Shown here one piece after another: positions 1-64,000 of a stretch of 64,000 nucleotides of DNA. The translations under genes were made by a program, and so were the position numbers. How positions within the stretch are numbered: position 1 is the first letter of the stretch; every line of letters begins with the position of its first letter. The notes beneath the pieces were generated by a model, which searched no databases, was not told the origin of the DNA, and saw only the letters and a list, made by a program, of their open reading frames with translations. The stretch is from NCBI GenBank assembly GCA_963971285.1, contig OZ020254.1:1922001-1986000 (forward strand), read 5' to 3'. This DNA comes from Astropecten irregularis (taxonomy: Eukaryota; Echinodermata; Asteroidea; Paxillosida; Astropectinidae).

Positions 1-75
1 TTATACCTGCTATCTCTAAATGAGACCAAAAATCTCCTGGTGCATCTGTTTAGCCTCTGGCATCAATTTGTTGCT

Positions 76-440
76 TTAAAGGTACATGTATAACTTTTTT
101 GCCAAAGAAAATGCAGATTCATGGACAAAAATATCAAGGAAGATACAGTAATAGTCATCTGTGAAATTTCCAGTCCCATACGGTACCCACTTTTTGAGAA
201 AAACATTGAAAAACGCCCACGATATTTTTTATATCTATTCACAGAATGTTTTATCTCCCTGCGATTAAATCTGTTTTTGTCTTTGTTTTTACTCTTTTTT
301 TTTCTGGATAAACACAGCATTTCAGGCAGTACGGTTTTAACGGTATGTTTCTACTATCACCAGCTTTATACCCTGTAAATAATGTAAATCTGCGAGAATT
401 TCTGTTTTGGTCTCTTACCAAAGTATGATACTACCTTTAA
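76..440 (+). mobile_element. K1 MITE, full-length copy (TTAA-flanked, Kolobok/T2-like)
   Basis: Reference description of family K1, about 365 bp and non-autonomous. Ends are TTAAAGGTAGTATCATACTT and its complement, with TTAA at both borders. Internal landmarks, in order: CAGATTCATGG, GTCATCTGTGAAA, CCCATACGGT, GGATAAA, TTTCAGGC, CGGTATGTTTCTACC, TAAATCTGTGAA. No coding capacity; the open frames here are repeat sequence. This copy has a degraded left end. Confidence 0.85.
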
Positions 441-727
441 AAGTAACATCTTTTTAGCTTCATGCACCAATAGACAATTAATATTTAACAAAACCATAAA
501 TATCAATTAATCGCCACTGTGGAGTTTCTCTTCCTCGTGATATGAATAATGATATATCAATTATGGACCTCAGCGCGTGCGTGCCTCTTTTCACCTTAAT
601 ATGTAGCTGTGTGATGCTGCTTTTTGTCTTTGGCTTTGGTCTTTTTATCGTCTTAATTTCACATTCTTAACAGACAGATTCTTTTTAATTAACACTATCC
701 TAGCTTAAATATCATTTCAAAACTACC

Positions 728-1035
728 TTGGAGTTAGGAGGGCCTGACGCGTTTCGATCCTAGCAGGATCTTTCTCAAAGGATAAATGACAAGGGAACAA
801 GAACATGCCAGTAAAAGAAGCACATGAATGGATGACTGCAGATGAGAGGATAGGGACAAAATGGGGTTTGGAGGGTGGGGTTAGGTGAGAGTGGTCAGAC
901 AAAGAGGGGTCAGATAGGCAAGATCAAAGGTACCAGACTACAAACGGGCCCTATAACTCCAAGCATTTGATATGATTCAGGTCATTTTGGCTAATGAGCA
1001 GTTTGCAGCAGTTTATTTCTTGTATCAAAAATAAA
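728..1035. repeat. GGCCTGAC...TAGCAGGATC repeat with both arms
   Basis: Left AGGAGGGCCTGACGCGTTTC then GATCCTAGCAGGATC; right CTCCAAGCATTTGATATGAT and AGCAGTTTGCAGCAGTTTAT. Shorter pieces recur at 6316, 23035, 31826, 46511 and 53955. Class unknown. Confidence 0.65.
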
Positions 1036-1273
1036 CCTGACATTTCATGATTTTTGCACCATTTGTTTTGTTTCTTTGCGTGCAAAGACTTCAGAGGGCG
1101 AAGAGCGAAGTGAAATCATCTATACGACACTGAATATAAATTGTTGTCTTGTTGTTGAACCTATTTTGTATTAATTGGCACTTGTATACATCGTTTTTAC
1201 CAGCATTGGAATTCAATTGTGCCCAGCAATACTCAGTTTCAAAGACTTGAATGAATGGTCCTGAGACCTGGAA

Positions 1274-2048
1274 CCACTTAAGCAAAACATTTATTTAAGC
1301 TTTAAAGTCTTCCTTGATGAAAGAGGATTATCAACCTAATGTTCATGTGATGTTTACTGCTTTTGACTTGTATTCGACCATCGTTTGCTGAGAATAACAT
1401 TAACAAGGAGTTTTGGCTGGCATACTGATTTTCATTTACCAAGGTTTATGGTGCTTAAGTAAATGTTTCTACTTAAAGGGTCTATGCAATAGGAATATTA
1501 TGACTTGAACATGTGCCAAAAAATAAATTGTTACATGGGTCTTTGATTTTAGCCACTTCCTCACACTGTTTCAGGGTTAACAACAGGGTTTTTGTTTGTA
1601 TGCTAATTAGAATTTCCATATTCATGAGCAAAACTGTGATGTCATCTGGGTAACTGAAAGCAGTAATCCAATTGCTTTGTGCACAAAAAGCTGGGGTTGT
1701 TTTATATGTTTTCTGACAAATATTTTCCCCCTCAATTGGTTTTATTGTGCCGAATATGTTCCTTTCACTCAAATGGTGGTGTAATTTTTTTGACCAACCA
1801 TTTCTGTGGGTCATGTTTGCCTCTTCATATGTTTATGTTTCTTTGGCTGTTGGTTCCATACATGAGTATGCATGAAAATCCCCCATTTTGCAAAGCCGTT
1901 CATGAAAAGAAAACCAAATGCTGGTTTGAAACCAAAATAAGACTTGCCATTCATTTTCTGTCAGTATATTCTCTGTATGAAGGCAATAAAATAACCTGAC
2001 TGAAAAAGCACTGCAGAAACCCTTTAAGCAGCTCTATGAAATTGGCCA
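1274..2048 (-). repeat. P2 palindromic repeat, interrupted by K5
   Basis: Family P2 is about 240 bp, begins CCAATTTCATAGAGCTGCTT and ends with the complement. It contains AGCCAAAACNCCTTGTGAAT and GAAGACTTTTC. This copy is inverted and split at its TTAA by 1473-2027. Confidence 0.8.
1473..2027. mobile_element. K5 element (TTAAAGGGT ends) inserted in a P2 repeat
   Basis: 555 bp between TTAA at 1473-1476 and 2024-2027; the ends share TTAAAGGGT and a weaker TCTGCAGTG-like continuation. P2 sequence lies on both sides. Open frames within it do not resemble a transposase. Confidence 0.72.
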
Positions 2049-2049
2049 C

Positions 2050-3684
2050 TGATTGTAATCTTCTTTATTAACAGAATAGACATAATTTTATTGCACGACC
2101 AATGTTTACATGCCATTGCGTGACTTACAGAAGCTATTCTGTTTCATCTCAGAACAGCATGCAGTGGAAATGTGCAAATAAAAAAATAGTCTTCTTTGCT
2201 CGAGTTCCACTGCTGCTCTTTGCCAAATGAGATGAAAAAATACCCACTGCAAGCTACGTGGTGGCATGTAAACATCAGTCGCGCACCCGAAACAAAGCCC
2301 ATGGATACAGAATACCCCAGGTCATGTGTGCCATGATGGAGGAAGGCGCTATATACGAACCAGCCATGACAATTTGTTGCCATGGCTTCGGGAGAGTCTT
2401 CCACTCGCGCCGTAAGCATTGAATTCTAATTGCCGTGGGTTTGTGCTGTTGTTTGTTGGCACACATACAAACGATGCTCATTATCGCGCTGGCGCGTATC
2501 CAACATTATAGCAAGTGATGGAAAAATCGAAGAGAAATTCATCTGTCTTGGACGCTTTTTGAACTCCTTTGGGTTTCAATGTTAGGGACTGGGGTGATCA
2601 TTGTATACCCACGGCGACGGACAGAAGCAGACACGTCTTAATGATTTCATACACTCCTTCGATGATGGTCTAAACTGTGTGCTATTATTGAAGCGACTTG
2701 TTGCATGACACGTGTTGATGGGCGCGCAGCACTCCGTCTGGATTGGACTTGAAAGGGCTGCAATAATGACATTGACTCTGGTGGCGCATCGCACACAGGA
2801 AATTGGCTGACGTGTGTCGCACAGAATTTTTACCCCTTACCAGCACACACCACTCGCTCCAGCTAGCTCTCTGCGTTACAATGCACGCCTGTACATGCAA
2901 ATACAGACCACTTGTGGCACGACAAACGTTAATGAATATGGCATTTTAGCCCGTCGACTGTCTGAAAAAGCCCCCAGACTGATTTCGATTTCTACTCGGG
3001 TGTGAAACGTGCTAACGCCCTGGAAAATGCAATTGTTCACGAGTCGACGAACTGCAACCCGATGAAGATGCTTTGAACATCACGCAACGGAGGATGGTTC
3101 TGAAAGCAAGCATTGGACTCGATCAACATGTGCATAATATGCTGACATGTTATTTTTCGCATTGATATGCCGATTCAGTACTTGAATCAACAAACGGAGA
3201 AACTAAAATGTTACCAGTGTCGATCACTTCTGTTCTTCTGGAGACATTGAGGTCCTAATGTGAACGAAATCGGGATATGCACGTTCGATTACATCGTCAG
3301 ACAACGTGAATGATGACTTCGCTGTGGCGCAGATAATGATTTTTGTTGTTCCACTCACCACAAGAGGTGAACGAAACAAAAATATGGTGTTTTTCCGACT
3401 GAAGAACTAAAAACAAAGCGCTTAACTGACTACTACTTTGTGAACAGCACAATTAAGTGCCCTGATACTGGGGTAGTGGATACTGGTTCATAATGAACAT
3501 TAAATAGAAGGCGATTTGGGCAAATTTCAATGCAAATTCATGGTGTATGTGAGCTTCATTGAACAGTGATGGCGGGATATTTTTTTCGCAGTGACGTGTA
3601 AGCTGTTCGGATGATTTTGAGTCTTGCAGTTGAACAATCTTGGAGGGCACTTGGGTTTGAACTTGACTTGACTTCTTAAGGAGA
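2050..3684. other. GPCR upstream region
   Basis: No repeat of this window and no coding exon recognised. GC content rises after about 2.1 kb. It may hold the GPCR promoter and leader; an upstream exon is not excluded but none is visible. Confidence 0.4.
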
Positions 3685-3702
3685 GTGGTCAGGGGAAGCA
3701 GG

Positions 3703-5460
3703 ATGTATCCTTTATTACCCCACCAGTCCATGATGCTTGTCATCAACTCCATCGCGCTGTGTCTCGGTGCGCCTGGGAATATACTCATTCTACGAGTGTA
3801 CTTCAGCAAACCCCGCAAGACCAGCACCCACATACTGATCATGGGACTTGCTCTGAGCGATCTCATCTCGCTCTTCTTCACCTTCCCCCTGGAGGTGGTG
3901 TCCTGGATCTACGAGTATCATATGGTGGACGGTGAAGACCTCTGCCGTCTGGTCAGCTTCTGTTACCATTACTTCGCCCAGTGCTCGGTGCTGATCACAG
4001 TGGCGATCGCCATTGACCGGTACAATGCTGTATGTCGCCCCCACCAGTGGAAGTTCACCAGCGGTCGGGCCCAGGGAGTGCTTGTTGGGTGTTTCTTGCT
4101 CAGCACGCTGACCAGCATAGCTGGAGCCTTCTCATACGGAGTCAAATCTCTTGAGACGAATGCGAGCTTCTTCGATGTTGAGTCAACGGATCTAAACAGT
4201 ACCGTTGTCGTTACGATGTGCCACCGAGACGTGGCCAGCGGATTCAACAGGTTCATTTTCGTCCTGCACGCCATGTGGTTTGCCATTCTGTTCATCGTCC
4301 TGATCATGGCATATTTGAGGATTTATCTGACCATCCGGAAGCGAGTCAACACCTCCGTTGGGGCCCAGCAAGACGATGAGAACGCACACATGCGCTCGGT
4401 GCGTCCCGTCATTCGCTTCATCTCTCACCTGACGGTTGCCACTAACCGTGTCGGCGGTGTTGCCGAACGTCCCACCAAATCCCCTCAAACCGACGACGGT
4501 AAGGAGGACAAAGCCATCGCCAAAGAACCGACGACATACTCAACCGACGTTGCAGAGCCCAACAGCCCCGTTGCCGTCACACCACCGACGCCGGAGAAAA
4601 CGACCTCGCCCTGGGTACCGGACGACAGACCCGGACCGCTGATTGTTGTTGGGAAGAGTACGCCTGCTGTTCCCCGTACCGTCCTGCCGAACCGTCGTCC
4701 TGTGCTCCCCTCAATCGGTCACACTAAAACTATGAACCATGCCGGACTAGGACAGCTAAAAGGAGCTTACGGAAATGATAACAAAGACCCAAAGAAAGGC
4801 GATCAAATGCAGAGAGAAGCAGAGAAGGATCCCGGACAGTCGACAGGAGTCGACTACGAGTCCAAGAACGTAAAGGAAGTCGCTAGCAAGAAAGGACCCG
4901 TGTCCACCGCAACAAACCAGATTAAAAACGCGTCAGATGAGAGCCTGCCGAACGATCGGCCAAATAAGCGAATGTCCACGGCCTGGAACAAAATCATGTC
5001 GAAAGCTGTCGTCGGGGAGGCGGGCAACCAGCAAGGAGTGACCCCTCGAGTTGGGTTCAAGATCCCGTCGTCGAATACTGACGGCCCGGCTGGTGGGACC
5101 AAGCCAATTGTACCGGTCCCTATTGCTAAGGTCCTGCAGAAACGTGCTGCTGCCACGGCCATGAACCTCAAGATGCAGAAGAAGACGACCAACATGTTGC
5201 TGGTGGCCGCTCTGACTGCCGTCCTGACCTGGTTGCCGACCCTGGTCATCGAGGTGTCGCTGCCCAACGTGCATGAGTGGCTCATCATCAGACCTGTCTG
5301 GCTACAGATGTTCACCTGTTTCATGGGATGGCTGTTCCTCTTCAATTTCGTCACCAACCCCTTTGTGTACAGCCTCATGAATAGTCGTTTCAGGGAGGAC
5401 TGTGGCAAATCTATCCCCCTACTCAAATGTTGCAACCAGCAGACTGATGCCAGCACATAA
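3703..5460 (+). CDS. Rhodopsin-class (class A) G protein-coupled receptor, single exon, very long third intracellular loop
   Basis: Plasma-membrane receptor of 585 residues, ligand unknown. Visible landmarks: GN at 25-26 in TM1; LALSDL with the TM2 aspartate at 53; TM3 cysteine at 81 with DRY at 105-107; extracellular-loop-2 cysteine at 173; TM5 about 183-208; TM6 about 494-518 with TWLP (509-512) in place of CWxP; TM7 with NPFVY at 552-556; a tail CC at 576-577 that could be palmitoylated. N153 and N165 are glycosylation sequons in loop 2. The third intracellular loop spans about 209-493, is rich in Pro, Lys, Ser and Thr, and has no recognised domain. The usual TM4 tryptophan and TM5 proline are missing. 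The frame opens at a GTG at 3685, but the first ATG is 3703 and an in-frame TGA lies at 3664. The extracellular N-terminus is only about 8 residues, so a further N-terminal exon is possible. The coding part is GC-richer than its surroundings. The TM6/TM7 pattern resembles amine or peptide receptors, but subfamily cannot be assigned. Confidence 0.93.
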   Translation: MYPLLPHQSMMLVINSIALCLGAPGNILILRVYFSKPRKTSTHILIMGLALSDLISLFFTFPLEVVSWIYEYHMVDGEDLCRLVSFCYHYFAQCSVLITVAIAIDRYNAVCRPHQWKFTSGRAQGVLVGCFLLSTLTSIAGAFSYGVKSLETNASFFDVESTDLNSTVVVTMCHRDVASGFNRFIFVLHAMWFAILFIVLIMAYLRIYLTIRKRVNTSVGAQQDDENAHMRSVRPVIRFISHLTVATNRVGGVAERPTKSPQTDDGKEDKAIAKEPTTYSTDVAEPNSPVAVTPPTPEKTTSPWVPDDRPGPLIVVGKSTPAVPRTVLPNRRPVLPSIGHTKTMNHAGLGQLKGAYGNDNKDPKKGDQMQREAEKDPGQSTGVDYESKNVKEVASKKGPVSTATNQIKNASDESLPNDRPNKRMSTAWNKIMSKAVVGEAGNQQGVTPRVGFKIPSSNTDGPAGGTKPIVPVPIAKVLQKRAAATAMNLKMQKKTTNMLLVAALTAVLTWLPTLVIEVSLPNVHEWLIIRPVWLQMFTCFMGWLFLFNFVTNPFVYSLMNSRFREDCGKSIPLLKCCNQQTDAST

Positions 5461-5930
5461 CGATACATAAGAATCATTGTCACAACTCCAAATTGTATAC
5501 AGAAAAACTGAAGCCACAACCATCTACACTGCATGCAAGAGGAAAACTCCGATATCGCAAAGGATATTTTTCTGGCATTTCTTACGATTCGTATAATTTT
5601 TTAAAACAATGTTGGCGTGGAACCATGAACGTAATCTTCACGATTGTCAAAAAGTCTATGAATTGCTGCATGTGAAACATGCCTGCTGACTTGCAGAAAA
5701 CATTCAAATTAATTTTTGTTTGCAGATTCGTCAGCGGAAAAAAAGCAATAACATTTCAGCAATATTATCCGCCCAACAAACTTTACTGCATAAAATGTAC
5801 GAATAATGTTTGCTATTTAACTTTTAACAATCATATTTCAACAGTACAATTCTAGCTGTGTTTATTTATTATCTTTTCGCGAATAACTTCAAAAGGATTA
5901 TTTTACAAAAAAATCATTATTGTTATTAGT
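5461..5930. other. GPCR 3' flank
   Basis: AT-rich, probably 3' UTR. No AATAAA is visible on the plus strand before the S2 SINE. Confidence 0.4.
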
Positions 5931-6198
5931 ATTTATTTCTGGTAATGAAACCAAGGATTCCTCAAAAGCGCCCTAGGTACTGTAGCTTGAAAGCCTGATG
6001 AAACAATTTATGGAAAGATGATGAGAAGAAGATACAGTTTTAGAGGTGGGAGGAAAACCCCAGAGTAATATTCTGGGTGAAACCCACATAATCAGGTAGG
6101 GACTAAAAACCCAATCCACTTGTGGACCGAGCCGGACTTGAACCCGGTCCGGCAGCGGTGAAAGGCGAGGAAAAAACCTCTACGCCAATCTGACTCTT
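5931..6198 (-). mobile_element. tRNA-derived SINE S2
   Basis: Minus-strand order: GGCGTAGAGG A-box-like head, GGTTCAAGTCC B box, GGCTCGGTCCACAAGTGGAT, then TTACTCTGGGGTTTTCCTCC, and a tail ending CCAGAAATAAAT. The same modules recur at 17428. The central TCCTCCCACCTC-type domain resembles conserved SINE core domains, not identified further. Confidence 0.72.
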
Positions 6199-6315
6199 CT
6201 AAGACTATATAGCTGAATTTTTTTTTAATTTTTTCGTGAAAAATCCACCTTCTCAATTGAAGTAATTTAGAATGCGACAAATGGAAACAAGTAAAAAGAG
6301 AATATTTATATTTTA

Positions 6316-6375
6316 TGCTTGGAGTTTAGAAGGGCCTGACATTTCGATCCTATAGCAGGATCTTTTTCAAAGGCT
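6316..6375 (+). repeat. Fragment of the TAGCAGGATC repeat
   Basis: GCTTGGAGTTTAGAAGGGCC then CATTTCGATCCTATAGCAGG. Confidence 0.6.
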
Positions 6376-6871
6376 TGTTTCATGCGCTAGAAATTTTGAG
6401 TTGAATGGCACCGTGTACAATGGCATGGAGTCAATCATCAATTAGATTGAAAGAAAGACAATTCAATAAAAAATGCATACACGAACAATTAAGGTAACGA
6501 ATAATTCATTTTACATTGTCCATGCAATTTCCCTGGAAAATGGATTTATTAAAATCTGTTGTAAAATTGGATTGGATCAATTATCAGGTTTCTATAATTC
6601 CCAAAGCTATGATTACAGTGAAATTGGTTTCATTTCATGTCGATTCGTTACTCATACTTAAAAGAAAAACGCACCAAAACGCCAAGCAGAAATTAGGGTT
6701 CGAAGTTGCTTATTTTGTTCCAAACTTCGTTCGGCTTTGACCTATATGCCAGTTGAAAACTCACAACCCTGCAAATGGAACCAAAGCACCGCTGGTGTAA
6801 CTCGCATCCCCATTGTAAATTACGGCAAAAGTATGGATATCATTAGAAATAAAACACTGCGTTCATGCTAC

Positions 6872-7222
6872 TTAAAGGTACAGTACATGATTGGTAACAT
6901 ACCCAAACAGAAATGCTCATAGATCTATGTATTATGGTAGAAATATACCTTTAAAATATTTTCGCCTGAAATGGTGTATTTATCCTGAAATTAATAAAAC
7001 AAAGACCGAAAATAGTTTTGATCTCGGGGTAAGATCAAAACCATTCTTTATGTTTTGTAAGAAAAATTGAGTCGGGTTTTTCGCTATTTTCTCGTGACTC
7101 AGATGTCCGATTGAGCTCACTTTTCACAGGTTTATCATTTCATATAGGGGACCTACATGCTGAATCAGACAAAGTGTGAGTGCTGCTCTGTGACCTTTAC
7201 CAATCATGTATTATACCTTTAA
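6872..7222 (-). mobile_element. K2 MITE, full length (TTAA-flanked)
   Basis: Reference description of family K2, about 350 bp. Ends are TTAAAGGTAYARTACATGAT and its complement. One half shares text with K1 (CGGTATGTTTCTACC, CATACCCTG, TAAATCTGTGAACATTTCTG). The other half is K2-specific (CACTTTGTCTGATTCA, GAGCTCAATCGGACATCTGA, TCACGAGAAAA). TTAA at 6872-6875 and 7219-7222. Confidence 0.85.
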
Positions 7223-9067
7223 CCAGCTGCAATATCCCTTGAGTATACCAAACGCACAGATAGGAACTATTTTTGGTTGTACAAATTCTGTTCATGGAAT
7301 CTTTCCCCCCCCCCCCAGAACGTGCTATCTTTTTACACAGCTAGGACTTAATCGTATAGCCAAAGAGCATGTGGATGGGCGGATTGCCAAGTTAATTTTA
7401 TAACACTCTTCGGGAGCGTGTTGTAAAGCCGGCTTGGTCTAAAAAAATACAGCCAGCTCCAATAATGGTCCAACTAATGATAGTAATGCTTGCTTTAGTA
7501 TCAGTTTAATAAATAATAGCAGCGCAACAGCTAATAATGCTAATAAACCACCTGACGCGTTGCCGTTTAAACAAGTAGGCTTAGGCATGTAAAGAGCTTT
7601 TTGGATTTAAAAAATCGTAATAAGGACGAGGTCGGGTGGTTATTTTAATAAAAAAGAACACTTTTGAATCGATTGTTGAATACATTGTATGTCTGAGTTG
7701 ACAGGTTTTGTTATTGTTGGTTGCTCAATGCTAAACGTTTAAAATTGAAAATGGGTCAAGTCGTGATAATACGCGTGACAAAGGGGATTTTTGTATACTA
7801 TACTCACCCAATTATCGTACGAAGTTATTCCCGGTATAGATTACAATATCCAAAATAAATTAATTATGAGAAATTATCATTCAGAAATTTTCAAAACAAT
7901 ATACTCTCTTGATATTTTGCCAAGGAATCTGCATTTCTTTGACAAAAACTAAAATGATGTTACCTTTTACTTCAGCAAGAACCGGTCAAATTTCAACGTT
8001 CTCGAGACAAGTTTGCAAAAGTGATGGGTTTTTTTATCGCGTGTGTGAAGTGTGTGTATGTGGAAAGATAATGACTTTAATTTGTTTGTGTTTGCAAACC
8101 TTCGTGTTTAATTTTTTGTAATAAGAATGATGTTTGGGCTCGATCGTCATAGATTACATTTTCCTTTTAGTTATTTAATAGCGCTATAAATATTTCAAAT
8201 TACATCAAGTTAATTACTTGTCAGTGACATATAATGTCACATAATTGTTATGAAAAGCTGTGCCAAACCATAATTATTGAGACTTACCCTACCCATTCAA
8301 ATTATAGTTAATTGTTGCACTGCTGCAGCGCTGTTTGGGTATAATTATACGAAAACTGGTTTCAAAATGATAAATTGCTGTCTGTTTCAATTCTCAAACT
8401 CAAAGCACCCAGAAAATTCATTAAAATAATTGGTGATACGTTATTCAAGTCGAATTCAGATAATTTTCACAATAGAATGTTCTTTCTTGGCATTGTCGAT
8501 ATACAGGTTATTCTTCCGTTAATGGATATTTGTACGTCACCCCAAACAAAACAACTCAAGAATTGATAGATAGCCTTGCTTATGAGAGAACGCCCTTGTA
8601 TTCTTTTTAAGATTATTTTCAAAGTGCCCTGAATGCCGGATACGATTTTATTTCCAGTTTCTATCATTATAATTTTTGTGTTTGTTTTTGAATCCGCAAT
8701 CTTTTTTAATTTCGATTGAAAAAAAAAAAAAACACGAATAGAAGTACTTGTTGAAGAGTTTATGCGTTATGCACATTGATATTCGCAAGCCCAGCCACAA
8801 AGGTGGGGCCTATTTCACTGAGTGTGGTTAACGACTACCAATAAAATGATGAATTCTGTTTTGCATATAATCATTAGCAACCATTCAATTCCAATTCCTA
8901 CCCGTTGTGGCACCGGTATTGTCTGCCGTTCATTGTGAAGTGGCCGGCCTGTTGATCATGCAAACACACAATTAAATAGGCCTGACGTTTGAATATGAGC
9001 ACCATTTATCATTCATTATTTTGTTTGCATCAACAACAAAAAAATGGAGCCGCGAGTCGTGACAATA
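7223..9067. other. AT-rich intergenic stretch
   Basis: No gene, RNA or matched repeat recognised; only short C- and A-runs (7307-7316, 8719-8732). Confidence 0.4.
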
Positions 9068-9442
9068 TTAAAGGGATGGTAAATACAGAACTGGTTTTTG
9101 CGACAAAACCGTTGCTGACAGTGAAAACACATTATGTAATCCATCATATACCTGAACCAACAAACCTGTAGAAGTTTGAGGTCAACCAGCCATCTGGGTC
9201 ACAAGAAAATAGTGCAAACCCGTTTACACATTTCAACGAATGAAATGATAAAACGCTTCGAAGCGATTTATTTCAATCGGAAAATAGTTTCATTTATTTC
9301 TCAATAAAACGAATATGGCATTTCAGACAAAACATGTCATGGGATGTTTTCTCCTATCATTACCATTATACTGTGTAAGTTTTATGTGAATCTGTGATCT
9401 TGAAGTGTATTTTGTCTTATCAATTCTGTACCATCCCTTTAA
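9068..9442. mobile_element. K4 element (TTAAAGGGATGGTA ends)
   Basis: 375 bp between TTAA at 9068-9071 and 9439-9442; termini TTAAAGGGATGGTA and TACCATCCCTTTAA. Same TTAAAGG signature as K1 and K2 but a different interior. Only copy seen in this window. Confidence 0.75.
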
Positions 9443-9639
9443 CCATAATGAGCAATGATGTACAATGTACAATGTACAATGATGATCGTCATGGTTTAAT
9501 GTACATACATAAACGTATGTATTCAGCACGTCTACAATGTATGTGCAAACACTCGAGTCTGTATTGATGATTTTGCAACAGACGGCTTCTTTGTTGTGAG
9601 CTTTATGTAAGCCTATTTTTGCAGGAATATTTATTTGGC

Positions 9640-9840
9640 TTAAAGGTATAATACATGATTGGTAAAGGTCATAGAACAACACTGACACTTTGTCTAATCA
9701 AACATGTACACGAAATAATAAACTTGTGAACATATTTTAACGGTATGTTTCTACCAGCACCATCTTCATACCCTGAAACTTATATGTAAATCTGTGAACA
9801 TTTCTGGTTTGGTATGTTACCAATCCTGTACTGTACCCAT
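9640..9840 (+). mobile_element. K2 MITE, internally deleted
   Basis: The left TTAAAGGTATAATACATGAT end joins directly to the K1-like half; the right end has decayed to TGTACCCAT. A second K2 follows 8 bp later in inverse orientation. Confidence 0.8.
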
Positions 9841-9847
9841 GATAAGC

Positions 9848-10157
9848 TTAAAGGTACAGTACAGGATTAGTAACATACCCAAACAGAAATGTTCACAGAT
9901 TTACGTATAACTTTCAGGATATGAAGATGGTGCTGGTAGAAACATACCGTTAAAATATTTCCACCTCAAATGGTGTATTTATCTAGAAATAAGTCAAACA
10001 AAGACGACAAACAGTTTTGATCTCGGGGTAAGATGTTTTTATGTTTTATATTCAAATTAAGTCGGGTTTTCGCCATTTTCTCGTGACTCAGAAGTCTGAT
10101 TGTGCTCAAAGTGTGAGTGCTGTTCTGTAAACTTTACCAATCATATTATACTTTTAA
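9848..10157 (-). mobile_element. K2 MITE, inverted neighbour
   Basis: TTAA at 9848-9851 and 10154-10157. Together with 9640-9840 it forms a tail-to-tail pair. Confidence 0.83.
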
Positions 10158-10665
10158 GAAAGACATTAAACTTCACATCAAGCTACAATATGCAGCGACC
10201 TGCCTGCGGCCGTGCAGTATACCTTTAGGAGGATACAGGGAACACGACCCATCATTGACCGTCTTGCTGACTCTTGCACCATTGAACAATACAGCAGATT
10301 TCAGCTTTTCATGAAAATAATTATGATAGAAATAAAATACTTATGTTTATCAAGCAGGTGTACCGAGCCAAATGAATTACATCCAAACAAACGCTCAAGG
10401 CCCATGCCAGTTAACGTCTAATTATTTCAGGCTAGACGTGTACCTGATGTTGGTGGCAAAGTCCGCACATGGAGTTGGGCTAAGGTCGACACGAACTGCT
10501 CGCTACAAACTAGGCCTAAGGTATAGATTGAAACGGAGGTGTTTCCATGGTGACTGCTAAACAAGTCGGTGCGGAACTCATCCCCACGTGTCAGCTTCAT
10601 GAGTGTTTTTTATGATAATAATTAATATTATTGATCATAATATTTCGATAGGTTCAAGCCATCCT

Positions 10666-10920
10666 TTAAAGATGATTTCATACTTTGGTTGTTATCAAAG
10701 AAATACAGATTCATGGGCAAAAATACCAAGACAGATACAATAAAAGTCATCTGTGAAAATTTCAGTCCCATACGTTGCCCGCTTTTTGAGAAAACAGTGA
10801 AAAACAGCCACAGTATTTCTTAAGTCTTTTCTCTTTTATTTTGGATCTTTTAAAAGATCAAAAAGATTTTCGGTTGTTGTTTTACTAATTTCTGGATAAA
10901 TACAGCATTTCAGGCAGAAC
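10666..10920 (+). mobile_element. K1 MITE, right end missing
   Basis: Matches K1 from the left TTAA through the TTTCAGGC landmark, then diverges into unrelated AT-rich sequence. The internal GATCTTTTAAAAGATC palindrome is intact. Confidence 0.8.
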
Positions 10921-11592
10921 AATAAAAACATTACATGTCACCAACATTCAAGCTTTATTTATATACAGTTCTATTTCATTTGTTGGAAATCTTGAAGTTT
11001 TGGTATACATCTTACGTTTAATCCTCAAAACATATCAAAATTCCTTTAAATTTGTCTTGGGATTTAACCGTTATTTCGTTTTGTCAATTTCTCATTTCTG
11101 AGTGAAAACAATAATTATGTTTATAAAGTTGATATTAATACCATTTCTTATTTGTGAAATATTCCCTTTGAACTACTGTGTCATCAGTATGACAACTTCA
11201 GGTGGATAATAAATAACATTTCTAGGTTCCTTGCCAAAATAATATAAACTCATATAGGCCTGAGGATGGTCATCAGAGGACCGAAGGAGTATGATGCGAC
11301 AACGCGCTGCCGCGGCGCAAGCCAGAAAAACAGAAACAGTGCAACAGAAACCTTCAATTTGTTTCTCACAAAAGTAAACACCGATGATTTATTCTGGTTG
11401 TTTTTCATGAAATGTTTTCAGAAAAAATAATATATGATATGCACATAGAAAAATAGTTGTCCCTCACAAAAGAATTGTAAAATTGTATCTATCCAAACAG
11501 AGGTAGGCACCTAGTGATCAGTAAGCAATATGTAGGTATTTGAGAACTTGAACGGAAAACAAAGAGCGCATCCTGTACAAGGAGACAAAGCC

Positions 11593-11961
11593 TTACAGGT
11601 AGTATCATACTTTGGTTTTTGTCAAAGAAATGCACATTCATGGACATAAATATCAAGGAGGATAAAGTGACAGTCATCTGTGAAAATTTCAATCCCATAC
11701 GGTGCCCTGTTTTTGAGAAAACAGTGAAAAACGGCCGCAGTATTTCTGAAGTATTTTGCTCTTTTATTTTTGATATTTGAAAGATCAACTGAAAATAATG
11801 TTGGTCACTGGTTTTACTCTTTTCTTGATAAATAAAGCATTTCAGGCGGAACAATTTTAACGGTATGTTTCTACCATCACCATCTATATACCCTGCAAGT
11901 TATAGGTGAATCTGTGCAGATTTCTGTTTCGGTATGCTACCTAAGTATGACACTACCTTTT
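11593..11961 (+). mobile_element. K1 MITE, near full length
   Basis: Both ends and all K1 landmarks are present. The left border reads TTACAGG instead of TTAAAGG and the right end is CCTTTTG, so the flanking TTAA has decayed. Confidence 0.82.
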
Positions 11962-12649
11962 GAAGTCATACCACAACCATGTTAACTCATACTTTCTGCT
12001 GAACAAAAAAAAGAGTAAAAAATAAACTACAGGTATCTCATCCAATGATATAAATCCATAAAAAAACTATCTTATCTTCGATAAGTCAGAATGTAATAAA
12101 AAGTAGTTCATAAAAGTTGAAAGAAATAATGCCCATTTTTGTTAAATACACAGAAAAGAACCAACTGACACAACACAAATCTCCATTCTTAAGATGCTCC
12201 ATGAATATTCATAAAATGCATACAGTATGTGGTTTACGGTATATGGTACCATATACCACATATTTATGATTTTGTCAAAGTTATTTAATGTCAAACATAA
12301 AGTCAAATCAATTAATGAAGGCAGAGATTAACACACGTGTCACTGAGAACTCGAAGGGGAAAGGCAACTGCTTTGTAGGGCTCAGAACCCTCCTCCCCTC
12401 TCCGGCCCCGCCCCCAAATAATCAGACATGAACCGTCTGAACTGAATCCTTAGGGTTGTTTGATTTTCTTTTGGGAACAGGAAAATGACTTTGCAGGAAA
12501 ATGACTTTGTTCAGAAGAAGGAACTGCCTCTTAGAATCTACAGGTCAAGATGGGCCACCATTTTGTCCAAGGTGTGTGGCTATTTCAGTCAAAAAAAAGT
12601 TGTACCGGGGCTCAGCAAAATGTTGAACTAACTAAAGAGCATTTCAGCA

Positions 12650-12963
12650 TTAAAATATCAAGAAAGATACAGCAACAGTCATCTGTGAAATTACCAGTCC
12701 CATACGGTGCCTACGTTTCGAGAAAACAGTGAAAACGCCCACAGAATATTTAAATTATTTTCACTGTTATTTTTGATCTCTTAAAGATCAAAATTGTTTT
12801 TTTGGTCATTGGTTTTACTCTTTCATTGATAAATACAGCATTTCAGGCAGAAAAACCTGCACAATATGTTTCTACCATCACCATCTTTATACCATGTAAT
12901 TTATAGGTAAATCCGTGAAGATTTCTGTTTCGGTATGCTACCAAAGTATGATACTACCTTTAA
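12650..12963 (+). mobile_element. K1 MITE, left end missing
   Basis: Starts at the AATATCAAG landmark and runs to an intact right end with TTAA at 12960-12963. Confidence 0.8.
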
Positions 12964-13319
12964 CTTAGCCTCTAAATATTATTGGGTATTCCAATGATCA
13001 AAATGTTCGACAACTTTGTGGTTGGTCACTGTTGAATCCCCTAAGTGAAGTTTGCCCTAAAATAGCAATAACAAAAATCAATTGTTAAATTCAAATAACA
13101 TATTATTTAAAAAAAAAAGTATATTGCAAAGTATTCTACAATAATAATAATCAAAATGAAATTCAAAGACATGAAATAACTACATTCGAATCATATTGGA
13201 ACTGAAAACAACCTCTTGGAATAACCAAGTTTTTCCCTAGAGTTTATTTTTGATAAAGAAACAAAATTAAATCTAGTACCAACTTCCAGGAGTAAGTGGA
13301 TATAGTGCGATTCTCTGAT
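12964..13319. other. AT-rich stretch
   Basis: Nothing recognised. The neighbouring 10158-10665, 10921-11592 and 11962-12649 are likewise featureless apart from a GC-rich patch near 12390-12415. Confidence 0.35.
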
Positions 13320-13440
13320 TAGGGGCCTTTTCGAAACAGAGGCTTAGGCTCGGGTTCAGGCTCTGGCACCATTTCGTGATTCCATTCCAAGTCCGAATGA
13401 CAATTATCAGAATGAAGTCTGGGTACGTAAAAAAAAACCT
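13320..13440. repeat. Fragment of the GGCTCAGGCTCC MITE family
   Basis: GGGGCCTTTTCGAAACAGAG, TTCAGGCTCTGGCACCATTT and TGATTCCATTCCAAGTC match one half of 41534-41783. Confidence 0.55.
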
Positions 13441-13747
13441 ATTACCTGTTAAATAATATTGCTAAAATAATTTGAAGACAATGTAAATCTCTACTTTTAC
13501 TTTTTGTAACCAAAGCAAATTGTGTCCCAATCGAGGAAAATATTTATGTACATTTTTTTTTCAAATCTTTCAGTCCAAACATGGGCTATGCAACGTTGAG
13601 AAATTATAACCTATTTACCACAAAAACAAAAAGAGATTAAAAGAAAATGTACAACTGAAAGAGAAAAAGGAATAAATAAAATTGTGTATTAAACTAAACT
13701 GTAATATAATATAAAATAATCCCAGATTACTTTACAACCAATTCAAA

Positions 13748-14088
13748 AGGGCTTTTCACACTATCCAAAATCTCGGGGTTGGAACAGGATCAAACCCTGA
13801 GATTTGTTTCAACCCATTTCACACTTGAAAAGTTTCAACCCCCGAGCCAAACTAGGTAGTACGGCGAAACCGGATCAAAATGAACCCTGGTAGGGAGCAG
13901 GGTTGAAAATCTCAACCCGGTTCCAAACTACATTTTTTGCTGTGATCTGCGTCGTATGAACCGGTTCACCATAAACGTAGAGTGAACATTGCATCTCTCC
14001 AATCCGATTCAAAAACTTGCCGGGCTGAACCGGGGCGGATCCGGGTTGGTTTCAACAAGGATCGAAAAGAAGATAGTGTGAAAAGGCC
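13748..14088. mobile_element. MITE with AGGGCTTTTCACACTATC ends
   Basis: 341 bp; ends AGGGCTTTTCACACTATC and GATAGTGTGAAAAGGCCT; interior with many AACCCGG/GGGTT words. Just downstream of the ERGIC1 stop codon. Confidence 0.72.
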
Positions 14089-14327
14089 TATTGGGATATA
14101 CCAGTAATCTAGCAAAAGAACAAAATGGGAATTTAGTGCTGGATAAACCTGACCTTTGACCTTGCAGCGGGATGTCAACTTACATGAAAAAACCAGGGGT
14201 TGGTTGAAGCACATCTACCAATGGACTGTATGACAAATGGGTTTTACCAGTGAAAATTGTGACCAGTGAACTGCGGGCACCGATGGAGTCAGCGATGTTG
14301 AACCTGATGAAGGGACACGAGGCGCCA

Positions 14328-17300
14328 TCAATGCAACTTGCCCAGTTCAGCTTTCCTAAAGACCTCTGCAGCCGTAAATATCAAGGCATCTATTATACCA
14401 GCAACAGTGAAGGTTCCTCCGACAATGGCACATATCTGAGCAAAAAGGACAAAACAGAGTCATTGAAAGGTGAACAAAGACAGATTGACTGGAGCGGGAT
14501 TCGAACCGGTGACCTCCTGAATACCGTACAGGCGCTCTACCCACTGAGCTATCCAGCCCTATGTTGGTGGTGTCCCTAATAGTCAATTATCTTTGTTTGT
14601 TTGGCAGTCAGAAGCCATGAAACCGCAAACATTATACTGCTATATCCCAGGGATCATTTTATCAATCTATGTTAAAAAGCAACTCGGCAACTTCAGTATA
14701 ACTTTCTTAATTCAAAAATTGTGCAACTCAAAATCTGGACTTAAGGAATACTGCAATAAGCCTTTCGCTAGTAAAATTTGAACAATATCTGGTACACTGA
14801 ATTCTTTCACTGTACGAGTAAACATCAAAAAACTGAATTCTCCAGACTAAAGACACGGTTGCTATATAACATGATTTGGGGCAAGCTTTTGCTTAGTTAC
14901 ATAACAGACGTCTTGCACCAATGCACTGTTCATAATGGATAAGAATGGCACAAAGGAACCAGTCCATTCCAGAGATGGGTATCGCTATGCAAAAGCTTGC
15001 CCCAATTCACGTGATATAGCAACAGAGTCTTTAGTCTTGGAAATTCAAATTGGGGTGTTTATATGCAATGAAAGAAGTCTGTGTACCAGATACTATTCAG
15101 ATTTATCTCGCAAATGGCTTTTTGAGACAGATTTTGAGAAACTGGTCACAAATCTTCTTAAGAAAAGACATGTGCTGTCTTATCATGTGCTGATACATGT
15201 ACATGTAGGTGTACTCACAGTGGTGATGAATGAATAGAATGGAGCTCTCTTTTCATGGTACTTGACTGTGATTGGGCTGATGTCATACCGGAACCAGATA
15301 GCAGGTAAAACACGATGGCCGTGGCCGACATTCTGATACTCCTGTGGAATGAAAAATAGAACCAAATATATTTGGATCGACCTGCAGTATAATGAATGGG
15401 CCTGTTTGTTTCAGGCACGCGATCAGTGATCCTGCTGCTCCGGATCCTAGCGTATTCTGCATGAGACGTGGATTTACAAGATCACTGATCTCGTGCCTGA
15501 AACAAACAGGCTCTATTTGGTTTAAATTAATGACATGATGCTCCAGTTTAGGTAGGGATTGTTTTTCTTCAAAGCCAGCAGCTGAACACAGTTCAAGGAG
15601 CACCAAGGGCAAGTATCAGTACACAGCTCCATGTCCAGGACTAGCCTACAGGTGGTCTAAGGTTGACCACATGGTGGTTCCTGGATGAACTTACCACTGA
15701 CCTGAGGGTAGTTCCAGGGTAGTCCAAGGCCTGAGCCTCCGTGGATGGGCCAAGAGTGACCCAAAGGTGGCTGGTTTCAGGGTAGGCCCGGAGTGGCCTG
15801 GGTGGTTAAGGTCAGCTCTTGGGCTAGATTTAGAGAGACCTCAGGGTGGGTAACTTTAGGGTGCCCAAAGGGTTGGTGATTTCAGGACATTGCTTCAAAT
15901 GTTGGTTTAAATAGGTGGTCTCAAGGTTTCAGTAGCTTCAGGGAGGCCCGAGTCCAGGGGCCAATTTCATAGAGCTGCTTAAGCACCAAAATTTGCTTGA
16001 GCACCAAAAACATGGTAAATAAAACCACTATGCCAGCCAAAACTCCTTGTAAATGTTATGCTCAGCAAACAATGGCCGAATACAAAGTCAAAGCAGTCAA
16101 CACAGCATGAAAAATTGGTCGGTAATCCTGTTTGATCAAGGAAGACTTTTCGTACTTAAGCAAATTTTATGCTTAAGCAGCTCTATGGAATAGGCCTCTG
16201 ATGGTTTCAGAATAGCACCAGGATCGGTGGATTTCAGTGCAGTTCTTTAAATGATCAGTTTTAAGGTGCCTCCAAGTTAGGATTTCTCAAAGGAGGCAGT
16301 CTTGACAACCCCTAAAAGAGAAGACTCAATGAATGGCAGTACCTTGTAGGCAAAGGTGTACTGGTAGGAGATGTTCTGGTTGCCCCAGAGATCCTCATAA
16401 ACAGTCGGGACAATCTTGATGTAATAGTCGTGGGAAGCCTCGGCTGAAAGAGATTAGAATAAAAATAAGTTATGAGTTATTCTGGACACATTGTATGATA
16501 TTGGACATATCGACACAACAACGGTTCCCCGTGCTGGAACTCTGCGAAATGTAATATAGCTGGTATCCTCCCATTTTCCATAATAAATCACCATGTCTAA
16601 GTGGTTACCACATCAACAGTACCACTACATTGAGTGCAGGCACCATTTTCATGAAACTTGTCTTATCTTAGGATCGATCTTAAGACTTAGGAAGAGAGCC
16701 CTCAGACCAGTCCTAAGTTAAGACGCGTTCAGCCGCATTGCAATGCAGGTTGAGATGCGTTGAACGCGTTTTAACATTGGTGAAATCAATCCTAGGACGC
16801 GTCATGACATAGTACGAGTTAATACCCTTCCTAAGACGCGTCTTATAGTGTTTTATGAAAACAACCGCAAGTGAAACAGGTAAGCTGCGATTTGTTTGTT
16901 AAAGTAACGTTTAAGGGGACTCTAATCCACTTCCAGATCCACCCCACCTAACACCTCTACCCTGAATCTCCCAATCTTGTACTAAGAGGTATGATGCTGA
17001 CTCACTGCCATTGCTTTAGCCCAAATCGCTAAAAGCAGATCCAAGGCCACAACGGTATGTTTCTACCATCACCATCTTTATACCCTGTAAGTTACAGGTA
17101 AATCTGTGAACATTTCTGTTTGGGTATGCTACCAAAGTATGATACTACCTTTAATGACATTTCAATCAAGACAATAAACATCGGCAGGGATATAATGTCC
17201 ATACCTTTGGCATTCAGCCTGTCCTTGTAAAGAAGCGGATTGAAGGCTGCCCTCTCACCTACAGAGGAATTCTACACACAAATAAAACAGATTGGAAATG

Positions 17301-20300
17301 AAAGATATTTCAACACTGATCTGTACCCACAATGCCCCCTTCATCATCGACTCCCAAGCTCTCTCCCCCCCCCCCCAACTCTCACAGGAAATGTATTTGT
17401 TTAATGGACAAGTTCAACATTGAGGGGAGTTGGGTTGGAGTAGCGGTTCTTTCCTTGCCTTTCACCTCTGCGGACCGGGTTCGAGTCCGGCTCGGTCCAC
17501 AAGTGGATTGGGTTTTCAGTCCCTACCTGATTCTATCTGTGGGTCTTACCCAGAATATTACTCTGGGGTTTTCCTCCCACCTCTAAACCTTGGTTTCATT
17601 ACCAGAAATAAATGTTTTCAAAACACCTTTTTCCCCGCTAAATATCAGGATAGTTACGGGTATCACAGTTCTTACTATTAAATCACAACCCCCCTAATTA
17701 TCATCTCCTTCTAAAAACAAACAACATATCCAATTAAATGAGTAACTTTAATGTTTGTTCTGATAAAAAAAAAGAGTAAACATTGAGTTGTACTGACTGA
17801 TAGATCGTCGCCGAACGAGACTTGGTCGATAAAATGAGCAAAGTCCGGTCTAGAGGGCTGGTTCATTCCTGCAGCGTGTGTTGAAACGTGGAAATTACCA
17901 GGAACCTAAACAAACAAAACAAATCAGCAATAAGTGAAAGTGGACCAGTACGATATTTGTACAGTTGGAACAAATATCTGTGTATGATTAGAGTTTTAAA
18001 GTAAACAAACAGTAATTTGTATATTCAACAATTACATCCGTAATATTGTAGTACTACAAAATAAGTAAACAATCATATGCACGTACTGTAACCGTTCACA
18101 TGTATGTATGTACAGTATGGTATACAGTATATGTAGACCTACATTGTACTTTTCCTGACAAATGGTTGTATCAGTTCTCAAACTGCCAGAAAAAAACCCA
18201 ATATCTTAAAGGTAGTATCATACTTTGGTTTGTGTCAATGAAATGCAGATTCATGGGCAAAAATATCAAGACAGATACAGCAACAGTCATCTGTGAAAAT
18301 TTCAGTCCCATACGGTGCCCACTTTTTGAGATAACATTGAAAAATAGCCACAGTATTTCTTAAGTCTTCTCTCTTTTATTTTTGATCTTTTAAAAGAAGA
18401 TTTTCGGTTATTGTTTTACTAATTTCTGGATAAATACACTATTTCAGGCGGAAAAATATTAACTGTATGTTTGTACCGCCACCATCTTCTACCCTGTAAG
18501 TTATATTTAAATCTGTGAAGATTTCTGTTGTGTTGTGCTTCCTAAGTATGATAGTACCTTTAAGTTCACAGCACAAATATACTTATTTGGTCAACTTTGG
18601 TCAACTTTTCCTGGAGCATTTTGTATGTAAATAATCTACGTTCTTGAGAAGAACAAATCAGCTGGTTCATGTAGCTAAGCCATATATTCAAGACTCTACA
18701 TTACATAACGTACCTTATTGACTGAAAAGCTTGTTTCAAACTGGCAGCCCTTCATTGAATTAATGGGCATTTTCTTTGTGTTGTCGACGTACCCCACCTC
18801 ATGTCGCCCCATATCGTCCTGTATATCTAAACCAAGTACTGCAGATAAAAATCAAACGGTATGAAATGAAATAAAACGTGTACAGCGATTTTGGTATAAT
18901 GCAAATGGGTGGTGAGCATGACTCTGGGTTATACAAGGAGCATTCAAGTCACGACCTCTGTTAGGAATATCATTCCAGTGAATCCTTCAACAACCACCAC
19001 ACTACCTTAAATATATGTATTATACGTAGGTCTCCTCATGATGACTAGAGCAGGCTAGTCGAAACGTTGAAACCTTTTTACGAGAAGTGTGAACGAAATG
19101 AAAGTGCGAAAGTAGGAACGACTCTTACATGGTGTTTTCGCAAACCGATTCACATACTAATTGTCACCATGCAAAGCCTCAAATCTTTATCATTATAATC
19201 ATCAAATAACCGAGAGGGAAACTGAATGAATTTAAAGTCATTGAAAAGTGAACCCAAAAAAATTTACTAGAGCGGGATTTGAGCTGGCGACCTCCTGAAT
19301 ACCATGCAGGAATTATACCAACTGAGCTATACAACGTAGGGTTGGTGGTGACCCCAATAGTCAATAGTTTTTTGCTTTTCAATGACTTGATGGATATCAA
19401 GTCCCCAATTGATGGATATGCCACTGGTAGGAAAGAGACTAGAGAGAGAGTGAGAGAGAGAGATCAGGAACTGGGGAGACGGGGACTTGGATGGAATAAC
19501 CATAGACCAACACTAACCTGAACATGATAACCTCGGCAGTGTGATATTCAGCCGTACTTCAAGTCTCTCCACCGTTCCTGGGTTATCCACATAAAGCTCA
19601 CTGACGCTGTGGGAGAACAACATCCATAAAGGAACTGTGTAAGTCACACTGGAATTTAAAAACCACAGGGCAAGGACACCTAGTACCAATTTCATAGAGC
19701 TGATTAAGCACCAAACTTTCCTTCAGCACCCAAAACCTTGGTATTAAAATCAGTATGCCAGCCAAAACGCCTTGTGAATGTTATGCTCAGCAAACAATGG
19801 CCGATATAAGTCAAAAGCAGTACACATCACAGTATGCATGCACGTATTTGCTTTTCCTAGTTCTAGTACAGCTTAAATTTAATGAAAAGGTATATATGTA
19901 GAACTTCTACATATACATGTGTTCATTAAATTTTAAGCTGTTTATTGAGCTTAGAAATTATTGAATTTAACGGAACTGAATAGAGCATTCGTCACACTGT
20001 AAGATTAATTACAAGTGTTACCATAGCTACATGTACATGTACAACTGCACGGTACCAGTATTATTTCAATTGTCAATTTAGTTTTAAGTGCAATTACTGT
20101 AGAATGAACATGTAAACTACATACAGTACTGTACCATAAGTTTTCCCAGTGCAGCAAGTCAATGTAAAATGACTTGTTTTTTATGCATTTGCAATATTGT
20201 GAGTTAATGTTCATGTAGAATTTGTTGAAACACTATGTGAATTGGAGCCGAGCAGGTGTATTTATTATTTGTATATGAAAATTGTCTTCTTTTTTTATTT

Positions 20301-23300
20301 TCATTATTTCTTGTTATCAGCATTTTGGCGAGCCTTTTGAAAGAGATTTGGTTCGCATTTGGGCAATCCTACAGGGGTGCTGTTAGGCCTAATTTGTATC
20401 TTTATGAATGTATTTTTTTTAAGGCTAAACATATGTTTAAAGGTAGTATCATACTTTGGTTTTTATCAAAGAAATACAGATTAACGGCAAAAACATATAG
20501 AGGAAGATGCAGTAATAGTCATCTGTGAGAATTTCAGTCCCATACGGTGCCCACTTTTTGAGAAAACAGTGAAAAACGGCCACAGTATTTCTTATGTCTT
20601 TTCTCTTTTATGATTTTTGATCTTTTAAAAGATTAAAAAGATTTCCGGTCGTTGTTTTACTAATTTTTGGATAAATACACAATTTCAGGCGGAAACATTT
20701 TAACAGTAGGTTTCTACTAGCATCATCTTCATACCCTGAAATTTAGACGTAAATCTGTGAACATTTCTGTTTTGGTCTCTTACCAAAGTATGATACTACC
20801 TTTAATAAGAGAGGGGGGGGGTAATATAAAAGAGAGACAACGATATGAACGACAGGGACGTGGAGGCACCGATCCTTTGTTTGCCAGAAATATATATACA
20901 GCATATGGATGATTCTATTTAGTACAAGCTTAGTTTAAAATATTTGTTTGTGTATGGTTTTCCAATTTATAGTTTACTGAACAAATGGCAATTAATATGC
21001 TTCAAAAGAAAAAAAGACAGTCATTGTATTACTGTAAAGAAATAGAATAACAAGAAATTATACATTTATGTAATTTCGGGTTGTTATTAAATGGCATCCA
21101 TTTTGAATAAATTTTTGAAAATTAGTTCACAATTTGACTCCATCTATTCAGGGAGTGTGTTTTATAATGGAAGTTTATGTCTTTTTCACAATCCTAATTT
21201 TGTTTGAAATAAATAAATAAATGTACACGTATGGGCCTATGTGGTCTACCTGTGAAATGATTAATGGAATGAAATCCTCACCATGCCTTCTGTGGCATGT
21301 GAATCACAAATAGTATCCAGGGCTGGATATATCCACTAGACCGTGGACCGAGTCTAGTGATTTCGGTGTCGGTCTAGTTAAAGTGTGTACTGCACTAGTC
21401 CGGCTGTCTAGTGATTTTGTTTTCCTTACACAATTGAAATGGTGCCTAAATTGATTATTTTTGACACAATATTGCATACAATTACGGTTTTCCTATGTAC
21501 AAGAATGCCACAGGTCTAGTGAAAAAAAGTTCAGGTCTAGTAAAATGCTTCAGTTTTGTACTAGATCTGCTATCCACTCCAGTGCTATTAACTCCCTGTG
21601 TTTATGGTCACACATACAGTATCAGGGCTCGAATGTCATGAAAAAACATGACATTCGAGCCCTGATACTGTATGTGTGACCATAAACACAGGGAGTTAAT
21701 GATTTTGGAATCAGACTCTACTGACAGTACTGTACATAGCTCATCGGGTTGTGTGAATATTTCCAATTTGCGATGTATACAAAGAAATGCAATGCCAATA
21801 ATTACTCTATGGATTTTTTTTCAGATTTGTATATTTGCATATTATAATAAACATCTGGTACTAGTGCAGCCATGCCATTGAGTCAGCTTGGATGGTGCAC
21901 ATGAGGGCAAGGCTAAAATAATTATTAAATATAATCTACCATTCATGTACATTGCAGACTGCTACTGTACTGTGCATTTACTGTAATCAAATTTTAGCAC
22001 AAACAAAGATAGACAGGTTGAGTTTTATAGCAATACAGATGTATTTAACTTCATATGAGTTTTGATTACAGCAAACCTTTAACCTGTAATGCACAGGCTT
22101 GCATGTGTGTATACACTACACGTATAATGAAAAGTGTACCGGTGCAGTACACTGTATACTAGAGTATGAACACTGTAATAGATCTGTAATATGGCTGGCC
22201 ATTCAGACATTGCAAACAATGCCCACACCTACAGCTCCCACACACAGTGGTCTGTGTTAATCTCAATAACAAAATGGGAAAAGGAAATGGATTTTATATA
22301 AATGTATGCCTTTTCAGTCAAGCTCCCACAACAGTGTATGTGCAGGTCCCCTTACAGAGGCCACGAGGACACACATATACGTACGTGGTTTACATACAGT
22401 ACATGTAATCATGCACATGTGATTGTCACCCTTAGGCCTAAAAAAAATTTTTTGTGTTGCCCTCAGCGCCAGACCGTAAAATGCCAAAACTTTGGGTCGG
22501 GATTTTTTTTTCTTTCTTTTTTTTCTCTGAGTCCTAAAGTATAAAAACTCACCATTTTTGACAGAAAATGTAAGATTTAGCAGTAAAAAAGCGTGTCTCC
22601 TCAAAACGACCTAAGACCGTTGATTTATAAGCCCTGGAGATCATACATCCTGTATTTATTCTTAAATGTTTGAAAGTCTGCCAAAAAAAATAAATAAATA
22701 GGCCCTAAATAAATAAATAAATCGACCGACCGACCCAAAATTTTTATTTTTCCACTTGAGGGCAACACAACAATTTTTTTTTAGGCCTTATCTCGGAATC
22801 ACAAAATGTCCATGCATTCATCAATGCGTGGATGCTTAGCGATTACAGACACAAAATACTGGGCATGTTAAAGATCACGGATCCTACTGATCCGGATCCC
22901 ATTTTAGCGTATCCTGCATGGGACGTGGATCCGCAGATTTGGGATCCCGTGCTGGATCCGCAGATTAGGGATCCCATGCGTTAAACAAACAGGCCCACTG
23001 TAAGTGTACAAGTAAATTCATACAAGTAATCAACTGCTAAAAACCGCTCATCGACCAAAATAATGCTTATTCAGGCCCTCCTAACTCTAAGCAAAATAAT
23101 GACCTGAAATAATTACATACAGTGTTAGGAGGGCCTGACATTCCAATCCCAGCCTCGGAGAAAGATCCTTGGACTAGAATTGAAACGTTAGACCCTTCCA
23201 ATAACTCTGAGCAATAGAAATATATATGTAACTTGGCACTCACACTTCAGGCTTGATGAAGAACGTAAACTCTGATAGTAGCAGAAACACAATAAACAAA

Positions 23301-25882
23301 ATGCTGCATATGGACACTGTCAAGAGATCAAACAAAAAGTAGCAAAAATCAAGAACTGAAAATGTGGTGCACTTCCGACAAATGTAGATAGGATCTAGAG
23401 CATGTACAATGAGAGAAGTAATGCCAGTCCGATAAAATCTAGGAGTTTTAAATCCCATATTGAAGCTTGTGCAGCTCATCTTTGGTTACCAAGAAAACAC
23501 CACAAACTTTTCAACTGCTTTTAAAGGTATAACACAAGTTCGCAGAACAGCACTCACACTTTGTCTGATCCAATATGTGCATGAAATAATACACCTTTGA
23601 AAATTTGAGCTCAATCGGACATCTGAGTTACGAGAAAAATAGCATCAATCCAACTCGATTTTTCTAATACATGTATAAAACATAGGCCTAAAGAATGGTT
23701 TTGATCTTACCCAGAGATCAAAACTGTTTTCGGTCTTTGCTTTTACTAATTTCTGGATAAAAACAGCATTTAAGATGGAAATATTTTAATGGTATATTTC
23801 TTTCTACCTGCCCATCTTCATACCCTGACAGTTTTACGTAAATCTGTGAACAGTTCTGTTTGGGTTCTGTATGTTACCAATCCTGGGATTGATTTCACCA
23901 AAACTCATCGTTACTTAATATCAATCATAGGACTTATGATGCATTGCATCTCTACGTAGAATACGATGGGTTATCATTCGTAACTTGATTCCTGTACAGT
24001 ACCTATATTGTTCATAATATGCAAATTAACTCAAGTTGTAAGGGATTAGGGGTACCGAGCACATATAAGTCTTGCCTCAACCTAACAAATGCCTCGCTTT
24101 TCACCTGGCTATAAACATACGTGTACGTACCTGCTGCACCGGCTAATGTCGGCTGGGTTAGGTCTTTAGGCACTTTTCTGTACACATCAAGTCTGTTAAA
24201 ACAAAAGAACAGCACACGGAGAATAGATGGCGTGATTTTCAAGCTGATTTGCGATGTTTTTGTTGTCATTTGGGGACATTTTCGGTGCAAGTACCGTGAA
24301 ATACAATTTTTTCCGTGCACAACACATAATAATAATAATAATAATGGACACTTATAAGGCGCCGGTATCCGCCATGATTGACGCTCATGGCGCACAATAC
24401 ACAATACAATTCTCTTGGGCGCTAGACCGACCGTCAACCCCAAAATTAAAAAAAAGGAGTTCAGCACCCAAGAAGGTACTTGGTCTAGGCCTAGGCCTAG
24501 ATCCCCAGGAAAGAATTCCACTGACGGCCAAATTACAGAAACAGGGTTATTTCCTCCAAGACGGCAAGAGATAACTTATTACATTAAGCCTTATCGCAAA
24601 TACGGCCTGGTTGATTTTGGACATTGCTGGAAAGGCACCATGGGAAGGCCTTCCCACAGTGCCTTGCGACTATCGTCCAAAATCAACCAGGCGGTATTTG
24701 CGATAAGGCTTATAAGTTATATGGATACAAGTCATGATGAACTTCAATCTCAGGTGTGTACACTGGGGTAGCATATCTGAAAAGTGAGATTTTCAGTGTT
24801 GTTTTACCTACAATATACACTTCGAATGCAGCGGTACGTAGCAATTTTTCTCATATTCATAACGCCCTCTGTCGGTCCCATACGTTTGTGCAGAAGTGAT
24901 GGCCGTCAGTGCACAGCGAAAAATTCCCCATATGCACTGTAACACGGATGGAAACAGTGCCGTGTGTAAAAAGCGCCGCGCTGATTGGTCAACGCGCGAG
25001 GCCGTGCTCGTGACGTCACGGAAACCATGTGCTGGCCCAACTCGTTACGCACGCACGCAGGGCCGTTGCAGACACGTACGGGGCACGCATTACGCGATGT
25101 GCCTATTCAAACACACGCGGTGTACGACTACGCAACGATCAACAGTCGGCCGTACGACATCTCCGGCTGACCATGCAATTCTATGCATATTCATGTGGCG
25201 CTCTCAGCATACACAACCAATAGACCCAACACACGTTATATGAATATTCAACGACCCAACAATCACACTCAGACGGTGGCGCGGTTTCGCGGTAAAATGA
25301 CAACAAAAATACAGCTCACCAAAGTTCAAATACAATCGCGGTGTCCGTGAGTTCTCGAACGTCGGGTGAAACCACCAAAAATGGTCAAAAGGTCGAAGAA
25401 ATGTACACAATTTGTATGTTTTTGGTACCATTCGAAAGATCGTGGCGAGGTCTGTCGAAGTAACTATGGTTAGAGTGGGCATCGCTGAGTATGTGCCCAT
25501 GCGCGTCAGTTTCATTCATGAAAACTTCCATTTTTGGTCAGTGCGATGACGTCACATAATGAGATGATCGCGACGCCCTCTTGCGACCGTTTCGTGCCAA
25601 TTCGTGTAAGGGATTTTTCGCTGTGCAGTGGAATTCCTTCCGATCTCCATTTTTCATGCAACAGAGACAGGGCCCAGAATCTGAGAGTAGCGATGTATCT
25701 GCGCCCTGTTTACGGGTCTAATTTAGAGTCTACACATTATTTGAGGCTATACTGTTTACAATTGGGCCCTAATTACAATGCACGATGCAAAAACTGAATT
25801 TAAGAATAAGAAGGCCACGTCCTGCTCTGTCCGGAAACTGGGCAGCGATCGTTTCAACTCACCTTCTTATGTCGAATCCCAT
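14328..25882 (-). CDS. ERGIC1: ERGIC1, endoplasmic reticulum-Golgi intermediate compartment protein 1 (10 coding exons)
   Basis: Exons in transcript order: 25863-25882, 24131-24192, 23244-23316, 19518-19606, 18714-18838, 17798-17905, 17205-17271, 16343-16443, 15219-15341, 14328-14435. All junctions use GT/AG (exon 17798-17905 has donor GTCAGT) and phases join without a break. The total is 876 bases, or 291 residues, against 290 in the human protein as I recall it. The protein cycles between ER and Golgi and acts with ERGIC2/3-type partners in cargo transport. Evidence by region: N-terminal MGFDIRRLDVYRKVPKDLTQ; TM1 about 26-48; ELYVDNP and NITLP (a conserved glycosylation sequon); GLDIQDDMGRHEVG; VPGNFHVSTH; HDYYIKIVPTVYED; PAIWFRYDISPITVKY; TM2 about 252-276 in TICAIVGGTFTVAGIIDA; C-terminus ELGKLH. 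The large lumenal domain lies between the two membrane segments. Introns are filled with SINEs and MITEs. UTRs and promoter are not resolved; the transcription start must lie beyond 25882. Confidence 0.95.
14456..14625 (-). mobile_element. tRNA-derived SINE S1
   Basis: On the minus strand it has a tRNA-like head GGCTGGATAGCTCAGTGGGT with B box GGTTCGAATCC and a 7-bp acceptor-like stem. The anticodon loop lacks U33 and stems are mismatched, so it is not a tRNA gene. Shared flanks (ATTGACTATT, TTCACTTTTCAATGACT) recur in two other copies. It lies 20 bp from the last ERGIC1 exon. Confidence 0.78.
15398..15513. mobile_element. Fold-back element GGGCCTGTTTGTTTCAGGCA (ERGIC1 intron 9)
   Basis: Arms of about 34 bp with internal GATCAGTGATC; core GGATCCTAGCGTATTCTGCA. 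A related broken copy lies at 22860. It begins 57 bp from exon 15219-15341. Confidence 0.72.
15640..15957. repeat. Degenerate minisatellite in ERGIC1 intron 9
   Basis: Loose tandem units around GGTGGTTTCAGGGTAGGCC with many variants; similar text resumes after the P2 insert at 16198-16290. Too diverged to set a unit length. Confidence 0.55.
15959..16197 (+). repeat. P2 repeat, intact copy in ERGIC1 intron
   Basis: 239 bp with both ends; each terminal palindrome contains an uninterrupted TTAA (AGCTGCTTAAGCA). It serves as the empty-site reference for the nested insertions. Confidence 0.83.
16645..16870. repeat. Palindromic AAGACGCGTCTTA-type repeat
   Basis: CTTGTCTTATCTTAGGATCG at the left, AAGACGCGTCTTATAGTG at the right, with GACGCGTC recurring; the CCTAAG/CTTAGG words are mirrored. 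In ERGIC1 intron 8; only copy seen. Confidence 0.5.
17052..17154 (+). mobile_element. K1 MITE, right-end fragment in ERGIC1 intron
   Basis: Contains only CGGTATGTTTCTACC through the terminal GATACTACCTTTAA, 51 bp from the 17205-17271 exon. Confidence 0.8.
17428..17613 (+). mobile_element. tRNA-derived SINE S2, internally deleted, in ERGIC1 intron
   Basis: Matches 5931-6198 on the opposite strand but lacks about 90 bp before the CCTTGGTTTCATTACCAGAA tail. Confidence 0.72.
18206..18563 (+). mobile_element. K1 MITE, full length, in ERGIC1 intron
   Basis: TTAA at 18206-18209 and 18560-18563 bound a copy with all K1 landmarks. Confidence 0.87.
19231..19372 (-). mobile_element. tRNA-derived SINE S1, diverged copy in ERGIC1 intron
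   Basis: Same head and flanks as 14456-14625, but the B box is eroded (GCTCAAATCCC on the minus strand). Confidence 0.72.
19438..19472. repeat. GA-rich microsatellite
   Basis: ACTAGAGAGAGAGTGAGAGA followed by GAGATC; simple repeat in ERGIC1 intron 3, 46 bp from exon 19518-19606. Confidence 0.7.
19685..19838 (+). repeat. P2 repeat, right end missing
   Basis: Matches P2 from ACCAATTTCATAGAGCTG to GTCAAAAGCAGT, then diverges. In ERGIC1 intron 3. Confidence 0.78.
20437..20805 (+). mobile_element. K1 MITE, full length, in ERGIC1 intron
   Basis: TTAA at 20437-20440 and 20802-20805; terminal repeats nearly identical to the family consensus. Confidence 0.88.
21330..21575. other. Cluster of CTAGT words
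   Basis: About eight CTAG(T) occurrences in 245 bp, several as GGTCTAGTGA. It immediately precedes the 53-bp palindrome. No function recognised. Confidence 0.4.
21588..21699. repeat. Perfect 53-bp inverted repeat with A6 loop
   Basis: The arm 21588-21640 is exactly complementary to 21647-21699, with only AAAAAA between. No similar sequence elsewhere in the window. Confidence 0.9.
21976..22082 (+). mobile_element. K6 element, short deletion copy
   Basis: TTTACTGTAATCAAA at the left and TTTTGATTACAGCAAACCTTTAA at the right form the inverted ends of a 107-bp copy. Confidence 0.75.
22432..22788 (+). mobile_element. T11 MITE (TTAGGCC...TGTTGCCCTCA ends)
   Basis: Ends TTAGGCCTAAAAAAAATTTT and complement; sub-terminal TGTTGCCCTCA / TGAGGGCAACA. 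Interior TCCTCAAAACGACC and CGACCGACCGAC. About 357 bp. Confidence 0.78.
22860..22997. mobile_element. Broken copy of the GGATCC-rich fold-back element
   Basis: Shares GATCCGGATCCCATTTTAGC-like core and AAACAAACAGGCCC end with 15398-15513; GGATCC recurs several times. Confidence 0.6.
23035..23200. repeat. TAGCAGGATC-family repeat in ERGIC1 intron
   Basis: Carries CAACTGCTAAAAACCGCTCA, AGGCCCTCCTAACTC and a second arm TTAGGAGGGCCTGACATTCC, i.e. the two arms in opposite orientation. Confidence 0.6.
23523..24004 (+). mobile_element. K2 MITE interrupted near its right end by a P6 palindrome
   Basis: The left end is at 23523. The right terminal motif is split: ACCAATCCTGG before 23885 and TCCTGTACAGTACCT after 23989, with P6 between. 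Lies in ERGIC1 intron 2. Confidence 0.78.
23885..23989. repeat. P6 palindromic repeat, inside a K2 element
   Basis: P6 consensus begins GGGTCGATTTCACCAAACTC and ends GCTTCGTGAAATCGACCC, with ATGCATTGCAG and GGGTTATCCTTCGTAAC inside, about 145 bp. This copy lacks the right end. Confidence 0.7.
24586..24713. mobile_element. Fold-back element with about 38-bp arms (ERGIC1 intron 1)
   Basis: TAAGCCTTATCGCAAATACG and TGGTTGATTTTGGACA are mirrored at the right end with one mismatch; core has GGAAGGCCTTCC. Confidence 0.72.
24905..25632. other. CpG-rich segment with two CRE sites, bounded by inverted copies of a 17-base word
   Basis: The segment is much richer in GC and CpG than its surroundings and carries TGACGTCA at 25011-25018 and 25547-25554, with an ATTGG (inverted CCAAT) near 24984. 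GCACAGCGAAAAAT followed by CCC at 24911-24928 recurs inverted at 25610-25625. It lies in ERGIC1 intron 1, 0.25 kb from exon 1. It may be a promoter/CpG island or a GC-rich transposon. The plus-strand open frames in it look spurious. Confidence 0.4.
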
Positions 25883-26374
25883 TTTTTCTTAATTTCTTTC
25901 AGTGCAAATCACTGCCTGGAATACAAATAGGGGCCTACAAAACAATCAAAGCACTTTGACTATTCCACCATTCCACAAAATTTAAACCGCACAATTCAAT
26001 GCCACGTTACAGCGACTAAAACACGACAGGTGTCGAATGCAGCATGTTTACCCCTACAGCCTAGTACAGGGTTACCCAAGTCACTTGGCTACGGCTTACA
26101 ATTATACACGATCAAATAGTAAACGGCTGCGTGTGAATGACGAGCCGTAGCCGCATCATTCCACAACCAGCAACAAGTGAAAGTCTGAGTTCGGACGCCA
26201 TATCTCCCTTGCAGTATTATATCCAAGGTGAAAATGAAACCAGACTACGAGGCACTCACCACATGGTGGCTTCCGATTGGTCTACTGTACTGTACTGGTA
26301 AATAACTTTTTTTACAGAGGGAGATGGGAGGGAGGGGGCGTGGCTGGGTAAACTCCGAGTTTCAGTTTCATCTT

Positions 26375-26726
26375 TTAAAGGTAATATCATACTTTGGTTT
26401 TTATCAAAGAAATACAGATTCATGGACAAAAATATCAAGACGGATACAGTAATAGTCATCTGTGAACATTTTCAGTTCATACGGTGCCCACTTTTTGAGG
26501 AAACAGTGAAAACAGCCACAGTATTTTTTCTTTTATTTTTGATCTTTTAATAAAAGATCAAAAAGATTTTCCATCGTTGTTTTACTTATTTTCTGGATAA
26601 ATACACCATTTCGGGCGGAAACATTTTAACGGTTTGTATATTTCACCACCATCTTCATGTAAGTTATACGTAAATCTGTGAACATTTCTGTTTTGGTTCC
26701 TTACCAAAGTATTATGGTACCTTTAA
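26375..26726 (+). mobile_element. K1 MITE, full length, upstream of ERGIC1
   Basis: TTAA at 26375-26378 and 26723-26726. It lies about 0.5 kb upstream of the ERGIC1 start codon. Confidence 0.86.
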
Positions 26727-27363
26727 AAAGTTCGGGCAAAAGGATTGAAATAAGAAAAATGATTAAAACAAATTTAAATAGGTTGTGATTTTGTCTGCTT
26801 AACGAAATGTGTGAAACCATGAAATATCTGTTTTCGGGAAATTTAAGTATAAAAATGATGAGTATTATCTCAAACAATTCAATGGTCAATCCACCATAAA
26901 ATGAAAAGAAAATGAAAAGGTGACACGTAATCATCATTTTTGTCTGTGCAACTTGAACACCTGTGAGAGTTCTGAGTATTTTTAAATGATTTTTGAAGTA
27001 TTAGGATTTATCACTGTTGTCTATGGGGTGCAACCTTAATGAAAATCATCCCAGCGGTATAATAGAGGGCGCTGTTTCTCCACTGTATTAATCATTTTTA
27101 ATGGAGGCAACTCAACATTTTGTCAGTTTTTTTTTTATTTCGACCGACTTTTTTTCCAAATTTGTTTGACCCACCCAACCACCTCCAATTTTGATTTTGA
27201 AAAACAAAAAATTTCAGAAAAAAATTCTAAATTTGAATATGAAAAGTGAATTTCGATTTTCAATTTATTTCAATTTATTTCCTTGAAGCAAAAACTGACC
27301 CTCTATTTAAAAAGAAAGAAAGTACCAATTCAAAAACAATATTGAAAATTGTGAGTGGCCCGA

Positions 27364-27779
27364 AGGGTGCACCACACTAAATAAACTCCCATCCACCTTA
27401 GTGTAGAATCCCTCAACTTCACAGTTAAAAAAAACTACGTGTCCCTTAGTTTTTGGTGCAACTGCAAATAGTTTGAACCCTCATCTACTCAATTATTTTC
27501 AATTTTCGGTAGGTCAGCCGCTGAAATTTGTTGCTAGTTGCCTCAAGAAAAAAACACCTATTTTCGCAAATGCTGCAGGTTTTCTCGCAGCAACCTTTAC
27601 TGTAGTTCCACATTTAAAGTCAAACTTTGTCAAGTCTCCGCAACAGCTGGAAGCACCTGAACCCCTGTAGGTTGTGATATAACTTGCCAAAATCATACAA
27701 TAAATGCATGACCCCCATAAATGCATATTAACATTTTTTAAGGCATTGATTTTGGACCTATTTAGTGTAGTGCATCCCT
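27364..27779. mobile_element. MITE with AGGGTGCACCACACTAAATA ends
   Basis: 416 bp; the right end is TATTTAGTGTAGTGCATCCCT. Interior unrecognised; the open frames in it are not supported. Confidence 0.7.
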
Positions 27780-27999
27780 ATAACACAGTGTACCATTAGC
27801 CAAAGTGTCAACAGAACCCACAGAGTGACGACAATGGCAACACTGCCCCGTCCGGGAATATCTAACTTAGTTTCTTAACAACACTGAAAATTATTTGAAG
27901 CTTAATCTCTCAAATTCTGTCAAATTTTAGGTTTACCGATGACAAATGTTTGCTAATTACCCCAAAGAAAAACAAACGAACAAACAAACAAAACGCCCC

Positions 28000-28432
28000 G
28001 GAAATGTGCTTTTCCAGTCTCCAAACCGACCCAAATTGTGGCATTTGACACTGTCAGCTCGGACGATACTCACATATAGGCCTACAAAATTTAGTTTTAT
28101 GGCATATACTTGATAGACAAACTTTCAAACCACTGCAAGCCACTTTCTTTTTTTTCTGGACAAAAATTCTTTATTAAACTATCTTTGAATTCTACCATTA
28201 GCATACAAATGAATTTATCTTGGAAAATATCATTACACTCCGAACCTTAATTGACAATGTTACGCATACGATATAATTCTTCGCTTTAAGAATAAATTAT
28301 AATTATTTGCTATTGGTATAAAAGTTACTGCGTAGAATTTTGATGAATTTATACAATCAAGATCATTAGGCCTACAAGATCATAGAATTCCATTCGAGCG
28401 TGATACGTGAATCGTATACTAATGCAATGCCC
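28000..28432. other. Featureless stretch upstream of ERGIC1
   Basis: AT-rich, no repeat or exon recognised. The adjacent 26727-27363 contains only a CGACCGAC fragment resembling the T11 interior near 27140. Confidence 0.35.
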
Positions 28433-28742
28433 ATAAGGTACAATACATGATTGTTAAAGGTCACAGAACAGCACTCACACTTTGTCGGATCAAATATGTA
28501 AATGTGCCCAGTCGGACATCTGAGTCACGAGAAAATAACGGAAACCCGACTCTTTTTATAAAACATATAGAATGATTTTGATCTTTCGGTCTTTGATTGA
28601 CTAATTTCTGGATAAATACACCATTTCAGCCGGAAATATTTTAACTGTTATATAAAACATCACCATCTTCATATCTTGTAAATACGTAAATATGTGAACA
28701 TTTCTGTTTGGGTATGTTACCAATCATGTACTGTACCTTTAA
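28433..28742 (+). mobile_element. K2 MITE, near full length
   Basis: Left border decayed to ATAAGGTA; right end intact with TTAA 28739-28742. Confidence 0.82.
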
Positions 28743-28963
28743 AGAATACGTGATATTTTCTATATTATAAAAATTACTGCATAGAATATAAATCTATTAA
28801 AACGTTATAGAATGAAATTGTAAAAACAAGAATTATTGTAAATTCCATTCAAACATAATCTGTGTCTCTTATTAGGCAATGCCCAAAATAAACCGTGCAT
28901 AAACTATGATAATGTAACCGATATAGATTTTAAAATGAAAGTAAAATTCTATTCATACGGAGG

Positions 28964-28992
28964 TGACGTCATTAATTACTGAGGTGACGTCA
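28964..28992. promoter_or_regulatory. Two TGACGTCA (CRE) octamers 21 bp apart
   Basis: The consensus CREB/ATF octamer occurs at 28964-28971 and 28985-28992 inside a short direct duplication (GAGGTGACGTCA-type). It lies downstream of cytokine A and upstream of ERGIC1. Binding is inferred from the motif only. Confidence 0.35.
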
Positions 28993-29209
28993 ATTTCAAT
29001 GGTTTCTCAACACAAAGATAATTAATATGAAAATGTGGCTCATGTCCCAGGCGGATACATACATTTTTATATAAATATTCTATGTATGACGATCATTATT
29101 TGTGTTTTATATAATTATTTGACAGTTTGTTTAACTGAAATACTTATTTAGATAAGAACATTCAAAGAATTTCCCCTGAAAGTCGTTCACTGCTCAGATT
29201 ATGCTACCA

Positions 29210-29361
29210 GGGTTCGATTTCACCAAATTCTTTGTATTAACTTACTATCAATCGTAGGACTTTTGATGCATTGAAGCCCTACGTGGGATAGGTCCCCTAC
29301 GATGGGTTATCCTTCGTAACTCGAGTTACGACCGATCGCAGGGCTTCGTGAAATCGACCCC
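29210..29361 (+). repeat. P6 palindromic repeat, full length
   Basis: GGGTTCGATTTCACC at the left and GTGAAATCGACCCC at the right. Downstream of cytokine A. Confidence 0.8.
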
Positions 29362-29426
29362 AGCACTCTCAAAACCATTCATACAAGCTCTTTGTCTTGA
29401 TGTGAATAATTCTTATGATATTATAA

Positions 29427-29548
29427 TGGGAGACTTTTGAGAACCGGTCTTCAAGTCAACAGCGCACGCGCACGCAATTGTGAGCATGCGCCCTTTGTTT
29501 TGCGCATGTGCTGTTGACTTGAAGACCGGTTCTCAAAAGTCTCCCATT
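29427..29548. mobile_element. Fold-back element with 39-bp perfect arms
   Basis: The arms run from AATGGGAGACTTTTGAGAAC through CAACAGC and are exactly complementary. The loop holds GCATGCGCC-type text similar to the core of 58606-58890, so it is probably a related deletion derivative. Confidence 0.75.
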
Positions 29549-30148
29549 GCATTACTTGAAAGTATATTACATGTATTGAAAATTCAGTAAGCTTATCTAC
29601 TTAGCAAGAATACTAATAATATTAAAGTTATACGAATACAAGTAAATACATCATGTAAATATACTTGCACGATACGTGCTTTTTTTGTACTTCTTCTGAA
29701 ACGAAGATTTTGTATAACTAAGGATGTTACGTCCTTTAAACTTGAATATATATGATATATTCATATTTACTGCTTAACTGGCAGAGTATAGTAGTTGTAC
29801 TTGCGCTCACTTGAGCTTTGTTTTGTTTGTTTGCAAAACGCATTAAATACAATAATAATAATAATAATTTATTCATTTATAAAGCACAAATTCCATAAAA
29901 ACATGTTCAAATGTGCGGTACAATAAAATATAAATTTAAAAAATCTAAACACTCAAGCATTTTTATGAATGAATAAATACGAAAGACTGCATAACTGTGT
30001 ATTATATATTCATTATAAATAACCTAATATATCAAAATAAATAATTTAATGCTCTTAATTCTATAAATAGCTTAATATATAAATGATCAAAATAAGACCT
30101 CTAAATATTATTCAAATAATTATGCTAAATCTCTCTCTCTCTCTCCAT
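29549..30148. other. AT-rich stretch with short simple repeats
   Basis: AATAATAATAAT near 29851 and a CT microsatellite near 30130-30145; otherwise nothing recognised. Confidence 0.4.
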
Positions 30149-30290
30149 GGGTCAATTTCACCAAACTCATCGTAACTTACGATCAATCGTATAATAGGAC
30201 TTATGATGCACTGCAGCCCTATGCAGGATACGATGTTATCTTTCGTAACCCGAGTTACGATTGATCGTAGAGCTTCGTGAAATCGACCCC
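30149..30290 (+). repeat. P6 palindromic repeat, full length, at the cytokine A 3' end
   Basis: Ends 12 bp before the cytokine A stop codon on this strand, so the cytokine A 3' UTR would run straight into the repeat. Confidence 0.82.
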
Positions 30291-30302
30291 ATGTCTACCA
30301 TC

Positions 30303-33300
30303 TTACTGGTTGGAAGCATAGTGGTCATGTCGTATGAGCCTTAGGTTGAAGTCGTACTCAGCCACAGCTAGGTATGTAAACATCTCCTGCAGAATGTACA
30401 GGTCACGTGCATTGCGCATGGATACGTTGTATTCCGGTTCCATGGTAACGGTAGGAGGAGTAGGGAGGCCATTTGGGAAGAAACCGAGGTGATCCATCTA
30501 TGATCAAAAGAAAGAGAAACATGTCATTAGTATTTAGTATTTGGAATTTTTTCCTGAAACTTTTTTAACATTTAGCATTTAGTTTTTAGAAAACTAGATA
30601 ATAGTAGGTTTGATGTCGAGAAGAATTTTTTAGCCAGCAGCTTTAAATATTTTCAGCAACTTTCTGGGACTTGAAGATAAATATCAATCACAATTTCAAG
30701 AAAAACTATAATTTGTCTTTCAGAGAAAACAAACAAACAAACAGCAACAACATTGTCTATCAGTTTTGCTTCAGGATTATTCAATGTCCCCAAAATGGCT
30801 ATTTTAGATCAAGGAAAAAAAAAACGAAATTCCAAATTTTTGTGGCACCTCTTATACTCATCGACCCCAATTGGGTAATTGGTTATATAAAGGCCTTTTC
30901 AGAAAATGCAAAAAAAAACCTCTTGCGAGTTTTTTCATGCTTGGGAAATTTCTCAAAGATTCACCAGGGACGTCGGTCAATCTCACGCACTGGCGTCCTT
31001 TCACACGATGACAATTTTGTAACATTTCTCAAGCATGGACGAAACTCGCAAACCTTGCGAGGTTTTTAACTTTGTGTGAAAATGTCTTAAAGGCAGCGTA
31101 CAGGATTTGCATGGCCTCCAAACAAAACAAATATTGTATTTGAGACAGAAAATTGACTCAACAGTTCGTAAACAGTGTAAACAGTCACCATGGGAAATTT
31201 TGGTTCATCAGATGCTGTGTTTTTCAAGAAAATCAAGATTTAGTGTCTTATTAAACAGATTGTTCGTCCGAACAATTTAGTAGCATTTCGAAAGCGTGGT
31301 GTAACCATGAAGGATTCGGAGGGGGGCAAGATTATTTCGGCCGTATTTCTGCTATCCAGATGAACAAAGCGTAAAAAGCTACATGAAACAACGTCTGTAA
31401 GGAAGTTTAAGACCTTCACTTATGTTTAAGTACCAAATTCAGCCAAAACGCATATCTTTGCAAATCCTATATGTTCACTTTAAATTACACTTAGTCTGTG
31501 ATTAATTTTTGGTCGTGTCTCAGAACTTACCAGTGTTTCAATGATGGCGATCACACGTGCCAACCTGGAGCGGATGACGTCAAACTGTGGCTGGAAGTCC
31601 TTGGGACTGTTGGATTCACTTTCGTCCAGTGTCACATAAAGCATGAACTGCTTATAAGCCTGCAGGCCAGCTCGGTGCAACTGCAAGATGTTGCTTTCCT
31701 GAAAACCAAAGAAAATGAAAATCGTTTTAATGATTGCTTTCAAATAATAATTTGTTTGTCTTGTCAAATCAGAATATTTGAAAATTCAGCAAAATTTGGT
31801 TAAGCACGATTGGACGGTATACAAGTAATAAACTGTTCAAGTAATAAACTGCTGCAAACTGCTCATCAGCCAAAATAATGACTTGAAATTTATATAAAAT
31901 GCTTGGAGTTAGGAGAGCCTATGGCGGTTTCGATCTTAGCAGGATCTTAATCGAAGGCAACGATTGGGGTGGCTTTTGAATTTATAGCGAGACTCAAATG
32001 AGATTGACTCGATCAGTATCTACACTAGCAGACCAGGGGCCAATTTCGTGGAGCTGCTAAGCACAAAAAATTGCTTAGCACAAAAATGTCTTGCCCAATA
32101 AAACAAACAACCATTAAAATACCATTTGATATTCATGGTCAGCGAACAACAGCCAAAAGAACAATCACAAGTGATACACATCACATGGAAATGTTGTTGT
32201 TAATCCTGTTTTTATTAAGACAGAAATGTCTTGCTTGGCAATTTGTTTGTGCTAAGCAGCTCCGTGAAATTGGCACCTGGTTTGTGACGTTTTAAAAACG
32301 CAAAAAAGTATGGTGTATTATTTTGAGGCGCTTTCCTTCGTGAACAGAGTGCCTAGATTATAATGTAAATGGTTACATTGTAAAGGTTGTTTTGTAAAAC
32401 GTTTTTTGTACTCACGTTCATGGCGAATCTGTCCGCCATTGTCAGGTCGCTCAGGTCGGGTATGCCATCAATGTCCATAGGAGGTACGTGAATATCAGAA
32501 TCGTAGAAACGGTCCATTTTCTGAGGAAGTTTAAAAAAAAGATACATTATTCAAATTGCTTATTTTAGTATGTTTTATTTGTCAATAATTGGTGCCAATT
32601 TATATAAAAATTAATTAAATTGCAGCCTTTTATTTAGAACGGCAATAACAAAGTTTCAATAAATTGAATTTTTTTATATCTCAAATTCCCTACACCATAC
32701 AGAGTTTTATCTTTTATATGTTACGTTGATTGATAAGCAAACACCATATCAAAACTCGTCAGCTGAAGTGTATGTGTGCATTCTCTGTGTGATAATGCCA
32801 AATGCCGAAAGATAGAAGTACTGTACCCCTAAATAGAAACTAGAACTATATCGCATACGAGTGCATTTACCTCGACATTTCAGTGACGACACAAAGGCTT
32901 TATGATCTCAGAGTCTGAATGAGCCTCTGTTTACTTTCGAAATAAATGTTTTTGATCAACAAGGATCTGTATTTCAAGCTGAACTATGGGCATACAGGTA
33001 CAGTGAAGTGGTGTTGCACAATAATGATTGTGGAATAGGATGATCGCGGTACGATTACAAATCTAATGTTAGATCAACGAATTATCTGTAGCTTTGTTTG
33101 TATCAGAACGAGTGAAGGGAAATGGCTACACGATAACTATTTTGTTTTATTTGAAAAAACTTTTTGTATTAAAAAAATCAGCTTACAAATATGATATTTA
33201 ATCGTCTAAGTTGGTTATTTTTCGAGGATTTAAAACAAAAATCATAATTATGAACAATACATATTCCGAAATATGCTTTGTTTTAGGTGAAAATGTTACT

Positions 33301-34673
33301 TATGTCTCAAGTTTATCTCGTGATGACGTAATGATAATTTTCTGTATTATTTTTTTAATAATCAGCATGTTTAAGAAATTCAAATTCACACATGTCCAAC
33401 AAGAATGACGATTTTACATAAACGAAAAAAAAATAGAAATGTCTGGTTTGGTGAAAAGGGGCAATAAAAGGTTCGGTATTTTTTTTAATGATTTCAAGGT
33501 ACTATGCTTTGGTAAGGTTGATAGAACAGCTGCGGTCTGTTCATAATTTGATTTGCCATATTGGAATAAAAATAAACCTGTGAAATTATACGCTTAATTG
33601 AGCATCGCAAACAGTAGAAAACAGCGAAAAACCGTTGCAATTGGTACGCGAAATTGTGAGGTAATTGTAATTGTGAGGTTTTGATCTCGGAGATCAAAAC
33701 TGATTTCGGTCTTTCTTTCACTAATTTCTGGATAAATGTACCATTTCAGGCGGAAATATTTTATTGGTATGTTTCTTCATACCCTGAAAGTAAAACGTAA
33801 ATCTGTGAACATTTCTGTTTGGGTATGCTACCAATCATGTACTGTACCTTACAAAATGATAGCAGTAATACTCACGTATTCATCATAGGTTGTTTTCTGA
33901 TTGCTCCGTAGTTGGATCATTTCTTGCCTCAGGTTACGGTACAATTGCAAAGTCAGGATGTCATCCGGGTCTTGCGTACTGGTGGTTTGGAGTGGTATTC
34001 CGGTCGGTGCTCCTGTAACGGCCAGGATACATGCTGGGTAAATACAAAAATATATGTTACTAATTGCCACGTGTAATTATTCCATTTGGGGCCTAGAGAA
34101 CATCTCGGAACGTGACAATAATTAATCATGGTGGCCAAATAATTTTAAACTCTTTCAGCTAGATGATCGATTTCTTGGCTTGGCAACCCCAAAACGGTTG
34201 GATTGAACAATTAAAAAGCTAAAATAACATACTTGTTACAATGCTTTACAAAAAAATTAACATAAGGCTTTAAAATTGTTCATGAAATTTTTAACTTGGA
34301 AACTAAAAGAATTATATACAAACACACCGAATAGATAGCATAGCTAGCATGAACATCAAAGTTAAACAGGCCTATACAACTCAACAAAGTTCAGAAGCAT
34401 AATAAATTACAGACAAAATACAAATATGAATTTTAAGCGAAATAGTAAGCTCGAGCACAAACTAAATGGTTCTGGATTTTGTTTAGTTCCTTCCAATAGT
34501 ATTACAAAGTTGTGGGTTTTTTTTTTTTTTTTTTTCAATATTCACAATTTTTCGTTCTATTTGCTGCACATTTTGTATAATATTATCTCAGTAGCTGGTG
34601 TAGTAAATAAACGTAACTTACCCGAAGCGAAAATCACCATCAAAAGTGAAATGCAGTGAGTTAAGTTGTCCAT
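30303..34673 (-). CDS. Secreted four-helix cytokine, IL-6/CNTF/CLCF1-like (cytokine A, 5 exons)
   Basis: Exons in transcript order: 34622-34673, 33876-34033, 32416-32520, 31531-31698, 30303-30497. All are bounded by GT/AG, with intron phases 1-0-0-0, giving 225 residues. Residues 1-25 form a signal peptide (hydrophobic SLLMVIFASACILAV, likely cleaved near VTG/AP). The rest predicts as four helices: A about 45-70 (exon 2), an AB loop in exon 3 containing DGIPDLSDLT, B about 106-130 and C about 136-165 (exon 4), D about 188-216 (exon 5). Helix D reads RDLYILQEMFTYLAVAEYDF, close to the L..L.EL..W......D pattern of CNTF, CLCF1 and cardiotrophin. One helix per exon block with phases 1-0-0-0 is the known layout of IL-6 and G-CSF genes. 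The mature part has no cysteine; sequons are at N105 (across the exon 3/4 junction) and N185. Its homologue lies at 53-60.5 kb in divergent orientation. The gene model is firm; family assignment is by pattern, since sequence identity in this fold is low. Confidence 0.82.
31087..31483 (+). mobile_element. K3 element (TTAAAGGCAGCGTACAGGAT ends), full length
   Basis: 397 bp between TTAA at 31087-31090 and 31480-31483. Landmarks GTAAACAGTCACCATGGGAA, AATCAAGATTTAGTGT and a GTTCGTCCGAAC palindrome. In cytokine A intron 4, 48 bp from exon 4. Confidence 0.8.
31826..31958 (+). repeat. TAGCAGGATC-family repeat in cytokine A intron 3
   Basis: AATAAACTGCTGCAAACTGC, AATGACTTGAAAT, GCTTGGAGTTAGGAGAGCCT, TTAGCAGGATC. 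Confidence 0.62.
32037..32277 (+). repeat. P2b repeat (sister family of P2) in cytokine A intron 3
   Basis: Ends GCCAATTTCGTGGAGCTGCT and complement; interior TGTCTTGCCCAATAAAACAA and GCGAACAACAGCC. About 240 bp, similar design to P2 but with CTAAG replacing CTTAAG at the ends. Confidence 0.8.
33495..33852 (+). mobile_element. K2 MITE, diverged, in cytokine A intron 2
   Basis: The right half is clear K2/K1 text and the left half is strongly diverged. It ends 24 bp from the cytokine A exon 2 donor side. Confidence 0.72.
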
Positions 34674-34802
34674 TGTCGGTTCTTGTCTCGGTGTATATGT
34701 TAGCTGCTTCAATTTTTGCATCTCTAAGTTCACTTCGATAATAAGTCTTTTTCAAACCTGAATCCATCAATTTATATTCTCCGAGACAAAGACCGACAAT
34801 TG
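34670..34802 (-). promoter_or_regulatory. Inverted repeat ending at the cytokine A start codon (possible leader hairpin)
   Basis: On the minus strand, ATTGTCGGTCTTTGTCTCGG (within 34774-34802) is the complement of the stretch just before and including the ATG (34671-34698) at 18 of 20 positions, with about 75 bases between. If transcription starts beyond 34802, the start codon would sit at the base of a stem. It could instead be the ends of a small transposon that supplied the leader. Confidence 0.5.
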
Positions 34803-35869
34803 TAATTATTTTTAAACCCATTACTTCTTACCTTAAAACAGCAAAGGTAAAGTTGTCCAGCAAGAACGAAATCCAGAGATCCAGGTGTGCAGAGATAATG
34901 TGAAATGTGAAAAACGTAGTGGAAATCTTACAGGTGCATGTCGATTACATCATTTTCGCTACGGACCCGGCTACCGTTGTCGAAATGACATAGCCCGCTC
35001 CATAGTGCTGACCTTGGTACATATGCCTCAATTCCAAAGTTCTAACACGGTGACTCATTCCTTTTGTTGTGGGGAACCCCTCATTTACCTGGCAAAGAAA
35101 AAAACTAAACCGAAAGAGAACTAGGGTTATTCAATACAGGTAACAATGGATCCTTTGAGGCAACTATTCCATATTCATATTTGCTATTTTGGGTAAGCGA
35201 ATGAACTTACTTTTCAAGTAGGCTCTTCCGGGTTAGGCCTATTGCGCAATCACGCATAATGCATACGGCAAACATAATGACTGCCACTAACGAACACAAT
35301 ATACCGTGATGAATGATGTGTACACAATTTGTTTGATTGACAAGAATAAGTGTACATTCTATGGTAGGTCTTTGTTGGTGTAATAACTGTGTGGTCTTTA
35401 GTCCTCCCGCTGACAACACAAATAACGGAGAATTAATTGACCATAACAAACTACTTAAATTTGGCGAACTCATATGAGTCATATTTCATGACATATTGCA
35501 CGAACAAGATATTGCATAAATTGAGGCCTAGTGTAGACGGACAAACTTTTCATTCATTCTTTTGGTCAAAATTACATCCAAATAAAATGTATACAAACAA
35601 ATCTCAAGACCTATGCAATAGCATGACCTGTTTTGTATGCAAATGAAAAGACTGGTGCATCTCGAAAATGACTATTGAGTCTTTTGTTGGCACATGCTCG
35701 CTCCTGCTCGGTCGTAGCTTAGCAATTTCGAGCAATCACAATACCCATTGTCCACCAGGATAATAACAATAATTATATGAAAAGTAAACTTCTTGTCAAT
35801 AGTACGCTGGTCCTTATCTGCTCCTACCTCAAAACTTCAAACATCTCTTTCATAACACCTTGCCCAAAC
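34803..35869. other. Upstream region of cytokine A
   Basis: Likely promoter side of cytokine A. No TATA or repeat family recognised; the small open frames lack any recognisable protein. Confidence 0.35.
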
Positions 35870-36227
35870 TTAAAGGTACAGTACAGGATTGGTAACAAAC
35901 CAAAACAGAAATGTTCGCACATATTTACCATAACGTACACGGTATAAAGATCATGTCATTATAGAAAACCTCTGCTTAAATATCATTCTGCCCGAAATGT
36001 TATTATTTGGTTTAATATAAAAGTGTAAAACACAAATAATTTACGTTTCGGCGAGATCAAAAAAATTCTTTATGTCGTTTTTAAATTCGCTATTCTCTCA
36101 TGACTCATCAGATGTCCGATTGAGCTCAAATTGTCACAGGCTAAGTTATTATTCATGTACATGGTGAATCAGACAAAGTGCGGGTGCTGTTCTGTGACAT
36201 TTTATCAATCATGTATTATACCTTTAA
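35870..36227 (-). mobile_element. K2 MITE, full length
   Basis: TTAA at 35870-35873 and 36224-36227 with all K2 landmarks. About 1.2 kb upstream of the cytokine A start. Confidence 0.86.
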
Positions 36228-36950
36228 CTCGTTGTCCGTTATTGAGAAATCACTATCGCCGAGCTGTTCTACAATTATGGTGTAAAATTTGAATTATAAG
36301 CTCAATATCACAATTGCTCGACAGAAACGAAACTCACACTTCTTCGGCCTTTTCTGTTTGATTCGTCAAAATTATCCCCACAAACTGATACATTTAAACC
36401 AAAAAACAAAAATAACGTGGATAATTTCATTTTGGTCGAAGTTAGAACGAAACTAATTGAATTAATTTCACCAGTGTGCTCGTCTTAGAAAAACAAATGG
36501 ACAAAACTTTCAAAATGATAAAATGTCCACTATTTGCCCTTGACAAATTTGATTGGTCTTGCATCATTAATACATGTGTGTTTCAGCCACTGCATCCGGT
36601 ACTAGCCCACTCCAAGATTACACTTCTCGAAGCCAGAAAGAAATGGGCGGGTTGGTTTCAAAAGTGGGCATATTCTTTCAGATTTAAAACAGAAAGTTTG
36701 TACACGCCATATAAGTATTTTCAATAGGCAATATGCGCATGTTTTCACACAATGATATAATCAAATATTAATAGTAGTAAAATATAATGTAGGCCTATGT
36801 AATGTTGCAAATTTCAACGCAATGATCTTATTTCTGATAATGAGAACGAACCCAAGAATTATCGGTCCTTAATATTCAGTCAAACTAGTTTCATAGTTCC
36901 CAAGAAGCAATTTTTTAAAAATAAAAACCGACCAAGCCAAAGTTTCCTAT

Positions 36951-37138
36951 CAGTGGAACACCACTATAACAAACACCGCTTTACCGAACATTGGCTCTAC
37001 CAAACATCCGTCATCCTTGGCTCCCAATGTTTTATGTACAATGTATAGGCATGCTGAACAGTGTTCACTAGAACGAACGACCACTATAACGAACAATTTC
37101 TGTGCACCTCATCGTGTTCGTTATAGTAGCGTTCCATT
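36951..37138. mobile_element. Mariner/Tigger-style MITE
   Basis: 188 bp; ends GTGGAACACCACTATAACAA and TTCGTTATAGTAGCGTTCCA, with a second internal ACGACCACTATAACGAACAA block. Confidence 0.68.
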
Positions 37139-37633
37139 ACCTTCAATGGTATTTCCACAATTTACCAAAATGCTATGAGACATGTAAACTTACTTCCATT
37201 TTTTCCTATTATTCCCAATGACCACAGATAGATATGTAAAGGGACATCTTGAGCCAATCAATTGTTATTGTTTGATTGCAAACCCCAAACTGTGATTTTC
37301 TTCACCAACCGTTCCCTTATAATGTCATTACTTGTGTGGCTTGAATAAAGACTACTCCCATTTAGTACTAATGTGGAAGTCGGGCAAGAACATTTCCCGC
37401 TGTAATTTGTATTTCTGTTTCATTAATAATTCCCTGTCAAGAAAAGAAACAATATTATTAGGTTGTTATACCTGTTTTGGTAAAAACCGATGATTTGTCA
37501 AATATTAGGCCTAGTCATCACAAGTTAAACTTCTAATGATTGTACATGAATCTTTCATATGACGTGAACTGTACGTTGCAATTAATATACATGTAGAAAG
37601 ATCCGTACCTGTGTACATGAATACACTTCCTCT

Positions 37634-37874
37634 GGGACCAATTTCATGGAGCTGTTAAGCACAACGAAAATCGCTCAGAACAAAATGTCTTGCCCAATAA
37701 ACAAACCACCATTAAAAATTCCGTTTGATATTCATAGTCAGCGAACAACAGCAAAAGAACAATCACAAGCGATACACAACACGTAGAAATGTGGTTGTTA
37801 ATCCTGCTTTTATTAAGACAGAAATTTCATGGTTAAAATTGTTTTGTGCGAAGCAGGGCCGTGAAATTGGTCCC
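37634..37874 (+). repeat. P2b repeat, full length
   Basis: Closely matches 32037-32277 along its whole length. Confidence 0.8.
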
Positions 37875-37999
37875 TGTACTGAGGCTACTGATTGCCACTC
37901 AGAAGACACATTATACCTTCGATCTACACTAAGCTCTGTCCCTAGGAATCAGCTAAGAACCCTGCATGTGCAACAGTATTATGATGAGTAAATCTCATA

Positions 38000-38385
38000 T
38001 ATAGAGCTGCTTTAAGGTAGTATCATACTTTGGTAAGAGACCAAAACAGAAATGTTCACAGATGTACGTATAACTTACAGAGTATGAAGATGGTGCTGGT
38101 AGAAACCTACCGTTAACATTTTAGAGAAAAGACTTAAGAAATACTGTGGCCGTTTTTCACGATTTTCTCAAAATGTGGGCACCGTATGGGACTGAAATTT
38201 TCACAGATGACTGTGACTGTATCTTCCTTGATATATTTGCCCATGAATCTGTACTTCTTAGACAAAACAACAAAGTATGATACTAAGTTTAAGCATGAAA
38301 AGTCTTCCTTGATCAAACAGGATTAATTACCAACCAAATTCCCATGTGATGTTTATTGCTTTTGAATCGGTATTCGACAGCCTCT
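38000..38385 (-). repeat. P2 repeat interrupted by K1
   Basis: TAGAGCTGC before and GCATGAAAAGTCTTCCTTGA after the K1 copy at 38012-38292; cut off near ATTCGACAG. Confidence 0.8.
38012..38292 (-). mobile_element. K1 MITE, inverted, inserted in a P2 repeat
   Basis: TTAA at both borders (38012-38015, 38289-38292). Internal deletion between the CGGTATG half and the ACTTAAG half. P2 sequence flanks it: GAGCTGC on the left, GCATGAAAAGTCTTCC on the right. Confidence 0.85.
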
Positions 38386-39163
38386 TCTGAAATCTTGGTC
38401 AAGGAATAATAACCGAATAACGTCAGTCATCTGCTCAAAAAGTAATCTTGAATCAAAACGATCCGATTGGTTTATTCCTCGATTGTATCAACACAAGAGG
38501 GCGCACACTTCATTTGGCATTTTCCGGTGCACTATAACCAATAAATAAAAAATTACTTCGAAAAGAGAAAAGACCCCCATCGAAGAGTACTTCAGGTTTT
38601 GCGACAATTGTAGTTTGAATTGTAATCCGATCCGTTGGGATATTTTCGAGAATGGCTCCGTTTGCCGATGAAAAGTCTACACATTATTACTCCCTAGCGT
38701 ATAACGGAAAATGGCACCCCTCCCCTTTCGAAGCCAAAAAGAACCCACTTCAGAGCCAAACGTCGAAACACAGCCTGACCCCATAAGGCCCAGGTTGTAA
38801 TAACTTGTCACCCCTTAACTCGACAAACCCATAGTCATGTGACTGGCGACATTCATACTGATTTGTTGACGCTGGGGGCAGCATACAGCACACTGCTCAG
38901 AACGAAAGTATTATGGTATACTATTTACGATACACAACGTACAGTGAATCGACATACACACGCGACGTAAATGGTACGACGCGACTACACGGCGGCCCCG
39001 TCGCATCGTGCCGTCGCGACGCGTCGTGCTGTCTCTTTCTTGCCATTACTTTTGTACATACATTCTTGCGTCGCGTCATCCCGTCGCGTTGCCTTGTTCT
39101 TTTCCTCTGCATAAACGTTGGCCCTTTCATCGTATAATACTATGGTGTGCTATGATTTTACGA
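38386..39163. other. Unassigned stretch with CpG-rich patch
   Basis: 38960-39080 carries many CGTCGCG/GCGACG words resembling a decayed simple repeat; the rest is featureless. Confidence 0.4.
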
Positions 39164-39171
39164 CACGTATT

Positions 39172-39376
39172 CAGTGGCGTCACCAGACTTTTGAGTCTGG
39201 GGGGGGGGGGGGGGGGCACAAGGGGGGCACTAGCAATTGTTGGGGGGGGGGGCACTACAACATATATTAAATTTTTTTCACCAACCCAAATCTCAAATGG
39301 GGAGCACGCGGGGGGTACGAGGTTTTCCGGGGGGGGGGGGGCACGTGCCGCCCCCCCCCCCTTGGCGACGCCACTG
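39172..39376 (+). mobile_element. hAT-like MITE with 8-bp target duplication and G-rich core
   Basis: Inverted ends CAGTGGCGTCACCA and TTGGCGACGCCACTG. The 8-bp duplication CACGTATT lies at 39164-39171 and 39377-39384, the hAT hallmark. The core holds several runs of 9-18 G and one C-run, suitable for quadruplex formation. Confidence 0.78.
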
Positions 39377-40053
39377 CACGTATTGTGTCGTAGTGTCGTC
39401 GTGTCAAACGGTCTGTCGGTCTGGCGCCCTCCTCAACAATCATTGTATTATTGTTGCCATTTTTCACATCAAGAGGGCGCTCTAATAACTTCCAACAGTA
39501 TGGAAAAAAAAATTCTTTTTGTTTTCAACTTTCGGTATGAGAAATTTTTCAAATTCCCCCGAGAAAATGTGCTTTTCTCCCAAACCGACTTAGCTCAAGG
39601 TAAATAGAATTATGATTATTTATTATGTAACTTCATTTGTATTCATTTTAATTTATACGTGGAAACATTCTTGGGATATTATTTGTCGGTGACTTCATAG
39701 TTGTACCAAGCAGGAAATAATTATTGTTTGTACCGAATCAATAGATACAACGCCCTCACAGTTGTACAAGGGAGACGGGGGAGGGGCGCTCCACAGAGAG
39801 TAGGCATCCGGCCTCCTCCCGACAAAAGGCTATCAAAAGTACCAAGATTCTCTACAATGATGAGCTTGACCTCTGTTCCCTTTAATGACTGGAAAATCTA
39901 GGCACTGCACCGAGGACTCAGCCAGGAATATCCGTTATAACCTGTTCAGTGATCACATGTAATTAATCGTTTGAAGATAACAGATCTATGCATACAAATA
40001 TGATAGCAAGAAGTGATACCTATTACGCCAGTGACCATGTTTCATAGAGCTGC

Positions 40054-40398
40054 TTAAAGGGGGCATATAGGATTTGCAAAGATGGGCGTTTTAGCTGAAT
40101 TTGGTACTTAAACTTCATTACAGACGTTGTTTCATGTACCTTTTTACGCTTTGTTCATTTGGACAGCAAACATGCGGCCGTAATAATCGTGCCCCCTCCG
40201 AATCCTTCATGCTACTAAATCGTTCGGACGGACGATCTTTTTAAAAGACACTAAATCTTGATTTGCTTGAAAAACCCAGTATGAACCAAGACTTCCCATG
40301 GTGACTGTTTGCACTGTTTACGAACTGTTGAGTCAATTTTCTGTCTCAAACTCAATACATTTTTTGGAGGCCTTGCAAATCCCGTACACTGCCTTTAA
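40054..40398 (-). mobile_element. K3 element, inverted, inserted at the TTAA of a P2 repeat
   Basis: TTAA at 40054-40057 and 40395-40398, with P2 text (AGAGCTGC, then GTACCAAAATTTGC) directly outside. Interior matches 31087-31483 on the opposite strand. Confidence 0.86.
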
Positions 40399-40551
40399 GT
40401 ACCAAAATTTGCTTAAGCACCCAAAAACTTAGTAAAATAAAATCAGTATGCCAGCCAAAACACCTTGTGAATGTTATGCTCAGCAAACAATGGCCGAATA
40501 CAAGTCAAAAGCAGTAAACGTCACATACAAATTTGGTTGGCAATCATGTTT

Positions 40552-40713
40552 GATCAAAAAGATTTTCGGTCGTTGTTTTATTAATTTCTGGATAAAAAAC
40601 ACCATTTCAGGCGGTATGTTTCTACCACCACCATCTTCATACCCTCTAAGTTATACTTAAATCTGTGAACATTTCTGTTTTGGCTTCTTACCAAAGTATG
40701 ATACAACCTTTAA
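40552..40713 (+). mobile_element. K1 MITE right half fused into a P2 repeat
   Basis: The P2 text switches to the K1 interior at a shared GATCAA word, and K1 then runs to its right end and TTAA at 40710-40713. P2 resumes with GCAGATCTATGAAATTGG. Confidence 0.82.
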
Positions 40714-40735
40714 GCAGATCTATGAAATTGGTCCC

Positions 40736-41533
40736 TTTATAGTATGTATGGGGAGAGCGATTGAAGGTATAGGCCTACTGCTGGTGGCATTTTCTCTAGA
40801 AGATTGAACATTTCCTTTATCCTGCTGCCTAATTGTTTCATTATTGTCAAATACTTGTTTACACTTAAGCATATTGTGAGAATACGAAAGTGACAGTGAA
40901 AGCGCACTACACGCTTCTTAAATTTGACACAAGTTCATAACACGCAGTGCTATAGTGTAGGAACGTGGCATAAATGACGTGTACTGTGACGTGTTGCGTT
41001 CAATAGCACTGCCCACTTGCGCTAAAAATAGCACCGAACCTCAGACAAACATTGCAACGTGGCCATGCAAACGTGTGGTGAGTGGAGGTATGTGTGCACG
41101 TGCATGCATGGTGTGACGTCATTAGTGCTGAACGCTATAAGGAAGTTGAAAAGGTCATTATAATTACGTGCATATGAATGATACGTAATGCCTGCAGACA
41201 CCGGCTTCCGGTACTCTTCAATTCCGTAAGCAGCAATTACTGACTATGATGTCGTACGGTGGCATTTGAATGAATGTGATAATTATTTCATGTAAGTACG
41301 TGTGGAGCTAATTCTTTTTTAATTATTAGGATGTGGTATTTTGTGCAAACCACACGCTATATCATTACACCGCATGCAGTCGTGTTTCATTAATCATTAT
41401 CATAAACACTGAAATCGGTCAACTCACGACCGCTGCATCACTTGGAAAACGTCGCTGTTTAACTCACTAGGTACAGGGGCCGATTTCATAAAACTTACGA
41501 TGCGTCACAGAGTTAAGACGCATCCATACTCTA
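40736..41533. other. Unassigned intergenic stretch
   Basis: Single CRE octamer TGACGTCA at 41114-41121 and alternating purine-pyrimidine GTGCACGTGCATGCATG near 41094; no gene. Confidence 0.35.
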
Positions 41534-41783
41534 TGGGCGTTTACGAAACGGAAGGCTCAGGCTCCATTTCAGGGTCCGGCTCCATTTCGTGAATCCATTC
41601 TGAGATAACGGGTATCAAAATAGATGCTTTTGGCTGCGGTTCTGAAGTAGATTTGGCCTTTCTAGTTTGGAAAGGAAAACAGAGCTTCAGCATCAATGAA
41701 AAACCACAAACAGAATAATATGGATGACAGAGCTGGAGCCTGAGCTTGAGACTAGCCCTAACCTCTGTTTTCGTAAACTCCCT
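41534..41783. mobile_element. MITE with GGGCGTTTACGAAAC ends
   Basis: 250 bp; left GGAAGGCTCAGGCTCC, right GGAGCCTGAGCTTGAGACTA and TTTTCGTAAACTCCCT. A fragment of the same family is at 13320-13440. Confidence 0.68.
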
Positions 41784-42475
41784 AAGGACTCATTGCATCT
41801 ATGCGACGCGCCGCAGCTATGACAGGTCGCGGAGCTTATCGGCCATCACAGATGGCACTGTCTCCAGTCCCCAAAAATGTACAAATACAACATTGAAATT
41901 CTCGAGACACTGAATTACGTTTATTATAATACTGTACTTCCAAGTGGCCGGAATGGTATTTCTTACAATGATTAGTTTTACAGTCCTATAATATTGTCAC
42001 ACTAAGGAACTATACATGTAATTCATTCAATGGAAAATTCTACAAAACAACGAATTGTTTTCGTGTCTCAACTCTCAAGTCCTTGATGAGCACGTGTCAT
42101 TATCAGTATTACACGCCATTGTATTACCGGTACCATATACACCGCCTACTTAACATTTTATTCTTGTTTTTGGATATTAGTCCCAGGAAGTACATTGGAA
42201 GCAATCAACGGTTTCCACATAGCAGCTACTTTCGGTTTTATGTCGACCGCGCGGTCCGCCAACCCGTTAACTCAATTCCACCCACACATTTGAAATCGTT
42301 TCCCGATTTTCAAGAAAAAGGATACGTTGTCACCAGACAAAAAGGAACATTATTTTGACTTTATATGATTATTTCACAAAGTACATTTTACTGTATTTTT
42401 CCAATTGATAAAATGGATAGCATGTAATTGTTAAACAACAAAAAACGTTTGTTTGTCATAAATTTATAGGGGCGA
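41784..42475. other. Unassigned intergenic stretch
   Basis: A 91-codon plus-strand frame at 42083-42358 has no recognised similarity and no coding bias; treated as chance. Confidence 0.35.
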
Positions 42476-42672
42476 TTAGTTGCAGCAGCAGTAGTCATTG
42501 CAGCAGCAGCAGTAATGTAGTAGCAGTATAGTAGCAGCAGCAACAGCAACTAAATTGCAGCGACAGCAGTGCAGCAGCAGTAGCAGCAGCGGTATAGCAG
42601 TACATGTGCATGTATAGTAGTAGTAGTAGTAGTAGTAACAGCAACAATAGCAGTAGTAGTAGCAGTAGTTAG
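42476..42672. repeat. CAG/TAG trinucleotide microsatellite
   Basis: About 200 bp of interspersed CAG, TAG and CAA triplets; frequent TAG codons on this strand and irregular units rule out a polyglutamine exon. Confidence 0.85.
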
Positions 42673-42679
42673 TATTTTG

Positions 42680-43677
42680 CAGTGACTGGGAGTCCTTCCA
42701 CACGAGTCTTTCGTTGTGTGTACAAAGTGCTGATGCCGTGTCATTCTCTCTCATTTCGTCCCTCGCATTACCACGACACAGACACGGATACAAACTCATC
42801 ATTTATGTTGCTTATTTCCCCCCATTTGAAATTAAGCCATAGTACGCGCTGACTTTGCAAAGTGCTCATAAAAAATACTATCTATGCTTCCGTGTTTGAT
42901 ACTCTAACACTACTGAACTTCCCTGGGGATGATAAAATAATAACAATGACCACATTTAGGTTGTGTCTCCACGCCAGTTTCAATGAGTTCAGTAACACAT
43001 GACTGTGATACTTTTGTTGTTGGTTTTTTGAGGGTGTGAATTCAAACTATTATTTATAATGCATCATATACCCTCGAAAAAAATAAGAAAATAATCCCAC
43101 ATACCTGTGTAAAAGTACTATGATAAAGGATTTCTTTTTAGTTCCGGGTATTTGCGTGTAATTGATGATGAAGTTATTTGGATTGGTTTTGGCTATTTTT
43201 GTTATTTTGGGGTGGTTGTTTTTTAGTTTTTTCGTGTTCGGTTCGCATTGGTACCGTCCGTGCATTCAAGGACAGGGCTGTTACAATAATTGTGCAAATA
43301 AATGATGTCAATCAAAACATGATGGAAATAATCAGTGATGGGCTCTCTGTGCGTGACCTGCTCCCCACCCCCCCCCCCACCCCCACCCCAAGGGAAACAT
43401 GCCTCGTGCATGCTACGCCGTTTACTTTTTAGGCGCAATATCAAAAAGGACCCACAACAAGTTTAGGGTGCATTCGTTTAGCTCCCCCGGGTCGACACCA
43501 GTCAACCTCGTCACCATTCTCTCGCTTGTTTTGTGCAGTATAGCACGACCATTCCCAGTAATAGCTGACCCGTGTTAGCTAGACGAATTCACCCTTAATA
43601 TCTAAGTTATGTTTCTATTACTGTGTTGGAGTCAGTTCACGTCTTCAAGATGGGGGAAAAATAGCAAAGCACCATAA
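42680..43677. other. tRNA-Leu upstream region
   Basis: Contains a C-rich run (43360-43390) only; no other feature recognised. Confidence 0.4.
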
Positions 43678-43759
43678 GGTAGCATGGCCGAGCGGTCTAA
43701 GGCGCTGGTTTTAGGCACCAGTCATTTCGATGGCGTGGGTTCGAATCCCACTGCTGCCA
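43678..43759 (+). tRNA. tRNA-Leu (anticodon UAG)
   Basis: An 82-base cloverleaf. Acceptor stem GGTAGCA pairs with TGCTGCC (one G-U), with discriminator A at 43759. The A box lies in TGGCCGAGCGG and the B box is GGTTCGAATCC. The anticodon stem CTGGT/ACCAG (43705-43709, 43717-43721) encloses the TAG anticodon at 43712-43714, reading CUA. A long variable arm follows, as in class II leucine tRNAs. No intron and no encoded CCA, as expected for a nuclear gene. Every stem is intact, unlike the tRNA-derived SINEs in this window. It lies between the two divergent cytokine genes. Confidence 0.96.
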
Positions 43760-43762
43760 TTA

Positions 43763-43772
43763 TTTTTTTTTT
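43763..43772 (+). terminator. RNA polymerase III T-run terminator of tRNA-Leu
   Basis: Ten consecutive T residues begin 4 bases after the tRNA discriminator base, the expected Pol III stop signal. This supports the tRNA gene as an active unit. Confidence 0.85.
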
Positions 43773-43813
43773 AACCGTCCGTCGATTTTAGTCATTGTTA
43801 CTGTTGATCGTGG

Positions 43814-44030
43814 TTAACGGCAGCGTACAGGATTTGCAAGGCCTCTCCAACAATAATGATTGAGTTTGAGACAGGAAATGGACACAACAGTTCGTAAACA
43901 GTGCAAACAGTCACCATGGGAAATCTTGGTTCATCAGATGCTGGTGGGTTTTTTTCAAGAAAATCAAGATTTAGTGTATTTTCCAAAGATCGTTCGTCTG
44001 AACGATTTAGTAGCATTTCGAAAGCCTCTC
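43814..44030 (+). mobile_element. K3 element, right half missing
   Basis: The left half matches 31087 onward (CAGCGTACAGGATTTGC, CACCATGGGAAAT) and is then cut. It starts 55 bp after the tRNA-Leu gene. Confidence 0.8.
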
Positions 44031-44282
44031 AGTATATGCATTCGACTGAACTTTTCCCGCGCAGACACTTTTTCCCAAAGAAAGTTTACGCAACAACTCT
44101 GACCGATGATTAATTTTGTGTCATATCTCCCTGGTTATGTGGTTGTGTTGAGAAAATCGTGGTTTTTCATTTTTGAAAGTACTTTGACTCAACATTCCGG
44201 CCGAACTTCAGCTTGTTGCTAAACTACTGCAGCCTGAACACTTGTCCTGAAAAAAAAACCACAGGGTCCGCTAGCAAGCTTG

Positions 44283-44646
44283 TTAAGTAAGGTAGTATCG
44301 TACTTTGGTAGCATACCCGATCAGAAATCTTTACAGATTTACCTGTAACTTACAGGGTATGAAGGTGGTGATGGTAGAAACATGCCGTTAACATGTTTCT
44401 GCATGAGATGCTGTATTTATCCAGAAAAGAATTAAACCAATGACCAAAATCATTTTTGATTTGTAAGATCAAAATGAAGAGAACAGATTTAAAAAACAAT
44501 AATTATTGTTCACTGTTTTCACACAAAGTGGGCACCGTATGGGACTGAAATATTCACAGATGACTGTTACTGTATCTGTCTTGATGGAATCTTCCCATGG
44601 AATCTGTATTTCTTTGACAAAAACCAAAGTATGATACTACCTTTAA
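44283..44646 (-). mobile_element. K1 MITE, full length, inverted
   Basis: Borders TTAAG...CTTTAA with all K1 landmarks on the complementary strand. Lies in the region between the two cytokine genes. Confidence 0.85.
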
Positions 44647-44905
44647 GACGCGGTTTATGGCCTTTGATCAGTAAAGACAAGAGAAACTACTTTCATGAAT
44701 TTTACTCTTTCTCGGGTCTTCCATTTTCTCTGTATGTACCGAAATGATTGAAAGTTCCAATGAGTCAGTGAAGGAACTAGACGTTTATAGAGCCAGACAA
44801 ACAAAATATCAAGTTCCCGCACAATCAATGACGTTATTTTTTTCCTAAAGCAAACGTGCCTGTACTATATGACTTCCGATAAATAAACATCCTTGAAACC
44901 AACCA

Positions 44906-45052
44906 GGGGCCGATTTCACCAAACTGATCGTAAGTTATACTTACGATCAGTCGTAGGACTTGTGATGCATTACAGCCAATACGTAAGATACGATGGGTTA
45001 TCCTTCGTACAAGTGGAGTTGGTCGATCGCAGGGCTTCGTGAAATCGACCCG
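44906..45052 (+). repeat. P6 palindromic repeat, full length
   Basis: GGGGCCGATTTCACCAAACT at the left and GTGAAATCGACCC at the right. Confidence 0.8.
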
Positions 45053-45112
45053 GGTGCAATATGTAACATCCCTACACTGGGGATGTCCGTGTGCACGCGC
45101 GCCAGGGGTAGG

Positions 45113-45240
45113 GATTTCAGGCAGAAATATTGTAACGATATGTTTCTACGATCACCATCTTCAGTATACCCTGTAAGTTATAGGTAAATCTGTGAATATT
45201 TCTGTTTCGGTGTGCTACCAAAGTATAATAGTACCTTTAA
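45113..45240 (+). mobile_element. K1 MITE, right-end fragment
   Basis: Begins at ATTTCAGGCAG and ends at TTAA 45237-45240; the left two-thirds are missing. It abuts a P6 palindrome on its left. Confidence 0.8.
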
Positions 45241-45882
45241 ATAAGCAATTTAATTCACATTAATATTGTGCTGATTGATAATCATCTGAAATAGTCAAGA
45301 TTCCAGGTCTGGAACATAATTAGACTACACGTAATGAGTTTTGCATGGTTTTGTCGATCCTGACTCGTCCCTCCGAACATATCACTTGTGCAAGAAACAA
45401 ACTCCCCGAATAATTCCGCACAAATTAATGTGGGTACATTATACGTAATAATAATTGATAGATTCTCGTGGTGAGTTATTGTATGTGGGCTTGATTTAGT
45501 TTCGACCATGGAAAATTACTAAGCGAACTGATATTGTTGGATCTTGCATGTGTTTAGAAGAGATCGTGCAATTTAATTATTATGTCACTATACACTTTTA
45601 CTTTCCAAATCCGTTTCAGCAGAAAAGGGCGGAAATTTTCGTATAATGTGATTTTTCATTCTAATGTTAATTTCCACATGATTATTCACGATCGAGGTAT
45701 AAAGTGTGATGTCATTCTATGCAAAAAATAATGACATCATTAAGCTCGATGTGTAGAAATACAATTCCGCTTTCTGTATGTGTTACTGAAGTAGACATCG
45801 CAGTCTGATTTCTGCATTGATTTGGGTGGGTTTTTTTTGCGTGGTTTTTTTTTTTGGGGGGGGGGGTACTTTAGTTTCAACT

Positions 45883-46304
45883 TTAAAGGTTTACTGTAAT
45901 CAAATTTGGGAAAGGGGTGAAAGTGCTCTAAAACTATTGCTTAATACATAATTCATGACTGTATATTTCTATTTTTTATGTAAATGCTTAACTTGGACCA
46001 AAAAGTTTTTAAAAAATCAGTACATGTATGCTCCCCCCCCCCCAAAAAAAAAGTCCCCCTTGGAACCGATCCATGCAACAATATAATGTGACGTCACCCA
46101 CACAACTATTATAGGCTCGCACCATACTGCGTGGCGTTCTCCGTGTGACGTAAGCAAGGTTTTTCATCGCGAAAAGTGTGCTAAATTATTGGTCTAAAAT
46201 ACCTCCTTTTTCTATATACAATATATTTTAGCACAAACAATGATAGACAGGTTGAGTTTTATAACAATACAGATGTATTTAACTTCATATGAGTTTTGAT
46301 TAAA
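45883..46304 (+). mobile_element. K6 element (TTAAAGGTTTACTGTAAT ends)
   Basis: Left end at 45883; the right part (AGCACAAACAATGATAGACA, then TATGAGTTTTGATTA) matches the copies at 21976 and 57690. A C-run/A-run (46031-46050) has expanded inside. The terminal CCTTTAA is lost. Confidence 0.7.
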
Positions 46305-46510
46305 GAAATATTTCGTCGATCTGTGTAAAGCTCTGATGGAACCGCAGTGAAATCCTGCTCGTGCATGCGGTGGGTTGAGACACGGCTGAAAACCCGTGCG
46401 GTTGAACATTTCGAAATGGTGGTTGGTGGTTGTTCGAAAGTCTTAAAGTATATTTTGCCTAAAGTGTGAAGTGTGATTTCCCTTAATTGAAAAACTCGAA
46501 GTTTGGAAAA

Positions 46511-46622
46511 AACTTGCTAGGATCGAAACGCGTCTGGCCCTCCTAACTCCAAGCATTTGATAAATTTCAGGTCATTATTTTGGATAATGAGCAGTTTGCA
46601 GCAGTTTATTACTTGTATAAAG
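46511..46622 (-). repeat. TAGCAGGATC-family repeat
   Basis: Complement of the same modules; GCTAGGATCGAAACGCGTCT at the left and AGCAGTTTATTACTTGTA at the right. Confidence 0.62.
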
Positions 46623-46927
46623 ATAATTGTGTGATAACAAGATAGAGAAGTTGACTATAAACAGCGTGGTGGAAAGTTTAAAAATGGAAGTTGTCAAGTT
46701 GAGGCGAGGCTACCCTATACAAGGTTATCGCGTCATGTATGTAGGACGCTCGTGGGTGTATGTACTGTACACAGTACAGTTATCATAAACATCACTTGGT
46801 CTTGATGAGTACACAGTGCCAAAGTTACAGAAACCCTCCAGGAAATAAAACAGAAGACAAACAATCTCCCTGAGACGGTAAACAATCTGAACACTGCAAA
46901 TTAGTTTTAGGGAACAATTGGAAACCT

Positions 46928-47416
46928 AAGGCCCGCTTCAAACGTCGAACTTCTGCCGTGTCTAATTCAATAAACATTGCAATCGACATAAAAGCGGCGG
47001 AAGCTCGGCAGTTGCGTCAAACGCCGGTTTTCTGTTAACCTTAATGCAAATTCGAACATGGCGGACCAAGAGAGAGTTATGATATTGATATATTGAGTTG
47101 GTCTCGGACCGAGTTGGTCACGGCCCGAATTGACTCGGACCGAGTTGGTCACGGACCGAGTTGACTTGCACCCAAATTGAAGGCCTACGGGGTGGAATTC
47201 TGACTTGGGACGTTTCAATTGATTTAAACCGGCGGAAAATCGACGTTTGAAACCGTGCATGCCGCTCTTCTGCCGATAAAAGCGGCAAGTCCGGTCGAAC
47301 TTTTGACAGAAAGCCAGCAGTTGCTTCAAACATCAAATTTCTGCCGTGTCTAATTCAAATCTTGGCCCAATGTTTGAATTAGACACGGAAGACGTTTGAC
47401 ATTATAAGCGGGCCGG
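46928..47416. mobile_element. Element with AAGGCCCGCTTCAAACGTC ends and an internal tandem repeat
   Basis: Left GCCGTGTCTAATTCAA, right TTGAATTAGACACGG and AAGCGGGCC. Inside, 47097-47165 holds two to three copies of a GACCGAGTTGGTCACGG unit. Its open frames are not genes. Confidence 0.7.
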
Positions 47417-47508
47417 CCTAATTCATGAGAATTGAGGAAATAGGTTATACTCTTTAGATTCTACGGTTTTTATTCTAAACAAGCTTGTCCCACGGAGATG
47501 GATACATT

Positions 47509-48523
47509 GGGCCGTATGCATAAAAAGTAGCAATTGCTTGTACTAGCCTTTTACTTGAATCCGTATGCATAAAAATAAGTCATTGCTTGCAAGCAAAAGC
47601 AATAGCTTGCGGACTTGCTTAAAGATAAGCAATTGCTATAGAAAACGTATGCATAAAACTAACCTTTTGCTTGCTCTTATGAGCAATTGCTTACGTTTTT
47701 TGAAGCTCCGTCATACCAGCTTGAGCTCTTGCTTAATCATGATGTTTGCGTTTATTCATCGTGTTCATGATCGTAAGAGAAACCCCGAAAATGTAAAGGA
47801 GTAGAATAAATCGAGAAGAAAAGCTCCAGCGACCTATCGCAAATTATTCTGTTTGTGTTTTGTTTCCGCTCTTGTCTTCATTTGTTTTTCATCCATCCTT
47901 TTGCCAATACTGGTCATGATTTTTGGTCTTTGCCTGCTATAGGGAGCTTGCACAGCCGCCGGGGTCACTGGCCTGTTGCTACGCAACGCCTTCTGGAGGA
48001 CAAGCAGTTCTGGAAGTTAGCTGGTCCCACACTACACATACGTCCGCTCTGCGCGCTTTATAGAAACGCATACCAATTCACCCATATGTGTACTGGCTGT
48101 ATATCGCACTGTGTGTTTACGTTCGCTATGGCTCCAGTCAAGCTCCAATGAGTTCGGACAAATGGCCTTCTCTGCTTGTCCTCCAGAACACACAAACTTT
48201 GACCTTTTGAACTCTTGTGCAAGCTCCCTATAGAGCTTGTATGAGTGTTAGGCATCCTGTACTGATCGCCTCCCCACCCACGTTACATATTACGTAACCC
48301 GCCTTTGCTCTCCCATGAATGGTGTTCACGCCGGCGTGGCGTCCTTATTGTTGAAACCTCAAGCAATTGCCCGCTGAAAGCAAGCAAAAGTGTTAAGCAG
48401 AAGCAAAAGTTTATGCATACGGATTTAAGCAATTGCTCGAGCTTGATCTTTTGCCTGACAAGCAATTGCTTGTGCTTGAAGCTTGTGCTTGCAAGCAATT
48501 GCTACTTTTTATGCATACGGCCC
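47509..48523. mobile_element. Element with GGGCCGTATGCATAAAAAGT ends, carrying a nested MITE
   Basis: The outer arms contain many AGCAATTGCTT words (47509-47760 and 48355-48523) in mirrored orientation. A second element (47942-48228) lies inside. Confidence 0.75.
47942..48228. mobile_element. Nested MITE with GGGAGCTTGCACA ends
   Basis: 287 bp; ends GGGAGCTTGCACA and TGTGCAAGCTCCC, flanked by TATA on both sides as a likely duplication; sub-terminal GGAGGACAAGCAG is mirrored. Confidence 0.75.
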
Positions 48524-49401
48524 ATTATCATGGTTGGGCTATCGTTCATTGTAAGTCTTTACAATGCCTCAAAAACAGAACCAAACCAAAATAAAACAAA
48601 AGCTACATCCACTGGTGTATTTTTATCAAAGCCGATAATACAATTTTTATATTTATATAGGTATTGACACCGTATTGTTTAAAACAGAATTTTCCCCAGT
48701 ACATATCCAATGCATTGTTTCATGTAGTATTTTTTCATCGCCAGTCGTAGCCTGAGGCTTATAAATTCTGTATTTTATTAAAGTTGCTCAATGAATTTTT
48801 TCAAACATCCCCAATGACGGATTGAGGTTTCCGAACAATGACTTCTAATCATCACATGACAGTTGCAAAGATTGATGATAATTGATAATTGATGATAATG
48901 AACATTGTCTGGGGATTTCCAATACAATCATCCAATTGTTATCAATGAGATCCTGTGGCCCTCCATTAATTTGCTAAAAATAAAAGAAAGAGAATATATT
49001 CAGCAGTTTTTTTGTCTGTCACAACATATATTTTTTTGCAATCAGGCTCCGAAAAAGATTGTGGTTTAATGAATTCGACGAAAATTGACTCAATGAATCG
49101 AGTGCTATTTCCTTCTAATGTGTGTGGGATGTGCGTTCAGTCATTCTCTGTATGGGCTACTGTGTGCTATAATGTATACAATAAGCATTAAGCTATCGGT
49201 ATATCTGTTTGCGAACGAGGAGTCATTAAATTTTCTTTTGTGAGGAAACGCTCTTGATTTTATAAAAAAAAAAAGAATGTTATTCGTAGAGTAACTTGAC
49301 CTATTTAGGCCGAGACCTATACTTTCTGCATGGAAATACCTCTTATGAGTCATGGTCCACTAAAATTATGCAGCATGTATCTTAATGATCCTTGGGATAT
49401 A
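48524..49401. other. Unassigned intergenic stretch
   Basis: AT-rich; short GATAATTGATAATTGATGAT direct repeat near 48880; no gene. Confidence 0.35.
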
Positions 49402-49876
49402 GGGGTGCAGACCAGTAAATAGGTCCATATCACTCCGCGGAGCTAATTAATAATTTTGTAAACCCTCAAAATCTTTTTTTTATAAAATCATTTGCTAAGC
49501 CTATACATGGGAAGTCTTGTAAAGAAAATGGATGGAACCCGGTCACCAGAGTTTGGACTTTTTTAACTTTGAGCTGTCTGGATGAAATCAGGCCCCGAAA
49601 CTTGCTCTACTTGGGCCTGTAGGGGAGGGGTACATTTTTTACTCTGGTACCAGTCAACATGGCCGTTTTCAGGGTATTTTCCTTTGGACGGAATTTTCTC
49701 AAAAAGTCATTGGTTACCCTATAGAAAATTGAAAGGAAAATGAAACTTGAAGTTTTCAGCTTCATTTTGGTGTATAGCTTTAAGTCTGAGAAACTTCTGA
49801 GTATTTTTTATATTTTTTTTTAATTGGCCATTTAGCATGGGAGCCTATGGGAAATTATTTACTGATCTGCACCCAT
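49402..49876. mobile_element. MITE with GGGTGCAGACCAGTAAAT ends
   Basis: The right end ATTTACTGATCTGCACCC is the complement with one mismatch. About 475 bp; the interior shows no coding signal. The S1 SINE follows 15 bp later. Confidence 0.65.
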
Positions 49877-49890
49877 AGCGGTATGTGAGT

Positions 49891-50056
49891 GGTTTCATGG
49901 CTTCTGACTGCCAAACAAATGAAGATAATTGACTATTACGGACACCACCAACATAGAGCTGGATAGCTTATAAGAGCAGCGGTACGGTGTTTCGGAGTGT
50001 ACTGGTTCGAATCCCGCTCCAGTCAATTTTTCTATGTTCACTTTTCAATGACTTAA
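49891..50056 (+). mobile_element. tRNA-derived SINE S1
   Basis: Forward copy with GAGCTGGATAGCTTATAAGA and GGTTCGAATCCCGCTCC. It shares GGTTTCATGGCTTCTGACTG with the 14456 copy and so defines the outer limits of the family. Confidence 0.78.
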
Positions 50057-50456
50057 ATGTACGAAACAGGATTGGTAACACGCCCAAACAAAAATGTTAA
50101 TAGATTTACATCCATCCATTTATCAATACCATCAGGCTATCAAGGTGTTCGCTCTTTTTCTACGCACTTTTTTAACAGCCACAAACATTTCTCCCTTTTT
50201 ACTCTTATTTTTGAAGTTAGAAAGGTTGGCCAATGCCGCATATGGTATGATTTAAGTGCATAGCATTTCATATGAAAACCGACACTTCCTTTAAAAAACT
50301 GAATTAAAAAATTGAGAAAAAATGATAATCTTAGATAATGAAAAAAAAACAGTGTTGCGCATATTTAGTCCCTACATATTATAAGTTGCACCTCATCAAA
50401 CAAAATTTGACGATATGTAAATTCCCAGATTAAAACTATAGCTGTGACACTATCGG

Positions 50457-50663
50457 TTAAAGGTACATGATTTGTATTACACACACAGAAATGTTCACAG
50501 ATTTGCATATAACTGTTTTTATAAGAAAAATTTAGTCGGGTTTTTGCTATTTTCTGGTGACTCAGAACTGATGTCTGATTGAGCTCAAATATTCACAGGT
50601 GTATTCATGTGCATGTTGGATCAGACAAAGTGTGAGTGCTGTTCTGTGACCTTCAATACCTTT
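50457..50663 (-). mobile_element. K2 MITE, internally deleted
   Basis: Left TTAA at 50457; the middle third is missing and the right end has decayed to CAATACCTTTG. Confidence 0.75.
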
Positions 50664-51294
50664 GATGTACATGTAAATTATGCAATGTACATAGCCTACT
50701 ATCTGATACTATTTTGATAAGCACATCAATAATGATGTGTCCGAGGACAGCTTTGAACTAAAAAAAAAGTCCGTTCGAGGACAAGAATTACCCAGCAAAC
50801 AGAGAACGTTTTAAAACGAAACGTTTTATTCATTTAAAATGAAAAAATAATGTTTTCTTCTAAAAAAAAAACCCGTGAATTTCCAGAATTTCCTTGAATT
50901 TAATCATGTAAGAAAAAATTTTCTTGAATCGTTCGCACACCGTTTTGTGGACGTTATAAAATTTGCACATGGCCGTTCTTTCGAAAACGCTTCAGTCCCG
51001 AACGATTTATGACACGTCTTCACAACGTTTTAAAAACGTGACAGTATAAAAAAAAAGCTTGGATAATTTGTTTATTAATATGGTTTCATCATTTAAATGT
51101 TCTTCCATTGTATCACACAGGACACGTATACACCCTGAGGGCATTGCAATCATTTAACGAATGTCGTGGTATAGTAGTACATGTACATTGAAGTCGAACT
51201 TCATTTCAGAATACATGATGCAATAAACAATGCGATCATTGACCCTAGAATATAAGGGGTCCTATATTTGTCGTAACTATTCACAGTTCCACAT
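50664..51294. other. Stretch with repeated ACGTTTTAAAACG words
   Basis: Between 50805 and 51045 variants of AACGTTTTAAAACG recur at least four times. Probably a decayed repeat; not classified. Confidence 0.4.
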
Positions 51295-51776
51295 TTAAAG
51301 GTAGTTTCATACTTTGGTATTAAGAAACCAAAACAGAAATGTTCGCAGATTTACCTATAACTTTCAGGGTATGAAGATGATGGTGGTATAGAAACATTCG
51401 TTAAGATTTTTTCACCTGACAATGGTGTATTTATTCAGAAATTAGTAAAACAACGATCTTTTTGATCTTTTAAAAGATCCAAAATAAAATAGAAAAGGCT
51501 TAAGAAATACTGCGGCTGTTTTTCACTGTTTTCCCAAAAAGCGGGCATCGTATGGGCCTGAAATTTTCACAGATGACTGTTAGTGTTACTGTATCTGTAT
51601 TGATATGATGAATATTAAATGATTTTGGTCGGGAAAATAGATAATAATTATGCAAATTAGGCTTGCCCTTCACCGACGTGGATGAGCACCGTATACTCAG
51701 TGCTCAGTGCTGTATTGATATGTTTGCCCATGTATTTCTTTGATAAAAGTATGATATTACCTTTAATTTCGGTACG
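51295..51776 (-). mobile_element. K1 MITE, inverted, carrying a 102-bp insertion
   Basis: TTAA at 51295-51298 and 51773-51776. The copy is interrupted near its end by 51608-51709. Confidence 0.85.
51608..51709. mobile_element. 102-bp insertion with 13-bp target duplication
   Basis: CTGTATTGATATG is present at 51595-51607 and again at 51710-51722, exactly flanking sequence foreign to K1. A 13-bp duplication suggests LINE-type target-primed insertion. No poly-A or terminal repeat is obvious and I do not recognise the insert. Confidence 0.6.
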
Positions 51777-52190
51777 GCAAGCGTAATGAAACCGAAAACC
51801 AGACGTAATATTTCAGACAGTGTCATGTATAAAACCGCGACGAGGTTTCCGTAAATTTGTAGTTTTGAAAAGGACATTCTCTAATTGATGGGGTTAAAGG
51901 GGTGACACTCGGATGTAAGGACTGCGGCGGCAAAAAAAGAGAGAACAAAATAGAGGGCGCCACGAAAGCACCTCTGTGCACCTCACCTGGGTTTCTTTGC
52001 TTCTCACTGCATTATCTCCCATGCCACATTCATAAATTGGTGTACCCCTGTGTTCACACTCATAAATCTAACCCTAGCTATGTTACAGGTTATTTTCTTT
52101 TTAAACAGATGCCGTTTTTTAGATATGAAAAGTGTGAAAATTAATAGAACACAAATCAAGTTCCTTAACCTAGAAATGCTTCAACGATCT

Positions 52191-52340
52191 GGGTTGATTT
52201 CAGCAAACTCTTCATAACTTACTATATTAATCTTAGGTCTTACGAGGCATTGCAACCCAATGTAGGATAGGCCCCTTTACAATGGGTTATCCTTCGTAAC
52301 GCGAGTTACGATCCATCGGAAGGCTTCGTAGAATCGACCC
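52191..52340 (+). repeat. P6 palindromic repeat, full length
   Basis: GGGTTGATTTCAGCAAACTC at the left and GTAGAATCGACCC at the right; about 0.7 kb upstream of the cytokine B start. Confidence 0.8.
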
Positions 52341-53047
52341 ATAAAATGTTTTTGTTCTGTTTTATTCCAGTGGTAGAACAGATATATCCACACACTTAAT
52401 GGTTTTTACGCTACATTCGTGAAATTAAAGATATCTTAAATTGACAGAGAAAAATCAGAATCTAGAATTGTATGCACAAATATTAACGGAAGAGAATTTA
52501 ACAATAAAAAAAAAGATTGCCGATAACGCGTTTCGTTCTCTCATGTGTTGAAATTTAAATTGTTGCATATCATTTCTCTTTATTTCGAGTATTGGCCAAT
52601 TAAAAGTTGGTAAGGAAAAAAATGTAACAAACAAAAGTACTTCCTGGACGAAGATTTTGTCCGAGCGTTCGTCTGTCCATGACACGGAAAAAATGACTTC
52701 TGAGGAAGCTGGAGGCTGTACACGGGGAAATAAGCTACAGGTATAGAAACTACAATAACTAACACAGCTACGACCACTGACAACGCAAACGAATTTTCGA
52801 TAGTTTCTGGATTACCTAATATCTTTTGATTGGGTCTATTTATATTGAAGTGATTCTTGTATTCTGAATTGCACGCACGGCTGGGTAATATTGGCCTACA
52901 CACACTGATTGATTTCGCAAGGATTCGCGATGAATCAAATATAAACATTCGCCAAAGTAGGTTTTACTCCAGAACAGTTCCAAAGCGCTAACCGAGAAGG
53001 GAATCCTTGTATCAAATTAGGAAAATTACATTGTACAGACGAGAATC
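52341..53047. other. Cytokine B 5' flank
   Basis: Probable promoter and 5' UTR; no TATA box obvious and minus-strand frames here are unsupported. Confidence 0.35.
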
Positions 53048-56000
53048 ATGGCCACTATCACGTACACCATCATCGCAATGGCGTTAATTACGGGTAAGTA
53101 GCTGAGAAATCGGGGGATGGTCGCGGGGGAAAATGCGCATTTATACGGTTGAATTATTCGCCTCCATGTGCTGCGAAATATTCAATCTCGGACCAATTTC
53201 ATACAGCTGCCTATAAGCACATAAAAATGCTTAAGCATGAAAAGTCTTCCTTGATCAAAAAGAATTACCAACCAAATTTTCAATGTGATATTTACTGCTT
53301 TTGACTTGTATTCGGCCATTGTTTGCTGAGCATAACATTCACAAGGCGTTTTGGCTGTCACACTGATTTTATTTACCAACGTTTTTGGTGCTTAAGAAAA
53401 TGTTGGTGCTTAAGCAGCTCTATATATGAAATTTGCCCTTGTTCATTTACAAAATTGTATACTCCCAAAACAAAGCATTCTGTGAAAGCTTTTGCCTTAG
53501 TATTGCAGGAACCATTAATATTATAGTAGTTTTACAATTTGCATTTATAAATGCATTCAATGCATATTTCCATTTGATCTCAATCATGAAATATTTGCTG
53601 GGATTTTCACATTTTAAAGTAATTGTGTAGGCCTTGTAATATTTTATTATCTGAACACTAAGAAGCGCAAAGCAATTAAAAGCACCTTTTTAATTTCTTG
53701 TCATCGATGACAGCAAAACTTAGTAAATGTTATTGCATTTTTTCGTTATTAATTTTTTAATCAATTTATTTTAATAAAATGCATCATGCATTTTTAACAT
53801 CAACATAAAGTTGAAAAAAATAATATAATTTCTGTATCCGAAATTCACAAAAACTGAAAAATTATTTTAATTTCTGGGTATTAATTCTTGTATTTAGACG
53901 GACAAATTATGTGATTTTCAAAATGCTTTATCACAAAGAAAAACGTGAGCAAGCATAATAAACTGCTGCAGACTGTTCACCAATAAAAAATAATGACCTG
54001 AAATGGTATATACCGCTTAGAGTAAGGAAGGCCTGACGTTACGATCCTTGAAGAAAATGTCTTCATGACCCACGTAACACTAAGCGAAAATGCATGTGTA
54101 TAGGCCTACATTTATATTTGTGTGATATTTACTCCACCTATGTCACCTCTAGTTTCGTTTTATCGTGGGGAAAAATATGGAAATTATGCACTCTGTCCCT
54201 ATCAACATCAGGAATTCTCCCTCTGTCACTGTTTTTAGGAAAGACTTATTTGTTAATCATATTTGTTCCCATATAACCCATGTCCTTGTCAGTTGTTGTT
54301 TGTATTCGTTCTGTACAGCGCTTTGATCTCCTTGGAAAGGCGCTTTATAAATACCAGTTATTATTATTATCAGATTCTAAACCAGGACAAGTTTTTGGTT
54401 GCAATAACTTTTCAAAAGAGATTAAATAACTTCCAAGGGAATATTTCTTTTTAAAAATATTCATATCCAACGAGAAGAGTACATGTATGTTACTTTAAAA
54501 CAGGAAACTTTGTTTTGATAATGTATTTCGCGATCAAATATTGGTTTTAAACAATCGTATTCTCCATAAATCTTTGAAGCTCTAGCCCTGTCCGCATCCA
54601 TCGGGGCTACACCCATCCCCATCAATCCTACTAGGAGTCTCTGTAGTCCCATGATGACAGCCTCCCCAGATGACTGCCCCGAGATTGAGACCACATTACC
54701 GACCGGCCTGGACTCAAGCACTACCACCACGCCAAGCCCGGCAGCGCTCTGCCCGTCCCACAAGGCCGACAAGGCACTCCTGTCTCGCCCAGCAACTAGT
54801 CCAACGGATGACGGACCCCTCGTAGTTGGAGGTTTGAGGGAGTTTCTCAGGTCCAACAAGATGAAAATGTGTGAGCTTCATGAAGAATATGTAAGTGCAT
54901 GGAAAGTAATTTCATACCTATACATGTTGCGATATGAATTTGGAAAATTAGATTACTGGTATGGATTTTTTATGTCTTCTATCATTGAACCAGCATTGAC
55001 ATATGTCTCTGGTGGTTTGTACCTTTAAAGGTAGTATCATACTTTGGTTTTTGTCAAAGAAATACAGTTTCATGAGCACAAATATCAAAGAAGATACAAT
55101 AACAGTCCTCTGTGAAAATTTGTGTCCCATACGGTGCCCACGTTTTTTAGAAAACAGTTAAAAACGCCAACAGTGTTTTTAAAATCTTCTCACAGGATTT
55201 TCCGTTGATCAAAATTGTTTAGGGTCAATTAGTTTTACTCTTTTATGGATAAATACAGTATTCCAGGCAGACAAAAAATTGAACGGTAATTTCTACCATC
55301 ACCATCTTCATACCCTGTAAGTTATAAGTAAATCTGTGGAGATTTCTGTTTCGGTATGCTACCAAAGTATGATACTACCTTTAACATTAATCAAGTTGGC
55401 GTGACTTTAACCTATAAGCATTCTACCAATCACTCATAGGTCATTCATCACTATTATTTAGCAGGTTTATTGCTTCTTATCTATTATTTTATCTATATAA
55501 TGTACAATTCCAAGCGTAATATGCCTAATGGTTTACGAATGGAAGGGATTGTCCACATATAAAATGTTGAAATATCCAACATCGCTTCCTATTCTAAAAC
55601 AGACTGTCCAGTTATTGACTTCGGAAATGAGCATAAAACTACGGAATGGTATGATGAATCATTCCAATGCCGTGGCGTATAGTGCATGCAATCAGAGCAC
55701 ATTATCCGATAAAGGAATTTTTTTAAACTTCTTTAATTTCCAGTTGCTTATAAATACTGTCGCAATGCTTATTTACTCACAAGTGACTAAGACAGTTAGC
55801 GTTGATTTTATAAGGAAATTCTTTTTTTTTTGGCAGTATATCTTTTACTTTCAGTGTATGCCTGGTAAACAATCCCACATTTAAATCACTATAATATTTT
55901 TATTTTTTTCCAATTTTGAAATAATATGCATTCCCTTAATATAAAGTTAGAACACATGATTGGTAACAGAACAGCACGCACACTTTGTCTGATCAAATAT

Positions 56001-59000
56001 GTACATGAAATAATAAACCTGTGAAAATTTGAGCTCGATCTGAAATCTGAGTCACGAGAAAAACCAACTCGATTTTTCTTATAAAACATAAAGAATGGAT
56101 TTGATCTTATCCCGAGATCAAAACTGTTTTCGGTCGTTGTTTGACTAATTTCGAGATAAATACACCATTTCAGTTGAACATTTTTTAACAGTACGTTTCT
56201 AGCAGCAGCATCTTAATACCCTAAAAGTTCTACATAAATCTGTGAACATTTCTGTTTGGGTATGTTACCAATTCTTTACTATACCTTTAATCGACAAGAA
56301 CGTGGAATTGCTAATGTCATATTTTTTTTATTAAATGTAAACAAATTACTCTTGCAATCATTCGATTGTGTTTTTTTTATTTCCAATAAGATGAAATGGT
56401 TGCATTACCTTTCGCCTGCTCATAAAAATTCCTTTAATTACAATTGCTGGACATTAAAAATCTATGCGTGATATTGGTTATTGCACGATGCTGGAATTAC
56501 TGTAACCATGCAGGGATGGTAAAAAATGTGTTTTTCTCGAGCAGAACCTATACTCATTATGCCACATTTTCATTATGGCGAAAATGTGAGCAGAATTGAT
56601 TGAAACGCAACCTTTTCAGGGTCAGGTTGTTCCATTTTAATTAAATGACATGACTAATAGACCCCATTTCTTTTCCCCAAAATGAAATGACACCATACCG
56701 CCATCAATAACAGCTGAATCAATTTACTTTATTCGTGGGACTCTCAAGTCACAGCTACAAGGAACTATTTACCATGCTAGCCTCACTGACCAAATTCTCA
56801 TGGTCATTATTATGATGACAAACCTTTTCCCCATCACTAGCCATGTATGACGTCATTGCTAAGCGAGTATTTGCCGCCTAATAGTACAGAGAGTATTATG
56901 GTGTGGCAGACCGCAGATTATAGGGGAATCCCCATGAAACCTTATGATGTCAACATTTTGCGTGAATAACTGTATGGTGGGAAAGCCAGGCAATACCCGC
57001 TGTCTACTCTTGTATATACCGTCATATCCGTTCACTGCGAAAAGAAAAGTATAACCGACTGCCAGCAGACTAAGCACTATCAGATAGCCATTATAGCAAT
57101 GACCTATACGAAAACCTCATGGTAGTAAAAAATAATACCAATTTGTGATAATGGTATAATTGAGACAAACCTGAGTCCAATTTCATAGAGCTGCTTAAAG
57201 GTAGTATCATACTTTGGTACTAGACCAAAACAGAAATGTTCACAGATTTACGTATAACTTACAGAGTATGAAACTGATGCTAGTAGAAACCTACCGTTAA
57301 AATGTTTCCGCCTGAAATGGTTTATTTATCCAGAAATGAGTAAAACAACGACCGAAAATCTTTTTGATCTTTTAAAAGATCAAAAATAACAAAAAAGACT
57401 TAAGAAATACTGTGGCCGTTTTTAAGTGCTTTCGAAAAAGTGGGCAACGTATGGGACTGACATTTTGAGAGATTACTTTTACTGTATGTCTTAATAGTTT
57501 TGCCCACGAATCTGTATTTCTTTGACAAAAACCAAAATATTTTATAACCTTTAGCTCTATGAAAGAGGCCTCAGAGCTGAGACAAATTAAGACCTGCTAA
57601 TCATCATCTTATACAAGTGGAAACAACACTTACAATAAGTAAAATATATAAATAAGAATCCCCTTCGATTTAATTGTTCCAAGCTTTGAAAAACGTAATC
57701 AAGGTTTTTCGTTGCGAAGGGTGCTAAATGGGTCTAAAATATACCGCCTTTTTTATCTACCAAATTTTTAGCACAAACAATGATAGACAGTTTGAGTTTT
57801 ATAACAATATATATGTAGATGTATTTAACTTCACATGAGTTTTGTTTACAATAAACCTTTAAATACATGCACTATAATGGAGACATTTTGACACTGGACC
57901 AGAATATGTATGTAATGTTATGTACATGTATAATGTGTGAATATTTTAGTAAACTTTGAATACGCGCAAAATAACAAGATTGTCTACAGGACTTCATGGG
58001 GTTTTTCCCAACGGAACTTGCACAGGTTGTTACAAGGCTTTTTTAAAACTATCTCCAGAACTTTCTTTAAAGGAAAAACTACTTCATTTTTCTGGACGGT
58101 TCCCCAGTGACTCAGTTTTTCCTTGGTAGGTCTAGTCAACGGAAATCCTAAAGGCAAATCGATGTGTTTTTATTTGCAATCTCTTGCGCAGTTCCATCTC
58201 TGTCATTTTTACGGTCAACCGGTAGAGTGTATTATTATTATTATAGGTAAATCTGTGAAGAATCCTCTTTCGGTATGCCACCAAAGTATGATACAGTATA
58301 CTATACCTTTAATGATACACGGAAATGGAAATGGCCTTCCGCTATAAATACAGGAAATGAATTGGCACAATAAGGTTATTTATAAATGTATAATGGATAT
58401 GTACAAAATGTTGGACGGGAACGGGTTAACAAAAACAGAACAAAGTTCGTTGGTAATCCATTTATTATCCCTACGATCGAAGACGTCATATACCAATGAC
58501 TGAAAGAAACAAAGAAAGTACAGTACAGTAAGTTTACTCTCTCCATTGCTTGCATCAGCTAGATGGAGCTGGGCTTGAGAGTTGGACATTGTCGATGTTT
58601 TTTTTAGGCCGTGTCCCAAATTCTCTAGCTGCGACCGCATTAATAACACACAAGTCTATGGAAATGGCTGCAGTCACTGGCTAGTGGCTGCCATAGGTGC
58701 GTGCGTAATTTGCAGCCGGCCGCAGCCAGATAATGGCAGACTTGTGAGACGTCGACTGAAAACTGTTTTTTGCTATCAATGAGCATGCGCGCACATTTGT
58801 GAGCATGCGCGCGTTGTTGTGCGCTTGCGTGCGCGTGCGCTGTTGACCGTGGACGGATTGCTCCATAGTCTCCCATTGGGACACGGCCTTTTCGATCGTC
58901 ACATGCTGTTGGATTTCCACCTATGTCTACTTTCCTCTTTTATTCTCGTTACAGAAATCGCACTTTGACGAAGAGGATCTTAACACAATGCCGCAGCTAG

Positions 59001-60498
59001 ATATTGACGTTTTACCGGACATGGATGGTTTCTCTAGTCCTGCAAGGCTTAACCACTCCAGACACAACAACGTAAGATTCATTTCGGTACTTGATCAGCT
59101 TTCATTAAACATTTTTTTAACTTTCAGGCCCAACGATTTGTTTGTAAATATCAACCCCATTTTACGACATGAAACAAAATCGTTTCCTTCTTTCAAAATA
59201 ATTATGTATAATTACGTGATGTGTAACTGATCATTGGGAGGGAAAAATGGTAACGTACGGAGCTCTAGAGGTGCCGATCCGACTTGTTGAGATCCTGAGA
59301 TAAATTCTCTTGGGATGTCGTCATCTTGATTTTGTGATGTCGTCAACCCATGATTCAACATCTCAGGTCGATGTCGTCATTTTGCCCGTATAAAATGTCG
59401 TCACTGTCCCGATATAATTTATCTCTGGATCTCAACAAGTCGGATGGCACTTCTAGAGCTCCGTAGTAACGGTACAGTCAAACGCAGACTGAAAGTCGAC
59501 ATACACCCACGTACGTAAAGAAATATCCGTTTCATATTCAAACTCTCTGTGTTCTGTCCATGTTGCAGTTGACACAGCTCCTGTTCGAGCATGCGTCATT
59601 CCTGACGGATTTTATCCGTGCGCTGGACACTCTCCTGCAAGACCAGGATACGCTAACATTCAGGAAGCTATGTAACTTATCACATGTGGACGAAGTCATG
59701 AGCGGGATGTGCCGCATCCTCTACGGAATTCACCGGATTGTAAGTATTTTCCCGTTTATTTGTTAAAGGTAATATCAAACTTTGGTTTTAGCAAAGAAAT
59801 ACAGATTCATGGGCAAAAATATCAAGACAGATACAGTAACAGTCATCTGTGAAAATTTCAGTCCAATACGGTTCCCACTTTTTGAGAAAACAGTGAAAAA
59901 CAGCAACGGTATTTCTTAAGTCTTTTTTTTTTTTTTTTTATCTTTTAAAAGATCAAAAAGATTTTCGGTCGTTGTTTTACTAGTAATTTTTGGATAAATA
60001 CACCATTTCAGGCGGGAGAATGTTAACGGTATGTTTCTACCACCGCCATCTTCATACCCTGTAAGTTATACGTAAATCTGTGAACATTTCTGTTTTTGGC
60101 TTCTTACCAAAGTATGATACTATACAGTACCTTTAACGACCAAAATAAAGATCGATTTATAGAGAATAATACTTAATTCTTTTATACATTTCTTGAGAGG
60201 GATCGCAGATTCTGAAACGTTTTTAAAGAGTTAAACTTAAGTCATTGAAAGTTTTTTTGTTATTCCTCTAAAGCTCCGGATCTGTGGCTTCGACCAATCC
60301 CAGCTACAGCAACTGAACACCACGCCTGTCGTTGGGTACGTTCCCCCGCAGCAAAACTTCCAAATTATTATGCGGGATTTGGTGATCTTGAGAGAGGTTC
60401 GGCATTACGCCGACATCGCAGACTACAACCTGGGTGACCTGCTGGACGGAGGAGTTGAAGGTATCAACGACTGTGGCAGCTTCCAGCAGCTTGAGTGA
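53048..60498 (+). CDS. Secreted four-helix cytokine, paralogue of cytokine A, with Thr/Ser/Pro-rich N-terminal extension (cytokine B, 5 exons)
   Basis: Exons: 53048-53093, 54580-54890, 58955-59071, 59569-59739, 60274-60498, with GTAAG-type donors and phases 1-0-0-0, giving 289 residues. Signal peptide 1-25 (YTIIAMALITALALSASIGA, then TPIP). Residues about 26-95 are rich in Thr, Ser and Pro with three cysteines, an extension absent from cytokine A. The helical part then matches A exon by exon: exon 2 ends HEEY in B and YDEY in A, exon 3 opens with Lys in both, exon 4 is 57 against 56 codons, and helix D has MRDLVILREVRHYADIADYN. A sequon spans the exon 3/4 junction (N158) exactly as in A; others are N152, N194 and N230. 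Eight cysteines follow the signal peptide. The frame ends at TGA 60496-60498. Intron 2 is 4.1 kb and full of MITEs; introns 3 and 4 are about 0.5 kb. Proposed role: secreted ligand for a gp130-type receptor, by inference only. Confidence 0.8.
53191..53438 (-). repeat. P2 repeat, intact, in cytokine B intron 1
   Basis: Both ends present and interior GTTTGCTGAGCATAACATTC; begins 98 bp after the exon 1 donor. Confidence 0.82.
53955..54052 (+). repeat. TAGCAGGATC-family fragment in cytokine B intron 1
   Basis: ATAATAAACTGCTGCAGACT, AATAATGACCTGAAAT and AAGGCCTGACGTTACGATCC. Confidence 0.6.
55025..55384 (+). mobile_element. K1 MITE, full length, in cytokine B intron 2
   Basis: TTAA at 55025-55028 and 55381-55384; 134 bp downstream of the exon 2 donor. 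Confidence 0.88.
55943..56290 (+). mobile_element. K2 MITE in cytokine B intron 2
   Basis: The left end is decayed (AAAGTTAGAACACATGATTGG); the right end is intact with TTAA 56287-56290. Confidence 0.83.
57177..57572. repeat. P2 terminal palindrome around a K1 insertion
   Basis: Only the outer P2 ends remain on either side of K1 (57195-57553), with no P2 interior. The host copy was apparently a deletion derivative of about 40 bp. Confidence 0.7.
57195..57553 (-). mobile_element. K1 MITE, inverted, inserted in a P2 end palindrome (cytokine B intron 2)
   Basis: Left flank TTTCATAGAGCTGC and right flank AGCTCTATGAAA are the two ends of a P2 repeat, so the element sits at its TTAA. The right K1 end is slightly decayed. 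Confidence 0.85.
57690..57862 (+). mobile_element. K6 element, partial (cytokine B intron 2)
   Basis: Shares GTTTTTCGTTGCGAA-type text and AGCACAAACAATGATAGACA with the 45883 copy; right end TTAA at 57859-57862. Confidence 0.68.
58243..58312 (+). mobile_element. K1 MITE, right-end fragment (cytokine B intron 2)
   Basis: TAGGTAAATCTGTGAAG through CCTTTAA; the remainder is missing. Confidence 0.7.
58606..58890. mobile_element. MITE with AGGCCGTGTCCCAA ends (cytokine B intron 2)
   Basis: 285 bp; ends AGGCCGTGTCCCAA and TTGGGACACGGCCTT; interior with alternating GCATGCGCGC stretches. Ends 64 bp before exon 3. Superfamily not assigned. Confidence 0.75.
59256..59465. mobile_element. T12 MITE in cytokine B intron 3
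   Basis: 210 bp with inverted ends TACGGAGCTCTAGAGGTGCC and complement; 6-bp duplication GTAACG at 59250-59255 and 59466-59471. Interior has repeated GATGTCGTCA words. Confidence 0.8.
59763..60136 (+). mobile_element. K1 MITE, full length, in cytokine B intron 4
   Basis: TTAA at 59763-59766 and 60133-60136. It starts 23 bp after the exon 4 donor and fills most of the 534-bp intron. Confidence 0.88.
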
Positions 60499-60648
60499 CG
60501 CCGGCAATATACCCTGAGTAAGACCAAGGATTGGTAATCGGAAATAATGGAGCACATCGGATTAAGCATCGGTAGCTAGAAGTGGAAGGTAAGGTTGAAA
60601 TATGACGGAGAGTTATACAAGCAATGTAGTTTTGGTCACAAGCAATGG

Positions 60649-61377
60649 TACGGAGCTCTATGAGTGTCATTCCACTTATCCAGATAATTACATAATTATT
60701 TATCTCACCAACTCGACAACTCGACTTGTTGAGCACTAAAGATCGACACTCCTGATAATTTATCTCGCCAATACGCCTTACTGAAAGAACTTGAGGAATG
60801 GAAGTCAATTTGTCCTGATAGTTTACCATGTAAAGACGACTTACTAAAACTGAGGCTAACAATCAGGATAAGGCGACTTTTTAGATGCACTTTGTTGTCT
60901 TCAGCCCAGATAAATTATCAGGATCAGTCGACTTTTCCTTTTCCGTAATAGTCATCTTTTTTAGTTAATTAGGCCGAAGAAAAATTGTTGTGTTGCCCTC
61001 AGCGACCGACCGTAAAATGCCAAAACTTTGGGTGGGGATTTTTAATTTTTTTTCCGAGTCCTAAAGTATAAAAACTCACAATTTTTGATAGAAAATGTAT
61101 ATTTAGCAGTAAAAAAGTGTGTCTCCTCAAAACGACCAAAGACCGTTGATTTATAAGCCCTGGTGACCATTTATCCCGTATTTATTCTTAAATGTTTGAA
61201 AGTCGGTCAAAAAAAAAATCGACCGACCGACTCAACATTTTTCCACTTGAGGGCAACACACCCATTTTGTTCGGCCTTATTGAGACAAGACGACTTTTAC
61301 CACTCCAAAAGTCGACTTGGTGAGATAAATTATGTGGTTATCGGGATAAGTGGAATGGCACTCGTGGAGCTCCGTAC
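60649..61377. mobile_element. T12-type element downstream of cytokine B, containing a nested T11 copy
   Basis: Ends TACGGAGCTCTATGAGTGTC and complement, 729 bp including the T11 insert; flanks CAATGG/CTATGG look like a decayed 6-bp duplication. Begins 150 bp after the stop codon, so it may lie in the 3' UTR. Confidence 0.75.
60969..61279 (+). mobile_element. T11 MITE nested in a T12-type element
   Basis: Same order of modules as 22432-22788 (TGTTGCCCTCAGCG, CCTCAAAACGACC, TGAGGGCAACAC), flanked by T12 text on both sides. Confidence 0.78.
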
Positions 61378-62399
61378 TATGGTTTACTTAGTCGGATTGG
61401 CGTTGTCGTGCAATTTGAGTAGGTGTTTGTTTCTGTTTAGAGAGTTGACTCTGACGAAAATCGGAGGTTTTTACTTCACAATAATGGCTAGATATAGCTC
61501 TCCGTCCGTGCGCTCCGGCACAAAGTACCAACTGATGGCAGTATAGCCGTCATTGACATCATGGTTAATTGTAATGGGTGTCTGATGAAGATTACACCAA
61601 TTTACCAGAAGCCTTTCAAATGCAATTGAGATATGGAAATGAACGTAAGTTATTATTCAGGAGCGGAATTATGAAACATTGCAGCTGTTTTAATATCATA
61701 TCCGTATATCAATATATCCTAGACCGAACTGAAATATTATGTAAGTATTATGCAGTACTGCGAGAGAAAAATGTTGAATGCCCTATAGAGGCCCAATTTT
61801 ATATTTTTGTAAATCTAAACATTGTATTTTTATACATTGTTGTCAATTCAGTAGTTCTATATAAAATGTTATTGTGTTATCTTGAAATCAGCCATAAATA
61901 GGAATATACTCATTGTCATGAATATTGATAAGAGGTGACTTTTCGGTTTTCTGTATCAAGTCGGTATTGAAGTATTGTGAACATTATTTCAGACCGCAAT
62001 CTAAAAATGGGACACGTTTCACTTGCAGCAAGCTTGGTTTTGCGGCCAGGAAAGACGGGTTTCATTCCACGGTAAAGTTGCGTCATTATGACGTTATTCA
62101 TAAATGACGACATTTTTTTTTATTCACATGATTGTGACCGTTACATTGCGCTTTATGTGCACACAAAACAGTGATGACTTTGATGATTTGCGAATTTCAA
62201 ACTCATAACTTTCTTTTTTATTATACCAACGTAGCCATGTTTTAATGGCAAAATGTTACCGTATAAAGTATATTATACGTATATTGTATATGAATCCCAT
62301 GGCTTCATGAAATGGTAATGTTTCGTTTATTAAAGTTATTGTTTTAATGTATTGGTAATTAAAAAGTGTTTCTAAACGAAAAAAAAACATATCAAAAGT
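61378..62399. other. Cytokine B 3' flank with unproven exon-like pieces
   Basis: A GTAAGT donor follows an open stretch at about 61577-61644, and a TTTCAG precedes 61990, but no family or frame partner is recognised. Confidence 0.3.
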
Positions 62400-62600
62400 T
62401 TAAAGATACAGTACAGGAATGGTAAAATAATTTTTTTTTTAAAGATTATTCTCAAAAATATTTCACTTCGTGAGAAAAATTAACATCACCTTTGATGAAA
62501 CCTTATGGTTTAGTTTTATCGTAAAATATACATTTTGAAAACTATAGATGGTTGGAATTATCGCTGTCCAAAATTGACCAATGCTGTAATATACCTTTAA
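62400..62600. mobile_element. Short K2-like element
   Basis: TTAAAGATACAGTACAGGAA at the left and TGCTGTAATATACCTTTAA at the right bound 201 bp whose interior is unlike K2. Probably a separate family with similar ends. Confidence 0.6.
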
Positions 62601-64000
62601 CATTTTGTAACGTTTGCTTACACGTGAAATAACTTCATGCATCTCGAAAAATATGTTTCAAAATGGCAACAGTCCCTTTGAACTCTCAGTTGATTTGAAA
62701 TAATTCGAAATTTTTCCAGCCGAAATTTCAATTCTATATTTTTATCAAGTTATTTCAGCACTTTCAATTGGGCCGTTGACCTCTCTTGTTAATAATCAAG
62801 ACAGTTTATACGACCTTTCGAGATACTAGTAAGATTAAAATCAGATTAATTTGTACTGAAAATTAAAGATGGATAACATATCACCAACTGCCGATTACCA
62901 AAAGGATTTACCGGTATTTCATTTTCATGAATTATTATTATTGCTTTTAATAACCTTTTTATACAAGTTGTTTTATGATGATATAAATGTATGTATCGTT
63001 TGTGTACCTTTAGTTTGACATACTGGATCTATATTTCATGGGCTGTATGGGTTTGTCAAAAATATTTACATTCAGACATATTAAGTTTTATAATGCAATT
63101 TTCATCAATTGCATTTCCATCGAAAGCAACCGAAAATCGTATCAATTCTCATCAGGTTTAATTGTTTCAGCAAACACTTAAAACAAAGTATGACAGGAGA
63201 AACGGTGCTAGAAACACAAATTCTTCATCTTCATTTTCAAACAATAAAAATCATGATAATAATGACAAGATTTAAATATTTGAAAACACCAATTATGCTA
63301 TTGTGCAATAATGTAAGATAGTTTATGTATGGTTGTTTTGTGAAGTTCAGCTGCCGTTACTTTCCAATGTTTATCATAAAGTAAGACACTACAAAATAAT
63401 AATAAAACTGCGGCCTTTATTAAAATATGTGGTGTAAATAATTAATTTTAGAGGTTTTTAATAATCAAACCATTTATTTAAATGTTAATGCTCTATTTTC
63501 TGTGAAACTGTACTAAAACGCCAGAAATCAACCCACGCGCATGGTTTTTGCGCAGTGTCAATTTCATATATTTTTTGTAATGCTATTTTTTATCATAGAC
63601 AATGCACAAAATAATGTTCAGTCCAAAGAGTTAATAACGGTTGTACTAGTAACAGTTGCAGTATGGTTTTGGAATGTAGAATTATATTATTATACGTATT
63701 TAGGAATTTAAGTTACTTTTTACATTTAAGACATATAATTATTCATGCTTCATTAATCGAAATCAACATTGTTAAATGGACAGAATTATATTAATAAACA
63801 GTAAGAATCAGCATATGAATGTTTGGTGTTTCACGTTTCAAGTTTGTTGTATCTGGGATGGATCGTGTTTACTGGAATGTTGTGGGTTGTTAACTAGTAC
63901 CCTAGCCTATGGCACTTTATTTCATGCATACTGGCGCTCAAAAGAACTGGACATTCATTTATATAGGCCTATACAGTTTAGGAAGGGCTACCTCACAAAT
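62601..64000. other. AT-rich end of window
   Basis: No gene, RNA or repeat family recognised. Confidence 0.4.

Follow-up and report, generated by a model that had tools for sequence, protein, structure and literature searches.

The 64,000-nucleotide window of the Astropecten irregularis genome analysed here contains two genes, A and B, whose predicted products are likely a paralogous pair of secreted cytokines, four-helix proteins of the IL-6 (gp130) family type that derive from a ligand older than the vertebrates and are closest to CLCF1 and IL-11. This placement draws on in-register sequence similarity between A and these two cytokines, on the relationship of B to A, and on a gp130-like receptor gene predicted in the same genome.

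Locus and Gene Models

Gene A lies on the minus strand and is predicted to encode 225 amino acids, while gene B lies on the plus strand and is predicted to encode 289, each from five exons (Table 1). Their start codons are 18,375 bases apart in divergent orientation. All ten exons keep open frames, the eight introns begin with GTRAG donors and end with AG acceptors (8/8 for each), and the intron phases run 1-0-0-0 in both genes; the divergent pair of five-exon genes described in the initial annotation, with starts 18.4 kb apart, was thereby found in place with its exons, phases and GT-AG borders. The vertebrate IL6 and CSF3 genes likewise have five exons with phases 1-0-0-0, a pattern that A and B share, and the CLCF1 gene, unlike A and B, has three. 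Genes of the IL-10 family, IL3, IL21 and IFNL1 are described as having five exons without split codons, unlike the phases of A and B (PMC2654155). A GPCR gene adjoining the pair shares 52% identity with Patiria and Acanthaster proteins, which marks the animal as a starfish.

Both products are predicted to be secreted with a hydrophobic leader, a call made from hydropathy rather than a dedicated signal-peptide program: the N-termini reach 11-residue Kyte-Doolittle peaks of 2.8 (A) and 2.7 (B), in agreement with the signal peptides proposed at first. AlphaFold2 models of single exons of A give two helices for exon 4 (3-24 and 32-55; pLDDT 74.7, pTM 0.42) and a loop followed by one long helix for exon 5 (22-63; pLDDT 77.9, pTM 0.40), bearing out for A the earlier description of these two exons as helix-rich. 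The helix-D texts picked out for the two genes are present in both.

Table 1. Predicted exons of genes A and B, with positions in the window.
Feature	Position	Strand	Basis
A exon 1: start codon and most of hydrophobic N-terminus	34622..34673	-	Donor gtaagt, phase 1; hydropathy
A exon 2: signal peptide end, linker, putative helix A	33876..34033	-	Acceptor cag, donor gtgagt, phase 0
A exon 3: putative A-B loop (PPMDIDGIPDLSDL)	32416..32520	-	Gapless match with B exon 3
A exon 4: putative helices B and C	31531..31698	-	AlphaFold2 of exon: helices 3-24, 32-55
A exon 5: C-D loop, putative helix D, stop	30303..30497	-	AlphaFold2 helix 22-63; CLCF1-like block
B exon 1: start codon and hydrophobic N-terminus	53048..53093	+	Donor gtaagt, phase 1; hydropathy
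B exon 2: signal peptide end, long Thr/Pro/Ser-rich linker, putative helix A	54580..54890	+	Phase 0
B exon 3: putative A-B loop (PQLDIDVLPDMDGF)	58955..59071	+	Gapless match with A exon 3
B exon 4: putative helices B and C	59569..59739	+	Alignment to A exon 4
B exon 5: C-D loop, putative helix D, C-terminal tail, stop	60274..60498	+	CLCF1-like block

Relationship of A and B

A single BLASTP comparison gives an alignment of A with B that spans 241 residues at 22% identity (E 1e-5); with 400 shuffles as background, their cores reach z 10.6-12.4. From the intron-2 junction onward the two exon 3 sequences can be aligned gaplessly, with 8 of 35 residues identical, a score equalled by 6 of 20,000 shuffles, and intron 2 falls at the identical aligned position in both genes. 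Judged by these alignments, A and B are homologous and B is a paralogue of A. A search of the genome with A struck five places, all within A itself, and did not recover B, so other paralogues may be present.

Similarity to the IL-6 Family

When A was searched against 177,635 PDB sequences, all seven matches at E ≤ 10 were IL-11 (six) or CLCF1 (one), with E-values of 0.017-0.037, and the same seven sequences were returned by the core of A alone. In a control search, a fragment of human CLCF1 recovered, besides itself, five unrelated chains and none of its sister cytokines, with an unrelated chain as low as E 0.03; the PDB E-values of A are not significant on their own. In shuffle tests A scores z 12.9 with IL11, 11.2 with CLCF1, 5.7 with GCSF and 3.4 with CNTF, where the known pairs CLCF1-CNTF, CLCF1-IL11 and IL6-GCSF reach 7.5, 3.2-4.0 and up to 9.9, respectively. 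Shuffling within local windows, which keeps regional composition, leaves A with z 9.9 for IL-11 and 9.6 for CLCF1, and the reversed CLCF1 and IL-11 sequences score 37 and 42 against A, compared with 84 and 90 forward. The alignment with CLCF1 is collinear across the helical core, whereas that with IL-11, the best pairwise match, extends from helix A through helix C and the Pro-rich C-D loop, ending before helix D.

Profile comparison with hhalign gave 89.6% for the A+B profile against eight IL-6-family members, 80.6% against CLCF1/CNTF/CTF1 and 60.0% against CLCF1, while nine of nine other single cytokines and all 17 reversed decoys stayed at or below 1.3%; leptin, EPO, GH1, IL-2, IL-4, IL-10, GM-CSF and IFNA2 were each at or below 1.0%. 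The A+B profile failed to recover IL-11 (0.3%), CNTF (0.2%) or CTF1 (2.3%) alone, the LIF/OSM pair (0.9%) or the IL-6/G-CSF pair (0.2%), and A alone reached 6.9% against IL-11. In the PDB, the A+B profile found CLCF1 only at E 0.66, with three unrelated chains at 0.9-1.4, a weaker result than that of A alone, perhaps because the linkers are misaligned. At E ≤ 10, Pfam returned nothing for A and two noise-level families for B; human CTF1 also fell under every Pfam cut-off, so a Pfam match is not a defining feature of the IL-6 family.

A gapless block of 37 columns spanning the C-D loop and helix D carries the pattern T.P.....P..........D...L.E in CLCF1, A and B. Within it, A and CLCF1 have 11 identities (z 6.8) and B and CLCF1 have eight (z 4.8), CLCF1 ranks first among the 17 panel members for both proteins, and the C-D loop matches CLCF1 no less than helix D does. 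Taken together, the sequence tests support placing A with the IL-6 family in preference to the other helical cytokines compared, with CLCF1 and IL-11 as its nearest members. Leptin and IFNA2 were rejected as closest relatives by inspection, since their alignments are out of register, including that of A with IFNA2 (z 5.7 and 6.3).

B alone yields no hhalign value above 1.6% against all 17 targets, its three PDB matches are all phage PM2 proteins, and under local-window shuffles leptin (z 5.2) exceeds CLCF1 (z 4.9). The family placement suggested for B thus comes mainly from A and weakly from the helix-D block shared with CLCF1. Among 5.8 billion proteins, starfish included, searches with A (61 candidates) and with A+B (6450 candidates) turned up no relative at E ≤ 10; as this word-based method needs shared five-residue words, its negative outcome argues only weakly for absence. 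Pattern matches to A+B numbered 152 in viral contigs and 54 in contigs of prokaryote genomes, with no relatives among them.

Diagnostic Residues

The LIFR-binding members CNTF, LIF and CLCF1 are described as carrying an FXXK motif where helix D begins (PMC10022904). The CLCF1 residues F178 and K181 of this motif correspond to Ser and Asn in A and to Phe and Ile in B, the site-1 Arg197 to Val and Ala, and Trp94 to Ala and Phe; Asp-Phe-Asn at CLCF1 201-203 is kept in A and is Asp-Tyr-Asn in B in a gapped alignment. With FXXK unconserved, A and B are not filed in the LIFR-binding subgroup, and the initial label of IL-6/CNTF-type stands for the IL-6 family, through the tests of A and through B as its paralogue, but is too narrow as to CNTF. 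IL-6 and IL-11 have a Trp at helix D, whereas A and B are without any Trp. At site 3, IL-11 is reported to use a Trp (PMC10022904). The absence of the FXXK lysine and of any Trp in A and B suggests a site-3 contact unlike both vertebrate modes.

These differences would also suit helical cytokines from an older stem of class I (or class I/II), or from a separate echinoderm lineage, whose likeness to CLCF1 and IL-11 reflects a generic long-chain ancestor. The lack of an hhalign preference in B alone, its comparable alignments to leptin and CLCF1, the partial matches of A to IFNA2 and G-CSF, and the failure of the A+B profile to pick up most single family members all lean the same way. However, the preference of A for CLCF1/IL-11 is strong and in register, unlike the IFNA2 and leptin alignments, and eight other cytokines, leptin and IFNA2 among them, stay at or below 1.0% with A+B in hhalign; we consider such an origin unlikely.

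A gp130-Like Receptor and STAT in the Same Genome

The domain PF09240 has three sub-threshold places in the genome, one of which, the C17 locus, was also struck by a gp130 query. This query struck 107 places, from which the C17 locus was characterised, most of the others covering the second fn3 half of the query; for the other two PF09240 places, the 3-kb loci were scanned for motifs. Against the PDB, the ten best matches of the C17 binding module are gp130, with E-values of 1.5e-12 to 2e-11 (best 60 of 86 matches at E ≤ 1). The gene model, which lacks upstream exons, has nine exons with AG/GT borders and encodes WSDWS, one further fn3 domain, and a hydrophobic transmembrane-like segment followed by a tail. 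STAT_bind scores above its cut-off at one genomic locus. The genome thus carries a predicted gp130-like receptor gene, answering the search for such receptors that had been proposed for this locus.

Low identity (A and B share 22%, and the best CLCF1 block has 11 identities in 37 columns), marginal single-search E-values and the absent Pfam match could be taken to mean that A and B are secreted helical proteins other than cytokines, alike through convergent amphipathic-helix composition. This is very improbable, however, as the z-scores of 9.6-9.9 survive local-window shuffling, reversed sequences and decoys score poorly, the resemblance to CLCF1 is as good in the C-D loop as in the helix, and a gp130-like receptor gene is predicted in the genome. 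It is scarcely credible that the gene models, which were built from genomic sequence, are artefacts of freely chosen splice sites, given the uniform donors, equal phases, aligned intron 2, ten open exons and homology of the two spliced products.

Proposed Function and Evolutionary Implications

As IL-6-family-type cytokines, A and B would each fold as a long-chain up-up-down-down bundle and would be released, plausibly by coelomocytes or other tissues, upon infection or injury. Using faces equivalent to sites 2 and 3, they may unite two copies of the gp130-like receptor, or the receptor and a second class I chain. A JAK bound near the juxtamembrane segment LLKPVPNIS would in turn act on the tail, phosphorylating tyrosines in YxxL contexts to which STAT would be recruited, and we infer gp130-type signalling by A and B. 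From the literature alone, the arrangement can be likened to Drosophila Upd1-3 and Domeless, invertebrate ligands and a gp130-like receptor described as feeding JAK/STAT (PMC8226699, PMC13203501); the similarity of Upd1-3 to IL-6 is given as falling under the BLASTP threshold of a 2021 survey (PMC8226699).

That survey and another from 2026 report IL-6-family cytokines in vertebrates only (PMC8226699 and PMC13203501, respectively). The related receptors, as well as JAK and STAT, have an older origin. The 2026 filter is stated as BLAST E ≤ 1e-5 with identity of at least 30% (PMC13203501). A and B would probably fail it when compared with vertebrate members.

The starfish IL-6-like molecule of Beck and Habicht (1996) is reportedly an activity without a sequence. 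Obtained from Asterias forbesi, this 'IL-6-like molecule' is cited as an invertebrate IL-6-like factor (PMC4503460, PMC8226699, PMC9465101), and any link between it and A or B is a guess. On balance, we favour the view that the gp130 ligand-receptor pair pre-dates vertebrates and that two CLCF1/IL-11-like starfish ligands were missed below search thresholds, one of which may explain the starfish IL-6-like activity. If true, an echinoderm ligand pair would place the beginnings of the ligand family as early as the deuterostome ancestor, the receptors of echinoderms would gain a testable ligand, and research on starfish immunity and regeneration would gain named genes.

Gene Structure of the Divergent Pair

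The window was first proposed to carry two divergent five-exon genes for secreted helical cytokines, and this gene pair is borne out. Both genes, A and B, were rebuilt from sequence, with GTRAG at all eight donors, AG at the end of all eight acceptors and the same intron phases, 1-0-0-0. This five-exon, 1-0-0-0 pattern is that of IL6 and CSF3, and the alignment of A with CNTF would put the CNTF intron, which lies after Tyr38, exactly at intron 2 of A. Genes of the IL-10 family and a few others also have five exons but, unlike A and B, no split codon, according to the excerpted account (PMC2654155). The predicted proteins, of 225 (A) and 289 (B) residues, have hydrophobic N-termini as typical for secreted proteins, and exon 2 of B contains a long Thr/Pro/Ser-rich stretch. 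B has eight cysteines overall; the two of A both sit within the hydrophobic N-terminal stretch and would therefore be absent from mature A. The window lies within a 20.4-Mb contig of the 475.7-Mb assembly, and is therefore not a small contaminant.

Features of the window and of the A. irregularis genome (C16 and C17 are places in that genome; other positions are those of the window)
Feature	Position	Strand	Description
Rhodopsin-type GPCR	3667-5460	+	Single exon, intact; PF00001 9.4e-31
tRNA-Thr-like match	14486-14558	-	Anticodon ggt
Gene A	34673 to 30303	-	Five coding exons
Candidate exon 1 of a further gene for a secreted peptide	36430-36338	-	Between the A and B starts; by eye
tRNA-Leu	43678-43759	+	Anticodon tag
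Gene B	53048 to 60498	+	Five coding exons
Dispersed repeat in introns (examples)	~55030-55390, 57200-57560, 59760-60130		Several copies, by eye
Fn3-like cluster	C16:~423,000-516,000	+	Dense; matches the gp130 query over ~90 kb
gp130-like signalling receptor gene	C17:16794304-16801620	+	Nine exons, AG/GT borders

Among the other features of the window, the GPCR has 24 listed relatives, and the three best, all uncharacterized, come from Patiria miniata (52%), Acanthaster planci (52%) and Asterias amurensis (48%). This marks the animal as a starfish, and the degree of divergence points to a genus distinct from those three. The possible peptide exon reads MKLSTLFLFFGLNVSVCGDNFDESNRKGRRS followed by a GTGAGT donor, and the dispersed repeat has inverted ends around AAAGGTAGTATCATACTTTGGT.

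A single BLASTP comparison aligned proteins A and B over 241 residues at 22% identity (E 1e-5), and the alignment of their cores gave z-scores of 10.6-12.4 (400 shuffles). In exon 3, counted without gaps from intron 2, DID..PD stands at equal offset in both proteins with a score of 25, which was matched by 6 of 20,000 shuffles; all other offsets from -8 to +8 scored 16 or less. Judged from these alignments, genes A and B are relatives and their introns lie at corresponding places.

Structures were predicted on single exons. Exon 4 of A, with exon 4 of B as second row, gave two helices (3-24 and 32-55; mean pLDDT 74.7, pTM 0.42), and exon 5 of A a 21-residue loop followed by a helix at 22-63 (mean pLDDT 77.9, pTM 0.40). 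In a long-chain cytokine the predicted segments would correspond to helices B, C and D, but this fit does not discriminate among helical folds.

Similarity to IL-6-Family Cytokines

A search of the PDB (177,635 distinct sequences) with A returned seven sequences at E ≤ 10, all between 0.017 and 0.037; six are IL-11 and the seventh is CLCF1. The core of A alone returned the same seven (E 0.02-0.041). By themselves these E-values are without significance; the matches are telling because no other sequence was listed and CLCF1 had already been named in the initial annotation. As a control, a human CLCF1 fragment was run against the PDB; it retrieved itself and five unrelated chains, the best at E 0.03, and missed all its sister cytokines. 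The joint profile of A and B performed more weakly than A, with CLCF1 on top at E 0.66 and three unrelated chains at 0.9-1.4.

Pairwise tests were run against 17 human helical cytokines: CLCF1, taken from the PDB search, and 16 others, 15 of which pass the Pfam cut-off for their own family and one of which (CTF1) falls below. Protein A scored z 12.9 with IL-11, 11.2 with CLCF1, 5.7 with G-CSF and 3.4 with CNTF (400 shuffles); known pairs scored 7.5 (CLCF1-CNTF), 8.0 (CLCF1-CTF1), 3.2-4.0 (CLCF1-IL-11) and 8.2-9.9 (IL-6-G-CSF; 200 shuffles). Shuffling inside 14-residue windows, which keeps regional composition, left A at z 9.9 with IL-11 and 9.6 with CLCF1. B scored 5.7 with CLCF1 (4.9 in local windows). 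Contrary to this pattern, A scored 5.7 with IFNA2 (6.3 in local windows) and B 4.4 with leptin (5.2). On inspection, the stretches paired with IFNA2 and with leptin do not correspond, and these alignments were rejected; the A-CLCF1 alignment is collinear from helix A through helix D.

In hhalign, the A and B profile reached 89.6% against eight IL-6-family members (E 1.9e-6, single comparison), 80.6% against CLCF1/CNTF/CTF1 and 60.0% against CLCF1; in the first two, it is mostly helices B to D that align. With A by itself the values were 73.1%, 69.8% and 52.4%, respectively, aligned from helix A to D, and 6.9% against IL-11. The joint profile gave at most 2.3% with LIF/OSM, IL-6/G-CSF, IL-11, CNTF and CTF1 as separate targets, and at most 1.3% with all nine other single cytokines (IL12A, leptin, EPO, GH1, IL-2, IL-10, IL-4, IFNA2 and GM-CSF) and all 17 reversed decoys; IL12A is placed in the IL-6 superfamily by some authors, as excerpted in PMC8226699. 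A gapless block of 37 columns, covering the C-D loop and helix D, has 11 identities between A and CLCF1 (z 6.8), 8 between B and CLCF1 (z 4.8) and 13 between A and B (z 6.0), equalled in none of 20,000 shuffles for each pair. Of the 17 cytokines, CLCF1 gives the best placement of this block, scoring 46 with A (the next cytokine 26) and 16 with B (the next 12).

The IL-6-family reading is supported, with A closest to IL-11 and CLCF1 by PDB search and shuffles, and to CLCF1 among single members by hhalign. The membership of B rests on its kinship with A, because B alone gave at most 1.6% on all 17 hhalign targets.

A gp130-like Receptor and STAT in the Genome

The initial annotation called for a genome search for gp130-like receptors, and one was found, with gp130 as its best PDB match. 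PF09240 matched the genome weakly at three places, all below cut-off (best E 0.189). The human gp130 binding module matched 107 places, among them one (E 0.227) at the same spot as the strongest PF09240 match. The 60 kb around this shared place hold 15 gp130 matches, the best two (1.3e-5 and 0.09, for that stretch) in correct order, with WSDWS inside the second-best.

The receptor model starts with domain 2, its first residue assumed from the splice site, and is 636 residues long up to the stop. The two domains of the binding module are followed by another fn3 domain, a transmembrane-like hydrophobic segment and the tail; a signal peptide and any domain 1, upstream of the modelled part, were not found. 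The juxtamembrane LLKPVPNIS resembles box 1, and the tail carries the tyrosine motifs YVQL (twice), YRTL (once), YTRL (twice) and YHRL (once). In the PDB the receptor module matches 86 sequences at E ≤ 1, of which 60 were shown; gp130 takes the first ten ranks (E 1.5e-12 to 2e-11), followed by CRLF1 (1.8e-8) and IL-12 receptor beta-2, with general fn3 proteins such as titin from 1e-7. In Pfam, fn3 (3.6e-16) and LIFR_D4 (2.6e-6) are above cut-off and IL6Ra-bind (6.7e-4) is below. At C14, elsewhere in the genome, STAT_bind scores above cut-off (6.7e-4), and two weaker pieces adjoin it in order. The fn3-like cluster on C16 may be a single long gene of fn3 repeats or else a tandem family.

The two genes are established, as are their kinship, the likeness of A to CLCF1 as well as IL-11, the gene of the receptor and the STAT locus. 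Beyond this, A and B would be secreted four-helix ligands that bridge two class I receptor chains and thereby activate JAK and STAT. In vertebrates, according to the excerpted text of PMC10022904, LIFR-binding members rely on the FXXK motif at helix D, and a tryptophan is used by IL-6, IL-11 and p28; the FXXK positions are instead Ser/Asn in A and Phe/Ile in B, and neither protein contains tryptophan anywhere. At the site-1 Arg197 of CLCF1, A has Val and B has Ala. With neither FXXK nor tryptophan, the site-3 contact must differ, if A and B are gp130-type ligands; as a guess, this would fit an ancestral receptor with a single chain type.

Implications for Echinoderm Cytokines

An IL-6-like molecule was reportedly described from the starfish Asterias forbesi in 1996. 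One review, as excerpted, counts this molecule as an invertebrate IL-6 (PMC9465101). The excerpted parts of a 2021 survey (PMC8226699) and a 2026 survey using E ≤ 1e-5 and 30% identity (PMC13203501) report no IL-6-family cytokine in invertebrates; the latter also names insect Upd proteins, a crustacean lectin-type ligand and, among echinoderm receptors of gp130 type, a sea urchin IL6R. IL-6 receptor transcripts are described as raised in starfish with wasting disease (PMC4503460, in part), and an older account, as excerpted, states that cytokine receptor signalling was not seen in sea urchin (PMC3296744). In the accessible portions of the open-licence literature, preprints excluded, no sequenced invertebrate gp130-type ligand was found beyond the Upd and crustacean lectin-type proteins. 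At the level of sequence, A and B are probably the first IL-6-type ligand pair to be described from an echinoderm, whose genome also encodes a plausible receptor; they would represent a known kind of cytokine in an unexpected place.
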